Of a stretch of 64,000 bases of DNA, positions 1-64,000 are shown piece by piece (the first letter of the stretch is position 1; each line of letters begins with the position of its first letter). The stretch spans positions 67,103,887-67,167,886 of the forward strand of contig CP092871.1 of assembly GCA_030710605.1 (NCBI GenBank), read 5' to 3'. The notes beneath the pieces are model-generated. The model was not told the origin of the DNA, did not search any database, and was given only the letters and a program-made list of their open reading frames with translations. This DNA comes from Cordylochernes scorpioides. Taxonomy: Eukaryota > Arthropoda > Arachnida > Pseudoscorpiones > Chernetidae. Made by a program: the position numbers and the translations under genes.

Positions 1-198
1 GCAAGCTTTAGAGCAAATATACTGCTCTTCAACTGGCTAATTAAAAGAAAATTTTACCTGGTATTTATTTTTACTTTTTCAAATAATTTCTGGGTAACTA
101 TTGCTCACATATATATTTATAAAACATATAATTGCGAGAGAATGATATTCATGTACCAAAAGTGGCATCTTTTCCTTTTAACCCGAAAATATATGTTA
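1..198. other. AT-rich flank, no gene
   Basis: No open frame or RNA gene is recognisable. Around 150-175 there is a short dispersed motif (AAAAGTGGCATCTTTTCC) that recurs in similar form near 1510-1530, 44505, 45670 and 51220, so the Helitron that follows is probably inserted in an older repeat. Confidence 0.5.
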
Positions 199-1270
199 CT
201 AGACGAATGACCCGGGCAACGCCCGGGTTTACCCGATTGAATGTTTTATTCAAACACTATTCGTTACAATTATAAATTTGGCGCCGTGGATGTCACTCAT
301 GTGAAACGTCCCGCTCCAAACTTTACAGTCAGATTAGTTACGATATACACATGTGTAAATCGAGCGAGCGTCTATAAATATCTCGATTTAGATCAAGTAT
401 TCTAATTATTAAGCGAACACTATTATTAATAAAATTTTGAGAAGATATCGATTTTAAACGTATTTATAACTTTGATAGAGGGCGCTGTTCGTGAGCTAAG
501 TAGAGTAATTTGAACATATATTTTTAATATTTAATTTATATATAATTAAAAATAGCCTATCGTTTTCCTCGTACTTTTTTACCTATGTATGGAAATCTTG
601 GTACTGTAAAAAAAAAAAACTTTGCTTCAATAATATAAAAAAAAAAAAAACACCCAGGCTAAGTTTCGAACTAAGGTTGTGGAAATACGAAGCCGCACAC
701 CTAACCATTAAGCTACGCTTGGCATCATAAATATTCGCATGCAAAGCTATTTCAGGCATTACATATTTCTAACGACCTTTTTGAAATAGGTTTTTGAAAC
801 ATGGAAATTATAATACTTCAAATAAATAGAAATAGAGTGAACACAAATAAAACATACCAAATATTTCGAATTAGAGCAGTTATTTTAAACGGCGAATTAG
901 ATCAGTTATATAAAAAAATGAAATATATAAATAAATAAAACCTACCAAATATTTCAAATTAGAGCAGTTATTATATGAATATTTATATTATATGTGTTAT
1001 TAAGCGAACTATTATTAATAAAATATTGAGAAGATTTAGATTTTAAACGTATTTATAACCTTTTAGTACTTGATAGAGGGCGCCGTTTGTGAGCTAAGTA
1101 GAATAATTTGAATATATAGTTTTAATAATTGATTTATATATTTTTTAAAATAGCCTATCGTCTTCCCCTTTATTTTTTACCTATGTATGGAAATTTTGGT
1201 TTGAATTAGTGAACTACTGCGAATTTGTATACCGGACATACATACAAACATTCATTTTTATATATATAGA
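199..1270 (-). mobile_element. Non-autonomous Helitron
   Basis: Read on the minus strand it begins with TC in an AT-rich TCTATATATAT run (1270 downwards), followed by the arthropod-Helitron-like ATGAATGTTTGTATG stretch. It ends near 199 with a GC-rich hairpin (CCCGGGCGTTGCCCGGG), a short spacer and CTAG, then T. The bases immediately outside are A (5') and T (3'), the expected A/T target. Helitrons move by rolling-circle replication using a Rep/helicase protein, which this 1.07 kb copy does not encode. A tRNA-like stretch on the minus strand (about 655-725) has D-arm and T-loop resemblance but poor stem pairing and is probably decayed. Two internal segments (about 360-600 and 960-1200) resemble each other, suggesting an internal duplication. 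Confidence 0.75.
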
Positions 1271-3755
1271 TATTCTAGCCTTAAACACAGCCTAACCACT
1301 TCACCAGCTCAAACATCCTTTTGGCCAATTCGACCGATTCCATAACTCCCCTCGTAGGATGTTATGAAATCGAAGTCCTCCCTGTACTGATGAGGGTAAA
1401 ACCCCGAAACCATGGTATGTGGTTGGTAATTGGCACATCCTTTATCACCAACTTTACGTTTTGTACTGGGGTCAAAACCCAAATTTCATTGTTTTAATGC
1501 ATTTTTAAAGGGAGAGATGCCACTTTTGGCACATATGTGTAGTTATATCTACAAAAATATAATAATATTAGTAATTATATATATATATTGTATATATACA
1601 TTTATAATATTATAATTAATGGCTAAAAATGATTAATTAATTTATGAAATAGTTTTGTCAAAGTATTTTTTATCCAAAAGAAAAGAGGTAGATATTTAGT
1701 GAAAATAATAACTTGCTGATCTATCTCAGTTGTTGATAATAAATCAAATCAAGTTCGAAATTCAGAAAAATGAAATATGATTTTGTATGTGTGTGTTTCA
1801 TAGAGCAGTAACAATAAAACCATGCTAGGTCTTGTTGTATTCGTTTTGTTACTGCCCTGTTTAACACACAATATTTTTCACTTTTAAAATTATAATTACA
1901 AAAGAAACAAGACAGAGTCCAAAATAGAATTCATCTGAATAAGAATCACTTTCTTCCTAAACGCTTCTACTTTCCTTCTTTTAGCAAATCTATCACATTT
2001 ATAGAAGGCTTAGATAAACACAAGTGGGAAAACGCATTGGGATAGAAAAGAAACAAATATCATAGAAACAGCGTTTCATCAACTTAGAGTGACACATACT
2101 GAATAGAAACTTTAAGTTTAACACTTCCTAGACAGCGAAAGTTGTGTTAGATTATATAGAGATGTTACTTGAGAGCTATGATTGTTGACAGCTGCAACAA
2201 TAAAGTCTGTGTACCTGCAGCCATTATTGTCTTCGACAGATCCCCGACCTGGACCTGACGACCAAAGACTCATTTAATTCCGCTGGACTCTGAGAACTTA
2301 ACTAGGATGCACGATGAATGGATCCTCACACCTAGGACCTCCTGATACTAAGGACCTACAGGATTGTTTCATTCCACACCACTGGACCTGGATAACCATG
2401 GACCTGTCTAGATTGAGCACAAACTGTCAGGCCTACCTCCATATGGACCACGTGAGTAACAACGTCGTGTGGAACATCTCACACACCACACACATGGCCT
2501 CAACCACAGCTTTACATTCGAGCATTCAATGTAAACACTGAGTGAACACACTAGATACAGGTCCGTCCGTCTTTGACCTGACCTTAGCGAACTTGAAGGT
2601 AATTCAAAAGTTTTAAATAGGTTGAGGTATCCCACCGCATAGCATTCATATCTTTTAAAACTGGATTCCAAACGATATATAACATTCTGTGTTTACTTTT
2701 TATATGTAGAGACACTATCAGTTCTCTCGCTACTTCTGTAAAGTATATATTTCATGGGCTTTCAAAGAGTTATATATATATATATATATATGATAATTTG
2801 TATATAGCAATATGTAATCCCACCACAATCTATGCAATGTATCGTCAAAAGATTTAAATAAAAGTTAGGCTTCGCGAAAGAGGGAACAGCAATTACCAGG
2901 ATTGCATCATCCAGGAAGTAAAGGTCACTGCCCAGGACCCATTAAACTAAAGTTCAAAGACCTTCTTCTTCCTGGAAGATTGCAATCATGGCGACAATGG
3001 AGGTGCTAAGCCAATCACAGTTAAGCATGAACAACTAATAGCGAATCAGAAGTAGCCACGTAGAATGATCTCGACCAATGAGAAGCCGAGATAGTTAATG
3101 ACGATTATCTCGGACAAGAAGTTAGGCAGAAGGTAGGCGACCGGGCTAGAAGCAAGGTGTGCTCAACTTAGGCTCCAACCAAGGTAAAATTCTCTTCGAT
3201 CATGTGAAGGCAAGGTACCTCCTCCAGTCACAACTCTCTCCCTTTTCGTGAAGTCCAGGTTCTATCCCATCCTGGTGTGCTCGTTATTTCCCCTGTGGAA
3301 ACCCACCATTCGACCAAGACTGTGCCATCAATCACCAACCTCCACAATTCACCACAAGTCACCAATCCCACAGTAAGTTGAAAGGAGTCAACAGAATCTT
3401 ACACAGATAACAACAGGATCCGACAGAGAGTCGACAGGATCACAACCGATTCTCACATAGAGTCGACAGGACCAACATCGAAATATTATATATATATATG
3501 TCGTGATCGAATGTAAGGGTGCAACCGTTATGCTTACAATTCCCAAGAATTAGTTTCAACCAAGCGAGCAGGGCACCCGCGACGTGCCGTAGCAATCGCC
3601 CGCGATGTCTGCCACGTTAATTTTTGTACAGTTTTTATAGATGGATGTATTTTCATATTTACATTTTAACACAAGCTTAACATATTTACAGTTTAACATA
3701 CTTATTTTGGCGAAAATAAATTATACATATTTGCTATTATACAAATTATGACATA
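1271..3755. other. Dispersed repeats, no gene recognised
   Basis: About 1290-1550 belongs to a dispersed family also seen inverted near 42690-42870 and 51240-51330. 2080-2700 has a hexamer AATAAA at about 2200 and moderate GC but no protein I recognise. 2770-2790 is a (TA)n run. 2860-3480 is a GC-richer stretch ending in three or four imperfect copies of a roughly 30-bp unit containing GTCGACAGGA, the same motif found beside LTR-b near 46730-46800, so this may be a decayed retrotransposon leader. Confidence 0.4.
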
Positions 3756-5064
3756 CAAGGTATGTCCCATAAGTTCCCGGACTGGGTCCATAAAAAAATA
3801 AATAAATGAAAAATGTAAATGAATTTGACTGTTTATTATAGAAAAAATATCTGGCTACACGGTGGTACCAATATCGAGGCGGTACTTGCGCGCGCGCCAA
3901 GGTTATTCTAATTTATTTAAAGGTCACACCTAGCGCTGCGGCGATTTTACGATGGAACAAAAATTGAAGCAGAGGATTTGCATAGAATTTTGTGTGAAAC
4001 TTCAAATATCAGCAACCGAAACTTTTGAAATGCTTAATAAAGCATTCCCCAATGACGCCCCAAAGAGAACAACTGTTTTTGAATGGCATTCTAGATTTAA
4101 AGCTGGCAGAATTTCCATTGAAGATGATACTCGTCAAGGACGCCCAAAATTTCAAAGGACTGATGAAAATGTGCAAAAAATCACCGATTTGATAAAATAA
4201 AATCCTCGAACCACTTTGCTGGAGCTAGAGCAAGACACAGGCATCTCTAAAACAACGATTGGAAGGATCGTAACCGAAGATTTGAAGCTCAAAAAGACTC
4301 CTGCAAAATTCATCCCAAGATTCCTCACCAATGAGCAAAAACTGTGTCGGCTTGCAACCTGTGAGGACATGATGGAAATGACAAGAACGGATCCAGAATG
4401 GAAAGACAAGATAATCACAGGCGACGAGACATGGGTCTATGGCTATGACCCTGAAACCAAACCTCAATCTGCCGAGTGGAGAGGTTAGGGTGAGCCTAGA
4501 CCCAAAAAATCCAGAAACAAGGTGTTGCTGGTCGCTTTTTCGGATAACAAGGATATTGTTCATCACGAGTATCTTCCTGCAGGCCAAACAGTTATTAAGG
4601 AAATGTATTTGGGCATTCTTCGCCGTCTAAGGGAAGCGATTCGAAAAAAAAAATGCCAGAAAAATGGACTAATGGTGGCTGGATTCTACACCATGACAAT
4701 GCTCGCCCTCACACAGCGCACTTGATGACTAGCTTTTTGGCGAAAAACGGGACACAAATCCTACTTCAACCACCCTATTTCCCAGACATCGCACCAAATG
4801 ACTTTTTCCTGTTCCCCAAACTTAAAGCAGTTCTAAAAGGAAGACATTTTGACACCAGGGATGACATAATAGAAAAATCGCCGTTAGCATTGAAGAGCAT
4901 TCCAAAAGAGGCTTATAAAAACTGTTTCGACAATTGGGAGAAACGATGGCGCTGGTGCGTTGAAGCAAGGGGGGATTACTTTGAAAAGTTTTAATAAACA
5001 AATTTAAAAAAATCTTACCTTTTTTTTTATGGACCCAGTCCGGGAACTTATGGGACATACCTTG
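3756..5064 (+). mobile_element. Full-length mariner-family transposon
   Basis: The 1309-bp element is flanked by TA on both sides (3754-3755 and 5065-5066) and ends in perfect 43-bp terminal inverted repeats starting CAAGGTATGTCCCATAAG. Size, TA target and TIRs fit Tc1/mariner cut-and-paste transposons. The enclosed transposase gene is broken, so this copy is non-autonomous, but its ends look usable if an enzyme is supplied in trans (inference). Confidence 0.93.
3952..4994 (+). pseudogene. Mariner transposase pseudogene (D,D34D)
   Basis: The ATG at 3952 opens a frame matching the mariner transposase layout: two N-terminal helix-turn-helix regions for TIR binding (3970-4190 and about 4200-4350), then the catalytic core. 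The first aspartate lies in the ITGDETW motif (about 4415-4435), the second in HHDNARPHTA (about 4690-4720), and exactly 34 residues later the third in APND (about 4795). The family usually has one uninterrupted gene of about 345 codons. Here the frame is broken by an in-frame TAA at 4198, an in-frame TAG at 4486 and a frameshift in an A run at about 4646-4655. The catalytic residues are all still encoded in the pieces. Certain as mariner; inactive as written unless these are assembly errors. Confidence 0.93.
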
Positions 5065-5066
5065 TA

Positions 5067-5477
5067 TATATATGTTATATTAAAATATTTTATTTAAAAT
5101 TATGTTATATTAAAGTATTATTTTATATAAAAAAAAATATATTTCATAGATCCAAATACTCTGTTTAAATCGACCGGCAGAGGTCATGCTTCTCCTATAA
5201 AATCTAATTGGTGTTGTTCCCCATTGGCCGGCTCAAATCTTTGTACATTATGTAAATAATATTTTGTCTATTCGCCTTAAGCCAGGCGGTACTTTTAACA
5301 AATTATGTTTATTATATTAAAAAAATCCTAAAGCTCAATTAAAGAAATCTCCGATCAAAACCATTATTATTTTTATTTCAAGATTTCAACCAGACTGCAT
5401 CACCATTACCATAATCCTCAACATGATCTAAAATCCAAGCAGATAATCAAATCTCTTTTTTCTTTATATAAGATATA
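5067..5477. other. AT-rich intergenic stretch
   Basis: No protein or RNA gene is recognisable. There are A/T runs, and a moderately GC-rich 130-bp part (5165-5295) that I cannot assign. Confidence 0.4.
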
Positions 5478-6231
5478 TGTGATGAGGTCCTGGTGGCCTC
5501 TTGTAGAATCCTGTTGACTGAAAATGTGATGTGTGGTATCCAGTCGACTTAAACTATGGTGTGAGTCCCTGTAACTCTCGCTATACTGTGTTGACCGAGA
5601 GAAACAGTCAAGATGGAGAGGTTTCCAGTACCTCTCTGCACCTTGGAAGACCTTTAAAAGTTCTCACAGAGTACAGGCAGTCGTGGTTGAGGCAGAGTGG
5701 AAAGCTTGGGTATGTCCATACAAAAAACGAAGACACAGTTGCACTAGGAAAGTCCGTGAACAGATAAAAGTTGAGCTAGGAGCGAAAGATGGAGATGAAA
5801 GAGTTCTTACTGGGCTACATGGTCGATGAGGTGGACCTGGGGTACAACCGACGAGGGCTCACGCAGATGGTGAAGTGACTGTATTTATAGGTTAAGACGG
5901 GGGCCTTATTCAACAGGGGCGTGGATCGTCTGGTGAAATTCTACTGGCGCCAGCCTGACAGTTTCCAATTTATCTTTAGATGTTGTTGAACTTCTAAATC
6001 TATCTCGATTTTCGACGTTTTGACCTTTTGCGTTAGCTCAACTCTTAATCTATTACAGAGTTTTATTTATTTATCCTCAGTTTGTACGAAGTACATTACA
6101 TATGATGATGTAATGACACATGTCAATAATGCGTATAATCATTTACAGATGTGTTTCTATTATACAACATGAAAATCTTGTTATAAGTTATGTACAATAT
6201 GTGTGTGTGGGGTTGTTGGTTTAAATTACTA
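5478..6231 (-). mobile_element. LTR-like repeat, family b (copy 1)
   Basis: One of five related roughly 700-800 bp repeats (others at 7558-8356, 8776-9860, 46042-46752, 56167-56866). On the minus strand the family starts TGGTAATTTAAACC and ends CCTCATCACA, i.e. TG...CA as in LTRs, and the best copy has a TATA box. This copy stands alone between TA-rich flanks, as expected for a solo LTR. The open frames inside are spurious. Confidence 0.6.
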
Positions 6232-6239
6232 TATATATA

Positions 6240-6626
6240 TGTTGTATTGTAAATGATCCTGGAGGATGACTGTGGTTGGTTAAGTGCAGTCGTTGTGGCC
6301 TCAATGTTCAGAGTGGTTTCAGGCGTGAATGTATTGCACCAAAGAACGAGACATGTTGGATGTCATCACAGAGATGGCGAGAGAGAAAGTGAAGCCGACA
6401 CCGATCAAGGCCGGTCTGTGTAGAGGGGTCTGTCAATCATCGTGTCTCCAGAGGTACTGATCTGTTTTGAGCCAAAGGGACACACCTGGTACCCCGACAT
6501 GTTTTTCGGAGACCTTCCTCCTGACTGGCGCCGACTGTCACTCAATCGAGTTTTATTTTGTCGTTTTGGTAATTTTACTATCACTATATAACACATGGGG
6601 ATATAATATTGGAATATATTACAACA
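6240..6626. mobile_element. Solo LTR, family c (copy 1)
   Basis: A 387-bp repeat starting TGTTGTATTG and ending TATTACAACA, with TG...CA ends forming a short inverted repeat (TGTTGTA/TACAACA). A second copy lies at 57433-57806 with about 80 percent similarity by eye. Flanks are TA-rich, so a target duplication cannot be judged. No internal retrotransposon sequence is present, hence solo LTR. Confidence 0.6.
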
Positions 6627-7557
6627 TATATATGTAATTTTCCGTATAATTTTAAAATTTTAACACGCACATATATATTTATTTAAATAAAAAGGACTTT
6701 TTTAAATGAAAAAATAGGTATAATAAAAATATTTACTGGCCGAAGTATCTTTAATTTGAAGAACTATGAATGCTGGCCAGGCAGCCTCTATCTTTACAAA
6801 AATAATATATTTACCAATATTTCAGTTCGCTGAACGCCAACCTTTTTCAAGGTATTAAAACATATTAATGTCAATGTCAACAATATTTATTTACTTAAAA
6901 AAAGAAATTTGATATAGCAATTATATCCATAATAAAACTGCAATTCTTATAACTTGAAATGCGCCATAATTCACAGCACGATGAAAGTATTTACAAATGG
7001 GAAGAAGACATTCTCCCAAACGATAGTTTACTTTTGAACGTACTTTCCCCTTTAACAAAATATTATTACAACAATACGCCCCCATCATGAAACTTGATCA
7101 TCACAGCAATCATACACACACAGCTTTATTAAGACCACCGGTCTTATACAGATTCACCACAGGAAGAAAGGAATCATAGATGGAGCTCCTATACTACAGG
7201 CAGCTCAGCACCCAAAAACAGCCTCCTGGTCCGACACATGTCCAATGGCCACACGTTCCTTTGTACATGCGTCATGGTTAGCGTATCACTGAACATGCTA
7301 GTGTGGAATCAGCCGCGTTCTAGTCTTCGCTTTCCTCGTCCAAATGGACCACGGCATTCGGGGATTCTATTAATCTGCAATCATATACAGTTAAATCATT
7401 CTATAGCGCCCCCTCTTGGGACTCACCAAAATAGTGTTCTATAGAGAGGGGGTGCAATATACAGGTCACTTTTAATGTAAATCGCATCGTACTACGTATT
7501 TATAATCGGGCGCTATAGAGAGGGAAGGCGCTGTTTAGAAGGGTCGCTATATATATA
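6627..7557. other. Repeat fragments, no gene
   Basis: 6720-6860 matches arms of foldback elements near 25950, 43700 and 50930 (shared GGCCGAAGTATCTTTAATTT) and includes, on the minus strand, a stable hairpin followed by GAAA resembling a decayed hammerhead. 7000-7557 contains no recognisable coding sequence. Confidence 0.4.
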
Positions 7558-8356
7558 TGATGAGGTGAGTCCTGGTAGCCTCTTGTAAAATCCTGTCGAC
7601 TATAACTTGTGATGAGGTATCCAGTCGACTTAAACTGTGGTGTGTTCCCTGTCGACTCTCGCTATACTGTGTTAACCGAGAGGAACAGTCAGGACGGGGA
7701 GTTTTCCAGTACCTCTCTGCACCTTGTAAGACCTTTAAAAGTTCTCACAGAGTACAGGCAGTCGTGGTCGAGGCAGAGTGGAAAGCTTGGGAATATCCAT
7801 ACAAAAAAGAAGACACAGTTGCACTAAGAAAGTTCCGTGAACAGATAAAAGTTGAGCTAGGAGCGAAAGATGGAGATAGAAGATTTCTTACTGGTCTACA
7901 TGATGGATGAGATGGACTTGGGGTACAACCGACGAGGGCTCACGCAGATGGTGAAGTGACTGTCAAGTGACTATATTTTTGGCTAAAGACGGGGGCCTTT
8001 TATATATTTTCCGAGAAAGGGAGTGTTGCATTTCAACAGATGCACACGAGGGTGTTTCACGGGTGAAATTGGACACTGGCGCCGTGGCAGTTTCTATTTT
8101 TAGACCTTGTTGTGGGAATTCTAAATCTATATCGATTTTAGACGTTATGACTTCTATCTCTTGCTTCAGCTCAACTCTTAATCTATTACAGAGTTTTATT
8201 TGTTTATCCTCAGTTTGTACAAAGTACAATACATATGATGATGCAATGACACATGTCAATCATGCGTATAATCATTTACAGATGTGTTTCTATTATACAA
8301 CATGAAAATCTTGTTATAAGTTATATACAATATGGGGTTGTTGGCTTAAATTACCA
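7558..8356 (-). mobile_element. LTR-like repeat, family b (copy 2)
   Basis: Collinear over its length with 5478-6231 and in the same orientation, with the same TGGTAATTT-like start on the minus strand and TA-rich flanks. A frame of about 110 codons runs through it in both directions but is not conserved in the other copies, so it is not called. Confidence 0.6.
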
Positions 8357-8378
8357 TATATATAGGTCTTTTCTAACA

Positions 8379-8605
8379 AATTTGCACTATTTTTGACGCG
8401 TATGATTCTTTTTAAAATAAAATAATTTTCTACTGCCCCCTTACTCCAACGATAAAATAATAGGAGGGCCTGGCTCATCAGTGGTGAACCCTCCCAGCGG
8501 TTTCGCTAGTTTAATCTATCCTTTAATTTTTCCATTGCAGTAAGGGCAGTGGAAATTGTTTAATTTTTAAAAAGAATCATACGCGTCTATAATAGTTTCG
8601 AATAA
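8379..8605. mobile_element. Palindromic short element, family D
   Basis: Contains the family-D core (GGAGGGCCTGGCTCATCAG ... AGCGGTTTCGC) flanked on both sides by inverted segments reading toward ACGCGTATGATT and TACTGCCCTTACTGC. At least ten copies or pieces occur in the window. Two copies with clear target duplications of 14 and 21 bp (57013-57134, 43228-43551) argue for retrotransposition rather than a cut-and-paste MITE. Confidence 0.65.
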
Positions 8606-8775
8606 ATATTAAATGCTATATATTTATTTCGGAATCAATTTATTTTATATGATAAAAATGATTATCTTTTCAGTATAACAATGGCTTAAACTAATTTTTA
8701 GATAGAAAGAAAAATCTATTTTTCTATTAGAAATATGACCCCCCTCATCCGTAATTATATTCTTATATATATATC

Positions 8776-9860
8776 TGTGATGATGAGGTATCCAGTCGAC
8801 TTATTTGTGTTGAGGTATCCTGTCGACTCTCGCTATAGCTGTGATAACCAAGGGTCAAACCAGTAGTAACCGAGAGGGACAGTCAGGGCGTGGAGAGTTT
8901 TCCAGTACCTCTCTGCACCTTGGAGGACCTTTAACAGTTCTCACAGAGTACAGGCAGTCGTGGACGAGGCAGAGTGGAAAGCTTGGAAATGTCCACACAC
9001 AAAAAACGAAGAGACACAGTTGTAGTAGGAAAGTTCCGTGAACAGATAGGAGTCGAGCTAAGAGCAAGATGGAGATAGAAGAGTTCTTACTGTTCTACAT
9101 GGTCGATGAGGTGGACCTGGGTACAACCGACGAGCGCTCACGCCGATGGTAAAGTGACTGTAATTTCGGCTAAAACCGAGGTTTTATATATCTTTGCCGA
9201 GGGGGGAGACATGCGGGAATTTGGACTTTGAACGGGTGCAAAGGGCGTGGGGCGTCTGCGTTATTCTGCACCCTTTGACCTTGATAGCAACGACTTGCCA
9301 AATTCCTCTTTAGGGTTGTTGGATTTCTATCCTGATATCTTTCTTAGCTCAGCTCTTAATCTATTACATAGTTTTATTTATTCATCCCTTGAGGGGGGAA
9401 GGCTGGTTAAACCGTTTGGTTTACGACCACTACGACCCGAATTCGATCCCCGCATTGGACACTTTTTTTCTGTTTAAAAAAGAAAAAAAAATGCTCCAAT
9501 GGCCCGCCGATTCTTGCAAAAGTCCAACCCCACCAGCGAGTGCAAGTAACCAAACGGGGCTCTGGCACATTTGTAAATGCAAAGTCGAACTGCTTTCACA
9601 TGTGTAGACATGTGGTGCGCTTACAGTAAAAAAAGCAGTCGCTAACTACCCACCATGATTATCATGGCCTGTACCACGTGTACTAGGGATAAGCAAAAAA
9701 AAAATTATTCATCCTCAGTTTGTACAAAGTACATTACATATGGTGATGCATTGACACATGTCAATCATGCGTATAATTATTTATAGATGTGTTTCTATAT
9801 ACAACATGACAATCTTGTTATAAGTATTATACATTATAGGGTTGTTGGTTTAAATTACCA
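8776..9860 (-). mobile_element. LTR-like repeat, family b (copy 3), split by a SINE
   Basis: The family-b sequence runs 8776-9387, is interrupted by a 317-bp SINE, and resumes at about 9705-9860 ending with the family's TTAAATTACCA terminus. Removing the SINE and one target duplication restores collinearity with 7558-8356. Confidence 0.65.
9388..9704 (+). mobile_element. tRNA-derived SINE with target duplication
   Basis: Flanked by the perfect 10-bp direct repeat TTATTCATCC (9378-9387 and 9705-9714). The head (9388-9480) has a tRNA-like region with a pol III B-box-like GAATTCGATCCCC, followed by an A-rich linker, a body (9535-9690) and an A-rich 3' tail (about 9694-9704). The body recurs inverted at 20884-21031 and the head-type sequence near 39617-39700. 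SINEs have no coding capacity and are mobilised by LINE enzymes; LINE relics are present in this window. Confidence 0.82.
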
Positions 9861-9868
9861 TATATATA

Positions 9869-10160
9869 TAATAGACGAATGACCCGGGCAACGCCCGTGT
9901 TTTACCCGATTGAATGTTTTTATTCCAATACTATTTGTTACAATTATAAATTGGAGCCGTGGATGTCACTCTTGTGAAACGTCCCGCTCCAAACTTTACA
10001 TGTACATTAGGTCAGCTGGTATTACCCCTCATTTTCACCGCTAGAGGCGCGAGCGAATTGACTTTTTGTAAATATACATAATTATAAAGATAGAAGCTTC
10101 TATAGAAGATAATGATCATAATGATGATGCGCGCGCATCCGTGACATGAGGTCGACAGAC
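9869..10160 (-). mobile_element. Helitron remnant
   Basis: Shares the first roughly 110 bp with the 3' end of the Helitron at 199-1270 (the CCCGGGCAACGCCCG hairpin and the GTGGATGTCACTC region). The terminal CTAG is changed to CTAT and the rest diverges after about 9995. The 5' end was not found. Confidence 0.55.
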
Positions 10161-12100
10161 GGTCGTGACTATATATGTTGATATATATATTTTTAATTCA
10201 TATAATCGCTAATTACAAAGATAACTGATATTTTAAACCTTTACTTAGTAAAAGAAACAAATATAATTTTTATGAATTTTAATCCCTTTGGAAAGATCTG
10301 ATTGACAATAACAACGCATAAAACAAACGCAATTAATTCTTTTTCTCCTTTGTTTATGATGAAATAAATGAAATAAAATAAGCTTATTGAACAAAATAAA
10401 ACTAACGAAACGATAATGAATACATAAATATTCCGTTGAAAATTAGAAAAGATATGAAGAATTATGATACAGATTTTGATATAATTCAATATTTAATGAT
10501 AACCTGAAAATACTGGTGCAAATTTGAGAGAAGAATGAAGTAATACAAATATATGAAGACAATATTACAAACTTTACTGTGAATCTAAATACCAATATGT
10601 TGAAGAATGCAGGTAAGAATTCACCCTGACAATCATACCGAAGACAATTAAACCAGATGAATCCAACTCTTGTATCAATCACAGATGTCAACTCTGGTGT
10701 CTACTGATGAGGGCCACAATGTCAGCTGGACAGCTTCTTGATCACCAAATCTTGATACACCTCCTGTTTCACATATTTCTGTACTGTATTTATCTAACTT
10801 TGACCATCACATATTGTGAGATAGCAACAACTATTAAGATAGTAGAAGCTCTAACTCAGCTCTGTTATAATTAAGGAAGGAAAGCTTCATATTTCAGTCA
10901 AGTGAATTTAAATTGAAACGGAGTACCAGCCTAATGATACACAACAACAAAAATAACAAAAAGTAAAAAAAAAAAAACTTGAAAAATTGTGATTAGAAAT
11001 TGAAGGTAGATATGAGTATAACCTTTAGAAAATTATGGCTAAAAATAATAATTCGTGAATATTAAACACTCAGGTAAAATTGTGTTGGAAAAGATCAAAG
11101 AAAAAACTAAATGATAATCATATATTCACAACCTATTCAGTTACCTTTTCAAGTAATAAAGTGGTAAGCCACAACTATTTTAAACCGTTTTACAATATTT
11201 AAAAGATATTCCTGGTGTAGTTTATTATATAACTTGATGAAATAGGATTGAATCTAGAGGTTGTAGGTTTTCCTGAGGTTTTCTCTTGGAGGAATTTGGT
11301 GTCTTGGGTTGCTGATAATTGGTTGGTTTCAACGAGCTTCTTTGTCATAGTTGGAAGCTCTTGTTGTGAACATTGAGCTTTTTAAGTTCAAATCGCCAAG
11401 AATTAGGTAGAATAAAACTTACAAACCGCTTGAATGCCAATGATAAAAAAGGGACTCGGTGACAATAGCATTTTACTGACCATAAAGTCTAAATTCTAGG
11501 CTGCTGTGTGTAACAGACGTTCCAGATGGAGAGCCGTGACTTCCCTGTGTTCCAGCTCTACTAACGACGTTGTTGCAGGATCTAGCTAGTGTTAGACAGT
11601 AGCTATTGACAGCGGGGCGGGTTTTAGCGCTTACACTTCTGTGATGATCACAGCAGGGGCTGTGGTCATTTACCATTCCACGTTGGGCGGGAGGACCCAC
11701 TATTTTAACCTTGTCACATAACGTGGATTGGTACTCAACTTCTCCTCCGGCAGCTTGGCTCGCTCCACAGACCCAGGACTAGGTACTGATTACTAGTCTG
11801 CTGGTTCTGGCGCAAAACTCCGATGGGAGGCCTCGCGTGTGACGTTAATCCGGCTTTCAGCGTTGGCAGTGTCAGCAGTTCTGTCTTCGGTCTCTAGTCC
11901 GCTCCATTCAACTTTGTTGTCCAATAGTGAACTCAACGAGTTAATCGAGTTGTCGGAATTGGGAAGTTGGGTTCAGGGGTGTAGCAATACATGACGGTGT
12001 GAGATAGTATAGTCTACCTCTAACCCCCTCTGTGTTATGTATCTAGATATCACGTGGAGCCCTCACCGTGTCTAGTTAACATTTAGGTAAATGTCTTATC
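10161..12100. other. AT-rich to mixed region, no gene recognised
   Basis: 10160-11230 is AT-rich with short open frames on the minus strand that look random. 11240-12060 is less AT-rich and may be an uncharacterised repeat, but nothing in it matches a protein family, RNA or terminal repeat that I can identify. Confidence 0.4.
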
Positions 12101-12103
12101 TGA

Positions 12104-12843
12104 TTGACATATAACTTATCACCAGATAGAGGAGAGTTTAGGCATTCCTGCACCAGAAATTCATTCCATTCTTAAGGACCATCTAAAAGTGAGTAAAGTT
12201 TGTTGCCTATGGATTTCTTATTCCTTAACAGATGAGCAGATGACTCGATGTGTTTCATGGTTCCACGAGATGCTCAAAAAGTTTGATAATGAATCATTTC
12301 GTTATGTCAATAGCATCATAACAGGTGATGAAACTTGGCTTTATTATTTGCTGTGCCTACTAAAGCTCAGAACAAAGTTAGGATATTTGAAAGTGAAAGC
12401 ACCTCCCTGTCTGTGAAAACATCCAGATCCTTTAAGAAGAAAATGTTAGCCGTCTTCTTTACTGCCAGGAGTTGTGAGTCGCGCTGTACTGGAAAATCAA
12501 AAAACATTCACTCCCAAGTGGCACACTGAGGAATGCCTTCCTAAAGTTGTTCAACCTAACAAAATGTTACTTCCAAACTCAAGGACTGACACATGGCCTT
12601 TCCACCATGACAATGCTCCAGCTCACCGTTTGAAGATCTGTGCCGATTATTTGGCACGTACTGGACTAAATTGTTGGAGCATCCTCCATTGTACCTTGCG
12701 ACTCTTCCCTCACGTAAAGAACAGACTAAAAAGTAAACACCTTTGAAACACCTGAGAAAACATGGAAGAGTTGGTTTGATGAATGGTTTCGAAGGATGGA
12801 GAAGTTTATTGATTGTGGTGAAAAATATTTTGGAAGATTGTAA
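12104..12843 (+). pseudogene. Mariner transposase relic, C-terminal two thirds
   Basis: Translating with several frameshifts gives, in order, the end of the helix-turn-helix region (12120-12180), IITGDETW (about 12315-12340, first catalytic aspartate), HHDNAPAH (12604-12628, second aspartate) and a C-terminal tail ending at TAA 12841. At least three frame changes are needed (about 12340, 12470, 12665-12680), and the third aspartate region is scrambled. This is a different mariner lineage from the 3756 element. No TIRs were found. Confidence 0.85.
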
Positions 12844-12856
12844 ATAAAATGTAATA

Positions 12857-13115
12857 TTGCAAAACTTTCAGCGAGGAAAATATGGCATAAGAGACGTGCC
12901 AAGGTCAGGACGTCCAGCTTCGTCAGTTAATGAGGAAAACATCGCTGCTGTCAAAATATTATTGGAGACTGATCTACATATAACTTATCGACAGATAGAG
13001 GAGAGTTTAGACATTCCTGCACCAGCAATACATTCCAAAAGTGAGCAAAGTTTGTTCCCTATGGGTTCCCCATTCCTTAACTGATGAGCAGATTACTCGA
13101 AGTGTTTCATGGTGC
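12857..13115 (+). pseudogene. Second mariner fragment, N-terminal region
   Basis: Encodes the RSGRP linker (12900-12920) and second helix-turn-helix of the same mariner lineage as 12104-12843. About 12968-13115 is near-identical to 12104-12270, so the two pieces overlap in the transposase sequence. They come from two copies, or from one copy rearranged so that the C-terminal part lies upstream of the N-terminal part. The fragment stops abruptly after 13110. Confidence 0.8.
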
Positions 13116-13564
13116 CCTATGTATAAAGAATATAATGACCCACACTATACCTTCATATTTAAAATCCCTATAAAAGCGTATATATAAATCTGACTCTCTA
13201 TTTAAGCATTTTTCAACTTACTCACTTGCGATGACAATTCAACTATTTAGAATTTTTAGAAAAGCTATAAAAAAAAGATAAAATATTTGGTAAATCAATA
13301 TTCGTAGGGCAAACATTCATCCGGGGAGTTCCCGGGCGAAGACGGGCTATAATATAGAATTATAATCAATATTATTTGAATAAAAAAAACAGCATTTTAT
13401 TATTTACATACACACTCAGCGAAAAATGCATTCGGGTGACACCCGGGCATTGCCGTGATATTCGGCTAGTAAAAAAATAATTTAAAAAGATTTTGATTAA
13501 ACATTTTAACTTAAAAATAGAAAATAAATATCTCAGCTACCGCCGTTGAACAATTAGAGATATA
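13116..13564. other. AT-rich stretch with a Helitron-type 3' end
   Basis: Around 13430-13469 on the plus strand a CCCGGGCATTGCCGTG imperfect hairpin is followed by ATATTCGGCTAG and T, the layout of a Helitron 3' end. Another GC-rich CCCGGGCGAAGACGGG motif sits at 13337-13352. The matching 5' end is not clear, so boundaries are not assigned. Confidence 0.45.
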
Positions 13565-15088
13565 CAATCATAGACAAAACTTAAGGAAATGGAAGCTCTT
13601 TGATGTCGCCGGTCGTTTTTTTTTTTTTTAACTTAAGGAGACAGAGGCAATTCTGTTTACCCTTGGTTATCTCGTGTGTCTTCAATAAAGGTCACTGTAA
13701 TATCTTTCAGAGTTATTGTCTGAATCCCGATATACATGCTAAAAGGTACAACTTCCTTAAGTTTTGTCCATGAGTGTATATTGGTTATCTCGTGTGTCTT
13801 CAATAAAGGTCACTGTAATATCATTCAGAGTTATTGTCTGAATCCCAATATACATGTTAAAAAGTACAACTTCCTTAAGTTTTGTCCATGAGTGTATATT
13901 GGGATTCTCGTGTGTCTTCAATAAAGGTCACTGTAATATCTTTCAGAGTTATCGTCTCAATCCCAATATACATGTTAAAAAGTACAACTTCCTTAAATTT
14001 TGTCCATGAGTGTATATTGGTTATCTCGTGTATCTTCAATAAAGGTCACTGTAATATCTTTCAGAGTTATTGTCTGAATCCCAATATACATGTTAAAAAG
14101 TACAACTTCCTTATGTTTTGTCTCCATGAGTGTATATTGGTTATCTCGTGTGTCTTTAATAAAGGTCACTGTAATATCATTCAGAGTTATTGTCTGAATC
14201 CCAATATACATGTTAAAAAGTACAACTTCCTTAAGTTTTGTCCATGAGTGTATATTGGGATTCTCGTGTGTCTTCAATAAAGGTCACTGTAATATCTTTC
14301 AGAGTTATTGTCTCAATCCCAATATACATGTTAAAAAGTACAACTTCCTTAAATTTTGTCCATGAGTGCATATTGGTTATCTCGTGTATCTTCAATAAAG
14401 GTCACTGTAATATCTTTCAGAGTTATTGTCTGAATCCCGATATACATGTTAAAAAGTACAACTTCCTTATGTTTTGTCTCAATGAGTGTGTATTGATTAT
14501 CTCGTTTGTCTTCAATAAAGGTCACTATAATATCTTTCAGAGTTATTGTCTGAATCCCGATATACATGTTAAAAAGTACAACTTCCTTATGTTTTGTCTC
14601 AATGAGTGTGTATTGGTTATCTCGTTTGTCTTCAATAAAGTTCACTGTAATATCTTTCAGAATTATTGTCTGAATCCCAATATACATGTTAAAAAGTACA
14701 ACTTCCTTATGTTTTGTCTCCATGAGTGTATATTGGTTATCTCGTGTGTCTTTAATAAAGGTCACTGTAATATCTTTCAGAATTATTGTCTGAATCCCAA
14801 TATACATGTTAAAAAGTACAACTTCCTTATGTTTTGTCTCCATGAGTGTATATTGGTTATCTCGTGTGTCTTTAATAAAGGTCACTGTAATATCTTTCAG
14901 AATTATTGTCTGAATCCCAATATACATGTTAAAAAGTACAACTTCCTTATGTTTTGTCTCCATGAGTGTATATTGGTTATCTCGTGTGTCTTTAATAAAG
15001 GTCACTGTAATATCTTTCAGAATTATTGTCTGAATCCCAATATACATGTTAAAAAGTACAACTTCCTTAAGTTTTGTCTCCATGAGTG
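13565..15088. repeat. MITE with internal 118/120-bp tandem array
   Basis: A TA-flanked non-autonomous DNA element with left terminus resembling CATAGACAAAACTTAAGGAA and right terminus TTCCTTAAGTTTTG...CCATGAGTG, inverted to each other. After a unique left part (13565-13664) the right half is repeated about 12 times; unit starts fall at 13665, 13783, 13901, 14019, 14139, 14257, 14375, 14495, 14615, 14735, 14855 and 14975. The last four are nearly identical. Each unit ends with a copy of the right terminal repeat. Because 120 is a multiple of 3, a long open frame (14238-15095) and an antisense one arise as artefacts; these are not genes. Single-unit relatives lie at 42346-42546 (inverted) and 54585-54772. 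Confidence 0.88.
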
Positions 15089-15600
15089 TACATGATTACA
15101 AATTAAAGCGGCTAGGAACGTTCATCAAAAATTCCAAACATATGATTTAATATGAAACCACTGATGAGCAAGAGTTTTACGTTTAACTAAATATTTTACC
15201 TCTTCTCTCAACATACGATGGTCGTCCCTCACCACTTTTATTTGTACTCCTATAAATCTGATTGTTCAATGGCGCTAGCTGAATATTTATTTTCTCTTTT
15301 TCATTCACTGAATTTTTAATTAAAATCTGAAAAAAAAAAAACAATTATATATATTGTAACGTTTTGTGTTAAATGTTAAAATATGTTTTTACAATGTTAA
15401 TTTAAGTTTGTTGTTGTTTTATAATAAGGAAGATGCAAATTACATTGTTTTTTATTATCGTTTGTTTAAAAAAATACATTGTATGTGTGATGATGATAAC
15501 AAATTACTTTTTTATTTAATATACAAAATCAGTGAAACAAAAAGAAATAATTAAGTATAAAATTCACAAATGTGACAATATATACATTGAATAACTATTT
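15089..15600. other. AT-rich, no gene
   Basis: Nothing beyond low-complexity A/T runs and chance open frames is seen. Confidence 0.4.
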
Positions 15601-16110
15601 CAAATCAGACACAAACTACTCCTACTGTCCGTACTGCTATAAAAAATATTGGGAGGGCCTGGCTCATCAGTGAAGAACCCTTCCAGTGGTATCGCCAGTT
15701 TAATCTAACAGACCTCTTTCTATAGATCGACTATTGTATTGGATTAATATGTTAATAAATCAGACCCTGTAGGGTGGAATCTTGGTTGTGGTATTTTGTC
15801 AAACTATATGCTGGATCTATGTTTCTAGTCTTCAAACCTCATGTCCATAGTTTGTCTACAATACCTTTTACAAGAGTTGATATTCCGTATCAGTATATAA
15901 AATAAAAAAGCAAAATGCAAAAATAAAGCGGTAAGGTAGATTAAACTGGCGAAACCGCTGGGAGGGTTTACCACTGATGAACCAGGCCTTCCCATTATTT
16001 TTATCATTGCGATAAGGGTGGTATAAAATCGTTTTATTTAAAAAGAATCATGCACGTCAAAAATTGTTTAAATTTATGATAATAGATGGCGCGCTAATGT
16101 ATCTTGTTTG
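15601..16110. mobile_element. Family-D element, long inverted dimer
   Basis: Two family-D cores face each other (about 15645-15710 on one strand, 15930-16080 on the other), separated by a spacer of about 220 bp. The right end reads CAGATGGCGCGCTAATG-like (AGATGGCGCGCTAATGTAT), the family terminus. The spacer shares GGGTGGAATCTTnG with the copy at 40289-40620. Confidence 0.6.
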
Positions 16111-16224
16111 TAATAAGATTCTAGACAGTAGAATTACAAGGAAATATTTGCATTGAGTAATGCTCTACCGCAAACATTTCATACACGGCCGGTTAGGCAT
16201 AAAATAAACACAACGTAATACGTT

Positions 16225-16685
16225 AAAAAAAGTACAAAAGTGAAATTGTACTGGAATCAGGTGGATAAATAAAGAGAAAGACCTCTGATCGTGCAACTAA
16301 AAGTTGCTGACGGTTTGCGTCATCTATCGGAATAAATATAAACTAATTGTTGATTTTTAAATATTCCAGAATTATCCAAGCACCCTTTCTTGATTAATCA
16401 AGAAAAGCTAACCACGTACGTGTTTCGGGCTGTTGGTCCTCATCAGCGTGGTGCAAGCTGTACCTAAGCGACGAAAAAATCTGGTTTTTGTGGCTTCCCG
16501 AAAGATGATGAAACGGATATTTAAGGCCGGAAAGGCGTGAGAACGCCAAACTATGTGAAAAAAATAGTACAAAGGTGAAATTGTACTGAAATCAGGTGGA
16601 TAAATTAAGATAAATACATCTGATTGTGCAACTAAAAGTTGTTGATGGCTTGCACCATCTATCGGCATAAATATAAACCATTTCT
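16225..16685 (-). mobile_element. Ribozyme-bearing repeat, direct partial dimer (family R)
   Basis: About 16228-16345 and 16563-16682 are direct repeats of each other (shared GTGAAATTGTACTG, TCAGGTGGATAAAT and the CATCTATCGG segment), so the locus is one full unit of about 335 bp plus a partial second unit. The unit contains a hammerhead ribozyme (16412-16451). Tandem partial dimers with a self-cleaving ribozyme per unit are what is known for PLE terminal repeats and for animal retrozymes; no protein is encoded. Confidence 0.65.
16412..16451 (-). ncRNA. Hammerhead ribozyme motif
   Basis: On the minus strand: stem I CCACG, core CTGATGA, stem II GGAC/GCCC around a CAACA loop (one A-C mismatch), GAAA, a minimal stem III with palindromic loop, then CGTGG closing stem I. 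Predicted cleavage lies directly before CGTGG. Very short stem III with palindromic loop is characteristic of PLE/retrozyme hammerheads, which work best as dimers (family knowledge). Confidence 0.75.
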
Positions 16686-16740
16686 CTTAACAACGTAATA
16701 CTTTAATCGCAATAAGGACAATATAATAGCAATTATATTA

Positions 16741-16945
16741 TGATGCATTAGCGCGCCATCTGTTATCAAAATTCGAAACTATTATAGACACGTATGATTA
16801 TTTTTAAAAATAATTTCTACTGCTCTTACTGCAATGGAAAAATTAATGGAAGGGCCTGGCTCATCAGTGGTGAACCCTCCCAGCGGTTTCGCCAGATATT
16901 TTTAAAAATAATCAAACGCGTCTATAATAGTTTAGAATTTTGACA
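16741..16945. mobile_element. Family-D element
   Basis: Starts with the terminus GCATTAGCGCGCCATCTG and carries the complete core (GGGCCTGGCTCATCAG to GCGGTTTCGCCAG). It then turns back through AATCAAACGCGTCTATAATAG, making a foldback. Confidence 0.65.
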
Positions 16946-17806
16946 ATATAAAATATTTATTTGATTTGTTTAAGAAAAAAACCGCGTTTAATAGTTTCAA
17001 ATCGTACATATAGATGGCGCGCTTGTATTCAATATCTACAGGAGTGTGTCACAAGGACTATATATTTGATAGACGCAGAGTACCTCAATAAAGTCCAGGA
17101 GTAAACAAAGCTGGTCCTGAGTCAACATTAATTCTTTTTGTTGTTGCAGTATTATTTCAGTGAATGTCCTCTTTCTTCAGCTTGATATCTTATTTCGTCT
17201 CTAGGCTGTTCATTCTTGTTAAACCCCAATTTGAGATAAAAATAATAAAATAAAGTTTATTTTTTAAAAATTCTTCGAGGTCTTATATCAATAGAAAACA
17301 TTAAAAATTGATTTATTCTACAAGACTCTATAACCCATCAATCTTATCACTTAAAAAAAGTGCCTTCCTGAAATTTCGATAAACATTGTCTTACGATCAT
17401 TCATTCTGACCTTGTTTTTCCTCAATGTTTTAGAAAAACCACTTTGAAAACTATCTTGGTAAATATTGCAGCGATGTTTCTAGCGTTTTTATGCATGTAG
17501 GTATCAAAATACTGTAATTATCACAGATATGTCAATTTTTCTGATAGGTTATGGCTTTATGATAATAAAGGTCATGTAAGAAAAATTATCATTTAGTTCT
17601 CTTTTATATTGTTGCATCATGTCTAATGCACCTATTTTTTAAATTTGTAATATTATTTCTCATATATTTTCAATTCAAATTTATATTTAAATTTATTCAT
17701 TTTATAAAACAGAATATATATTATAAACATATTTATGTATTATAAAATCATCATTTGTATTTTGGTACACTGTGTGACTTCACAGATGAGCTAAATATAT
17801 AAATTA
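16946..17806. other. AT-rich region, no gene
   Basis: Includes one further copy of the family-D terminus (about 17010-17030). No protein or RNA gene is recognisable. Confidence 0.4.
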
Positions 17807-18517
17807 CTAGCGGATGTACCCGGCTTCGCCCAGGTTTTTCTCGAGGGAATGTTTGTAGTCTAGTAATAAGAAAATATACTACACCTAAAAACTATCAGAG
17901 AAAAGAGAAACCACGGAAGGTGAACAGAAAAATGCTTACAATGGATGTTATGTTTACGATATCAAGTTAAATAAAAACAAAGATAAAATTTGCATATGTT
18001 GGTCACTATAAATTTGTATATTTGTTAGGCGAAATTAGAAACATGATAAAACAATTGGGTATTTAAAAACAAATGTAGAAATAAAAGTTGAAGTATAATA
18101 AACAATGTTAAAGATTAGTTTTAATTATTAATCAAGATTGTGTGTGAATATGTGAGAAAGATGTAATATCGTTGTTGTTTTCTTGGCCGACTGTTTTACA
18201 TATGGTGTTATCTTAAAATTGCTTGTTTTGAATATTTTTTAGATTGAGATTATTAGCTAGTATGTAAAAATATTAACTCTGTTGAAATTTAATTTTGTAT
18301 TTATATATAAATAAAATTAACTCTGTTGATTTTTTTTTGTATTTAATCGATAACAGCGAAGTTACGCATGTTAATGTTAGGAAATATATTTTGATGTTAA
18401 GCAAAACCTGCTCCATCTCGTTTTACATAAATGTTGAAAATTTGGTTGAAATTGATGCATTGTAACGAAAGTGTTTAGTGATGTCCACTTATGAAATTTC
18501 CATTTTATTAATATAGA
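17807..18517 (-). mobile_element. Non-autonomous Helitron, inverted partner of 44800-45526
   Basis: On the minus strand it begins TCTATATTAATAAAATGG at 18517 and ends with the hairpin CCTGGGCGAAGCCGGG, TACATCCG and CTAG at 17807, with A before and T after the element. The 711-bp sequence is the near-identical reverse complement of 44800-45526, the main difference being an insertion of about 16 bp near the other copy's 3' end. No Rep/helicase coding sequence is present. Confidence 0.85.
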
Positions 18518-19147
18518 TTCTGGAGGCTACTTAACCCTTAAAGTAGAGTTATCTCATTATTCCCTTATATAAATTTGTAGGATGGTTGAAACACGCTCTG
18601 ATAAGATGCAAGACCCGGCACAGGAGAGAATCAAGGTTGAAGAGCCTGCCAAGCCGCAACCTGGTGCAACAATACTGAAATGAGAATTTATTTTGAGCGT
18701 TCATGTTATATACAGCATGTATTAGAGAAGACGAGTTCTCTTAGTAGCATTGAATAAATAAATAATAATAATAATTGTGTTTGTGTGATCTTCAAGCGCA
18801 GAAAACCAGATTTCAGAGCTCCAAAGCTAGTATAGGCCTAAATATAGTTTCATAAAAAATATTATTTTTGGGAGTTAATTCCCCACATTTTGCTACTGAG
18901 GGAAAATAAGAATTTTTTCATATGTTGTGTTTTTTATAAAACTTCGTTAATGTGCGGTGTAAAATTTATTTGGTTTTGAACCTATGGTTTGAAAATTTTA
19001 TTGCTAAATTTTTAATTTCATCTACTGGTTTATTGAGAGAATTTGAAATTTCAATTGAGAACCTTGAGTTTGTAATGTAAATGTAACAAGTTGTTTTTTC
19101 CGGATTTATCTTTGTTTGTTTTACACCAGGGAGTAGCATAGTTCAAT
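18518..19147. other. Repeat-derived stretch
   Basis: 18580-18700 resembles part of 21270-21350 (shared GGAATCAAG-like and CCATGGAACAATA-like pieces), so it is a dispersed repeat. 18745-18775 is an AATAAATAATAATAAT microsatellite. The rest may be the decayed 3' part of the LINE relic that follows. Confidence 0.4.
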
Positions 19148-20290
19148 GTGTTTACTAACTCAGTCTCTCAGAGTTCTTGTGCCAGCAAATTGTTGAGATG
19201 TCGTCCGCATAACATATAATCTCGGCGTTTGATGACTTGAAGTTCACTAATAAATCATTCAGAAATATATTCCACAACAATGGTAGTCCGCCTTGAGCAC
19301 ATCTTTTAGTCAAGTTTTTTTTTTTTTTTGTAACCGTTTATCACGATAAGACAAATATATCTTCCTTTTTACTATTTAAATAAGATTGCATAATTTGTAA
19401 CAAGGATTTAAGATGATTATCTAAATCCATTCTTTTTAGAATTGCAGCCATCATGTGTTATCAAAGGCTCCCGATATGTCCACCGCTATCAGCGCTGCTG
19501 TCATTTGCCTGTGTTCCAGGACATTTAACTCCTTCATTGTAACAATAGTTGACTTGTGTTTGGTGAAGCCACGTTGTCTGGAGCTCATCAATTTTTTTCC
19601 ATCATAATATAGACGTCTTAAGTTTATTTATAATTCTCGACGAATTTTGAAATATTTGACATCAACAATATTGGTCTGTAACTTTTATTATTGTCGAAAT
19701 TTGTTTTGTCTGTGGTTTGGAATTATTTTCACGCAGGAATTTTTCCAATAGTCAGGGAGATATCCTAGACTTATACATTTATGGAATATTTGTATGATGA
19801 TTGGAGATATTTTGTGATATTATTGCTAATATTATCAGACCCGGGAGCTTCCCTATTATACATCGAAATAATCATTTCTTCTTTAGTTATATTAACTTTG
19901 TTTCAGTTATTGTATACTGACGTGTAGTTTCTAATCGCTGTGTGGCTCACATTGTCTCAACTAACATCATAATCACCCGAGAATAGATCATTCAGTAAAT
20001 TTTCCATTTTGGAAATCCTTGAAGGATTTGGTGCGTTATCTAACATTGGTATATATTCCAGCGGTTCTAAATGACGCTTTTAATGTCTTAAAAAATTATA
20101 AGTGTTGCCAAAGGCACTATTTGATTTATTTTCATAGATAAATATTCTTAAACTCTTCAAATTTGTCTTATTAATAACTTGGTTATATTTATCAGGTGTT
20201 GCTTTAAAGGTTCTTCCATCGATAGTTCTATGTCGATTAAATACTCCGAGGACCGACTAGTTGTTAAGAATCCCTGCTAGACAACTTGGC
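19148..20290 (-). pseudogene. LINE reverse-transcriptase relic
   Basis: Reading the minus strand from right to left, 20240-19850 gives a linker and then an APGSDNIS-like motif. 19600-19450 gives QRGFTKHKSTIV followed by ALIAVDISGAFDN, the RT region with the first catalytic aspartate (DxxGAFD type), and 19318-19150 gives CAQGGLPLLWNI and CYADDIST, the RT active-site YADD box. Order and spacing fit the RT domain of Jockey/R1/CR1-type non-LTR retrotransposons. There are many stops and frame changes and no endonuclease domain was found. Clearly dead; exact LINE clade is uncertain. Confidence 0.82.
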
Positions 20291-20883
20291 ACAACATGTC
20301 AAATATAGAGATTTGGAGAATATTGATTTTCTCTCTCTCTTCCTAGTCTAAGTAAAACAACAAACTTTTTCTCAAAGTCGCTGAGCTATGAAAGACAAAC
20401 TTGTGATGGCCTCTGGAAAATGGACCATAACCCTTCTCTAAAGAGAAGGTTTGTCATTTTAATCCGGATGTTCCTTTTAAGGAGGAAGCTCATTTCCTTT
20501 AGAATATCTCGGAGCTGGATGGTTGAAAATTGGAGTTAAAATATTGTAAAGAGACCCATATCTCTAAATCTAACGATATGTACATATACAATAGAATCTT
20601 AGTCTTTCTCTCATTTATACCAAATTAATTTTCAATTAATCAATTTTTCAGTGAGGGAATTTTTTTTTAATCAGTGGACAATTATCGCGGTTCGAAATGG
20701 TTTTTAAAATAATGGTATTGAGGCCTATAGAATAAAGTTAATTGAAATACGATTATTATTTTTTTTTAAATGATAAAAATTATGTGTTTTTTTAAAAATT
20801 AATGCACACATATTGTTAGATCATGTTTGATACGCCCCTCAATTTATTCGAAATAATCTCAGCTCTATTTTTAATTGATTTAT
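20291..20883. other. AT-rich, no gene
   Basis: No motif recognised. It could hold the eroded upstream part of the LINE, but I see no endonuclease signature. Confidence 0.35.
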
Positions 20884-21031
20884 TTTTGCTTATCCCTAGT
20901 ACACACGTGATACAGGCCATGATAATCATGGTGGATAAAAGTAGGCGACTGCTTTTACTGAAATTGCATCACTTGTCTGCACATGTGAAAAACAGTTTGA
21001 CTTTGCACTTACAAATGTGCCAGAGCCCCGT
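20884..21031 (-). mobile_element. SINE body fragment
   Basis: Reverse complement of the body and tail of the SINE at 9388-9704 (shared TTATCCCTAGTACAC, CATGATAATCATGG and TTGCATTTACAAATGTG-like blocks). The tRNA-like head is missing, so the copy is 5'-truncated. Confidence 0.65.
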
Positions 21032-21930
21032 GAAAATTATTATAAAACGCAACGTAAAAAATATTTTAAACGGATACTGTACCATAGTATCATTCCTTTT
21101 GTAATATTGTTATTTTTTATATCGTGATAATTTATTTCTGGAGAGAAGCCACGGACGTGAAGACTAAAGATCACCATCTACGAGGAAGTCAACGAATAAA
21201 TATACTAACTTTGAAAGGTAATTTATTTATTATTTACTTTTTAATTCACTTTGAATATGGAAACCTACTCGGGAAACACGTACGACACAAAGAAGGAGGG
21301 AATCAAGCTGGATGATCCTACAAAGTTGCAACACCATGGAACAATATTGTCGCGAGTATATAGCAAGAGCAAATTTGGAAATAACTAATTTATTATAAGG
21401 GGTATTTACCTTTTTTAGTTCTCCAATAAAATTACATACAAGTGGTATTTATACGGAGAGAGATAACAACTTATCCCAAGGTAAAAATAATAATAATGAG
21501 AGTGGTCAGCCACCGTCCCGTTTTCCTTATTTGCCGATAAGATTCCGAGAACCCCTCACACCTTTTCCCCCGGAGTCCAGTGATGATTGACAGGTGTCCC
21601 ATGGAGCTTCCTGTGGCCGGGGTTGTAGGGTTACTTGACAATATATATTAACAACAGCAAAAAAGCTTTATTAAGACCTTTTAGTCTTAAACAATATATA
21701 TATTCAACTAGATGGTGCTCTGCTTTCTAAAATGATCATGTGAGTGGTCAGGGTAGGTTTTTTTTTTGTTTTTAATATTGCTTTTTTTCCTTAATTTTTT
21801 CACAAAAACATCTCAATGTATGTATTTTTTCTATTTCTATAAAATATATATTGTATATAATAAGGGGAAAGATTAAAATGTAAAAATATTTATTAACTGT
21901 AACTCTGATATACTAGCCAATTGGCCAAAT
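21032..21930. other. Repeat remnants, no gene
   Basis: 21120-21350 looks like a dispersed repeat related to 18580-18700. 21490-21620 is a GC-richer island I cannot assign. 21700-21770 resembles the outer arm of the inverted dimer at 57828-58382 (GATGGTGCTCTGC, GTGGTCAGG). Confidence 0.4.
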
Positions 21931-21934
21931 ACTC

Positions 21935-22105
21935 ATTTTTGATTAATCAAGAAAAGCCAACCACGTACGCATTTCGGGCTGTTGGCCCTCGTCAGCGTAG
22001 TACAAGCTGTACCTCAACGACCAAAAAACTGGTCATTCAGGCATCCTGAAAAATCATGAAACTGGTAGTTAAGGCCAGAATTGCTTGAGAACGCGAAAAT
22101 GTGTG
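21935..22105 (-). mobile_element. Family-R fragment with ribozyme
   Basis: A truncated family-R unit comprising the TTGATTAATCAAGAAAAG lead, a hammerhead motif and the downstream GAACGCGAAA segment. It has the same order as 16385-16560. Confidence 0.6.
21961..22000 (-). ncRNA. Hammerhead ribozyme motif
   Basis: Minus strand: stem I CTACG pairing with CGTGG (one G-U), core CTGACGA (position 7 is free in hammerheads), stem II GGGC/GCCC fully paired around CAACA, GAAA, minimal stem III. All invariant core bases are present. Confidence 0.78.
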
Positions 22106-22261
22106 AAAAATCAATTGACATCTTTTCATTTATGTTTGTTAACTTCCGAGTTTTAAAATCTTCCTTGGACGGTGTTGAACCGAAACAAATAAAGGATAGG
22201 AGGAGTTGTAGCTATTTGGGAGGTTGTATGAAGGACGTTATTAAAAACTAATTTTTGTATA

Positions 22262-22762
22262 TAAACTATTCTATAATACAATATAATGCGGCTTATGATT
22301 GTAAAACGACATTTGAAAATTATCCCGCATGTGTTTCTTTTAAACGAAAAGTCGAAACTTCATCCCTAAGGTTAGAAATAATCGTTATTTCTCCTTAAAA
22401 ATAAATTTCGATTCTTCGTTTAAAAGAAACACATACGGGATAATTTTCAAATGTCGTTTTACAATCATAAGCCGCATTATATTGTATTGTGAATCACTTT
22501 ATATAATATTTACGAACGGAGAAATATGTCCAGGGTAGCCTAGTGGACATGGCATCTGCCCGGTAAGCGGAACACTGTGGGTTCGATTTTCATCCCCGGA
22601 TACTTTTATTTTTCCGTTTATCATTACTCTTCACAATTCATCCTTTCATACTTCACCCCTAAGGTTGGAAATAATCGTTATTTCTTCTTAAAAATAAATT
22701 TAGATTTTTCGTTTAAAAGAAACACATGCGGGATAATTTTCAAATGTCGTTTTATAAACTAT
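22262..22762. mobile_element. Foldback element enclosing a tRNA-like gene
   Basis: Arms containing ATCCCGCATGTGTTTC and ACGACATTTGAAA occur in inverted order at both ends and again inside, around a tRNA-like sequence at 22529-22600. The same arrangement with the same tRNA-like core is at 35575-36105, and an arm piece is at 57182-57240. This is a dispersed, structured, non-coding element. Confidence 0.65.
22529..22600 (+). tRNA. tRNA-like sequence, anticodon GGT, inside a repeat
   Basis: Folds as a 72-nt cloverleaf: acceptor TCCAGGG/CCCCGGA (one mismatch), 3-bp D stem, anticodon stem TCTGC/GCGGA, loop CCGGTAA, T arm GTGGG with TTCGATT. The loop would give GGT (Thr), but position 33 is C instead of the near-universal T. 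The T stem is partly unpaired (GTGGG against TTCAT). Being inside a repeat, it is more likely a SINE-type promoter than a working tRNA. Confidence 0.55.
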
Positions 22763-22851
22763 TCTCTTATATATTCCACCGAGAATTATAACTTTTTTTA
22801 CCTTTAGGGAAGATGGTAGGATTATATATATATATACCTTACATAACTCAA

Positions 22852-23140
22852 TAGAAATCAACAAACAAGCTTTAGCAAGACTAAGAAGTGGCCATATAAA
22901 AACCTTAAAATTTCACAATGCACAAAAACCTTCAATAACTGCTTGAAATGCAATAGTGTGGAAGCTTCTCCGGAACATATCATGCTCAGAACTGACAATA
23001 GAGGACCTATTATCCAGGCCTATAACTATCATCGCAAAATTGGAGAGGAGTGGACTTCAGGAATTGGTTTTGACAAATGTTGCTATTTACGAGTTAACAC
23101 AAAATGCAATAAACCAGGGCCTACAGTAAGTGTAACTTAA
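22852..23140 (+). pseudogene. LINE C-terminal fragment (RNase H tail and zinc knuckle)
   Basis: The first part reads ALARLRSGHIKTLKF, then after a one-base deletion near 22930 continues CLKCNSVEASPEHI. This combination (LARLRSGH then CxxC...H) is the usual end of RNase H-bearing Jockey-type LINE ORF2 proteins, common in arachnids as far as I recall. Expected further cysteine is replaced. 5' sequence is absent, so this is a truncated, dead copy. Confidence 0.75.
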
Positions 23141-23243
23141 TGCACAGAAAAGTCGTACACTCAAGAGTACAACACACAAAAAAGAGGTAAATAATAACTC
23201 ACAATTTGTTAAATAAATAAAAAAAAATCAGTACTTATCTTTA

Positions 23244-23858
23244 TTATAATAACGAATAGATTCAAAAAGGATAAGTTTCTTTATTTGAAAAATCAATTCG
23301 AGCTTTCGGACGCAAGCTGCCCTTCTACAGGAATAATGGATACAATTTCAAGTAGTCATGTATGTACAGATTTTCTTTAAATGGTTTCTCGCTTTGGTCT
23401 TGTATAGCGTGAGTGGATCACATACCCACGTGATTTAGTTTAAATCAAAGAAAAACCTTGATAAAGAGAGGCGTGTTGCCCCTAGAAATACTAGCTGATT
23501 AATAATTTATATCCAGTATATGCCCCATATATATGTATAAATAGATATGGGGCATATACTGGATATAAATTATTAATCAGCTAGTATTTCTAGGGGCAAC
23601 ACGCCTCTCTTTATCAAGGCTTTTCTTTGATTTAAACTAAATCACGTGGGTATGTGATCCACTCACGCTATACAAGACCAAAGCGAGAAACCATTTAAAG
23701 AAAATATATATATCTGTACATACATGACTACTTGAAATTGTTTCCATTATTCCTGTAGAAGGGCAGCTTGCGCCCGAAAGCTCGAATTGATTTTTCAAAT
23801 AAAGAAACTTATCCTTTTTGAATCTATTCGTTATTATAATTATTGAAAGGATTATTCC
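23244..23858. mobile_element. Near-perfect palindrome inserted in an LTR
   Basis: Two arms of about 290 bp (23244-23531 and about 23549-23838) are reverse complements with very few differences, around an AT-rich centre. It is flanked by an 11-bp duplication, ACTTATCTTTA, at 23233-23243 and 23859-23869. Each arm carries CTGTAGA ... CCCGAAAGC, a hammerhead-like arrangement with one core base changed. Inverted dimers with 10-15 bp duplications fit PLE-type insertion (inference). A 119-codon minus-strand frame crossing one arm is not a gene. Confidence 0.75.
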
Positions 23859-24145
23859 ACTTATCTTTAATGTTGCGTTGGTATGGATCGGACCGGGGTT
23901 ACATAGGTATGCGAGGCCAGACACGGATAAATCATGCAGATAACACTTTAAGCGTCTCCACACGATAATCCCACCACACTCGTCTCGCAATACCATAGCC
24001 CCCCTTTATATACAAACATGGCCACTTTCGTCCAATGAGAAGGCGGGAGAGATTGGTTCACAAACAAACGAAAACAAAATTCTTTCCACTAAAACCTGAG
24101 ATAAGATATGATAAGAGTGCAAATATTTGTCCATATAATTTGACA
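23859..24145 (-). mobile_element. LTR of a gypsy-like element (3' copy)
   Basis: On the minus strand it begins TGTCAAATTATATGG at 24145 and has a TATA box (TATATAAAG, about 24004-24012). It continues past 23870, where the palindromic insertion interrupts it, so its far end lies left of 23233. The first 136 bp match 25581-25716. Confidence 0.65.
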
Positions 24146-24598
24146 AAAGGTATCATTCTAAAAAAAAAGAAAAAAAAGAAACTAACCAATCTCCCAAACA
24201 TTCCCATTGTCCCGTAAGGAAAACCTCCCGCTGTCGGAAGGGAAAAAGCTCACGGGAGCCATGTTATAAAGATACAAAAAAAAAAACTAAAGAGAGGAGA
24301 AGTAGGCATCCGGGTCGTTCCATAAAAGTGCCTTCCATCTTGTTCCTCCCAAAAGAAACTTCAAAAAAAAAAAAAAATCTGCGCAAACTACGTGAGTTAC
24401 CATGAGTGATTACCAAACACACACATATATAATATGCTTTAGTAGACAGCGTTTAATGGGGGACCAATAAGCTTTCATCTGGAACCGGCTGGGCATGATA
24501 TCTAGAGACTTTGGGAAATGACAGACGCTCACTTGATGAGAAACCGAACGATCCAATTCCATTCAGTTCTGTCAAATTCCAAGAGCTAAAAGCTCTTC
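24146..24598. other. Retrotransposon 3' untranslated remnant
   Basis: Between the integrase fragment and the LTR; A-rich runs and no open frame. It probably belongs to the deleted retrotransposon. Confidence 0.4.
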
Positions 24599-25024
24599 TT
24601 AACGTCTGTTCATAAACGCTTTCATCCTATTGCCATGTACAACTTTCACATCGTTCATGGTGACCCCTCTTACTCTGAAGTTGACATCGGAGACCCTAGC
24701 TTCCACACGGAAAGGCCCATAGAAGTTGGAGAAACCTTCATTCTTAGGAACAGCTATCATTACCAGGTCTCCTTTATCCAAACTTCTGGAATAAGCTGGC
24801 CTAGGATTCATAAGCTTTTTAACAGAATCACCTGACATAAACTGTCTGACAGTTTCCTTTGCTTTCCGCATCACCCTTAACCTCTCAGCCCAAGTAGGCT
24901 TTCTAAAACTATTAACAGACCCAGCGCTACACTCACAGCTTCTGTTAAACTCAGTAGGTAGCAACTTTACAGCCTCGTTTTCAATGCGCTTCACTGATTT
25001 CTCCTCTAAGGAGCTTGAAACCAT
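24599..25024 (-). pseudogene. LTR-retrotransposon integrase C-terminus
   Basis: The 141-codon frame ends with DKGDLVMIAVP and FSNFYGPFRV, the GPY/F-type module at the end of Ty3/gypsy integrases, where it contacts DNA and the target chromatin. The catalytic DDE core, the RNase H and the reverse transcriptase that should lie upstream are missing. The protease remnant follows only about 180 bp away, so about 2.5-3 kb of pol has been deleted. The apparent ATG is not a true start. Confidence 0.75.
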
Positions 25025-25200
25025 TGGTTTATGTGCACTGGCAACGCAGCTAAGGTCTACATAATCATGGTCTTCTGGTTTCTAGGAAATCATGTTGCCA
25101 CGTTCCCGTATTAGAGGCAACGGGATATTGAATCTCCTTATATCATTGATTCCCAGAATCCCGTCGTAGCCCTTATCTCCGAGTGACATTAACCAAAACC

Positions 25201-25638
25201 TTATCTCTCCCAGCTACTGCCGTTTTTGTTACCAACTCTACAGGTTTTAACAAGTGTAAGTGTCTGCTCGTGGCCAGTGACTGACACTATACGTAGAGTT
25301 TTAAGTGCATCGTCCCAATTCTCCTTCAAGACCTTGCACTTTTCAGAATAAATAATACTGACTTGGCTTCCTGTATCATATAACAGGTGCCACATATTGC
25401 CGTTAATATTCACCTTAACTATTGGCAGATTTCCATACTGATCTCCGCCATTTAAACGTAAGTTCACTATCTCAGCATTGTCAAGAGTATTGCGGTTAGC
25501 AAACATAGAAGACTGTCTTGAGCAATCACTAGCTATATGTCCTAATCTACACTCAGGTAGACTCAGCTTGATTTCGCCGTATACAAACATAGCCACATTC
25601 GTCCAATGAGAAGGCGGGGGAGATTGGTTCACAAACAA
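25201..25638 (-). pseudogene. Gag-pol fragment: half zinc knuckle and aspartic protease
   Basis: The 145-codon frame begins in LTR sequence (first 21 residues are translated from the 25581-25716 LTR repeat) and then shows CRLGHIASDC, the second half of a gag CCHC knuckle. Residues 85-95 read LLYDTGSQVSI, the retropepsin active site (DTGS at 88-91). The fusion to LTR sequence shows a deletion of the rest of the LTR, the leader and most of gag. Same element as 24599-25024, transcribed on the minus strand. Confidence 0.78.
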
Positions 25639-25716
25639 ACGAAAACAAAATTCTTTCCACTAAAACCTGAGATAAGATATGATAAGAATGCAAATATTAG
25701 TCAATATAATTTGACA
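25581..25716 (-). mobile_element. Truncated 5' LTR of the gypsy-like element
   Basis: 136 bp matching 24010-24145 with about eight differences and the same TGTCAAAT start. It is cut before the TATA box, directly at the junction with the gag knuckle. The promoter is therefore lost. Confidence 0.7.
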
Positions 25717-25754
25717 GTTTAACCATGGAGATAAGTACCACCACATCATAATAC

Positions 25755-26075
25755 GAAGTTGAAACTATTTTAGATGCCTATGATTATTTTAAAAATTGAA
25801 CAATTTTCTACTGCCCTTATTGAAATTATAAATTAATGGAAAGGCCTGGCTCAATAGTGGTTTATCATTTAATTTATCATTGAAGTTAGAACAATAGAAA
25901 AATGTTTAATTTCAAAAAGAATCATACGTGTTTAAAATATCTTAAAGGTAGAGGCTGCCGGGCCGGAATTCATAGTTCTTCAAATTAAAGATACTTCGGC
26001 CAGTAAATCTTTATTATTTATTTTTTAAAGGTTTACTGACCGAAGTGTCTTTAATTTGAAGTGTCTAAAATATTT
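25755..26075. repeat. Family-D fragment beside a short foldback
   Basis: 25755-25940 is a degraded family-D copy (AAAGGCCTGGCTCAATAGTGG). 25965-26065 is a palindrome with arms around GATACTTCGGCCAGTAAATC and its complement, the arm also seen at 6725, 43700 and 50960. Confidence 0.6.
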
Positions 26076-26500
26076 ACAATTTCTTATAACAGATGACGCG
26101 CTAATGTATTATCTTACCTAATATTAAATCAAAATAATTATAACTCTATTTGTACATCTTTACCACCAAAACTCTGTAAATTCGAAATTCTTTCTCCTTC
26201 TTTTTCTCAATTCCATTTGTTAAGCTCTCGGTAGAATCTGTATAAGAAGGTCTTAATAAAGTTATTGATGGATTTATTATTCATCTTACATGGGCTGGTC
26301 AACAGTTCACTACGTTAAACCTTTCATGTTGATATATTCACACATCGATTGTGTCAATAGTGTCAAACTAAATGCAAATTATATAATACATATATACCTC
26401 AAAATCAACACCTGTCCTTTTCATTCATTTATTTTTTAATTGTGTTTTTTTTACGTATAAAGCGTATTTACGCAAGTTTGGCCATATTACCCATTTCTTG
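26076..26500. other. AT-rich, no gene
   Basis: Begins with the family-D-type GATGACGCGCTAATGTATTA terminus. Nothing else is recognised. Confidence 0.35.
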
Positions 26501-26521
26501 ATACCCATCTACCTATTTCTT

Positions 26522-27072
26522 GATTTCTCTCTCTCTCTCCTTGGAGGAAGCCGTGGTGCTGCGCGTCGCATGTTGGAGCGTCCCCGCCTGGCCGCCGTTC
26601 CTGGCTCGCGGTATCTCCGGCGCTGGGCGCCTGTCGTCGACGTGCCCTCCACCAGCCTGGCGTTCTCATCTCTCCGTCGCTGCTCCTTCGGGGGCCATGC
26701 AGCGGACATCGCTCTGCGGCTAGCCCTGCACGCCCTGCCTCATCCGGGCACCCGGCGTCGAGCCAGCCCGTCTGCATCGCCTGCGGCTCCAGCGACCTGT
26801 CGCTGGCTCATCGCTACTGGTCCTGCAGCGCCGTCCGCCCTCTCATCCGAGAGGTGTTCTCCATCATCGGGCGGCCGCCGGACCTGCAATCCTGGATCTT
26901 CGCGGTGAACCTCGAGAACCACGCCATCACCATCTCCTCAGCGGCAAAGCATGCCATCTACGTCTTCTTCGTAGATCGCGAGATGCGTGGTATCTCTGGG
27001 GACCCATTGGCGATCTTCCATCAAACTCTGCAGCGGTGGCAGAGGCGCCATGTACATAGTTGTATTTTTTAA
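26522..27072 (+). pseudogene. GC-rich LINE ORF2 C-terminal fragment
   Basis: The stretch is strikingly GC-rich against its AT-rich surroundings. One frame (about 26540-26760) is Arg/Ala-rich with DIALRLALHALPHP. After one frameshift near 26762, frame 1 reads VCIACGSSDLSLAHRYWSC, a C-x2-C-x8-H-x4-C zinc finger, and continues to a stop at 27072. This layout is the post-RT C-terminal tail of I/Jockey/R1-like LINEs. An AATAAA lies near 27255, followed by a (TC)n run, plausibly the 3' UTR and tail. The 5' part is absent (5' truncation, typical of target-primed insertion). Confidence 0.72.
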
Positions 27073-27297
27073 TCATTTTTAAAATCATTTTTTATTATAA
27101 CCATCATCCTCATTATAAATTTCTCATTTTCTTATAATTAGTGCGGACTGTGCACTTTACATGTATTGACAAGATGTCAAGATGGTGGAGCCTTCCTCAA
27201 TCATAATTTCACTGTATTATTCCCATTATTTTTCATCCATAATTGACTAGTAGTCAATAAAGTTTGTTTAACCGTCTCTCTCTCTCTCTCTCTCTAG

Positions 27298-27430
27298 AAG
27301 CCTCTTGGACAAAAATATTTTGGTCGCAGAGGTATAGCCTGCACCACGCTGATGAAGGCCAACAGTCTGAAACGCGTTCGTGGTTGGCTTTTCGTGGGTT
27401 GACCAAATATCATTGGAGTTTTAAATAGCT
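27298..27430 (+). mobile_element. Family-R fragment with ribozyme
   Basis: Has the family-R order TTTTGGTCGCAGAGGTA, hammerhead, GGTTGGCTTTTC. It begins directly after a (TC)n run. Confidence 0.6.
27344..27383 (+). ncRNA. Hammerhead ribozyme motif
   Basis: Stem I CCACG/CGTGG fully paired, core CTGATGA, stem II AGGC/GTCT paired (with one G-U), loop CAACA, GAAA, minimal stem III with a palindromic CGCG loop. The A-U closing pair of stem II replaces G-C of the other copies, a compensatory change. Confidence 0.8.
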
Positions 27431-27954
27431 ATATATCTAAAAAACTAATGATGTGTACATATACTAGAATCTTGGTTATTTAAAACAAAATCAGTACAGA
27501 ATTCCTATCAGTTATCGTGGTTCATCGTGGTTCGTATAAGAGTTTACAAAATATATTTAATCACTACTTCTTTATACATCAGATATGGACCTGCCCTGAA
27601 GTCCTCCTCTACGTGGCGGGCGGGAGAAGCAGCACAAGTAAGGGACTGCCCTGTAGTACGGTGTCGTGAGCACCGAGCCGCTACGGTAACCGCGAACCCT
27701 ACAGGGAAATGTGGCAGACTAATGGGGCAAAGGCATCTCCCCATTCCATGGAGCACATGGATAAGATACTATCACCATCAGATATGGAAGCACAAAAAAT
27801 TGGCAGGCTCATATTCATCAGCGTAGCAGGTAAAACATTGAAAAACTTTTCTCTGATTCATTGGCTGAAGATAGATTGCTTTGTCAATCAGTTCTACAGT
27901 TCAGTAGAAACGTTATCAATATAGGGTTAAAATTGTAAAAGAATATGACTAGAA
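27431..27954. other. Unassigned stretch with GC-richer patch
   Basis: 27590-27770 has higher GC and open frames on both strands but no recognisable protein. Not called as a gene. Confidence 0.35.
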
Positions 27955-28345
27955 TACACAAAATTTTAGTTGCACGATCTGGAAATGCCTTTTCATTAAT
28001 TTATTCACCTGATCCCAGTAAAATTTCACTTTGTACTATTTTTTTCATATAGTTTTGCGTTTTTTTGGCCCTTCCGGCATAAATACCTGTTCCATGATTT
28101 TTAAAGATGTTTCAACGAACAGATTTTTTCGGTCGTTGAGGTACAACCATGAGCGCCAACCATGCCTATGAGGGCCAACAGTCCGAAATGCGTACGTGGT
28201 TGGCTTTTCCTGATTAATCAAGAAAGGGTATTTTGGATAATTCCGAAATAATTAAAAACAACGTTTAGTTTATATCTATTCCGACAGATGGCACAAGCCA
28301 TTAGAAGCTTTTATCTGCAGGATCAGGAAATGCCTTTTTTTTCTT
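27955..28345 (+). mobile_element. Family-R unit with direct ends, decayed ribozyme
   Basis: One near-complete unit followed by the start of the next: TGGAAATGCCTTTT-like sequence at about 27980 recurs at about 28328. The hammerhead position (28158-28197) keeps stem II, GAAA and CGTGG, but the core reads CCTATGA, so it is not expected to cleave. Confidence 0.6.
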
Positions 28346-29089
28346 AATAGAATACACACAATGCTTGTTATGCCTCTTCACCAAGACTGTGTATAGTTGA
28401 TTACCTGTTAAATTTCAAAACTTTCTACCTTGTTTGTCTTTCTCTATTTATGGACTCCGCGGTGTCGTAATGAAAGGCTTTTGTTGTTGAATGTCCTTTA
28501 TAAAGGAGAGAAAACGTGTTAACTGAATTGTATAATAGTACAACAGCTCTCTCTCTCTTCTATTTATATATTTACATAATATGTTTTTTTCCACCTTATC
28601 GTCTGAGAATGAATTCTTAAACACTCTCAAGAGACATTAAAGATATATATTTATATTATAATAAATTTCTGTGATAGGAATTATTGTGAGAGATAGGAAT
28701 TTGCTTCTTTTAATACAAGAGTATTATGCCAATGTTATCCAGTCGTGGAAAATATAATAAAATAACTCTAAATCACTATTTGATTTAATTAAGCTTATAA
28801 AATAAATTGAGAATAAAATAGCTGACTTGAGACGTGAAGAAGAAAGAAAATACTTGATTAGGTATTTACATATTTACAAAAGGTTTGAGAAGGCCAAAGT
28901 AAACAAACTCAATAAATTTATAGAGTGTGAAGCGGCGCTATATGATGACAGATTTCACAGAGTTGTTCTAGGCATATTTTTAAAAAATATTAGATAAAAC
29001 TCTTATAACATATATATGCGTGTGTGTAATAATCATGATAAAATTGTGAAAAAAAAAAAAACGTTTGAAAAACCCACCAAAATGTTTTC

Positions 29090-29250
29090 TCTTAATGAGT
29101 TTCTTCTTATTTTAAAATGCAAGCTTTCAAGTGATAATCGCTCTTTAACGGGTTTAATCCAAACATCGACTGTTTCTTGTAAGACATAGTCGATGTTTTA
29201 ATTAAGCCCGTTGAAGAGCGATTATCACTTGGAAGCTAGCATTTTAAAAT
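29090..29250. repeat. Foldback inside duplicated block
   Basis: Arms around GCAAGCTTTCAAGTGATAAT and ATTATCACTTGGAAGCTAGC are inverted about a centre near 29170. The same palindrome is at 61190-61345 in copy 2. Confidence 0.7.
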
Positions 29251-29304
29251 AAGAATAAACTCATTGTGTGAAAATATTTTTGTATTTTTAAAAATAAATC
29301 TTGT

Positions 29305-29462
29305 ATTTTGGGGAAAATATAGCCACATATCAACCCCAATAATTTATTTAATTCTCGATGTTTTAGTGACTTGTTGTCATTCTCCTCAGGGGAATGTAAG
29401 TAACTGAAACGTCGAGAATTAAATAAATTATTGGGGTTGATATGTGGCTATATTTTTCCCAA
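29305..29462. repeat. Second foldback with hammerhead-like core
   Basis: Arms of about 60 bp (ATATAGCCACATATCAACC and its complement) surround sequence that on the minus strand reads CTGAGGA followed by a TGAC/GTCA hairpin; on the plus strand the matching arm has ACTGAAACGTC. These are hammerhead-like pieces, partly decayed. Copy 2 equivalent: 61390-61550. Confidence 0.55.
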
Positions 29463-30768
29463 ACCACTTTCCAACCAAGAAATGATATTCAAAAATAATA
29501 TTGTTTAGAACCCCCCCCCCCCCCCCATTGCCATGGTAACTTAGCTACATATGCGCCGGTGGCAAGTTAAGATGTAATAGATGCAAATGCCACCAGCAGC
29601 AGCAATGGCAAGTCCCAGTTGGGGACTCTAATCCGATTAAGTCCAAGAACCCATTAGAATTTTGGGGGACTCTTCTAATTTGACCGTGATTAACTTGGCC
29701 CCGGACTCTAGCTGATGGATCTATGTGAAGCTAGAGGGTTACCTTTAGTTAGCTAGTTAGTTTTTGTCTTGAATACACTTTTTCGTTAAATAATTTCTCG
29801 AATTTGAAGATAAATCCGTGTGTCTAGTTTTTTGTTTGTAATTCAGCCATAAAGGTTGATGTAAAACCTCACAGATGTGAACAATGGAATGTCATTAGGA
29901 AGGGATCGAAGGCATGCGTGGTGTGATGGCAATTCTCGCCTATGTAATGGAGTTGGGTTGAGTTGAGCAGTGATAACGATGAAAGAGTACACACTAAGAG
30001 AAATAGGAGTTTCAATGGAAGAAATTCACAAACGTGGAGACAGAGAGCGTCCGACCATATGTTCGCTCCTGACGTCAGCTCACGAGTGATATGCAGGCTG
30101 CGTCGAGTACGACTGTCCAGTGAAACTCCCACAGGCCCTCTTTCCCCGGCCTTATATCGGGCTCTCGGTAGTAAGAGATTGGCATCTTATCTCTACAGGG
30201 GGAAGTGTCAAAGATGTTAGCTTCTGAACATCAAAATCGAAAGCCTAGCCTGGCTGCCTCCCCCTCTGTAACCACAATCGTTTGGGATTTTTTTGAGATT
30301 CAACAACAACACGAGATTTTTGTTGCGACATTCCGTCTTCCGTTGACTCACTCGTACCAGAGACCAAGAATGGGAAAGAAGCAAACAAGGATAGAAAGTA
30401 TCAATAAGTAAATAGGTATTCATCTATATCCAGTTTTGATTTAGAAATAACACTATCTGTCTCTTCTAATCTTCATATTTTTCATTTAACGACATTTTAA
30501 GATTTTCTGTTGAAATATAGAACTGGTAGCACACGTAGACAACAAAACTCTTCTCGGCCAATGTATCAGAGACATCTCTGAGTTGTCACGTTATCACGTT
30601 GACAGGTATGTGTGAGAAAAACCGTCAATTTTTGCCTTTCACATCGAAAACGGTAACAATAAAATATGGGAATCTTTATCTTCGCATAGCTCCCATTCTA
30701 AGCAATAGCTACTCAGCCAAGCACACACGGCGAGATAAAATGTCTCACACCGGGGGAACGGCTCCCAC

Positions 30769-30942
30769 CTCTGATCTTGGTGATGAGCTCCCAGACCCGC
30801 ACCACCTCGTAGAAAGATTGCTTGTCGTCCACGGAGAAGACGAGGACAAAGCCCCGGCCGGAGCGGATGCTGAGTTCCCGCATGGCTGGAAAGTGGTGGG
30901 AGCCTGCGGTGTCCACGATCTCCACGGTGTGGAAGATTCCGT
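30769..30942 (-). CDS. Ras-family small GTPase, internal exon (copy 1)
   Basis: A 174-nt exon bounded by a pyrimidine-rich/TG-rich acceptor ending ACAG before 30942 and a donor AG|GTGGGA after 30769. It encodes 57 full codons with split codons at both ends. It contains VDTAGSHHFPAMRELS, the G3 (DxxG) box that binds the gamma-phosphate side of GTP, followed by FVLVFSVDDKQSF, the following beta strand and helix of a Ras fold. The sequence is Ras subfamily; the FPAM after the G3 box recalls DIRAS, RASD/Dexras and RASL10 proteins, but I cannot choose. The flanking exons with G1 and NKxD boxes are not in the window. The local GC is much higher than the surroundings, as expected for a conserved exon. 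Confidence 0.82.
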
Positions 30943-30943
30943 C

Positions 30944-31345
30944 TGTACACACAACACGGTACTTCTATAACAGCTCAACTATTACTATTTTAGCCTATGG
31001 TACCAGCACACTTATTTATCAGCCGACATCAACAGTTCTGAATCATGAACAACAATCTCCATTGTGTAGAAGATCATGTCTGTACACATCACGGTACTTC
31101 TATAACATCTCAGCCTATGGTACCAGCACACCCATTTATAGGTGGACATCAACAGTTCTGAACCATGGACAACGATCTCCACGGTGTAGAAGATCATGTC
31201 TGTACACATCACGGTACTTCTATAACATCTCAGCCTATGGTACCAACACACCCATTTATAGGTGAACATCAACAGTTCTGAACCACAATCTCTACAGTGT
31301 GGAAGATTCCGGCACTTCTATTGCAGCACTCTGCCCATTTTAACC
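30944..31345. repeat. Tandem repeats built from the exon's 5' junction
   Basis: Units of about 120-137 bp repeat the splice acceptor and the first roughly 30 nt of the Ras exon together with about 85 bp of adjacent intron. Matching CTGTACA sites are at 30941-, 31078-, 31198-, and a damaged one near 31310. On the minus strand each unit reads an acceptor-like TGTACAG followed by a decayed ATCTTCTACACCGTGGAGAT. The exon start has therefore been amplified into the upstream intron. Confidence 0.8.
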
Positions 31346-32016
31346 TATGGTACCAGCACACCAATAAAATAGGTCGCCTGTTCTAAACCACAATCTACAG
31401 TGGCAATAGAATCAGAAGTTTCTGCAGGAGAAGCATGAAAGATAAACATGGATAATGAGAGGATAAAGAGAAGCGAAAATGAAAAATGAAGACAAGAAAG
31501 AATTTGCTAGTGAGAAAGTTAGAGTGATATAGAGGAATTCAGTTTATGAGTACACCCTGGCCATTAAAAATTGCTATAAAGAGAAGAGCTCAGATGGATT
31601 TACCTTGAGTTAATTGACGACAATCGATTTAAAGTAAGGATGAAAAGGTAAAGAGAAGAAGAAGTAATCTCCCTTTAAAAAGTGTTTTTTTTTTCCTTTT
31701 TGCTATATATACTGAAATATTCCTCTTTTATTATCCCTAGATAGAGATTTAGACCCAAATCTTTGACATTTATAGAACGGTGTATGTCAGAATGTTTGTG
31801 CTGGCTCCAATTCCACAGAAAAGAACTGTGGAATGCTAGTTTTTAAGAGATTCCATTTATAGAATTCTTTCTCAAAACTGTTTTATTATATAAATGCTTT
31901 AATTAAATGTAATTATTTATTCTCTCGCGAGAAAATATTTTGAAACCATAACATATATTATAATTGTGTTTTATAAATCACACAGTCAACAGTTAAACTT
32001 TGTAAAATGTTTTCAG

Positions 32017-32164
32017 GATCAAATTTCGCAGTGAAGAACTGAAAGCTTCAGTTTCAAACTTTAATAAGATGATGGGGGACGATAAATCGACCCAGGTTGA
32101 ATTTAAACCTTTACAAAAAAAGAATTCCTTGCGCTTAATTATTTGGCAAAAAAATCGTCCAGGG
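32017..32164 (+). CDS. Candidate exon of an unidentified gene
   Basis: Preceded by TGTTTTCAG and followed by GGG|GTAAGT, both good splice signals. One frame is open throughout (49 codons after a split first codon) and reads IKFRSEELKASVSNFNKM then a lysine-rich stretch and LRLIIWQKNRPG; the other two frames have early stops. Composition (mixed charged/hydrophobic) looks like real protein. I do not recognise the family. The exon ends in phase 0, which does not match the next candidate exon directly, so an intermediate exon or separate transcript is implied. Confidence 0.5.
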
Positions 32165-32171
32165 GTAAGTT

Positions 32172-32515
32172 TTTAAAAATAATTATCTCTAGCTTTCGGG
32201 CTTTTTCGCCACCTTCTACAGGAGTATTTTAAAATATAACTCCAGGCGGCTTTACTTATTCCTGAACGATATTTTGATAAATTTGGTTTTGGTGTTATTG
32301 AACTTTGCAGAAATGAGATATCGTTTGTTCCCTGATCTAAATCATTTACCTTTAATACATCTGCCACTTTGTCTATATAAATTTTATGAACTCTGCCGAA
32401 TAATACATGTAAATATATCAATTCTAAGTTCTAATTTGTTTGTTGTTTTGTTTGTTTCCTCTGTAATAGGCGCAAATATTTCAATATCGCGCCTGGTTGA
32501 TTAATAAAATGAAAA
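32172..32515. repeat. Repeat-derived intron sequence
   Basis: Starts with AGCTTTCGGGCTTTTTCGCC, the decayed-hammerhead arm type seen in foldbacks at 35250 and 50850. About 32430-32510 recurs at 42952-43025 (TAATAGGCGCAAATATTTC). Confidence 0.55.
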
Positions 32516-32708
32516 CCTGAAAAACGAAAGGGAACTGACCGTCTAGTATATTTTCTCAAGCTTGACTTTCATATGGAATCAACCATTTTATTTGCGACTT
32601 CGTCTTTACTTCAGTTAGCTCGTTTCTTGGGGTCCTATACACCTACTTTATGTAAATATACCTTTTATAGACTTGAATATTTAATTTAAAAATTATCTTT
32701 ATTTTTAG

Positions 32709-33027
32709 TTCATATTCAAACATGGATGATGTTGATGAAAGTGACCTTTATAATATCATTGAAGCGTTAGAACATCTTGATGGCGAGGCAGAAGTTGACG
32801 AAGAATATACAGTTCAGGGAAGAGAATGCCTAATGTCATTTGACAGAAACTCAATAAGACCGCATGTCTTGAAAAGAGATCTCAATAAAATTCTTATGGA
32901 ATTAAAACATATGATAAAAGGTTTTCACAAATTTGAGGACTTATATTCAAATCCTGATTTTAATGCATACAATCCAGTGAAAATCAAGATGCTATCAATA
33001 AACCAGATCAAAGAACTCCAACATTAA
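32709..33027 (+). CDS. Candidate terminal exon of an unidentified gene
   Basis: Preceded by a classic acceptor (TATCTTTATTTTTAG). The open frame enters in a phase needing two bases from the previous exon, passes an ATG at 32722 and runs to TAA at 33025. From the ATG it encodes 101 residues: an acidic N-terminus (DDVDESDLYN), a predicted helix, then RPHVLKRDLNKILMELKHMI and a short tail. An AATAAA lies at 33089. The frame is longer and less AT-biased than chance frames nearby, and no repeat copy of it exists in the window. It may be a last coding exon, or the single coding exon of a small gene if the ATG is the start. Family not recognised. Confidence 0.55.
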
Positions 33028-33094
33028 CACAACTTGTGCACGGTGTAAGAAACATGTGTTACAGACAACATTCATCTTTAATTAAGAAAATAAA

Positions 33095-33250
33095 AAAGGC
33101 ATCTCCTTATCGGGCAACTAGAAGTTGCTGATGGCTTGTGTCATCTATCGGAATAAATATAAACTATTCCTGTTGATTTTTAATTATTCCAGAATTGGCC
33201 AAATACCCCATTCTTGATTAATCAAGAAAAACTAACCACGTACGTGTTTT
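33095..33250 (-). mobile_element. Family-R fragment
   Basis: Carries the CATCTATCGGAATAAATATA and TTGATTAATCAAGAAAAACT segments of family R and stops at CCACGTACGTG, inside the ribozyme, so the core is lost. Confidence 0.6.
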
Positions 33251-35210
33251 TCACATCCATCTTTAAATTGCTTCAAATACTTATAACATCTTCCTTTTTA
33301 GCTGCTTTAAATATATCAAAATCAATTATAGATTCACACAACTAGTTGTTAAAGTTGGAATATATGTTAAAATATTCATTTTTAATACACAATATTGTAT
33401 GAAACATAATATTTCTTTTTTAATTAACACATTATTAATTTATATAATTTTTACTCAGTGTGTTTCTCTTATTGTCCCTCTCTTTTTGTTGTTAAAAAGT
33501 TTTTAATGTTTCTGATCAAAATAAATTGCCATTTGTATTTGTCCTTCCTCATTCTTTTACGTGGCAATATCAAAAATATATTTAAAGAATGAGAAAATGA
33601 GTTAAATATTTTATAATAACTGATTAATGATTATAAAATAAGCTGTACAAAGTGTTAGAAATGAAATAAATATTCATATTTTGTTTTTACAATTTGAGAT
33701 TGAAATAAAGCCCCATACCGCTCTTAAGGGTAAGATATTTTGATCCGCCATATTAAGAATGACTATATATTCCATTCCCTATAGAATTCCAATATTGTTA
33801 TTATTAATGGTCAGAATAAATGCAATTATTTGATCTTATGAAAAATTATTGAAATATTTGTGATAATTATTTTTTTAAGTCATCATTATAAAATGTTTTT
33901 AAAAATTAGATAACCAATATGTAAATGACGTTTTTATTTTTAAAAGATTTACTCAAATGATATTTTAAGTGATATATATCACTTGGAGTAATAAATATAT
34001 TCCTTCCAAAATTTATAACTTTATTTAACTAAACTTAATCAAAAATAATTACAGAACTCTTCTACTAAATGGGACCATACGACGACGAAAAAAAAAATCC
34101 CGCCAAAAACATTTATTCGCAGACGAAGACTAAAAAAAAAGCCAACAAAGATTAATGAACGAGGTGCCAAAGAGGGCAACAAAAAGTAAAGAAAATTAAT
34201 TCATAATGTGCATTTTTTTTTGTTAATTTACTCCTCCCCCCTTTTTTCCAACCAAAAGATTACCTTCCTGACTTCTGGAGTATTTTATTGATGAAAGCCT
34301 TTTCAATCCGCCTGATTGGAAACAGATGGTGGAAGCCTTTTTTTTTATTTCTCTTGCCCTCTTTCACGACTTTATGTTGCAATTTGTTTTGTTGCAGGCC
34401 TATTTTTCTTTTAAGTCTTTCCCATCAAAGGAGACCCCCCCACTTTTATATAAATGCGCTGGCATTAATTCATCGTGAAATAAAAATATATCAAACGATA
34501 CTCCTAAAATATCGAATGAATTTTGATATTTTATGTAATATAAATTTTAAATTTAATAGCAAATTTTTGATCAATATTTAATTTCTCTCTCACTTTTTCA
34601 TTATTATTATTTAGATTTTTCAATCGAGTATTTTAGACTTTATAATTTTATTTAAAATATCAGTTTTCTTAGATATATTTTGTACAGGATGAGTGAAAAA
34701 ACAAATATATTGCCTTACTTATTGAAAATTAACAAAATAATTTTTTGCACTATTTTAATTGAAGCGGTGCTACAAGATTTATGTTTTAAATGCTCAAATA
34801 TCCTTTTTGCGTTTCCTAATTATTGATTAAATTGATTTTATCACTATATTGCTTTCATTTTGATAGAGATTTTATAAGAATATTAAGCATTGAACCTCAA
34901 ACTGGATCTATGTTATAAAATGGTTCTATTCTACCGCCACTATAAAAATCACTATTATAAGAATAAGTAGATAAATTATTAAATCATTTTATTCGCGATC
35001 GAACGTTGTGGCCCACTGTACGTATTACATCCCAAACACGATGCGACGCCAGCCATCTCTGTCTTGAGCTCGATGTACCAAGAAGATGAATATTCTCTCT
35101 ACCACAAATCTCTAAAATACAAAGAATAAATACACCTAACTTCAGAATAATTCATAAATACCGTTCTAGAATAGATTTGTTTTTCAATAATATCAACAAG
35201 TACGCAATCC
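33251..35210. other. Long AT-rich stretch, no gene recognised
   Basis: A/T-rich throughout with homopolymer runs. A pyrimidine-rich patch at 34240-34450 gives chance open frames only. About 34985-35100 has slightly higher GC but no motif. Confidence 0.4.
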
Positions 35211-35214
35211 AGAG

Positions 35215-35425
35215 TTAAGTTTCTTGTACCATTTTTATTTCTCTAGCTTTCGGGCTAACATGCCCTTTAACAGAAACAACTAGAAGTATAACTTCAAGCT
35301 AGCTATACATGTATATACGTGTATAGTTAGCTATAGTTATACTTCTAGGTGCTTCTGTTGAAGGGGGCGTGCTAGCCCGAAAGCTAGAGAAATAAAAATG
35401 GCACAAGAAACTTAACCCTTGTTGA
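35215..35425. repeat. Foldback with hammerhead-like arms
   Basis: Arms of about 90 bp (CTCTAGCTTTCGGGCTAAC and its complement) flank an AT-rich centre near 35315. Each arm contains CTGTTnA ... CCCGAAAGCT, which resembles a hammerhead with the core A6 changed. A related single arm lies at 50815-50900. Confidence 0.65.
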
Positions 35426-35574
35426 TATTGCCACGTTAAAAATTAGGAAAGACAAACTCCAGTATGACACAGGAATTTATTTAAGGCAAGTACAAACTAT
35501 GAATGATAAACAAAAGATAAACAAGGAAGGAAGTTTACAAGGTAGCAAAATATAAACATAATAAATGATACAAT

Positions 35575-36105
35575 ATAATATAATGCGGCTTTGTGATTGT
35601 AAAACGACATTTGAAATACTATCCCGCATGTGTTTCTTTTCAACGAAAATTTAAAATTTATTTCAAGGAGAAATAACGATTATTTCTAACCTTTTGGATG
35701 AGGTATGAAAGGGCGAATTGTGAAAAGTAATGATAAACGGAAAAGTAAAAGTGTCCAGGGATGGGAATCGAACCCACAGTGTTCCGCTTACCGGGCAGAT
35801 GCCATGTCCACTAGGCTACCCTGGACATATTTTTCCGTTCGTAAATAATACATAAAGTAATTTATAATACAATATAATATAATGCGACTTGTGATTGTAA
35901 AACGACATTTGAAATACTATCCCGCATGTGTTTCTTTTCAACGAAAATTTAATTTAATTTTCCCTTTATCATTACTCTTCACAATTCACCCTTTCATACC
36001 TCATCCAAAAGGTTAGAAATAATCGTTATTTCTTCCCTTGAAATAAATTTTAAATTTTCGTTGAAAAGAAACACATGCGGGATAGTATTTCAAATGTCGT
36101 TTTAT
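35575..36105. mobile_element. Foldback element enclosing a tRNA-like gene, second copy
   Basis: Same structure as 22262-22762 with nested inverted arms (ACGACATTTGAAATACTATC) but reversed orientation of the tRNA-like core. Confidence 0.65.
35754..35825 (-). tRNA. tRNA-like sequence, anticodon GGT, inside a repeat
   Basis: A 72-nt cloverleaf with a perfect 7-bp acceptor stem (TCCAGGG/CCCTGGA), D stem GCC/GGC, anticodon stem TCTGC/GCGGA (one G-U), loop CCGGTAA, and T stem GTGGG/CCCAT with TTCGATT. Position 33 is C rather than T. It has no downstream T run close to the 3' end. Better preserved than the copy at 22529, but still embedded in a dispersed repeat. Confidence 0.6.
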
Positions 36106-36884
36106 AATATAAATGATACTCTGTTTATAAAATAGTAAATACTTTGCTACAATATTATTAAAATATAAGTCAGGGCATGAACGTTTATATAGATTTGTTT
36201 TTAGAAATACACAGATATAATTCCGCCAATAAATATATACATAGTTTGATTATTGGAAAATAGAGAGATAACTTCCATGAATAAAAAAAAATTGCGATAT
36301 TATATCTAATATAGAATTCTTGCTTTACGATGTATTCACACACTAAGCTGAAAAAACAGCATGCTGATTGGCTGATTAAGGTCACGTGATAGTAAACAAT
36401 CAATCAGGAAGCGAATAAAATGGATATCATATTTTCCTACGTACATTAAGGTGAATTTTATGGTCGATAAGGAAGAGAATTTCTTCAATTTATTTGAATA
36501 AAGAAAAATATGGGTTGACGAAACATATCAAAAAAGAGTGAATGTATATTTAGCAATTTATTACATTAAAACTTATTTCTTCAATCTGAAAATATTTTAA
36601 TTCTGTACTTCTTAATCCAAAACCATAATCCTTTAATCCCAAAAGATAAACTTCCAAACAATTTAACCCGCAGGAAACGCTATGGTTAATTTTCACCATA
36701 TGATTTTTATTGATGAAGTTCCCTTTAGAGCGAGAGAGTAATTTTCATTGGAAAACTTGGAAATTTGCCTAATTACAAGGTTGCGTTTTAGTCTGAAGAA
36801 ATTATAATATGTTGAAGGGGGGTGGATTGAACTGGGTGTGACTCTCTAATTTATATATTTTCTAAAATCTTTATATATATATTC
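36106..36884. other. AT-rich, no gene
   Basis: A 72-codon minus-strand frame at 36185-36403 is hydrophobic by AT bias and not convincing. No other feature is seen. Confidence 0.4.
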
Positions 36885-37085
36885 GGTATAAATATCAACT
36901 AATGGTTGATTTTTAATTATTCCAGAATTGGCTAAATAGGTGGTTAGCATTTTGATTAATCCAGAATGGGTATTTGGCCAATTATGGAATAGTTAAAATT
37001 CACGATTAGTTGATATTTATTCCGATAGATGGCGCAAGCCATCAGCTATTTTTAGTTGTACGATCAGAAGAGATGCGTCTTTCTA
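36885..37085. mobile_element. Family-R inverted dimer without ribozyme
   Basis: ATCAACTAATGGTTGATTTT and its inverted partner face each other; the ribozyme segment is deleted at the centre (about 36950). The right side ends with the usual ATGGCGCAAGCCATCAGC segment. Confidence 0.6.
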
Positions 37086-37184
37086 TATATATATAGCACC
37101 AGATGGCGCTCTGCCTTCTGTAAAGCACATGTGCTCCTGGTCAGGATATGCTTTCTTTATTTTTAATATGCATATGTGTGTTAT

Positions 37185-38265
37185 ATAAAAATTTAAGAGA
37201 TATAAATTATTTGCTTGTTTCAATACATGAGTATTTTCCCAATGTGTGTGTGTTGCGTAGTCGTGAACTTAAAAAAAAAAACACAATAAAATAATTTTAG
37301 AATACTATTATTTAATTGAGCTGATAGTAATTCATATTAAAAAACTAATTAATAATATAATAAAGAATATTCTTGAAAATAGATTACTTTTTATACATAT
37401 TTTAAGAAAGAAATACCTGACTTGAGGCGAATAGAAGAAAGAAAATAAAAATATTCTTGGTAACTAATTTACATATTTACAAAAAGTTTTGTGCCTGTCA
37501 AAGGAAACAATAACAAAGGATTTATATAGTGTAAAGCGGCGACATGCGGCGGTCGATTTCAGAGAGTTTGTTGTTGAATACATATATCTTGTGTTATATA
37601 TATAAATCTTGAAAATGAAGAGAATCAATAAATTTCTACCTTTTAAAAATATATCATTTTTTAGGAGAGAAATAGAGAATTTTTAATGTTACACAGAAGA
37701 GTATCACATGAGTGTAGAGTCCATAGATTAAACACATTAATAAACCTGGTTTCTCCAGGAGGTGATCTCTTATCAGAGAATGTGTCATGTCTGGCAAGTT
37801 ATGAGGAATCTTTCAACATAAGCAGAATCTCCGATAAGAGATTACCTCCAGGAACGACCAGGTTTAGCCATGTTGTTATGCTATGGTTTCTCATGGAAGT
37901 CTACTGTACTTATTATTCTGAAAATTCACACAATATTTTTAAAAATGAAATTTTATGTTGAAAGATTCCTCATAACTTGCCAGACATGACACATTCTCTG
38001 ATAAGAGACCACCTCCTGGAGAAACCAGGTTTATTAATGTGTTTAGTCTATGGACTCCTACACTCATGTGATACTCTTCTGTGTAACATTAAAAATTCTC
38101 TATTTCTCTCCTAAAAATGATATATTTTTAAAAGGTAGAAATTTATTGATTCTCTACATTTTCAAGATTTATATAAATAACACAAGATATATGTATTCAA
38201 CAACAATTATTTTCTTTCTTCTATTCGCCTCAAGTCAGGTATTTCTTTCTCAAATTATGTATGAA
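37185..38265. repeat. Large foldback, diverged relative of the duplicated block
   Basis: About 37402-37815 and 37955-38262 are inverted repeats (for example AAATACCTGACTTGAGGCGA against its complement). 37185-37620 is also a diverged homologue of 28635-29000 (shared GAAGAAAGAAAAT, TTTACATATTTACAAAA and GTAAAGCGGCG-like pieces), so part of the duplicated block itself belongs to an older repeat family. Confidence 0.65.
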
Positions 38266-38274
38266 AAGTAATAT

Positions 38275-38425
38275 GAAGTAGATTAAACTGGCGAAACCGC
38301 TGGAAGGGTTCACCACTGATGAGCCAGGCCCTCCCTTTAATTTTTCCATCGCAGTAAGGACAGTAGAAATTGTTTTATTTTAAAAAGAATATTACGCCTC
38401 TAAAATAGTTTTATAAAATGAAAAT
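38275..38425 (+). mobile_element. Family-D element
   Basis: Contains AAACTGGCGAAACCGCTGG through CACTGATGAGCCAGGCCC, then the CAGTAAGGACAGTAGAAATT segment. Confidence 0.6.
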
Positions 38426-39224
38426 AATAAAATTGTTAAATACTTTTTAAGATCTCTATCAAAGAATCATCTTTAATTTTTCAAGCTTTAACAGAGCTCT
38501 GTCGTAATTATCAATAGTTATTTGACTTTTTACTCAAAGCTTTTTGATATAATAAACAAATTGCTGGACATTAAGACAATTTTAACCTTAACCTTTTAAT
38601 AATTTGAACAGAATATTTCTATACACCTTATACTGCATTGATTATAAGTTTTGATGTTTATTTTGACGGGAGAGGCGATCTTTGTTTTTACAGTAGAAAA
38701 ATTGTTTTATTTGAAAAATAAAAATTCGTGCTTAGGAATTTTATATCGTAAATATACTTTATATTTACAAACTGTGTGTTTGTAATTTAACATCAACTTC
38801 GAAATATTTTATCTGTAGTTAAAAACTAATTTCTAAAACTATTTAAAACTATAATATGTTGAATTCTTCATATATTTTTTGTTGGACAAACATTTTAATA
38901 TTATTAAATATTAATTAAAGATGAGACAAAATATTAAAAATATCAAAAAAAAAAAAAACCAAATTAAATATATATTTTGAATTCTTTATATATTTTTTTG
39001 TTGGACAAACATTTTTATTGACTTTATCCAGTGGCGCCAGGCTAGATAATTAACTAGAATTATTCAGTGAATTCGATTTTCTGCTGGGAGTAATTCTACC
39101 ACGAGTTCGTCAGGAATCTCCATTACCATACTTAGAATGGAGCTTGGTCAAATTGAAATATTTACCTAGGAATATATTTATGAAAACTTATACTTTCTGG
39201 TTAAAAACAGAAAAATGCATTATG
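38426..39224. other. AT-rich, no gene
   Basis: Contains two copies, about 110 bp apart, of a 45-bp AT-rich sequence including TTGTTGGACAAACATTTT (38878-38897 and 38998-39017). Nothing else is seen. Confidence 0.45.
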
Positions 39225-39378
39225 ATGCATTAGCGTGCCATCTCTTATTAAAATTCGAAACTATTATAGACGCGTATTATTCTTTTTAAAAATTAAACAA
39301 TTTCTACTGCCCTTACTGCAATGGAAAAATTAATGGGAGGGCCCTGGCTCAACCCTCCCAGCGGTTTCGCTAGTTTAA
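39225..39378 (-). mobile_element. Family-D element, short form
   Basis: Terminus ATGCATTAGCGTGCCATCT, then the core with an internal deletion of the CATCAGTGGTG segment. Confidence 0.6.
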
Positions 39379-39599
39379 AGAAAAAATGTATATTACGGCA
39401 TATGTAAATTTAATTCCTTGGAAAAAAAAAGATCGTTTGGTATGGGAAAATGTATATACGATTTTTTTATTCTTTATTTTTAAGATCATATTTATATCCA
39501 GGCAAAAATACAGGAACCTTCACATATTATTCATTGTTGCAAATATCATAAACTACGTTCCTCTTTTTGACCGGTACCTAATAAAGTTATTTTGGAACA

Positions 39600-39715
39600 A
39601 GAAAATACAGGAAAAGAAGTCGGTTGACGAGTTGTTAAAACCCTTGATTCCCGACAGCCATGAACCGGGATCGAATCCCGCATTATACACTTTTTTTTGT
39701 GAATAACCTGTTCAT
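39600..39715 (+). mobile_element. tRNA-derived SINE head
   Basis: GGATCGAATCCCGC at 39667-39680 matches a pol III B box, followed by ATTATACACTTTTTTT, closely matching the same region of the SINE at 9388. The body is missing. Confidence 0.55.
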
Positions 39716-39789
39716 ATTTTTCATTGGAAATAACATAAGCTAGGTTTCTATTTTTGAGCGGTACCTAAGAAAGTTATTTTGGAACAGGA

Positions 39790-40015
39790 AAATACAGGAG
39801 TCAACATTCCATCATTGGTGCCTGAACCAAAAGCCTGGAGCTATTCTGGAATGTGGAATACAGGCAGCAACCTGTATTTCCAGGCTCAAAACTGGCCATA
39901 CAAGATCGCTCCTCTTCCAGGATGGTGTAAAGACCTTTATACACAATGCACTATCTGCAGGACCAAAGAGGCCTAACAGGACCATCTCTTGGAATGTATC
40001 GTCCTATCAAGATTA
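39790..40015 (+). pseudogene. LINE C-terminal zinc-knuckle fragment
   Basis: The frame ends CTICRTKEA, a stop, then QDHLLECIV: a C-x2-C...H-x4-C knuckle like the tail of several LINE ORF2 proteins. The upstream roughly 55 residues are not recognisable. Low-information fragment. Confidence 0.45.
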
Positions 40016-40145
40016 TAAATTTAATCAATGAATAAATCAGTCTCTATGACTTCGAATATATATATATAAAGGGATGATAATAATAATAAAAGTAATAAAT
40101 ATACATGAATTATTCATTATTACACGATTGCATAGTTTGACAAAA

Positions 40146-40725
40146 AAAAAATCATAAGACGCCGCAACTTTTTTTATTCACCTGATCAAAGGAAGCTTTC
40201 GGGCAAACCCTTCTTCAGCTAACTAAAATGTATAAAGAACTAATACAAATGAAAACACCAAAACGCGAATGTTTCTTTTCACAAATAAATCAAACTTCTA
40301 CTGCCCTTACTGCGATGAAAAAATATATCGGGAAGGCTTTGCTCATCAGTGGTGAACCCTCCCTGCGGTTTCGCCAATTTAATCTACCAGACCGCTTCTT
40401 TAGAGCTCTAATACTGTTCTGGATCATTCTGCTTTTATACGCTGCATTGAAGGGTGGAATCTTAGAAATGGTATTTGAGAAAACTATGGACATAAGCGTT
40501 TAGGACAGTAGAATTACATTTAAATATTTGCATCGAGGAATGCTTTTCCGTAAACAGTAAGAACAATTTGGTGTCTTCATTTGTATTATATAGATGGCGC
40601 GTTATTGGTATGTATTAATAAACAACTAATGTTTATGCCTTTTAGTTAGCTGAAGAAGGGTTTGCCCGAAAGTTTCCTTTGATCAGGTGAATAAAAATAA
40701 TTGCGGCGTCTTATGATTTTTTAAA
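40146..40725. mobile_element. Inverted-arm element with hammerhead-like ends, hosting family D
   Basis: Arms at about 40146-40228 and 40635-40725 are complementary (ATAAGACGCCGCAA, ATTCACCTGATCAAAGGAA). Each arm reads, outward, CTGAAGA, a GGG/CCC hairpin and GAAAGC, an intact-core hammerhead-like arrangement but without a convincing stem I. The interior (about 40289-40620) is a family-D element ending in GATGGCGCGTTA. Confidence 0.65.
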
Positions 40726-40782
40726 TTTGTAATGTTAGTTATTTATAATTGACACAATTAAAGCACACCAAATAAAAAATGT

Positions 40783-41420
40783 TTCCTTTACTCATTCCTT
40801 ACAAAGGCGATTTCTACCTTATTCCTTCATTTAAAAAGTCGAAATCTCTTTTACTCTCTCCTTTACCAAGTCAATTTGTTCCTTTTTAATTTACTTTAAC
40901 GAGTCAATTTTTACCTTTACTGATTCCTTTACCAAGCCGATCTGTCATTTACTCATTACTTTACCAAGTCAATTTGTCTTTTACTTTTACCGAGTCAATT
41001 TTTCCTTAACTCTTTTCTTTACCAAGTCACAAATGTTCCTTTACTTATTCATTTTTACCAATTTTCCCATTACCTATTCCTTTACAAAGTTAATGTATCC
41101 TTACTCATTTTCCTCTAACAAGTCAATTTATCTCTTTTACTCATTATTTGCAAAGTAAATTTATTCTTTACTCTTTCCTTCACCAAGTCAATTTCTCCTT
41201 TAATCATTCCTTTATCAAGCCCATTTCTCTATAAATCTTTACCAAGTAAATTTATCCATTATATTTTCCTTTACCCGTCAAATTTTCCATTGCCTATTCC
41301 TTTACCAATTCAAATTATCCTCTACTCTTACCTATACTAAGTCAAGTTCTTCTCTATTCATTCTTTATTAAGTCGATTACTTCTTTACTCTTTCCTTCAC
41401 TAAGTAAATTTCTCTTCTCC
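40783..41420. repeat. Degenerate minisatellite, about 36-40 bp unit
   Basis: Some 16-17 imperfect copies of a unit like CCTTTACTCATTCCTTTACC followed by AAGTCAATTT. The unit length drifts, and no coding potential is present. Confidence 0.75.
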
Positions 41421-41845
41421 TATTCCCCTTATACCAGGTGTCAAGACATTCTCATAATTAGTTGAAGTAAATCATCCCCGAAAGCTTCAGTAATTCCTTT
41501 CAATAAATAGAAATTTGCGATGTCCATTTACTCTTTTTTTTTTATCCTCAAAACCTTCAACAACCCTCTTGGTGTTGAAGAAAGGATAATGTCCAGGCTA
41601 CCAGCACGTGTTCAGTCACGTGTTATCTCCGAATGACGTCAGCAGGCGAAAGACGAGAGTTGTTTATCACGTGGTTGGAGAGCTTATTGATCACGTGATC
41701 CCTTCATTTATCTCCGATACCATTTTTTTTTTTCCTATTTACCAACAACCTTCCATTTATATATAGCCTCGATTGCTGGACATCCTCTCTATATCCCTCC
41801 TTTATAGAATATATCATAAATAATTCTTATATATATTATCATGTA
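41421..41845. other. Mixed sequence, no gene
   Basis: Contains several CACGTG-type E-boxes (41607-41700) clustered within about 100 bp, possibly chance. Confidence 0.35.
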
Positions 41846-42075
41846 TTAGCGCGCCATCTGTTATAAGAATTCGAAACTATTATAGACGCGCATGACTCTT
41901 TTAAAAATTAAATATTAATAATTTCTACTGCACTTACTGCAATGGAAAAATTAATCGGAGGGCCTAGCTCATCAGTGGTGAACCCTCCCATTAATTTTTC
42001 CATTGCAGTAAGGGCAGTAGACAATTGTTTTATATTTGAAAGAATCATAGGCGTCTATAATAGTTTCGAATTTTA
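41846..42075. mobile_element. Family-D palindromic element
   Basis: Inverted arms: ATTAGCGCGCCATCTG with GAAACTATTATAGACGCG at the left, and GGCGTCTATAATAGTTTCG at the right, around the core. Confidence 0.65.
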
Positions 42076-42345
42076 AATTATTTTATATAGAAATTAATTT
42101 TAATGTTGTCTCGTAGAAAATAAGGGAAGAGACAAACCTGACGATGAAAAAGTAATTTACTTTAACCAAAACAATTCAACCTCATTTAGATGAAAGATAT
42201 ATGGATAACTCAGGTTCCTGGAGCGCAGAACGCCAACTACTCAGGCATTTACTTGAAAGAACATAGAGGCAATAAAATACTGAGTAACAAACCATATAAA
42301 ATTATAATATATTGATTAAATTTTAATTATCTGCCACACAATATA
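42076..42345. other. AT-rich, no gene
   Basis: No recognised feature. Confidence 0.35.
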
Positions 42346-42546
42346 CACCCATGGATAAAACTTAATGAAGTTGTACCTTTTAGTATGCATATCGGGATTC
42401 AGACAAAAACTCTGTTACACAGTGATCTTTATTGAAGAAACCAAATGTTGAGATAACCAAGTGTGAAGAAAATTGCCTCTGTCTCCTCCAAAAAACCGAC
42501 GACCGGCGACATCAAAATATGAAACATCCTTTAATTTTGTTCATGT
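42346..42546 (-). mobile_element. Single-unit MITE related to the tandem array
   Basis: Reverse-oriented, about 200 bp. The left end CACCCATGGATAAAAC is the right TIR of the 13565-15088 element, the middle carries one copy of the unit, and the right end has the GACGACCGGCGACATC left-part sequence. It shows the ancestral single-unit form. Confidence 0.72.
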
Positions 42547-43174
42547 CTTGTCTATGTCCGGGCTTAACCCGAGTGTATATAGAATAAAGAGCTCCCTTTT
42601 TTCGAAATAAATTATCAAAAAAGGCTAATTGAATTTTGATCTATTAGCTAATCACCTCTCTCTCTCTCCAGTTAAAATACAATAAAACAACGTAATTGGG
42701 TTCATCATCCCAGTATAGAATGTACTGTTGGCAATGAGCCACAACACCAGTTTCGGCAAATTCAGATAAAAAGTCAACAAACTGTATACCTTGGTTTAAG
42801 GCCTTCATCAGTACATCAGGGTCGACTTTGATTTTATTATATCCTAAGAGGGAAAATATGAAACCAGACAAATCTGCCAAAATAGTTTTCAGACTGATGA
42901 ATATGCCAAAACTGATTTTTCAGCACATTCTTTATCATCAACAGTATTCCAGTTCTAATTTGTTTGTTGTTTTCTTTCCTCTGTAATAGGCGCAAATATT
43001 TCAATACCCCGCCTGGTTGATTAATAAATAATTAGAAAAAAACAGCATGTTTTGTTCTAAGGTCATAAACCAAAAATGTATTGTCTTAATGCATTCTTGA
43101 ATGAGGCAGTGTCCCTTTTCAGCAACTTTATGTTGGATTAGAAGAATCTATATTGAAGATATTATTTCATAGAC
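42547..43174. repeat. Dispersed repeat region
   Basis: 42690-42880 matches the family seen at 1290-1550 and 51240-51330 (ATCATCCCAGTA, CACAACACCAGTTT); the 78-codon minus-strand frame there is repeat-derived. 42952-43025 repeats 32430-32510. Confidence 0.5.
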
Positions 43175-43775
43175 ACATCGGCCAGTTAAAGTTTTATTTT
43201 CTTAAAGTTTCAACAAAAATATTTTGTAAGAAATTTGAACAATTTTTTACGCGTATGATTATTTTAAAAATTAAATTAATTTTCTACTGCCCTTACTGCT
43301 ATAATAAAATAATGGAAATCCCTGGCTCATCAGTGGTGACCCATATAAAAGGAAAATCGAAAATTCAATATTGCAGCGGTATGGTAGATTAAACAGGCAA
43401 AATCGGTGAGAAGGTTCACCACTGATGAGCCAGGCCCTCCCATTAGTTTATCATCGTAGTTAGGGCAGTAGAAAATTTATTTATTTTAAAAAATAATCAT
43501 ACAGTCAAAAATAGTTAAAATTTCTTATAACAGATGGCGCGCTAATGCATCGTTTCGACAAAAATATTTTGTCTTCGTCAGGAGAAATAAAAATAAAGCA
43601 TTTGGCAAGGCGAATAATTTTTAACGCCTTGCCAAAAGCGTTATTTTTATTTCTACTGACAAAGACAAAATAATTTTGTTGAAACGTTGAGAAAATAAAA
43701 CTTTAACTGGCCTAAATGTCTATTTTTTAAAGAAATATGAATGCCTGCCAGGAAGCCTCTATCTTCAAGATTGAA
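43175..43775. mobile_element. Inverted-arm hammerhead-type element split by a family-D insertion
   Basis: Arms 43175-43227 plus 43573-43610 (left, interrupted) and 43645-43720 (right) are complementary. The right arm on the plus strand reads CTGACAA, a GACAAAAT/ATTTTGTT hairpin and GAAACGTT with long potential stem I; the left arm on the minus strand has CTGACGA and GAAAC. A family-D element at 43228-43551 splits the left arm. Confidence 0.7.
43228..43551. mobile_element. Family-D element with 21-bp target duplication
   Basis: Flanked by 43207-43227 and 43552-43572, which match at 20 of 21 positions (both contain ACAAAAATATTTTGT). Inside are two cores in opposite orientation and the ATGGCGCGCTAATGCAT end. 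Confidence 0.78.
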
Positions 43776-44533
43776 GATTGGAACATGCTTTGTATTTATT
43801 TATGTAAAAATATTTAATTATTCTTTGATTTTTCTTCATAGTTAGACAGTCGGCAACACTGTACTTTGTTCTTTCTCTAATTTGGCATAAGTTTTGTTTA
43901 TATATTATGGTTGTTGTAATTTAATTAAATATTAAAACACAAAGTATTGTTACTATGCCTTATTTCTAAATAGGAAACCTTACAAAGATATTAGTTATAA
44001 TTTAATGCATTGATATCTTCCTCAAATAAATTGTAAAGTAAGGAATATTCTTCTGGAATGAATATCAAGAAGAATTGAGTTATTGGTCAGAATTACAAAT
44101 AAATAATCGTTATATTTATTTAAATAAATGAACTAGTTGTGAGAAGAGAGAATTAAACATTGATAATTAAAATATAGGATCGTGTGGGTGTAATTTCCAT
44201 ATAAAAATATTATATTTTCCATTTATACAAATATTAATTCACCTTTTCTCTAAAGCGAACAATTCGGCGCAAGTGAAAGGGAATCAGACATTCTGTGATG
44301 GTCAAATATTGGCAGAGAGTACGTTTGCTTAACAAATTTAACTTGGTCCCCCGGCTCTCTCTCTTATTTGACAAGAAAATCTTCTTTTTAAGAAAAAACG
44401 TTTTGAAATTATTATCCTACAAATTAGGAACATATACCTCTCTCTTTTACCTTTTAATATAAAATTTGATAAAGGCTTATGGGTATCTGAGTAAAATATA
44501 TTTAAAAGTGGCACCTTTCCCTTTAAATAATAT
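43776..44533. other. AT-rich, no gene
   Basis: No gene or known element. The AAAAGTGGCACCTTTCCC motif near 44505 belongs to a dispersed family. Confidence 0.4.
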
Positions 44534-44775
44534 TGTGGGGAAAAAATAATTTATATTTTATTATTTAATTCAATTTTTCAACGAAAATATTTAGAACTAT
44601 TTATTACTTTATATTTGTAAAATCATCATATAGTTACCTAGGTTGCTTGCTCGATATTCTCTAGCTGTAGATAGTTTGGTGTTGATTTGTTAATATTTGT
44701 CGACCAGTCGTGGTGACGTCATCAATAAATACTTTTACATCTTAAGATATTCCAAGACTTGATTTCTACGCTACA
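44534..44775 (+). mobile_element. Solo LTR, family a
   Basis: TG...CA ended, 242 bp, flanked by ATAT on both sides. It contains TGACGTCA (about 44714), AATAAA (about 44727) and ends TTCTACGCTACA. It matches 49498-49748 over its whole length with scattered differences. The flanking 4-bp duplication supports a solo LTR rather than the 5' LTR of the downstream gag element. Confidence 0.7.
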
Positions 44776-44799
44776 ATATATATACTTATCTGAAATATA

Positions 44800-45526
44800 T
44801 CTATATTAATAAAATGGAAATTCCATAAGTGGACATCACTAAAAACTTTCGTTACAATGCATCAATTTCAACCAAATTTTCAACATTTATGTAAAACGAG
44901 ATGGAGCAGGTTTTGCTTAACATCAAAATATATTTCCTAACATTAACATGCGTAACTTCGCTGTTATCGATTAAATACAAAAAAAAAATCAACAGAGTTA
45001 ATTTTATTTATATATAAATACAAAATTTAATTTCAACAGAGTTAATTTTTTTACATACTAGCTAATAATCTCAATCTAAAAAATATTCAAAACAAGCAAT
45101 TTTAAGATAACACCATATGTAAAACAGTCGGCCAAGAAAACAACAACGATATTACATCTTTCTCACATATTCACACACAATCTTGATTAATAATTAAAAC
45201 TAATCTTTAACATTGTTTATTATACTTCAACTTTTATTTCTACATTTGTTTTTAAATACCCAATTGTTTTATCATGTTTCTAATTTCGCCTAACAAATAT
45301 ACAAATTTATAGTGACCAACATATGCAAATTTTATCTTTGTTTTTATTTAACTTGATATTGTAAACATAACAACCATTGTAAGCATTTTTCTGTTCACCT
45401 TCCGTGGTTTCTCTTTTCTCTGAAGTTTTTAGGTGTAGTATATTTTCTTATTACTAGACTACAGTACTAGTACATTACTAGACTTCCCTCGAGAAAAACC
45501 TGGGCGAAGCCGGGTACATCCGCTAG
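44800..45526 (+). mobile_element. Non-autonomous Helitron, inverted partner of 17807-18517
   Basis: Starts TCTATATTAATAAAATGG after an A and ends with hairpin CCTGGGCGAAGCCGGG, TACATCCG and CTAG before a T. It lies only 24 bp downstream of the solo LTR. Non-coding. Confidence 0.85.
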
Positions 45527-45706
45527 TATTTAAATATAAATAGTTTTTGAAATTATTTTGGATATAAATATTTTTTCCTTTTTGTCAAAAGAGCACTCAA
45601 TGAAAATATTTCAAAAACTATTTCTACTTATATAATTTTTTTCAGAGATAAATATTATTAAATTATTTATTTGAAAAGGGTAAGGTGCCACCTTTGATAT
45701 ATAATA

Positions 45707-45861
45707 CAGTAGAAATTGGATAATTCGAAAACGTCTTTAATTCGAATATTTATCTTGGTCCCTAGAATTTCCTATAAATAGAATTTACGTTTTTAATTCG
45801 AAATTTTGGATAACTCGAATTTTTTTGGTCCCTTGAGCTTCGAATTATCCAAGTTCGGATG
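45707..45861. mobile_element. Pogo/Tigger-like MITE
   Basis: TA-flanked (45705-45706, 45862-45863), starting CAGTAGAAATTGGATAATTC and ending GAATTATCCAAGTTCGGATG. A CAGT start with a GATAATTCGAA inner motif is typical of pogo/Tigger-derived MITEs (family knowledge). 155 bp, non-coding. Confidence 0.55.
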
Positions 45862-46041
45862 TATATAAAAATGTAATGCTTTGACAAAGGTTGGCGTTCA
45901 GCCAACCGAAATATTAGAAAATACATGTTTTTATTCACACACAAGCCTTTTTATTGGGGCATCCAGCCCTATACATGTACATGTTTTTATTCAATATAAT
46001 AAGCTCTTTTTATTATCTAAAGAGATATATATATATATATA

Positions 46042-46752
46042 TGGTAATTTAAAACAACAACCCTATATTGTATAATACTTGTAACAAGATTGTCATGTTG
46101 TATATAGAAACACTCTATAAATAATTATACGCATGATTGACATGTGTCATTGCATCACCATATGTAATGTACTTTATACAAACTGAGGATAAAAAAAATA
46201 AAACTATGTAATAGATTAAGAGCTGAGTTAAAGCAAGATTGAGAAGTTCAAAAACGTCTAAAATCGAGAGAGAAATCCAACAACCCTGACAAGTCGTTGC
46301 CATCGAGGTCAAAGGGTGCAGAATGCCGCAGACGTTCAAAGTCCAACCCCCCCTCCTCGGGAATGGTATATAAAAAACCTCGGTTTTAGCCCAATATAGT
46401 CAGTCACTTCACCATCGGCGTGAGCCCTTGTTGGTTGTAGCCAGGTCCACCTCATCGACCATGTAAAACAGTAAGACTCATCTAACTCCATCTTGCTCTT
46501 AGCTCGACTTTTATCTGTTCATGGAACTTTCCTACTACTACTGTGTCTCTTCGTTTTTTGTGTGGACATTCCCAAGCTTTCCACTCTGCCTCGACCACGA
46601 CTGCCTGTACTCTGTGAGAACCTTTAAAGGTCTTCCAAGGTGCAGAGAGGTACTGGAAAACTATCCACGCGCTGACTGTCCCTCTCGGTTACTACTGGCT
46701 TGACCCACGGTTACCACAGCTATAGCGAGAGTCGACAGGATCCCTCATCACA
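46042..46752 (+). mobile_element. LTR-like repeat, family b (copy 4), promoter-bearing
   Basis: Plus-strand copy beginning TGGTAATTTAAAAC and ending CCTCATCACA. A TATA box (TATATAAAA, 46367-46375) splits it into a U3-like and a transcribed part. Unlike copies 1-3 it is followed by an internal leader. Confidence 0.65.
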
Positions 46753-47969
46753 GATAAGTCGACAGGATCTTATCACAGAAGAGTCGACAGAATGACCACA
46801 ACGAAGAGGTAAGAAGCCTGTCCAGATATAAGCGAGGAAGAGCAAAGATGGAGGAACAAGCACGCCAGTCCAACGAAACGACCAAGCAATCTCCCCCCAA
46901 CGACACAGCCGAAAATCCCGCAAATTAAGCCGGTGAGAAGTTCCCCACCTTCGGCCTTGCAACGCAACCAACTTCCAGGCGACATGCCGCCTTCACCAAA
47001 CAGAAGTTACAAGCTTCTACAAGCCCTCATGGAAAGTCTTCCACGTCATCAGGACGACAACTAAAGACCAAGTCTCCTGACTGAATAATCCTCAAAACTG
47101 TAAGTTTTAAAAAACCTTCATAACTTTCTCCTCATGTTCACAACTTGATTCTCCATGAATTTAATGTTTATTTTCACTGAAATCGTTTTAAATCAATTTT
47201 TCCCATTTTAATATCATTTCAATTCATATTTTAAAATTTTACACCTTCATTTATCAATTTTTACTTTATTTTAAGCAATTTATAAATTTTAAGTCAATAC
47301 TTTCAATTTTACATAAGAAAAAAATCATAATATTTTTTAATTACTCGAATCATAATTCTAAACTTATTTGTGTGTTTTTATTAATATCTTATTTTATAAC
47401 AAAACACCAATTTCTCAATCAAATACCCCAAACTTTGCAAAAATCATTGTTATGTTCCTTATTGTATGTAAACGCCCCATTCACCTTTTTTTTTTTTCAC
47501 TATCACGCCATTGCCCTTTTACAAGGATAATTTTTGCACTACCATAATCAACGATTTACAATATATATTCAAATTTTGATAAACATAGGTGAAACGTATT
47601 TTTTTTTAATTGCAAAATTCGAAAGATACAATATCTTCAAAATCACAACTATAAAAGTAACTGGCCTTCCCTAAAACAAGTTAAAAATCCAACATAGTTT
47701 CACTCCCTCGTCCTTTCCTTTTACATGCATAATTATTAATCATCCACACATCTCTCTCAACAAACTTCAACACACTCCCCCATTACTTTCTACAATTGGC
47801 CACCATCTATTAGCGCGCGACTTAGCAACAAATCAATCTCGAGCCACACAAGCCCCATATCGTCGCCACTAAAGGTGCCACATCCACCAACAGCCAAAAT
47901 ATCTCGATGTGTTTGGTACAACCACCACCCATGACTAGTAAATTTGTTATTCATGGTGAAACAAGTTAG
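46753..47969 (+). mobile_element. Retrotransposon leader, possibly with an intron
   Basis: 46753-46800 has repeats of the GTCGACAGGAT motif. 46800-47120 and on to about 47460 is collinear with the reverse complement of 55400-56166, which also adjoins a family-b LTR, so both are internal sequence of one element. A donor-like CTGTAAGT occurs near 47098-47105. No protein is encoded here. Confidence 0.6.
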
Positions 47970-49238
47970 ATGCTGTACCAAAAACAAAGACTTCACGTGA
48001 CACCTTTCTATTCAATTCACTCACTCGTGTCACACAGCGCATCACAACCATTTTTCCCACTTAACAGGCCACAAAGACGCCTTCATTCCTGTGACACTTC
48101 TCACCCCAAAGCGTGTCCACGTCGAAAGTCGCACTTTTACTCACATCTAAACCTGACATCATTGAATAACATTTTTACTAAGTCCACAACAACGTCGAAA
48201 CACAACACTTACGAACACCGAGAAAACTACTTCTTTCAAATAGACCATAAAACTGCCTCCAAACTTTCACCACTCTCAAAGGGGAGTTTAACCAGTAAAC
48301 CAGTACCCTACGTACATGCCAACCCTAAGAAATTAGAGAATGTGTTCGGAAAAAAAGAAAATTTAAAATTGCAAGCGGAGAAGAAACTTAAAACACGGGC
48401 ACAATTAAAAGGTGAAAGTACCGAATGTTACATCCAGGATCTCCTGTGCTTGTGCAAAGAGGTTGATCCTCAAATGAGTGAGGAAGATAAAATCTCCCAC
48501 CTCATGAAGGGGATAGCTGAGGAGCTTTATCAAGCACTCCTACCGAGGGATGTACAGAGCACCGAGCAATTCATTACAGAATGTCGCCGTGTCGAAGCGC
48601 TCCGTTGTAGGCGAGTTACCCCAACCAGGTACGAGCGCCTACCAAATGTAGCCTCTCTCTGTGACCAGGATGACGGAGAAGATCTGTCATCTATGATTAG
48701 GCAAATTGTTCGTGAGGAGGTACAGCGGGCATTAGGCTCTCCTCGGGAGGAACCAAAAAATGCTACAATCGAAGAAATTGTAAAGGAGGAGATTGGAAGA
48801 ACCCTGGCGCCAATCTCAAAGTCTAGGAGAAGTCCCCCTCAGAAGGAAAGACCCCGACAGTTTTTAAATACTAGATATGAGGCCGAAACGATAAAACCGC
48901 ACCCTGAACCTCGATACCCAAAACAAGGAGGAAGACGCGACACCAATGATTGGCGTACAACTGAGGGAAGGCCAATCTGTTTCTACTGCGGACGCCCAGG
49001 TCACGTCGTCCGCTATTGCCGTGACAGGAAGAGACACAATGAGGAAAGGAGAAATGACTATTTCCAAAGAAAGCAAGACGCAATGGTATCCTACAACTCT
49101 CGAGCTGAATCTCAGGACCCCAATGACGAATCATCGAGGAAAACTTTCACTCTCTACCGAAGCCCTACTTCATATCGCGGTCGAAGCAGACAACATTTCT
49201 CACCTGCTAGAAGATCTAGCTGGACGCCCCGCCATTAA
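47970..49238 (+). CDS. gag: LTR-retrotransposon Gag
   Basis: A 422-codon uninterrupted frame, the longest in the window that is not array-derived. Residues from about 140 read as a Gag capsid region (QLKGESTECYIQDLLCLC ... MSEEDKISHLMKGIAEELYQ ... FITECRRVEALRCRRV), followed by a charged linker (LSSMIRQIVREEVQRALG). Near residue 332 comes the nucleocapsid knuckle CFYCGRPGHVVRYC (CX2CX4HX4C), and then an Arg/Ser-rich tail. This is the layout of Ty3/gypsy Gags known from arachnid genomes (family knowledge). The first roughly 130 residues do not look like Gag and may be leader sequence read through, so the true start is uncertain. Pol is missing: only about 260 bp separate the stop from a 3' LTR. 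Confidence 0.82.
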   Translation: MLYQKQRLHVTPFYSIHSLVSHSASQPFFPLNRPQRRLHSCDTSHPKACPRRKSHFYSHLNLTSLNNIFTKSTTTSKHNTYEHRENYFFQIDHKTASKLSPLSKGSLTSKPVPYVHANPKKLENVFGKKENLKLQAEKKLKTRAQLKGESTECYIQDLLCLCKEVDPQMSEEDKISHLMKGIAEELYQALLPRDVQSTEQFITECRRVEALRCRRVTPTRYERLPNVASLCDQDDGEDLSSMIRQIVREEVQRALGSPREEPKNATIEEIVKEEIGRTLAPISKSRRSPPQKERPRQFLNTRYEAETIKPHPEPRYPKQGGRRDTNDWRTTEGRPICFYCGRPGHVVRYCRDRKRHNEERRNDYFQRKQDAMVSYNSRAESQDPNDESSRKTFTLYRSPTSYRGRSRQHFSPARRSSWTPRH

Positions 49239-49497
49239 AACTAGATGATAGACCACATTGGAGGTGAGGCCGTAAAGTTATAAAAATCTCCCCTTGCCCA
49301 CCACAGTAGAAATTAGAAAAAGCTACCTTGGCGTAAACATAGACCTACCAAGTCCTCATGAAGAAGATATCTCAACTGAAAGAAGACATCCACCGCAGTC
49401 ACCTGAAAATATCCCTGGCCATAGTACTAGTTCTTAAGACTGACGACGTAAGTCTCCTGCTGAGCATCGGGTCGATGCTCTTTATAGGAGGAGGCTA
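49239..49497 (+). mobile_element. Residual internal sequence and polypurine tract
   Basis: No intact protein. The last bases before the LTR (AGGAGGAGGC, about 49486-49495) are a plausible polypurine tract priming plus-strand DNA synthesis. Protease, RT, RNase H and integrase are all absent, so about 3 kb of pol has been deleted. Confidence 0.6.
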
Positions 49498-49748
49498 TGT
49501 GGCGAAGAAATATTTTATTATTTAATTTAATATTATTCAATGAAAATATATTCAACAGATTATAAAAATATATATTAATCTGTATTTGTGAAATCATCTT
49601 TAAAATATTTCTTTGCTTGCTTGCTTAAGATTCTCTAGCTGTAGATAGTTTGGGCTGAGTTGTTAATAATTGTAGACTAGTCGCCGTGACGTCATCAATA
49701 AATACTTTTACATCTTAGGATATTTCAAGGCTTGATTTCTACGCTACA
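49498..49748 (+). mobile_element. 3' LTR, family a
   Basis: Starts TGTGGCGAAG right after the purine tract and ends CTACGCTACA. It carries TGACGTCA and AATAAA. It belongs to a different LTR family from the family-b LTR upstream of the gag, making the locus a mosaic. Confidence 0.75.
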
Positions 49749-50814
49749 ACTGGTTATATATATTTCTAATTTTTTTGACACATATATATAATTTTAATTT
49801 AAAAAGGCATATATTGGATCAAAAACATTTTATTTACCTATATTTTAGTTGGTTGAACGCAAGAAATTTCAAAGGTGTTTTCGGTACAGGACAACTCTCC
49901 ACATTTAAATTTGAAATATATATATTTAAAATATTTATACGCGAACATTAGAGCGGTATGGTAGATTGAACTGGCGAAACTGTTGGGAGGGTTCACTATT
50001 GATGAGCCAGGTCTGCCTTAATATTTTATCATTACAGTAAGGGGCAGTTTGGAATTGTTTCATTTTTAAAATTGTTATGTACTCTTCTACCTAATATTCA
50101 ATAATCTTGGGTAGTGTAGTTTTTCATTAAAAGAGATTGTATGCTACTGAAAAGTTATATATTTGCATAATATTTTACTATTACAGAATTATCATAAGAA
50201 CTAAAAACATGAAAATCTCACGCTATATATTGACTACCTCACACAACAATAACAACCAAGTCCTTGGTCAAAGCCATATATACATATTATATATTACAAA
50301 AAGAAAGAAAGGCGGTCGGCCCTAAATAGTTTGTAATTTTGAATACAATTATGTACAATATAATTATGTGGAAGTTTCCATTCTTGTAATGTAGATGGCG
50401 CTATTTATCGAATTTTCCGTAGTGTTGACATAAAAGAAGAATTACTACAACATTGAGAGAATAGCCTGACTTCAATTTAATTCATTTGATAAAAACATTT
50501 AACGGGGAATTAGCCACATTTAAGCATTAATTAATTATAGCTTTCTCCAAGCTAATTGGACAGCGTTGATTGAATTGAAATGTCGTGTTTATCTTACTGA
50601 TCTTTTCTTGTTTCTGATTGGCTGCTACTTAAACGACCATTCCCACCACACGCAGCCAATCAGCAGTGAGTATGGATACGAAATATTGTAAGGAATTGAA
50701 TACAAATTGTATTAATGATATTATTTGAACTTCTTAAGATAATATAGTACATCCCTATATAACTGTATAAACGTTCTTCCCCTGACTTATAATTTATTAA
50801 AATCAATATAGCAT
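49749..50814. other. Family-D fragment and AT-rich sequence
   Basis: 49955-50075 is a family-D copy (GAACTGGCGAAACTG to TGATGAGCCAGG). 49830-49890 is a fragment of the AACGCAAGAAATTTC repeat arm. The remainder shows no gene. Confidence 0.45.
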
Positions 50815-51185
50815 CCAGGGCTAGGTTTCTTGCACAATTTTATTCCTCTAGCTTTCAGGCTAACATGTATTTAACAGGAGCAACTAGTTGAATAACTTCT
50901 AGTTAACTATCGTAAAGATAGAGGTTGACTGACGGAATTCACAGTTCTTTAAATTAAAGACACTTTGGCCAGTAAATCTTTTTTATTGTCTCGACATTTT
51001 GACTAAAATCTTTTGTCCTCGTTTTGTCGACATTTAGCAAAGTGTTAAAAGTGGTAACGCTTTGCCAAATGGTTTAATTTTTGTTCGCTCCTGATGAGAA
51101 CAAAATATATTTGTCGAAACGTCGAGATAATAAAAATATTTATTGGCCAAAGTATCTTTATTTTTAAGTTCTAGTTAACTATATA
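50815..51185. repeat. Compound foldback with a near-canonical hammerhead core
   Basis: Outer arms around AAAGACACTTTGGCCAGTAA and TATTGGCCAAAGTATC. On the plus strand 51083-51125 reads CTC, CTGATGA, an imperfect ACAAA/TTTGT hairpin, GAAAC, GTC and GAG, i.e. all core bases, a short stem I and a GTC cleavage triplet. Confidence 0.6.
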
Positions 51186-51698
51186 GAAAGAAATACGACA
51201 AAAGGTTCGGGAGGATTGATGTACCAAAAGAGACACCTCTCCCTTTGAATAACAATGCGTTTTGGTTCATCACCCCAGTACAGAACGTTATGTGGTGATG
51301 CATAATATGTCACAACACCAGTTTTATATATAAATGGGTTGTAAAATAATGTTTGTGTATGTTTGTTACAATTCTCTCCACACCAAAATTACTGAATCAA
51401 TCATTTAAACAATTTTACATATTGGTAACTTATTGTTAAAAGATATGCTATCTCGAAACTAAAAAAAAAAATCACGTAGTTATTTAATAAATGTAAAATA
51501 TTAGGACGACTATAAATTTACCGATAGATAGAAATTGAATTTATAATTGTAATTTTCTTTATCAATATAGATTTAATAGGAAATAATATTTGCGGAAAAG
51601 GATTACTCGATGCATTTTATTGTATACATCTCTGCGTATGTTCATAGGTTATCTAAATTCGACAAATCTGCCTTCTCTCTTTAGTAAAATATAGTATA
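51186..51698. other. Dispersed repeat fragment, AT-rich
   Basis: 51215-51335 belongs to the 1290/42690 family. The rest is featureless. Confidence 0.4.
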
Positions 51699-51929
51699 CT
51701 AGTAGAAAGCCCGTCCAAGGACGGGATCGGCTAGAGCAGGTGGATTCCTAATTCTATTTCTCACATTCCTTTTTGATACTTAATAATATGTAATCGGAAG
51801 CGTTCGAGGTAAAATAACGTTCATGGTCCGTCAGGGATCGATCCCCTTCCGAGCGTTGCAACATTTTACCTTTCGGGTCATTTTATTGATATTTTTTTAA
51901 TTAACATTTTTACTTTAAAAGAGGTGAAC

Positions 51930-52202
51930 TTACAATGAATAAATTTCTTTGTAAACAACATTTTTGGTGAAGCAAGCTGAACTATTTTCAAGAAGCCTTC
52001 CTTGCTTGCTTCCGTGGATTATTTTTATTTTAACACACTTAGAGCTTTTCACCCTAGAAAAAGCAACATATAACTGACCATGGCTAAAAACTGGTTCAGG
52101 TAAATAGATGATCATCATTTTCAGGATGCAAGGCACCTGAGCGGTGATAAATCTGTCCGTTGATTCGGAAACAATAGGGCCCATATCCAGGAGGAGGTGC
52201 AA
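51930..52202 (-). pseudogene. Helitron PIF1-like helicase C-terminus
   Basis: Residues in the middle of the 90-codon frame read PEPVFSHGQLYVAFSRVKSS, the SF1B helicase motif VI region (GQLYVALSR type) that closes the helicase domain of Helitron proteins. Everything between the start of the Rep domain and this motif is missing, so no ATPase activity is possible. Confidence 0.8.
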
Positions 52203-52710
52203 GGTTTGCTCCCATTGAAGCGAATGCTAGGGCACTGTTGACGGAACGGATGTTTTCCATGAAGTCCTTTGAAAGTTGATGCTTTCCAGTCATTAAACTT
52301 TCAAGTAGTTCAGAGGTTTGAATCGGTTCAAGTTCGACTTTTCCTTTGGAACAGCATTTATGAAATGTTTTACTGTATGTCGTTTGTTCCAATTCGAAAT
52401 ACTTTGCTCTACATTTTGGGCAAACTTGATCAAGTTGGCCACAAAGGTGCAGGGGTATTTGATCTTCCTCGAAACATGTCCCTGTTGGCAAAGGTAGATT
52501 ATCTCGCTGTCGAATTCTTTGCATCCCCAGCCTACTGTTTTCCCTTTGAAGGGCTCTTTGATTTTCGCTCATATTCATTCGGTATTGCCGTTGTTGTTCA
52601 TTATGCCGTTCTCTTAGGGGTGAATTTAAACGTCTTTGTCGCTGCTGTTCAATACAACGTTGCTTTGCTTCGATGGCCTCAACAATAGAAAGGGCTCTTT
52701 TAGGAAACAT
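52096..52710 (-). pseudogene. Helitron protein N-terminal region
   Basis: A 204-codon frame starting at a plausible ATG (52710). After a Gln/Arg-rich N-terminus it shows the zinc-binding CPKCRAKYF and KCCSKGKVEL motifs, then ALAFASMGANLAPPPGYGPY and FRINGQIYHRSGALHP, all standard for the helitron_like_N region that precedes the HUH Rep nuclease. The frame ends where the deletion joins it, out of frame, to the helicase tail. The HUH and two-tyrosine motifs are gone. Confidence 0.85.
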
Positions 52711-54310
52711 TGTTTATAAAAATAAAATAATCAAGATATAATAAAAAAAAATTATTTAAATTATTTTATTTAAATTATTCACCGAATAAATTGCCGAAAG
52801 CAAAAAATGACTAATAAGGTCAGAATAGAATAAAATAAAGGATGAAAACAAAAACCAAACAGACCTACAGCCGGCCACGTCACTTAACTACGTAACTTGA
52901 ACACGTGACACAGAATGGACCAATTCTATTCGGCTTTAACGAACAAACGCTTTATTATATGTGATATATAAATATTAGTTAAAATGATATTTTATATATT
53001 TTATAATTTTTCAAATCGACATCAAAATTGTTATTATAATTTAAAAAGAACAGTGAGCCAGAGATAAAAAAATATATTCGCAGTTTTTTTGTTACCAAAC
53101 AAACCAAATATGATGATAAATATTGAATATAAAGTTATAAGTCAAAAACAATTGAGCTATATTAATTAATATAATAAAGAGAAACGGTCATTATTTTTTC
53201 TTTATATATAGGTTTTGCAACTTTAAGACATTTATAAGAGACAACAATAAAAACAATAATATAAGACAGCACAATTTAAATTTTTACTTTAACAACATTT
53301 TAATTTTTAGATTTTCTTTGAAACTCTAACATCAATATGTTTTCGTTATTGAAAAACCTTAATTGGAAATAACATTATTCTTACTATTTTATTTAGTGTG
53401 TACTCTCAGTTGTACTCTCACGGCATAATATCACCATTTTATAGTATAGTGTAAAAATGTATAGTGTAAAAATGAAAAAAAAAAAACGTTACACTATAAT
53501 ATAACACTATATAATATAACAATGTGACATAGATCAATTTTCGATATATATTGAAATTTTATTCTATTTTATTTTGAGCGTCTATTTTGAATATTCACTA
53601 AATATCGAAATGAATATTAACTAAATATCGAATAAAGAATATAAATATTTAATAAAATAAAAAATACGCATAGGCATATTTAATATAAGCAATATTAAAA
53701 TAGCCAATTTCTGGCGTAATTAAATATTGGCGTATAAAATAGAATATTAAGAGAGTAGTTAGGGAACAAACATACATACAGACAAACAGACATTTTATGA
53801 AAAATGACCTTAACAAAATAAAAACGGTGCTAAAATGAAAAATGAAAAATTAAAAATGAAAAATGTTATTAAAGTGTAAAATTTACTAAAGATTACTAAG
53901 ATTTACTAAAATGAACAATGTCGTCGTTAAAAGTACGCATTTAAATATTTAGACTATAAAAATTAGAAAAGAGAAGGCAAGTATGAAAAGTATTTAAAGT
54001 GTAAATTATGAATATTATCAAATATGTGGCTGATGTGGCTAGTGTAAATTACGAATATTTATATATCAAATTATTTCGTTTTATTTCAATCAATGGCCGA
54101 GCGTGTCGCTAACGTCGAGCTTAACGTCGAGCTAAATGCGTATTTTTGCTAACTGCGTTATTTTTAAAAGTTTAATATAAATTTGAAGTTACCTGAATAA
54201 TTCCGGGACTAAATGTAATATGTATACGAAATATTGTCGTATAAAATAAAAATATTAAGAGAGGAGTTATGGAACAAACAAACATTCATTTTTTGCGCTT
54301 TAATAATAAG
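52711..54310. other. Helitron 5' region, AT-rich
   Basis: No coding sequence. 52870-52970 and 54310-54395 are direct repeats. The rest is very AT-rich with GAACAAACATACATAC-type Helitron end motifs near 53770. Confidence 0.4.
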
Positions 54311-54429
54311 ACTACGTAACTTGAACACGTGACACAGAATGGACCAATCCTATTCGGCTTCAACGAACAAACGCTTTATTATATGTGATGAGAAAAAAAA
54401 TCTATATAATGATAGTGATTTGGAGATTA

Positions 54430-54525
54430 ATTTGGCGAAACTGCAGAGAGGATTTGCCACTAAGAGAGCTAAGCCTTCTTATATAATATTTTATAGTAAG
54501 GTTTGCAGAATGAGAAACAATTATT
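54430..54525 (+). mobile_element. Family-D fragment, strongly diverged
   Basis: TTTGGCGAAACTGCAGAGAG to GCTAAGCCTTCTTATA follows the family-D core order with many substitutions. Confidence 0.4.
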
Positions 54526-54584
54526 GATAATATATAGACAATAAGAAACATAAATGCTAAAATAATTGAAAAATTTACACCGTA

Positions 54585-54772
54585 CACTCATGGAAAAAAG
54601 TTAAGGAAGTGGAAAGTCTTTTCTGTTGCCTGTCGTCTATTATTTTGAAGGAGAGACAGAGGCAATTTTGCTCACACTGGTTATCTCAAGTATCTTCAAT
54701 AAAGGTCACAGTAATATATTTCAGAGTTATTCTCTGAATCCCGACAAAAGGTACAATTTCCTTAAATTCGAA
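54585..54772 (+). mobile_element. Single-unit MITE related to the tandem array
   Basis: TA-flanked left end CACTCATGGAAAAAAGTTAA, then GGAGAGACAGAGGCAATTTT and one copy of the ATCTTCAATAAAGGTCAC unit. It is truncated before the right TIR completes. Confidence 0.7.
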
Positions 54773-54837
54773 ACACGTAGCGTGGCAGTTAAAAAAGTAA
54801 ATTGCTTCAAATTTTCCGTTTATTGAACAATTCTAAC

Positions 54838-55012
54838 CCTAGCGCAGATAGCTAAACCGAGGCTCTGGTAACTTTTTAAATGAAAGGTTGGAACTGATTC
54901 TACATGTGTAGACATGAGATTAAGTACTTAAGCAGTTGTAACCTCCGTCCCATCATGAGCATCATGGATTGTGGCATGTGTACGTGTGACAACAACACAG
55001 TATAGCATCAGA
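54838..55012 (+). mobile_element. Diverged SINE-like fragment
   Basis: Shares AGGCTCTGG and TACATGTGTAGACATG with the SINE body at 9560-9615 and a CATGAGCATCATGG segment in the same position. A weak tRNA-like head may precede it. Confidence 0.4.
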
Positions 55013-55399
55013 CCTTGGTGGGTGAAATGTTTATACTATCAGTACGCTGTATCAATCCAAATTCAAACATAATTTCAATCTTAAGGATCTCTAGAATTCC
55101 AAATATGAAAACAAAGGTGGACATACTTCGGACACATAATGAGAGCAAGTGGATTAGAAAAGATGTCAATATGTGGGGGAGGGGAGAGGAATTTAAGGAA
55201 GAAGAAAGAGAGGAAGGTATACAATGAGCTAGCTGGAAGGAGTCAAGAAAGCTACTGGAAGGTTATTAGATGAGATGCCAGTGATAGTCACCAACAGATC
55301 GAATTGGAGAATATTGTCTATATTGTCACCAAAGGTCGAATTCGACTTGAGATATAGGTATTTTGGTATGAAAATAAGATATTATGAAAACACACAAAT
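55013..55399. other. Unassigned, no gene
   Basis: Purine-rich patch at 55170-55220; otherwise nothing recognised. It may be internal sequence of the family-b element. Confidence 0.35.
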
Positions 55400-56866
55400 A
55401 AGTTTAGAATTATGATACAATGAGAGTAATTCAAAAATAATAATGATTTTTTAAGTTGTAGTTTTGGATAGTACCAATTGTAAAATTAGTAAGTTGTTAA
55501 AAATGTGTGATTGGCGATTTTTTTAAAGTAGAATTCAAGTAATGAATTAAAATTTATAATTTGATTAAAAATAAAGTAAAAAATTAATAAACGAGAGTGT
55601 AAGAGATTTAAAAATTGAAATAGAATGTATAAGTTTGAAATATATACACAAAATTAATGGGAATCAAGTTGTGAGATTGAGAAAAAAGTTATGTAGGTTT
55701 TTAAAAACTTACAGTTCATTGTTCAGTCAGGAGACTTGGTCTTGTCGTCCTGCTGACGTGGAAGGAGCTCCATGTAGGGCTTGTAGAAGCTAGTAGCTTC
55801 TGTAAATTTGATTGCGGCCTGTCGCCTTGAACATTGTCTCGATGTAAGGCCGAAGGTGGGGAACTTGTCACCGGGTTTGCCACTATGCTCTTCGGTTTCC
55901 ATGTCTTGCGAGATTTTCGGTTGTGTCGTTGGGGTGGTCAGCTTGCTCCTGGCGTTGGCGATCTGTGTTAGCGGATCTGCGGAGGTCCCTTGGGGCGGCG
56001 TTTCCTCCTCAAATATCGTCTCTTGTGGGGGAGAGATTGCTCGGTCGTTTCGTTGGAATGGCAGGCTTGTTTGTCCATCTTTGCTCTTTCTCGCTTCTAT
56101 CTGGACAGGCTTCTTACCTTCTTAGTTGTGGTCATTCTTCGTTTTGGTCATCCTGTCGACTTACGCTGTGGTGAGGTATCCAGTTGGTTTAATCTATGGT
56201 GTAAGATCCTGTCGACTCTCGCTATACTGTATTGACCGAGAAGAACAGTCAGGATTTGGAGAGTTTTCCAATACCTCTCAGCACATTGGAAGACCTTTAA
56301 CAGTTCTCACAGAGTACAGGCAGTCGTGGTCGAGGCAGAGTGGAAAGCTTGGAAATTTTCATACACAAAAAACGAAAGTACACAGTTGTACTAGGAAAGT
56401 TCCGTGAACAGATAAAAGTCGAGCTAGAAGCGACAGATGGAGATTTAAGAAGAATCTTACTGGTCTACATGGTCGATGGTGCGGACCTTGGTGACATCTG
56501 ACGAGGGCTACCGCCGATGGTAAAGTGGCTTTTTATTTCTGCGAATTGACAGCTTTATATATCTTTGCCTAGAGGAAGTATTGAGTTTCAGCGGATGCAA
56601 CAAGGGCGTGGATCGGAAGATGTCATTGTACACTGGCAACGCTCTGACATCTTCTAGGCCTCGTTGGACTTCTATCTCAATCTCTTGCTTTACCTCAACT
56701 CTTAATCTATTACAGAGTTTTATTTATTTATCCTCAGTTTGTACAAAGTACATTACATATGGTGATGTAATGACACATGTCAATCATTGTATAAATATTT
56801 ACAAAAGTGTTTATTATACAAAATGAAAATATTGTTATATTATGGGGTTGTTGGTTTAAATTACCA
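55400..56866 (-). mobile_element. Family-b LTR (copy 5) with leader
   Basis: The minus-strand LTR runs from 56866 (TGGTAATTT start) to about 56167. It is followed by leader sequence 56166-55690 and further AT-rich sequence to 55400 collinear with 46753-47460. No gag or pol follows, so the copy is 3'-truncated. Several chance frames of about 80-105 codons cross it. Confidence 0.62.
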
Positions 56867-57012
56867 TATATATATAATAAAATAAATAAAGCTTCCAAGG
56901 ATAAGTTTCTAGTGCAAACCTTTTATTTTCAAACTTTCAGACTTGTCAGTCCTTCAATAGAAGTATTACATTAACAAATTAATGATAAATACTATTTTAT
57001 ACAAATTATTAT

Positions 57013-57134
57013 AATGCATTAACGCGCCATGAGCCAGGCCCTCCAATTAATTTTTCCATTGCAGTAAGGGCAGTAGAAATTGTTTATATTTTTAGAAAGA
57101 ATCATACGCGTCTATAATAGTTTCGAATTTTTTC
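57013..57134 (-). mobile_element. Family-D element with 14-bp target duplication
   Basis: Flanked by the perfect repeat ATACAAATTATTAT (56999-57012 and 57135-57148). The insert is a half-length family-D copy from the ATTAACGCGCCAT end to TCTATAATAGTTTCG. Confidence 0.8.
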
Positions 57135-57148
57135 ATACAAATTATTAT

Positions 57149-57432
57149 TATATTTTAAATACTTATGATATTGAGAGAAATATATTACAATATTGCAAAA
57201 AGACATTTGAAAACTATCCCGCATGTGTTTCTTTTCAACGAAAAATCAAAATATTACAATATTGTTTTGTGTGAGTGTGTGCGAAACACAATATTTGAAA
57301 ATATACGTGCATGGTGGATGAATGATACGTGCTGGTTGAACTATATCTCGAGACTTCAAACTGAATTTAATAAATGCCGTGAACTATTGTGGTATATATA
57401 GAAGAGTGCCAACATCTATGGGATAGTATATA
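57149..57432. other. Repeat arm fragment and AT-rich sequence
   Basis: 57182-57240 is a piece of the tRNA-bearing foldback arm (CTATCCCGCATGTGTTTC). Otherwise nothing is recognised. Confidence 0.4.
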
Positions 57433-57806
57433 TGTTGTAATGTAATTTCATCCTGTATAATGACTGTAATGTGTTGGTTAGATGCAGTCGTTGTGGCCAC
57501 AATGGTTAGAGTGGTTCAGGCGTGAATGAATTGCCCAAAAGAACGAGACATTTTGGATGTCACCACAGAGATGGCTAGAGAGATTGAAGCCGGACGCCGG
57601 TCAAGGCAAGTTTTATCTATATTTGAGCAAAGGGGGGCACCCCTGGTAATTCGACTATGTTTTAACGGACCGACGGTGTAATCGGAGATCTTCCTCCTGT
57701 CTGGCGCCGGCTGTCACTCAAAATATTTTTATTATTTCGTTTTGGTAATTATACTATAGTTATATTACATATGGGGATATAAGTATAAATTGAAATATAT
57801 TACAAC
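57433..57806. mobile_element. Solo LTR, family c (copy 2)
   Basis: Matches 6240-6626 from TGTTGTAATG to TATTACAAC; the terminal CA is mutated to CC. Collinear with indels. Confidence 0.6.
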
Positions 57807-57964
57807 CTATTAAAAATAAAAAAAGGCATATCCTGACCAGGGGCACATGTGCTTTATAGATGGCAGAGCGCCATCTGGTGGAATCGAAATCACCTAAAAA
57901 TTGATTTAGACTGTTCCCTGATATTTGACCAACCCAATTTCTTGATAAATCAAGATAAAGCCAT

Positions 57965-58004
57965 CCACGGACGCGTTTCGCGCTGTTGGCGCTCGTCAGC
58001 GTGG
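57965..58004 (-). ncRNA. Hammerhead ribozyme motif, fully canonical
   Basis: Minus strand: stem I CCACG/CGTGG, core CTGACGA, stem II GCGC/GCGC fully paired around CAACA, GAAA, minimal stem III with CGCG loop, and the preferred GTC cleavage triplet. Stem II swaps a G-C for a C-G pair relative to 21961-22000, a compensatory double change. Confidence 0.82.
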
Positions 58005-58200
58005 AGTAGGCTATACCACTGCGACCAAAGAACATTTTGGTCCCAGAGGCTTCTTGAAAAACCAAGAAATGGGTGTTTAAAGCCAAACTTGCGTAAATAC
58101 GCTTAACACATGAAAAATTAATTTAAAAATACCCATTTCTTGGTTTATCAAGAAACCAATGGAGCCAAAAATATTTTTGGTCGCAGTGGTACAGCCTACT

Positions 58201-58240
58201 CCACGCTGACGAGAGCCAACAGCGCGAAACGCGTTCGTGG
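58201..58240 (+). ncRNA. Hammerhead ribozyme motif
   Basis: Plus strand: stem I CCACG/CGTGG, core CTGACGA, stem II GAGC/GCGC (one A-G mismatch), GAAA, minimal stem III, GTT triplet. Confidence 0.75.
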
Positions 58241-58507
58241 ATGGCTTTATCTTGATTTATCAAGAAATTGGGTTGGTCAAATATCAGGGAACAGGCTAAA
58301 TCAATGTTTATGTGATTTCGGTTCCACCAAATGGCGTTCTACCATCTGTAAAGCACATGTGCTCCTGGTCAGGATATGCTTTCTTTATTTTCAATATCAA
58401 CACCTGACCTTTTTATTTTTTTTTTCTATTATTTTTTCATTACAACATATATGTATTTATTATCGCTCTAAAATAATGATTGAACAAAATTGAACGAAGA
58501 AGATATG

Positions 58508-58607
58508 NNNNNNNNNNNNNNNNNNNNNNNNNNNNNNNNNNNNNNNNNNNNNNNNNNNNNNNNNNNNNNNNNNNNNNNNNNNNNNNNNNNNNNNNNNNNN
58601 NNNNNNN
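58508..58607. other. Assembly gap (100 N)
   Basis: Exactly 100 Ns, the conventional placeholder for a gap of unknown size. It abuts the left edge of the second copy of the duplicated block. Confidence 0.99.
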
Positions 58608-59575
58608 TGTGTATAGTTGATTACCTGTTAAATTTCAAAACTTTCTACCTTGTTTGTCTTTCTCTATTCATGGACTCCGCGGTGTCGTAATGAAAGGCTT
58701 TTGTTGTTGAATGTCCTTTATAAAGGAGAGAAAACGCGTTAACTGAATTGTATAATAGTACAACAGCTCTCTCTCTTCTATTTATATATTTACATAATAT
58801 GTTTTTTTTCCCACCTTATCGTCTGAGAATGAATTCTTAAACCCTCTCAAGAGACATTAAAGATATATATTTATATTATAATAAATTTCTGTGATAGGAA
58901 TTATTGTGAGAGATAGGAATTCGCTTCTTTTAATACAAGAGTATTATGCCAATGTTATCCAGTCGTGGAAAATATAATAAAATAACTCTAAATCACTATT
59001 TGATTTAATTAAGCTTATAAAATAAATTGAGAATAAATAGCTGACTTGAGACGTGAAGAAGAAAGAAAATACTTGATTAGGTATTTACATATTTACAAAA
59101 GGTTTGAGACGGCCAAAGTAAACAACATCAATAAATATTAAAACAATAATAAACAATAAGAGGAGCTTCTTGTGTAGACTTCTTTATTACCGCAAGCTTT
59201 CGAACAGCACGTTCTTCATCGGGCGTGGATAGTAAAACGTGCTAACATGCTATTAGAGGAGAAAAACTAATATATACACCAATAAATTTACATATTGAAG
59301 AGAAAATAGCGTAAAAAGAGAATAAAATATAAATATTTAAAATGAAATTTACATAATACAAGCGTGACGACAAAAAATAAGCAATAAACTTGAAAGAGAC
59401 TAAAAACTAAGGTAAAATTATTATTAAAACGGCGACATCCCTACACCAAAAGAACAAAGAATAAAACAGTATATGGAAGTTAAAATCTACCAGACCAAGG
59501 AGGGTCCCACCCAGTGCTGCAACCATCTCTGAGATATAAGAGGGGGGGGGGGGGGTGGGGGGGGTGAAAGACAAG

Positions 59576-60070
59576 CTATTTATAAAGTATCTGGTAAATG
59601 TCTGGGAGGTCTATTTTGCGGTTACAACTATTGTTTTGTGTGGAAATAATAGATTCTAGGCAGAGTCGGTGATATTTGTTATGTATATGCCGGTATTTAA
59701 CTTGAGGATGGTCGAGATCAAAACTATGGCCTGTTTGTGCTATATGCGTGAAAATTAAGGATTTGGGATCTTTATTGCGGATGTTACGTCTGTGCTCTGA
59801 AATACGGATGCCAGTAGTTCTTCCTGTTTCTCCAACATAAGAAGTTGGGCAATCCAGGCACTGTATGGAATAAACTGCGCCGGTAGAGTTTATGGGTAGG
59901 GTGGGTTTGTCAGATTTGGTGATGTGATGTCTAAGGATGGTGGCTAAGCTGGGGGGACTATTGTAGAGAACTTTTATGCCGTATGGTCGTAGGACTCTGG
60001 AAATGGATACTGCGGCAGGGGAGAACGGGAGCCAACAAGTGGCCCTGTGAATTGTAGTGGTTCTTTGGAC
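59576..60070 (-). pseudogene. PLE GIY-YIG endonuclease fragment, left arm
   Basis: Minus-strand mirror of the 60072-60523 coding region, ending at the stop 59578-59576. The frame stays open upstream through the spacer (about 15 more residues, reading TCWLPFSPAAV before the shared part), so the spacer belongs to this copy. There is no reverse-transcriptase domain. Confidence 0.75.
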
Positions 60071-60071
60071 A

Positions 60072-60523
60072 CGTTCTCCCCTGCCGCAGTATCCATTTCC
60101 AGAGTCCTACGACCATACGGCATAAAAGTTCTCTACAATAGTCCCCCCAGCTTAGCCACCATCCTTAGACATCACATCACCAAATCTGACAAACCCACCC
60201 TACCCATAAACTCTACCGGCGCAGTTTATTCCATACAGTGCCTGGATTGCCCAACTTCTTATGTTGGAGAAACAGGAAGAACTACTGGCATCCGTATTTC
60301 AGAGCACAGACGTAACATCCGCAATAAAGATCCCAAATCCTTAATTTTCACGCATATAGCACAAACAGGCCATAGTTTTGATCTCGACCATCCTCAAGTT
60401 AAATACCGGCATATACATAACAAATATCACCGACTCTGCCTAGAATCTATTATTTCCACACAAAACAATAGTTGTAACCGCAAAATAGACCTCCCAGACA
60501 TTTACCAGATACTTTATAAATAG
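60072..60523 (+). pseudogene. PLE GIY-YIG endonuclease fragment, right arm
   Basis: The open frame (from an accidental ATG at 60047) encodes about 150 residues of the C-terminal part of a PLE protein. GAVYSIQCLDCPTSYVGETG contains the VYSI and YVG halves of the GIY-YIG nuclease signature separated by a CxxC, as in Penelope/Poseidon/Neptune-type endonucleases. RTTGIRISEHRRNI supplies the conserved Arg, and HRLCLESIIS a likely catalytic Glu. In complete PLEs this domain nicks the target to prime reverse transcription; here the RT is missing by 5' truncation. A C/G run follows the stop in both arms. Confidence 0.88.
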
Positions 60524-62855
60524 CTTGTCTTTCACCCCCCCCCCACCCCCCCCCCCCCCCTCTTATATCTCAGAGATGGTTGCAGCACTGGGTGGGACCC
60601 TCCTTGGTCTGGTAGATTTTAACTTCCATATACTGTTTTATTCTTTGTTCTTTTGGTGTAGGGATGTCGCCGTTTTAATAATAATTTTACCTTAGTTTTT
60701 AGTCTCTTTCAAGTTTATTGCTTATTTTTTGTCGTCACGCTTGTATTATGTAAATTTCATTTTAAATATTTATATTTTATTCTCTTTTTACGCTATTTTC
60801 TCTTCAATATGTAAATTTATTGGTGTATATATTAGTTTTTCTCCTCTAATAGCATGTTAGCACGTTTTACTATCCACGCCCGATGAAGAACGTGCTGTTC
60901 GAAAGCTTGCGGTAATAAAGAAGTCTACACAAGAAGCTCCTCTTATTGTTTATTATTGTTTTAACGATCGTTTTAAAGAGTTTAATTTCTACAATCAATA
61001 AATATATAGAGTGTGAAGCGGCGCTATATGATGACAGATTTCACAGAGTTGTTCTAGGCATATTTAAAAAAAAAATAGATTAAATTCTTATAACATATAT
61101 ATGCGTGTGTGTAATAATCATGATAAAATTGTGAAAAAAAAAAGTTTAAAAAACCCACCAAAATGTTTTCTCTTAATGAGTTTCTTCTTATTTTAAAATG
61201 CAAGCTTTCAAGTGATAATCGCTTTTTAACGGGTTTAATCCAAACATCGACTGTTTCTTGTAAGACATAGTCGATGTTTTAATTAAGCCCGTTGAAGAGC
61301 GATTATCACTTGGAAGCTAGCATTTTAAAATAAGAATAAACTCATTGTGTGAAAATATTTTTGTATTTTTAAAAATAAATCTTGTATTTTGGGGAAAATA
61401 TAGCCACATATCAACCCCAATAATTTATTTAATTCTCGATGTTTTAGTGACTCGTTGTCTTTCTCCTCAGGGGAATGTAAGTAACAGCAAGTCACTGAAA
61501 CGTCGATAATTAAATGAATTATTGGGGTTGATATGTGGCTATAGTTTTCCCAAACCACTTTCCAACCAAGAAATGATATTCAAAAATAATCTTGTATAGA
61601 ACCCCTCCCCCCCATTGCCATGGTAACTTAGCTACATATGCGCCGGTGGCAAGTTAAGATGTAATAGATGCAAATGCCACCAGCAGCAGCAATGGCAAGT
61701 CCCAGTTGGGGACTCTAATCCGATTAAGTCCAAGAACCCATTAGAATTTTGGGGGACTCTTCTAATTTGACCGTGATTAACTTGGCCCCGGACTCTAGCT
61801 GATGGATCTATGTGAAGCTAGAGGGTTACCTTTAGTTAGCTAGTTAGTTTTTGTCTTGAATACACTTTTTGTTTAATAATTTCTCGAAATTTAAAATAAA
61901 TCCGTGTGTCTAGTTTTTTGTTTGTAATTCAGCCATAAAGGTTGATGTAAAACCTCACAGATGTGAACAATGGAATGTCATTAGGAAGGGATCGAAGGCA
62001 TGCGTGGTGTGATGGCAATTCTCGCCTATGTAATGGAGTTGGGTTGAGTTGAGCAGTGATAACGATGAAAGAGTACACACTAAGAGAAATAGGAGTTTCA
62101 ATGGAAGAAATTCACAAAGGTGGAGACAGAGAGCGTCCGACCATATGGTCGCTCCTTACGTCAGCTCACGAGTGATATGCAGGCTGCGTCGAGTCCGACT
62201 GTCCAGTGAAACTCCCACAGGCTCTCTTTCACCGGCCTTATATCGGGCTCTCGGTAGTAAGAGATTGGCATCTTATCTCTACAGGGGGAAGTGTCAAAGA
62301 TGTTAGCTTCTGAACATCTAAATCGAAAGCCTAGCCTGGCTGCCTCCCCCTCTGTAACCACAATCGTTTGGGATATTTTTGAGATTCAACAACAACACGA
62401 GATTTTTGTTGCGAAATTCCGTCTTCCGTTGACTCACTCGTACCAGAGACCAAGAATGGGAAAGAAGCAAACAAGGATAGAAAGTATCAAAGTATCAATA
62501 AGTAAATAGTTATTCATCTAGATTCAGTTTTGGTTTAGAAATAACACTATCTGTCTCTTCTAATCTTCATATTTTTCATTTAACGATATTTTAAGATTTA
62601 CTGTTGAAATATAGAACTGGTAGCACACGTAGACAACAAAACACTTTTCGGCCAATGTATCAGAGACATCTCTGAGTTGTCACGTTATCACGTTGACAGG
62701 TATGTGTGAGAAAAACCGTCAATTTTTGCCTTTCACATCGTAACAATAAAATATGGGAATCTTTATCTTCGCATAGCTCCCATTCTAAGCAATAGCTACT
62801 CAGCCAAGCACACACGGCGAGATAAAATGTCTCACACCGGGGGAACGGCTCCCAC

Positions 62856-63029
62856 CTCTGATCTTGGTGATGAGCTCCCAGACCCGCACCACCTCGTAGA
62901 AAGATTGCTTGTCGTCCACGGAGAAGACGAGGACAAAGCCCCGGCCGGAGCGGATGCTGAGTTCCCGCATGGCTGGAAAGTGGTGGGAGCCTGCGGTGTC
63001 CACGATCTCCACGGTGTGGAAGATTCCGT
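62856..63029 (-). CDS. Ras-family small GTPase, internal exon (copy 2)
   Basis: Identical by eye to 30769-30942, including the ACAG acceptor and GTGGGA donor. It encodes the G3 box VDTAGSHHFPAM and the following strand FVLVFSVDD. If both blocks are real, the gene would have two tandem copies of this exon (or there would be two gene copies); if the second block is a haplotype duplicate, there is one. Confidence 0.8.
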
Positions 63030-63435
63030 CTGTACACACAACACGGTACTTCTATAACAGCTCAACTATTACTATTTTAGCCTATGGTACCAGCACACTT
63101 ATTTATCAGTCGACATCAACAGTTCTGAATCATGAACAACAATCTCCATTGTGTAGAAGATCATGTCTGTACACATCACGGTACTTCTATAACATCTCAG
63201 CCTATGGTACCAGCACACCCATTTATAGGTGGACATCAACAGTTCTGAACCATGGACAACGATCTCCACGGTGTAGAAGATCATGTCTGTACACATCACG
63301 GTACTTCTATAACATCTCAGCCTATGGTACCAACACACCCATTTATAGGTGAACATCAACAGTTCTGAACCACAATCTCTACAGTGTGGAAGATTCCGTC
63401 TGTACATAAAGCACGGCACTTCTATTGCAGCACTC
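63030..63435. repeat. Exon-edge tandem repeats, copy 2
   Basis: Same array as 30944-31345. The last unit keeps the GTCTGTACATAAAGCACG segment that copy 1 has lost, showing the ancestral form. Confidence 0.8.
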
Positions 63436-64000
63436 TGCCCATTTTAACCTATGGTACCAGCACACCAATAAAATAGGTCGACTGTTCTAAACCACAATCT
63501 ACAGTGGCAATAGAATCAGAAGTTTCTGCAGGAGAAGCATGAAAGATAAACATGGATAATGAGAGGATAAAGAGAAGCGAAAATGAAAAATGAAGACAAG
63601 AAAGAATTTGCTAGTGAGAAAGTTAGAGTGATATAGAGGAATTCAGTTTATGAGTACACCCTGGCCATTAAAAATTGCTATAAAGAGAAGAGCTCAGATG
63701 GATTTACCTTGAGTTAATTGACGACAATCGATTTAAACTAAGGATGAAAAGGTAAAGAGAAGAAGAAGTAATCTCCCTTTAAAAAGTGTTTTTTTTTCCT
63801 TTTTGCTATATATACTGAAATATTCCTCTTTTATTATCCCTAGATAGAGATTTAGACCCAAATCTTTGACATTTATAGAACGGTGTATGTCAGAATGTTT
63901 GTGCTGGCTCCAATTCCACAGAAAAGAACTGTGGAATGCTAGTTTTTAAGAGATTCCATTTATAGAATTCTTTCTCAAAACTGTTTTATTATATTAATGC

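Follow-up and report, generated by a model that had tools for sequence, protein, structure and literature searches.

What kind of element carries the hammerhead ribozymes dispersed along this stretch of the Cordylochernes scorpioides genome (64,000 nucleotides, hereafter the window), and what machinery inserted it there? An initial annotation had proposed a retrozyme family mobilised by a Penelope-like element and possibly producing circular RNA; our analysis confirms part of its observation and supports part of that interpretation. We regard the copies, with a probability of roughly 0.8, as belonging to a non-autonomous animal (non-LTR) retrozyme that comprises two related subfamilies and follows the cycle proposed below. 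The element is non-coding and of a kind already described in animals, and its copies in the window are old; what is new here is the insertion anatomy of two of them (A and D), which exceed one unit in length between direct repeats. The hammerheads are the following:

16412–16451, minus strand: hammerhead A; core CTGATGA; stem II GGAC/GCCC, one mismatch; stem III ACACGU; Rfam HH9 18.0 bits
21961–22000, minus strand: hammerhead B; core intact; stem II GGGC/GCCC; stem III AUGCGU; Rfam HH9 13.9 bits
27344–27383, plus strand: hammerhead C; core intact; stem II AGGC/GTCT; stem III ACGCGU, palindromic; Rfam HH9 18.0 bits
28160–28199, plus strand: degenerate hammerhead D; CCTATGA replaces CTGANGA; 50.3 bits with model R1
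57965–58004, minus strand: hammerhead E; core intact; stem II GCGC/GCGC; stem III ACGCGU, palindromic; Rfam HH9 31.2 bits
58201–58240, plus strand: hammerhead F; core intact; stem II GAGC/GCGC, one mismatch; stem III ACGCGU, palindromic; Rfam HH9 20.8 bits

Five of these (A, B, C, E and F) had been announced at these positions and on these strands, and they do contain CCACG or CTACG facing CGTGG, CTGAYGA, the CAACA loop and GAAA. Scanning the window with a hammerhead descriptor (CTGANGA; stem II of at least three pairs, one mismatch allowed; GAAA; U16.1; H17; stem I of at least three pairs) returned six sites, namely these five motifs and a weak one at 1387, against a mean of 0.083 and a maximum of 1 when the window was resampled 60 times under a first-order Markov model. 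The five motifs are genuine and beyond chance. Regular-expression matches within GGTTCACCACTGATGAGCC were rejected as hammerheads: they belong to a different repeat family and do not satisfy the descriptor. The intact hammerheads have a type I topology, with a stem III of one pair in all five, and stem I of the units is in two parts. Of the six copies with a complete ribozyme region, five have an intact core, and in the sixth (copy D) the core is broken. Each of the five intact motifs aligns to positions 1–77 of the 77-position Rfam model Hammerhead_HH9 (RF02275), yet their scores (13.9 to 31.2 bits) all lie under its gathering score of 52.

Compensatory changes in stem II had been part of the original description. 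Three pairs do vary on both sides among the five intact rows (two lie in stem II, the third in outer stem I), but 33 of 500 shuffles reach that number and stem II holds a mismatch in two of the five copies (16412 and 58201, as listed above); the covariation is suggestive only, and weaker than had been claimed. Across the same rows, 97.1% of 70 cells pair, compared with 22.9–38.6% when the partners are slid. The minimum-energy fold is the intended hammerhead in none of the five intact copies, the hammerhead being 2.2 to 9.1 kcal/mol less stable: in C and E all stem I and stem II pairs are kept and extra pairs form across the core, while in F the stem I pairs are all lost. Shuffle z-scores of longer, 69-nt pieces exceed −1.5 in three of the five (A, 0.39; B, −1.17; C, 0.64). 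Folded as circles, the units of A and D are predicted to be 56% (z −2.9) and 53% (z −1.9) paired, less than the metazoan retrozyme RNAs of PMC4918200, for which more than 70% is stated, and the hammerhead does not form in the circular fold of A.

The family is represented in the window by these copies:

16222–16689, minus strand: copy A, retrozyme insertion of 468 bp, i.e., 1.40 units of 335 bp, with one ribozyme; repeat offset 335; edges from the flanking 12-bp repeat
21694–21778, minus strand: fragment like the subfamily-2 3′ end (74.7% over 87 columns; 75.6% over 78 columns)
21919–22110, minus strand: copy B, subfamily-1 unit fragment; identity with copy A 81.3% in 193 aligned columns
27293–27396, plus strand: copy C, subfamily-2 unit fragment; identity with arm E 83.2% in 101 aligned columns
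27961–28347, plus strand: copy D, retrozyme insertion of 387 bp, i.e., 1.12 units of 345 bp; identity with copy A 77.2% in 369 aligned columns; edges from the flanking 11-bp repeat
33081–33249, minus strand: truncated subfamily-1 copy retaining only the ribozyme 3′ end and the part that follows it
36883–37169, plus strand: composite fragment, with a short inverted piece (36883–36929), then a subfamily-1 3′ part, then a subfamily-2 3′ end
57808–58102, minus strand: arm E of a head-to-head inverted dimer, subfamily 2
58103–58396, plus strand: arm F of the same dimer, subfamily 2

The partial direct dimers were correctly identified, since 16225–16343 recurs at 16560–16678 (offset 335) and, in D, 27981–27993 recurs at 28326–28338 (offset 345); the inverted dimer is likewise present, and extends over 57808–58396. 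A unit of about 335 bp holds for A and nearly so for D, but not for the dimer arms, which measure about 295 bp and belong to the second subfamily; the latter is similar to subfamily 1 chiefly near the ribozyme and in the 3′ end. The degenerate ribozyme of D, the truncated copies at 33081–33249 and 36883–37169 and the flanking duplications discussed below are additions to the first description. Regarding coding capacity, substitutions between E and F fall at codon positions of their open frame in the numbers 10, 11 and 8, and the ORFs of both arms have no Pfam match at E up to 1. No copy in the window carries two ribozymes on the same strand, each partial dimer holding one, so that none alone could release a unit-length RNA; the suggestion of circular RNA therefore fails for these copies taken by themselves.

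Both A and D lie between direct repeats, which are likely target site duplications. The counts given with them are optimistic, the flanks having been picked after the sequences were seen and the same-distance control omitting the array at 13663–15090:

16210–16221: likely target site duplication of A, left, ACAACGTAATAC; 12 nt, a length also reached in 7 of 20000 flank pairs at the same distance and in 16 of 20000 random pairs
16690–16701: likely target site duplication of A, right, ACAACGTAATAC
27950–27960: likely target site duplication of D, left, TAGAATACACA; 11 nt, a length also reached in 9 of 20000 flank pairs at the same distance and in 29 of 20000 random pairs
28348–28358: likely target site duplication of D, right, TAGAATACACA

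An earlier, wider test (40 nt on each side, 2000 controls) gave a weaker result for A (0.0175), caught an internal repeat instead at D (13 nt, 0.0295) and found no match beyond 9 nt at five other loci. No duplication was detected at B, C or the inverted dimer. The two insertions differ in both their starts and their ends. Homology ends within one T-rich stretch past the cleavage site in D (153 nt), E (162 nt), F (161 nt) and the 33-kb fragment (160 nt), and in another T run, 195 nt past that site, in A. This anatomy fits target-primed copying of a circular or multimeric RNA. It also makes it very improbable that we are dealing with satellite-type tandem DNA in which fossil hammerheads were spread by recombination rather than by reverse transcription: although the one-pair stem III and the palindromic tetraloop of C, E and F resemble the amphibian satellite hammerheads described in PMC7229834, the insertions are dispersed, flanked by 11–12 bp repeats and longer than one unit. 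The plant LTR retrozyme class (type III hammerheads, 4-bp duplications) was set aside in view of the type I topology and the 11–12 bp repeats.

Which enzyme did the copying is less clear-cut, because duplications of 11–12 bp and T-rich ends would also suit target-primed reverse transcription by a LINE. An ORF at 26524–27072 has the look of what we take to be the end of a LINE protein; it is without Pfam support and was counted in favour of LINE mobilisation, as was the likening of the 15-bp duplications of Nematostella repeats to LINE ones (PMC4918200). Against a LINE stands the inverted dimer at 57808–58396, in which the units are head-to-head with both 3′ ends outward, an arrangement that LINE twin priming is not known to produce. 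The dimer is itself a locus devoid of duplication, in a window where palindromes are common, which weakens the argument drawn from it. That the retrozymes were moved by a LINE instead of a Penelope-like element is less likely than not, yet a serious alternative.

The dimer calls for a reading of its own, i.e., a fold-back or MITE-like DNA element with an acquired ribozyme, or a local inversion. Such an origin would agree with the lack of a long flanking duplication (the best flank match is 5 nt) and with the 11 other self-palindromic loci of the window (leaving aside two within the long duplication and a further one in a fragment of the family), because of which the inverted-dimer shape is weak evidence and head-to-head palindromy loses value as a Penelope signature. 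Yet the arms stop in the T-rich stretch common to the single-orientation copies, and copy C shares its 5′ part with the dimer, and we therefore consider this origin unlikely. Rfam microRNA matches over the dimer are below gathering scores and reflect its palindrome.

For retrozymes copied from RNA, a candidate helper family, separate from the retrozyme, lies at the far end of the window (the counts come from the same optimistic test):

59139–60993: probable 5′-truncated Penelope-like insertion, a head-to-head palindrome with a GIY-YIG-like ORF in each arm
59127–59138: its target site duplication, left, ATCAATAAATAT; 12 nt, a length also reached in 6 of 20000 flank pairs at the same distance and in 17 of 20000 random pairs
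60994–61005: its target site duplication, right, ATCAATAAATAT

In the wider test, this locus reached 0.0015. An empty site exists in the window: the flanks match 28388–28920 and 28909–31897, where the insert is absent, and the two matches overlap by 12 bp (28909–28920). The GIY-YIG-like ORF matches PF01541 at E = 0.015 (16.0 bits, under the cut-off of 22.6), the structure predicted for its protein is too poor to be used (mean pLDDT 30), and no relatives of the protein were found in viral_contigs. No reverse transcriptase was seen in the insert, which is truncated. A hammerhead-like motif (CCGATGA; AAGCTT at stem III) occurs in it at 60880 and 59222, while an Rfam search of its 3′ end returned chance matches only and no hammerhead.

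One might then ask whether the motifs simply belong to the pseudo-LTRs of Penelope-like elements, which have minimal type I hammerheads, partial tandems and inverted copies (PMC11167929; PMC3846280), all the more as a probable element of this type sits in the window. This is improbable. The hammerhead-like motif and 3′ end of the insert are unlike those of the retrozyme units, stem I of the units is two-part, tblastn of the GIY-YIG-like ORF against the window finds only its own two arms, and no reverse transcriptase appears among the 18 ORFs scanned against Pfam, out of 24 listed with at least 120 aa; moreover, units of 335–345 bp could not accommodate an ORF with reverse transcriptase and GIY-YIG domains. 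What the units do share with Penelope-like elements, as described in the same two sources, is short target site duplications, partial tandems, inverted copies and an internal start of reverse transcription.

Separate retrozymes are, by comparison, well supported. PMC7229834 describes animal retrozymes as repeats of 150–450 bp with type I hammerheads, less than 50% G+C and duplications of more than 4 bp; here, the offsets of 335 and 345 bp fall inside that range, the units have 39% (A) and 37% (D) G+C, and the 12- and 11-bp repeats of A and D exceed that bound, so that together with the partial direct dimers the match to animal non-LTR retrozymes is good (PMC7229834, PMC4918200). The non-LTR retrozymes of Mytilus galloprovincialis are alike in their type I hammerheads, their two families of similar sequence, their repeats of a few hundred bp and the Penelope-like elements of the same genome, but their units, expressed as circles, measure 350–390 bp, against our 335 and 345 bp (subfamily 1) and about 295 bp (subfamily 2), a difference in described length with which the families may still be identical (PMC7229834). 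Invertebrate hammerheads as a rule have a longer helix III; the one-pair stem III, the palindromic tetraloop of C, E and F and the unit length recall, by description, the axolotl HHR_Amex1 retrozymes, whose unit is near 330 bp (PMC7229834). The tetraloops of A and B are not palindromic. Neither of two hammerhead patterns had a match in viral_contigs, nor did the one of the two that was also run on genome_contigs, which carries little weight as these collections are without animal genomes.

The cycle that we propose would begin with the transcription of a locus of tandem units elsewhere. The type I hammerheads would cleave the transcript to unit lengths of about 335 nt, possibly acting best in pairs given their weak stem III, and a host ligase would close the units into circles. 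A reverse transcriptase from another element would then copy the circle or a multimer at a nicked target, starting in a U-rich stretch about 153–195 nt beyond the cleavage site, continuing over more than a full unit and leaving target site duplications of 11–12 bp. A Penelope-like helper is plausible and the leading candidate, in view of the probable truncated element in the window, its 12-bp duplication and the fitting biochemistry of PMC11167929; because LINE mobilisation predicts similar duplications, the mobilisation by such an element that had been put forward is likewise no more than plausible.

Cervera and de la Peña regarded Penelope-like elements as a strong candidate for the autonomous mover of animal retrozymes (PMC7229834). 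Insertion junctions are direct evidence on the integrating enzyme, and in this window those of the retrozyme and of the probable Penelope-like element share their duplication length. It is conceivable, though we advance it with reserve, that the Penelope machinery itself integrates animal retrozyme circles, cutting and extending both target strands. If so, double-ended priming would yield duplications of 11–12 bp, over-unit insertions, two alternative start sites separated by some 40 nt and, now and then, a head-to-head dimer, and the outcome would be the same for the retrozyme and its helper within a single 64-kb stretch.

Motif search recovered all five hammerhead ribozymes at the places where the initial annotation had put them in the window (G+C content 34.6%, with a single 100-base gap at 58508-58607). 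The repeat structure of the window and the retroelement remains in it indicate eukaryotic DNA. A type I hammerhead descriptor finds six sites, against a mean of 0.083 and a maximum of 1 in 60 Markov-resampled sequences. The sixth, at 1387, was left out of the family, as it scores 12.9 bits (E 0.58) with the covariance model built from the five; it is an isolated hammerhead-like motif (1387-1409, plus strand) whose stem III has a ACCATGGT palindrome. By sequence comparison, the copies and fragments form two subfamilies.

Retrozyme copies and fragments in the window, by subfamily
16222-16689, minus strand: subfamily 1, insertion A, hammerhead at 16412-16451
21919-22110, minus strand: subfamily 1, unit fragment B, hammerhead at 21961-22000
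27961-28347, plus strand: subfamily 1, insertion D, degenerate hammerhead at 28160-28199
33081-33249: subfamily 1, truncated
36883-37169: subfamily 1 in part
27293-27396, plus strand: subfamily 2, unit fragment C, hammerhead at 27344-27383
57808-58102, minus strand: subfamily 2, arm E of a head-to-head inverted dimer, hammerhead at 57965-58004
58103-58396, plus strand: subfamily 2, arm F of the same dimer, hammerhead at 58201-58240
37097-37169: subfamily 2, fragment
21694-21778: subfamily 2, fragment

The alignment of the five hammerheads spans 62 columns and has one order of elements, i.e., outer stem I, internal loop, five-pair inner stem I and core. The outer stem I has four pairs (AGCU/AGCU in A, AGCU/GGCU in B, AGCC/GGCU in C, E and F), stem II consists of four positions around CAACA, and stem III is one A-U pair closing a tetraloop. 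Pairing holds in 97.1% of 70 cells, compared with 22.9-38.6% when partners are slid by 1-3 columns. The claimed covariation stands in direction, since three pairs change on both sides among the five, while its support rests on few changes: 33 of 500 shuffles reach that number, and A and F each have a stem II mismatch. All five align with Rfam HH9 along the entire model, every score being below the gathering score. The degenerate sixth ribozyme in D, with its core broken, obtains 50.3 bits with the five-sequence model. Both subfamilies are alike in the ribozyme, in the hairpin directly after it (CTTGATTAATCAAG or similar) and in the 3' end, which is TCAGGAWATGCY followed by a T run; with at most three mismatches, this 3'-end pattern has 7 matches in the window (chance mean 0.71), all within these copies and fragments.

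A is flanked on both sides by the same 12-bp sequence and D by the same 11-bp sequence. Equally long matches occur in 7 (A) and 9 (D) of 20000 same-distance flank pairs elsewhere in the window and in 16 and 29 of 20000 random pairs, with flanks picked after inspection; a wider duplication test gives 0.0175 for A, is confounded for D, and reveals no flanking duplication of B or C. No long repeat flanks the inverted dimer, whose best match of 5 nt is equalled or exceeded in 12804 of 20000 controls. The A insert measures 468 bp, or 1.40 times its repeat offset of 335, and the D insert 387 bp, or 1.12 times its offset of 345, with different start and end points within the unit, as would be expected if a circular or multimeric template had been copied. 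D, E, F and the 33-kb fragment all lose homology within a single T-rich stretch, at 153, 162, 161 and 160 nt after the cleavage site, respectively, the ends of the latter three being set by homology alone; A ends 195 nt after it, in another T run. The units and partial direct dimers of the initial annotation are borne out; as for its circular RNA, no copy in the window carries a pair of ribozymes on the same strand, and any circles would therefore have to originate elsewhere.

In predicted folding, the minimum-energy fold is the intended hammerhead in none of the five, the latter being less stable by 2.2 (C) to 9.1 (F) kcal/mol. In C and E every pair of stems I and II is retained, with additional pairing across the core; A and B retain some of these pairs, and in F stem I is lost. 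A palindromic stem III, ACGCGU, is present in C, E and F and absent from A and B; it would let those three pair as dimers, by analogy with the axolotl hammerhead, for which dimer pairing with a one-pair stem III is reported (PMC7229834). In circular folding, unit A is 56% (z -2.9) and unit D 53% (z -1.9) paired, less than the >70% quoted for metazoan retrozyme RNAs (PMC4918200).

The candidate helper is a palindromic insertion from 59139 to 60993, with arms about 98% identical and one 176-residue ORF per arm. The ORF tested, from one arm, is GIY-YIG-like (PF01541, E = 0.015, below the cut-off) and has motifs that we take to be those of Penelope-like elements; from these motifs and the weak PF01541 match, the insert is probably Penelope-like. 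Its two sides show a 12-bp duplication (matched in length by 6 of 20000 same-distance controls). Its empty counterpart, 28388-31897, is about 97% identical to the surroundings (58608-64000, beginning directly after the gap), and the flanking matches overlap by 12 bp. This long duplication could represent a haplotype that the assembly left unmerged, in which case the distance from the inverted dimer to the insert is uncertain. Up to the 12-bp duplication, the right arm of the insert is 29 bases longer than the left, an excess resembling the optional 30-40 bp tail of Penelope elements (PMC11167929). The 3' region of the insert shows a hammerhead-like motif (60880, plus; 59222, minus) that reads CCGATGA instead of CTGATGA and whose stem III has the palindrome AAGCTT; an Rfam search of this region returned no hammerhead.

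In a lizard Penelope-like protein, both target strands are cut and extended and reverse transcription begins inside the template, and hammerhead mutations leave insertion in vitro unaffected (PMC11167929), so insertion may proceed without cleavage. Penelope insertions described in Adineta include ones with inverted pseudo-LTRs and 8-10 bp duplications and others without a duplication (PMC3846280). These reports fit the picture in the window, directly for the helper and by analogy for the retrozyme. Duplication length alone does not tell a Penelope-like from a LINE helper; Nematostella repeats with 15-bp duplications are likened to LINE insertions (PMC4918200). With 11 other self-palindromic loci in the window, the inverted dimer carries little evidential weight. 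Directly upstream of C, an ORF (26524-27072, plus) without Pfam match at E 0.01 resembles the C-terminal portion of a LINE protein.

Other elements were also observed. Two hammerhead-like motifs (51091-51119, plus; 43553-43581, minus) resemble the minimal Penelope type, with CTGAYGA, a long A/T-rich stem II and GAAACG, and both fail the type I descriptor; the former retains GAAACGTCGAG, while the latter lacks U at 16.1 and lies inside a 142-bp palindrome. Inverted 91-bp copies (40146-40236 and 40632-40722, 94.5% identical) each carry CTGAAGAAGGGTTTGCCCGAAAG, a hammerhead-like core without convincing stem I. At 13663-15090, a 120-bp unit is repeated 12 times in tandem, with long open frames on both strands. 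Two tRNA matches (22529-22601 and 35753-35825; 38.8 and 53.4 bits, above the Rfam gathering score) adjoin palindromic repeats common to both places. LTR retrotransposon remains (24599-25659, minus) include an integrase p58 C-terminal domain (E 4.3e-9), together with a hit to aspartyl protease slightly below cut-off, and an ORF (55726-56121, minus) scores below threshold for the histone hairpin-binding domain (PF15247, E 0.001; 19.5 bits, cut-off 27).

Altogether, the observation holds, and the family falls within a known kind, the animal non-LTR retrozymes, as matched to published ones by description, which upholds the proposed retrozyme identity; the searched literature on retrozymes in molluscs points again to the published mussel study and a review of it. 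What the analysis usefully contributes is the insertion junction evidence.
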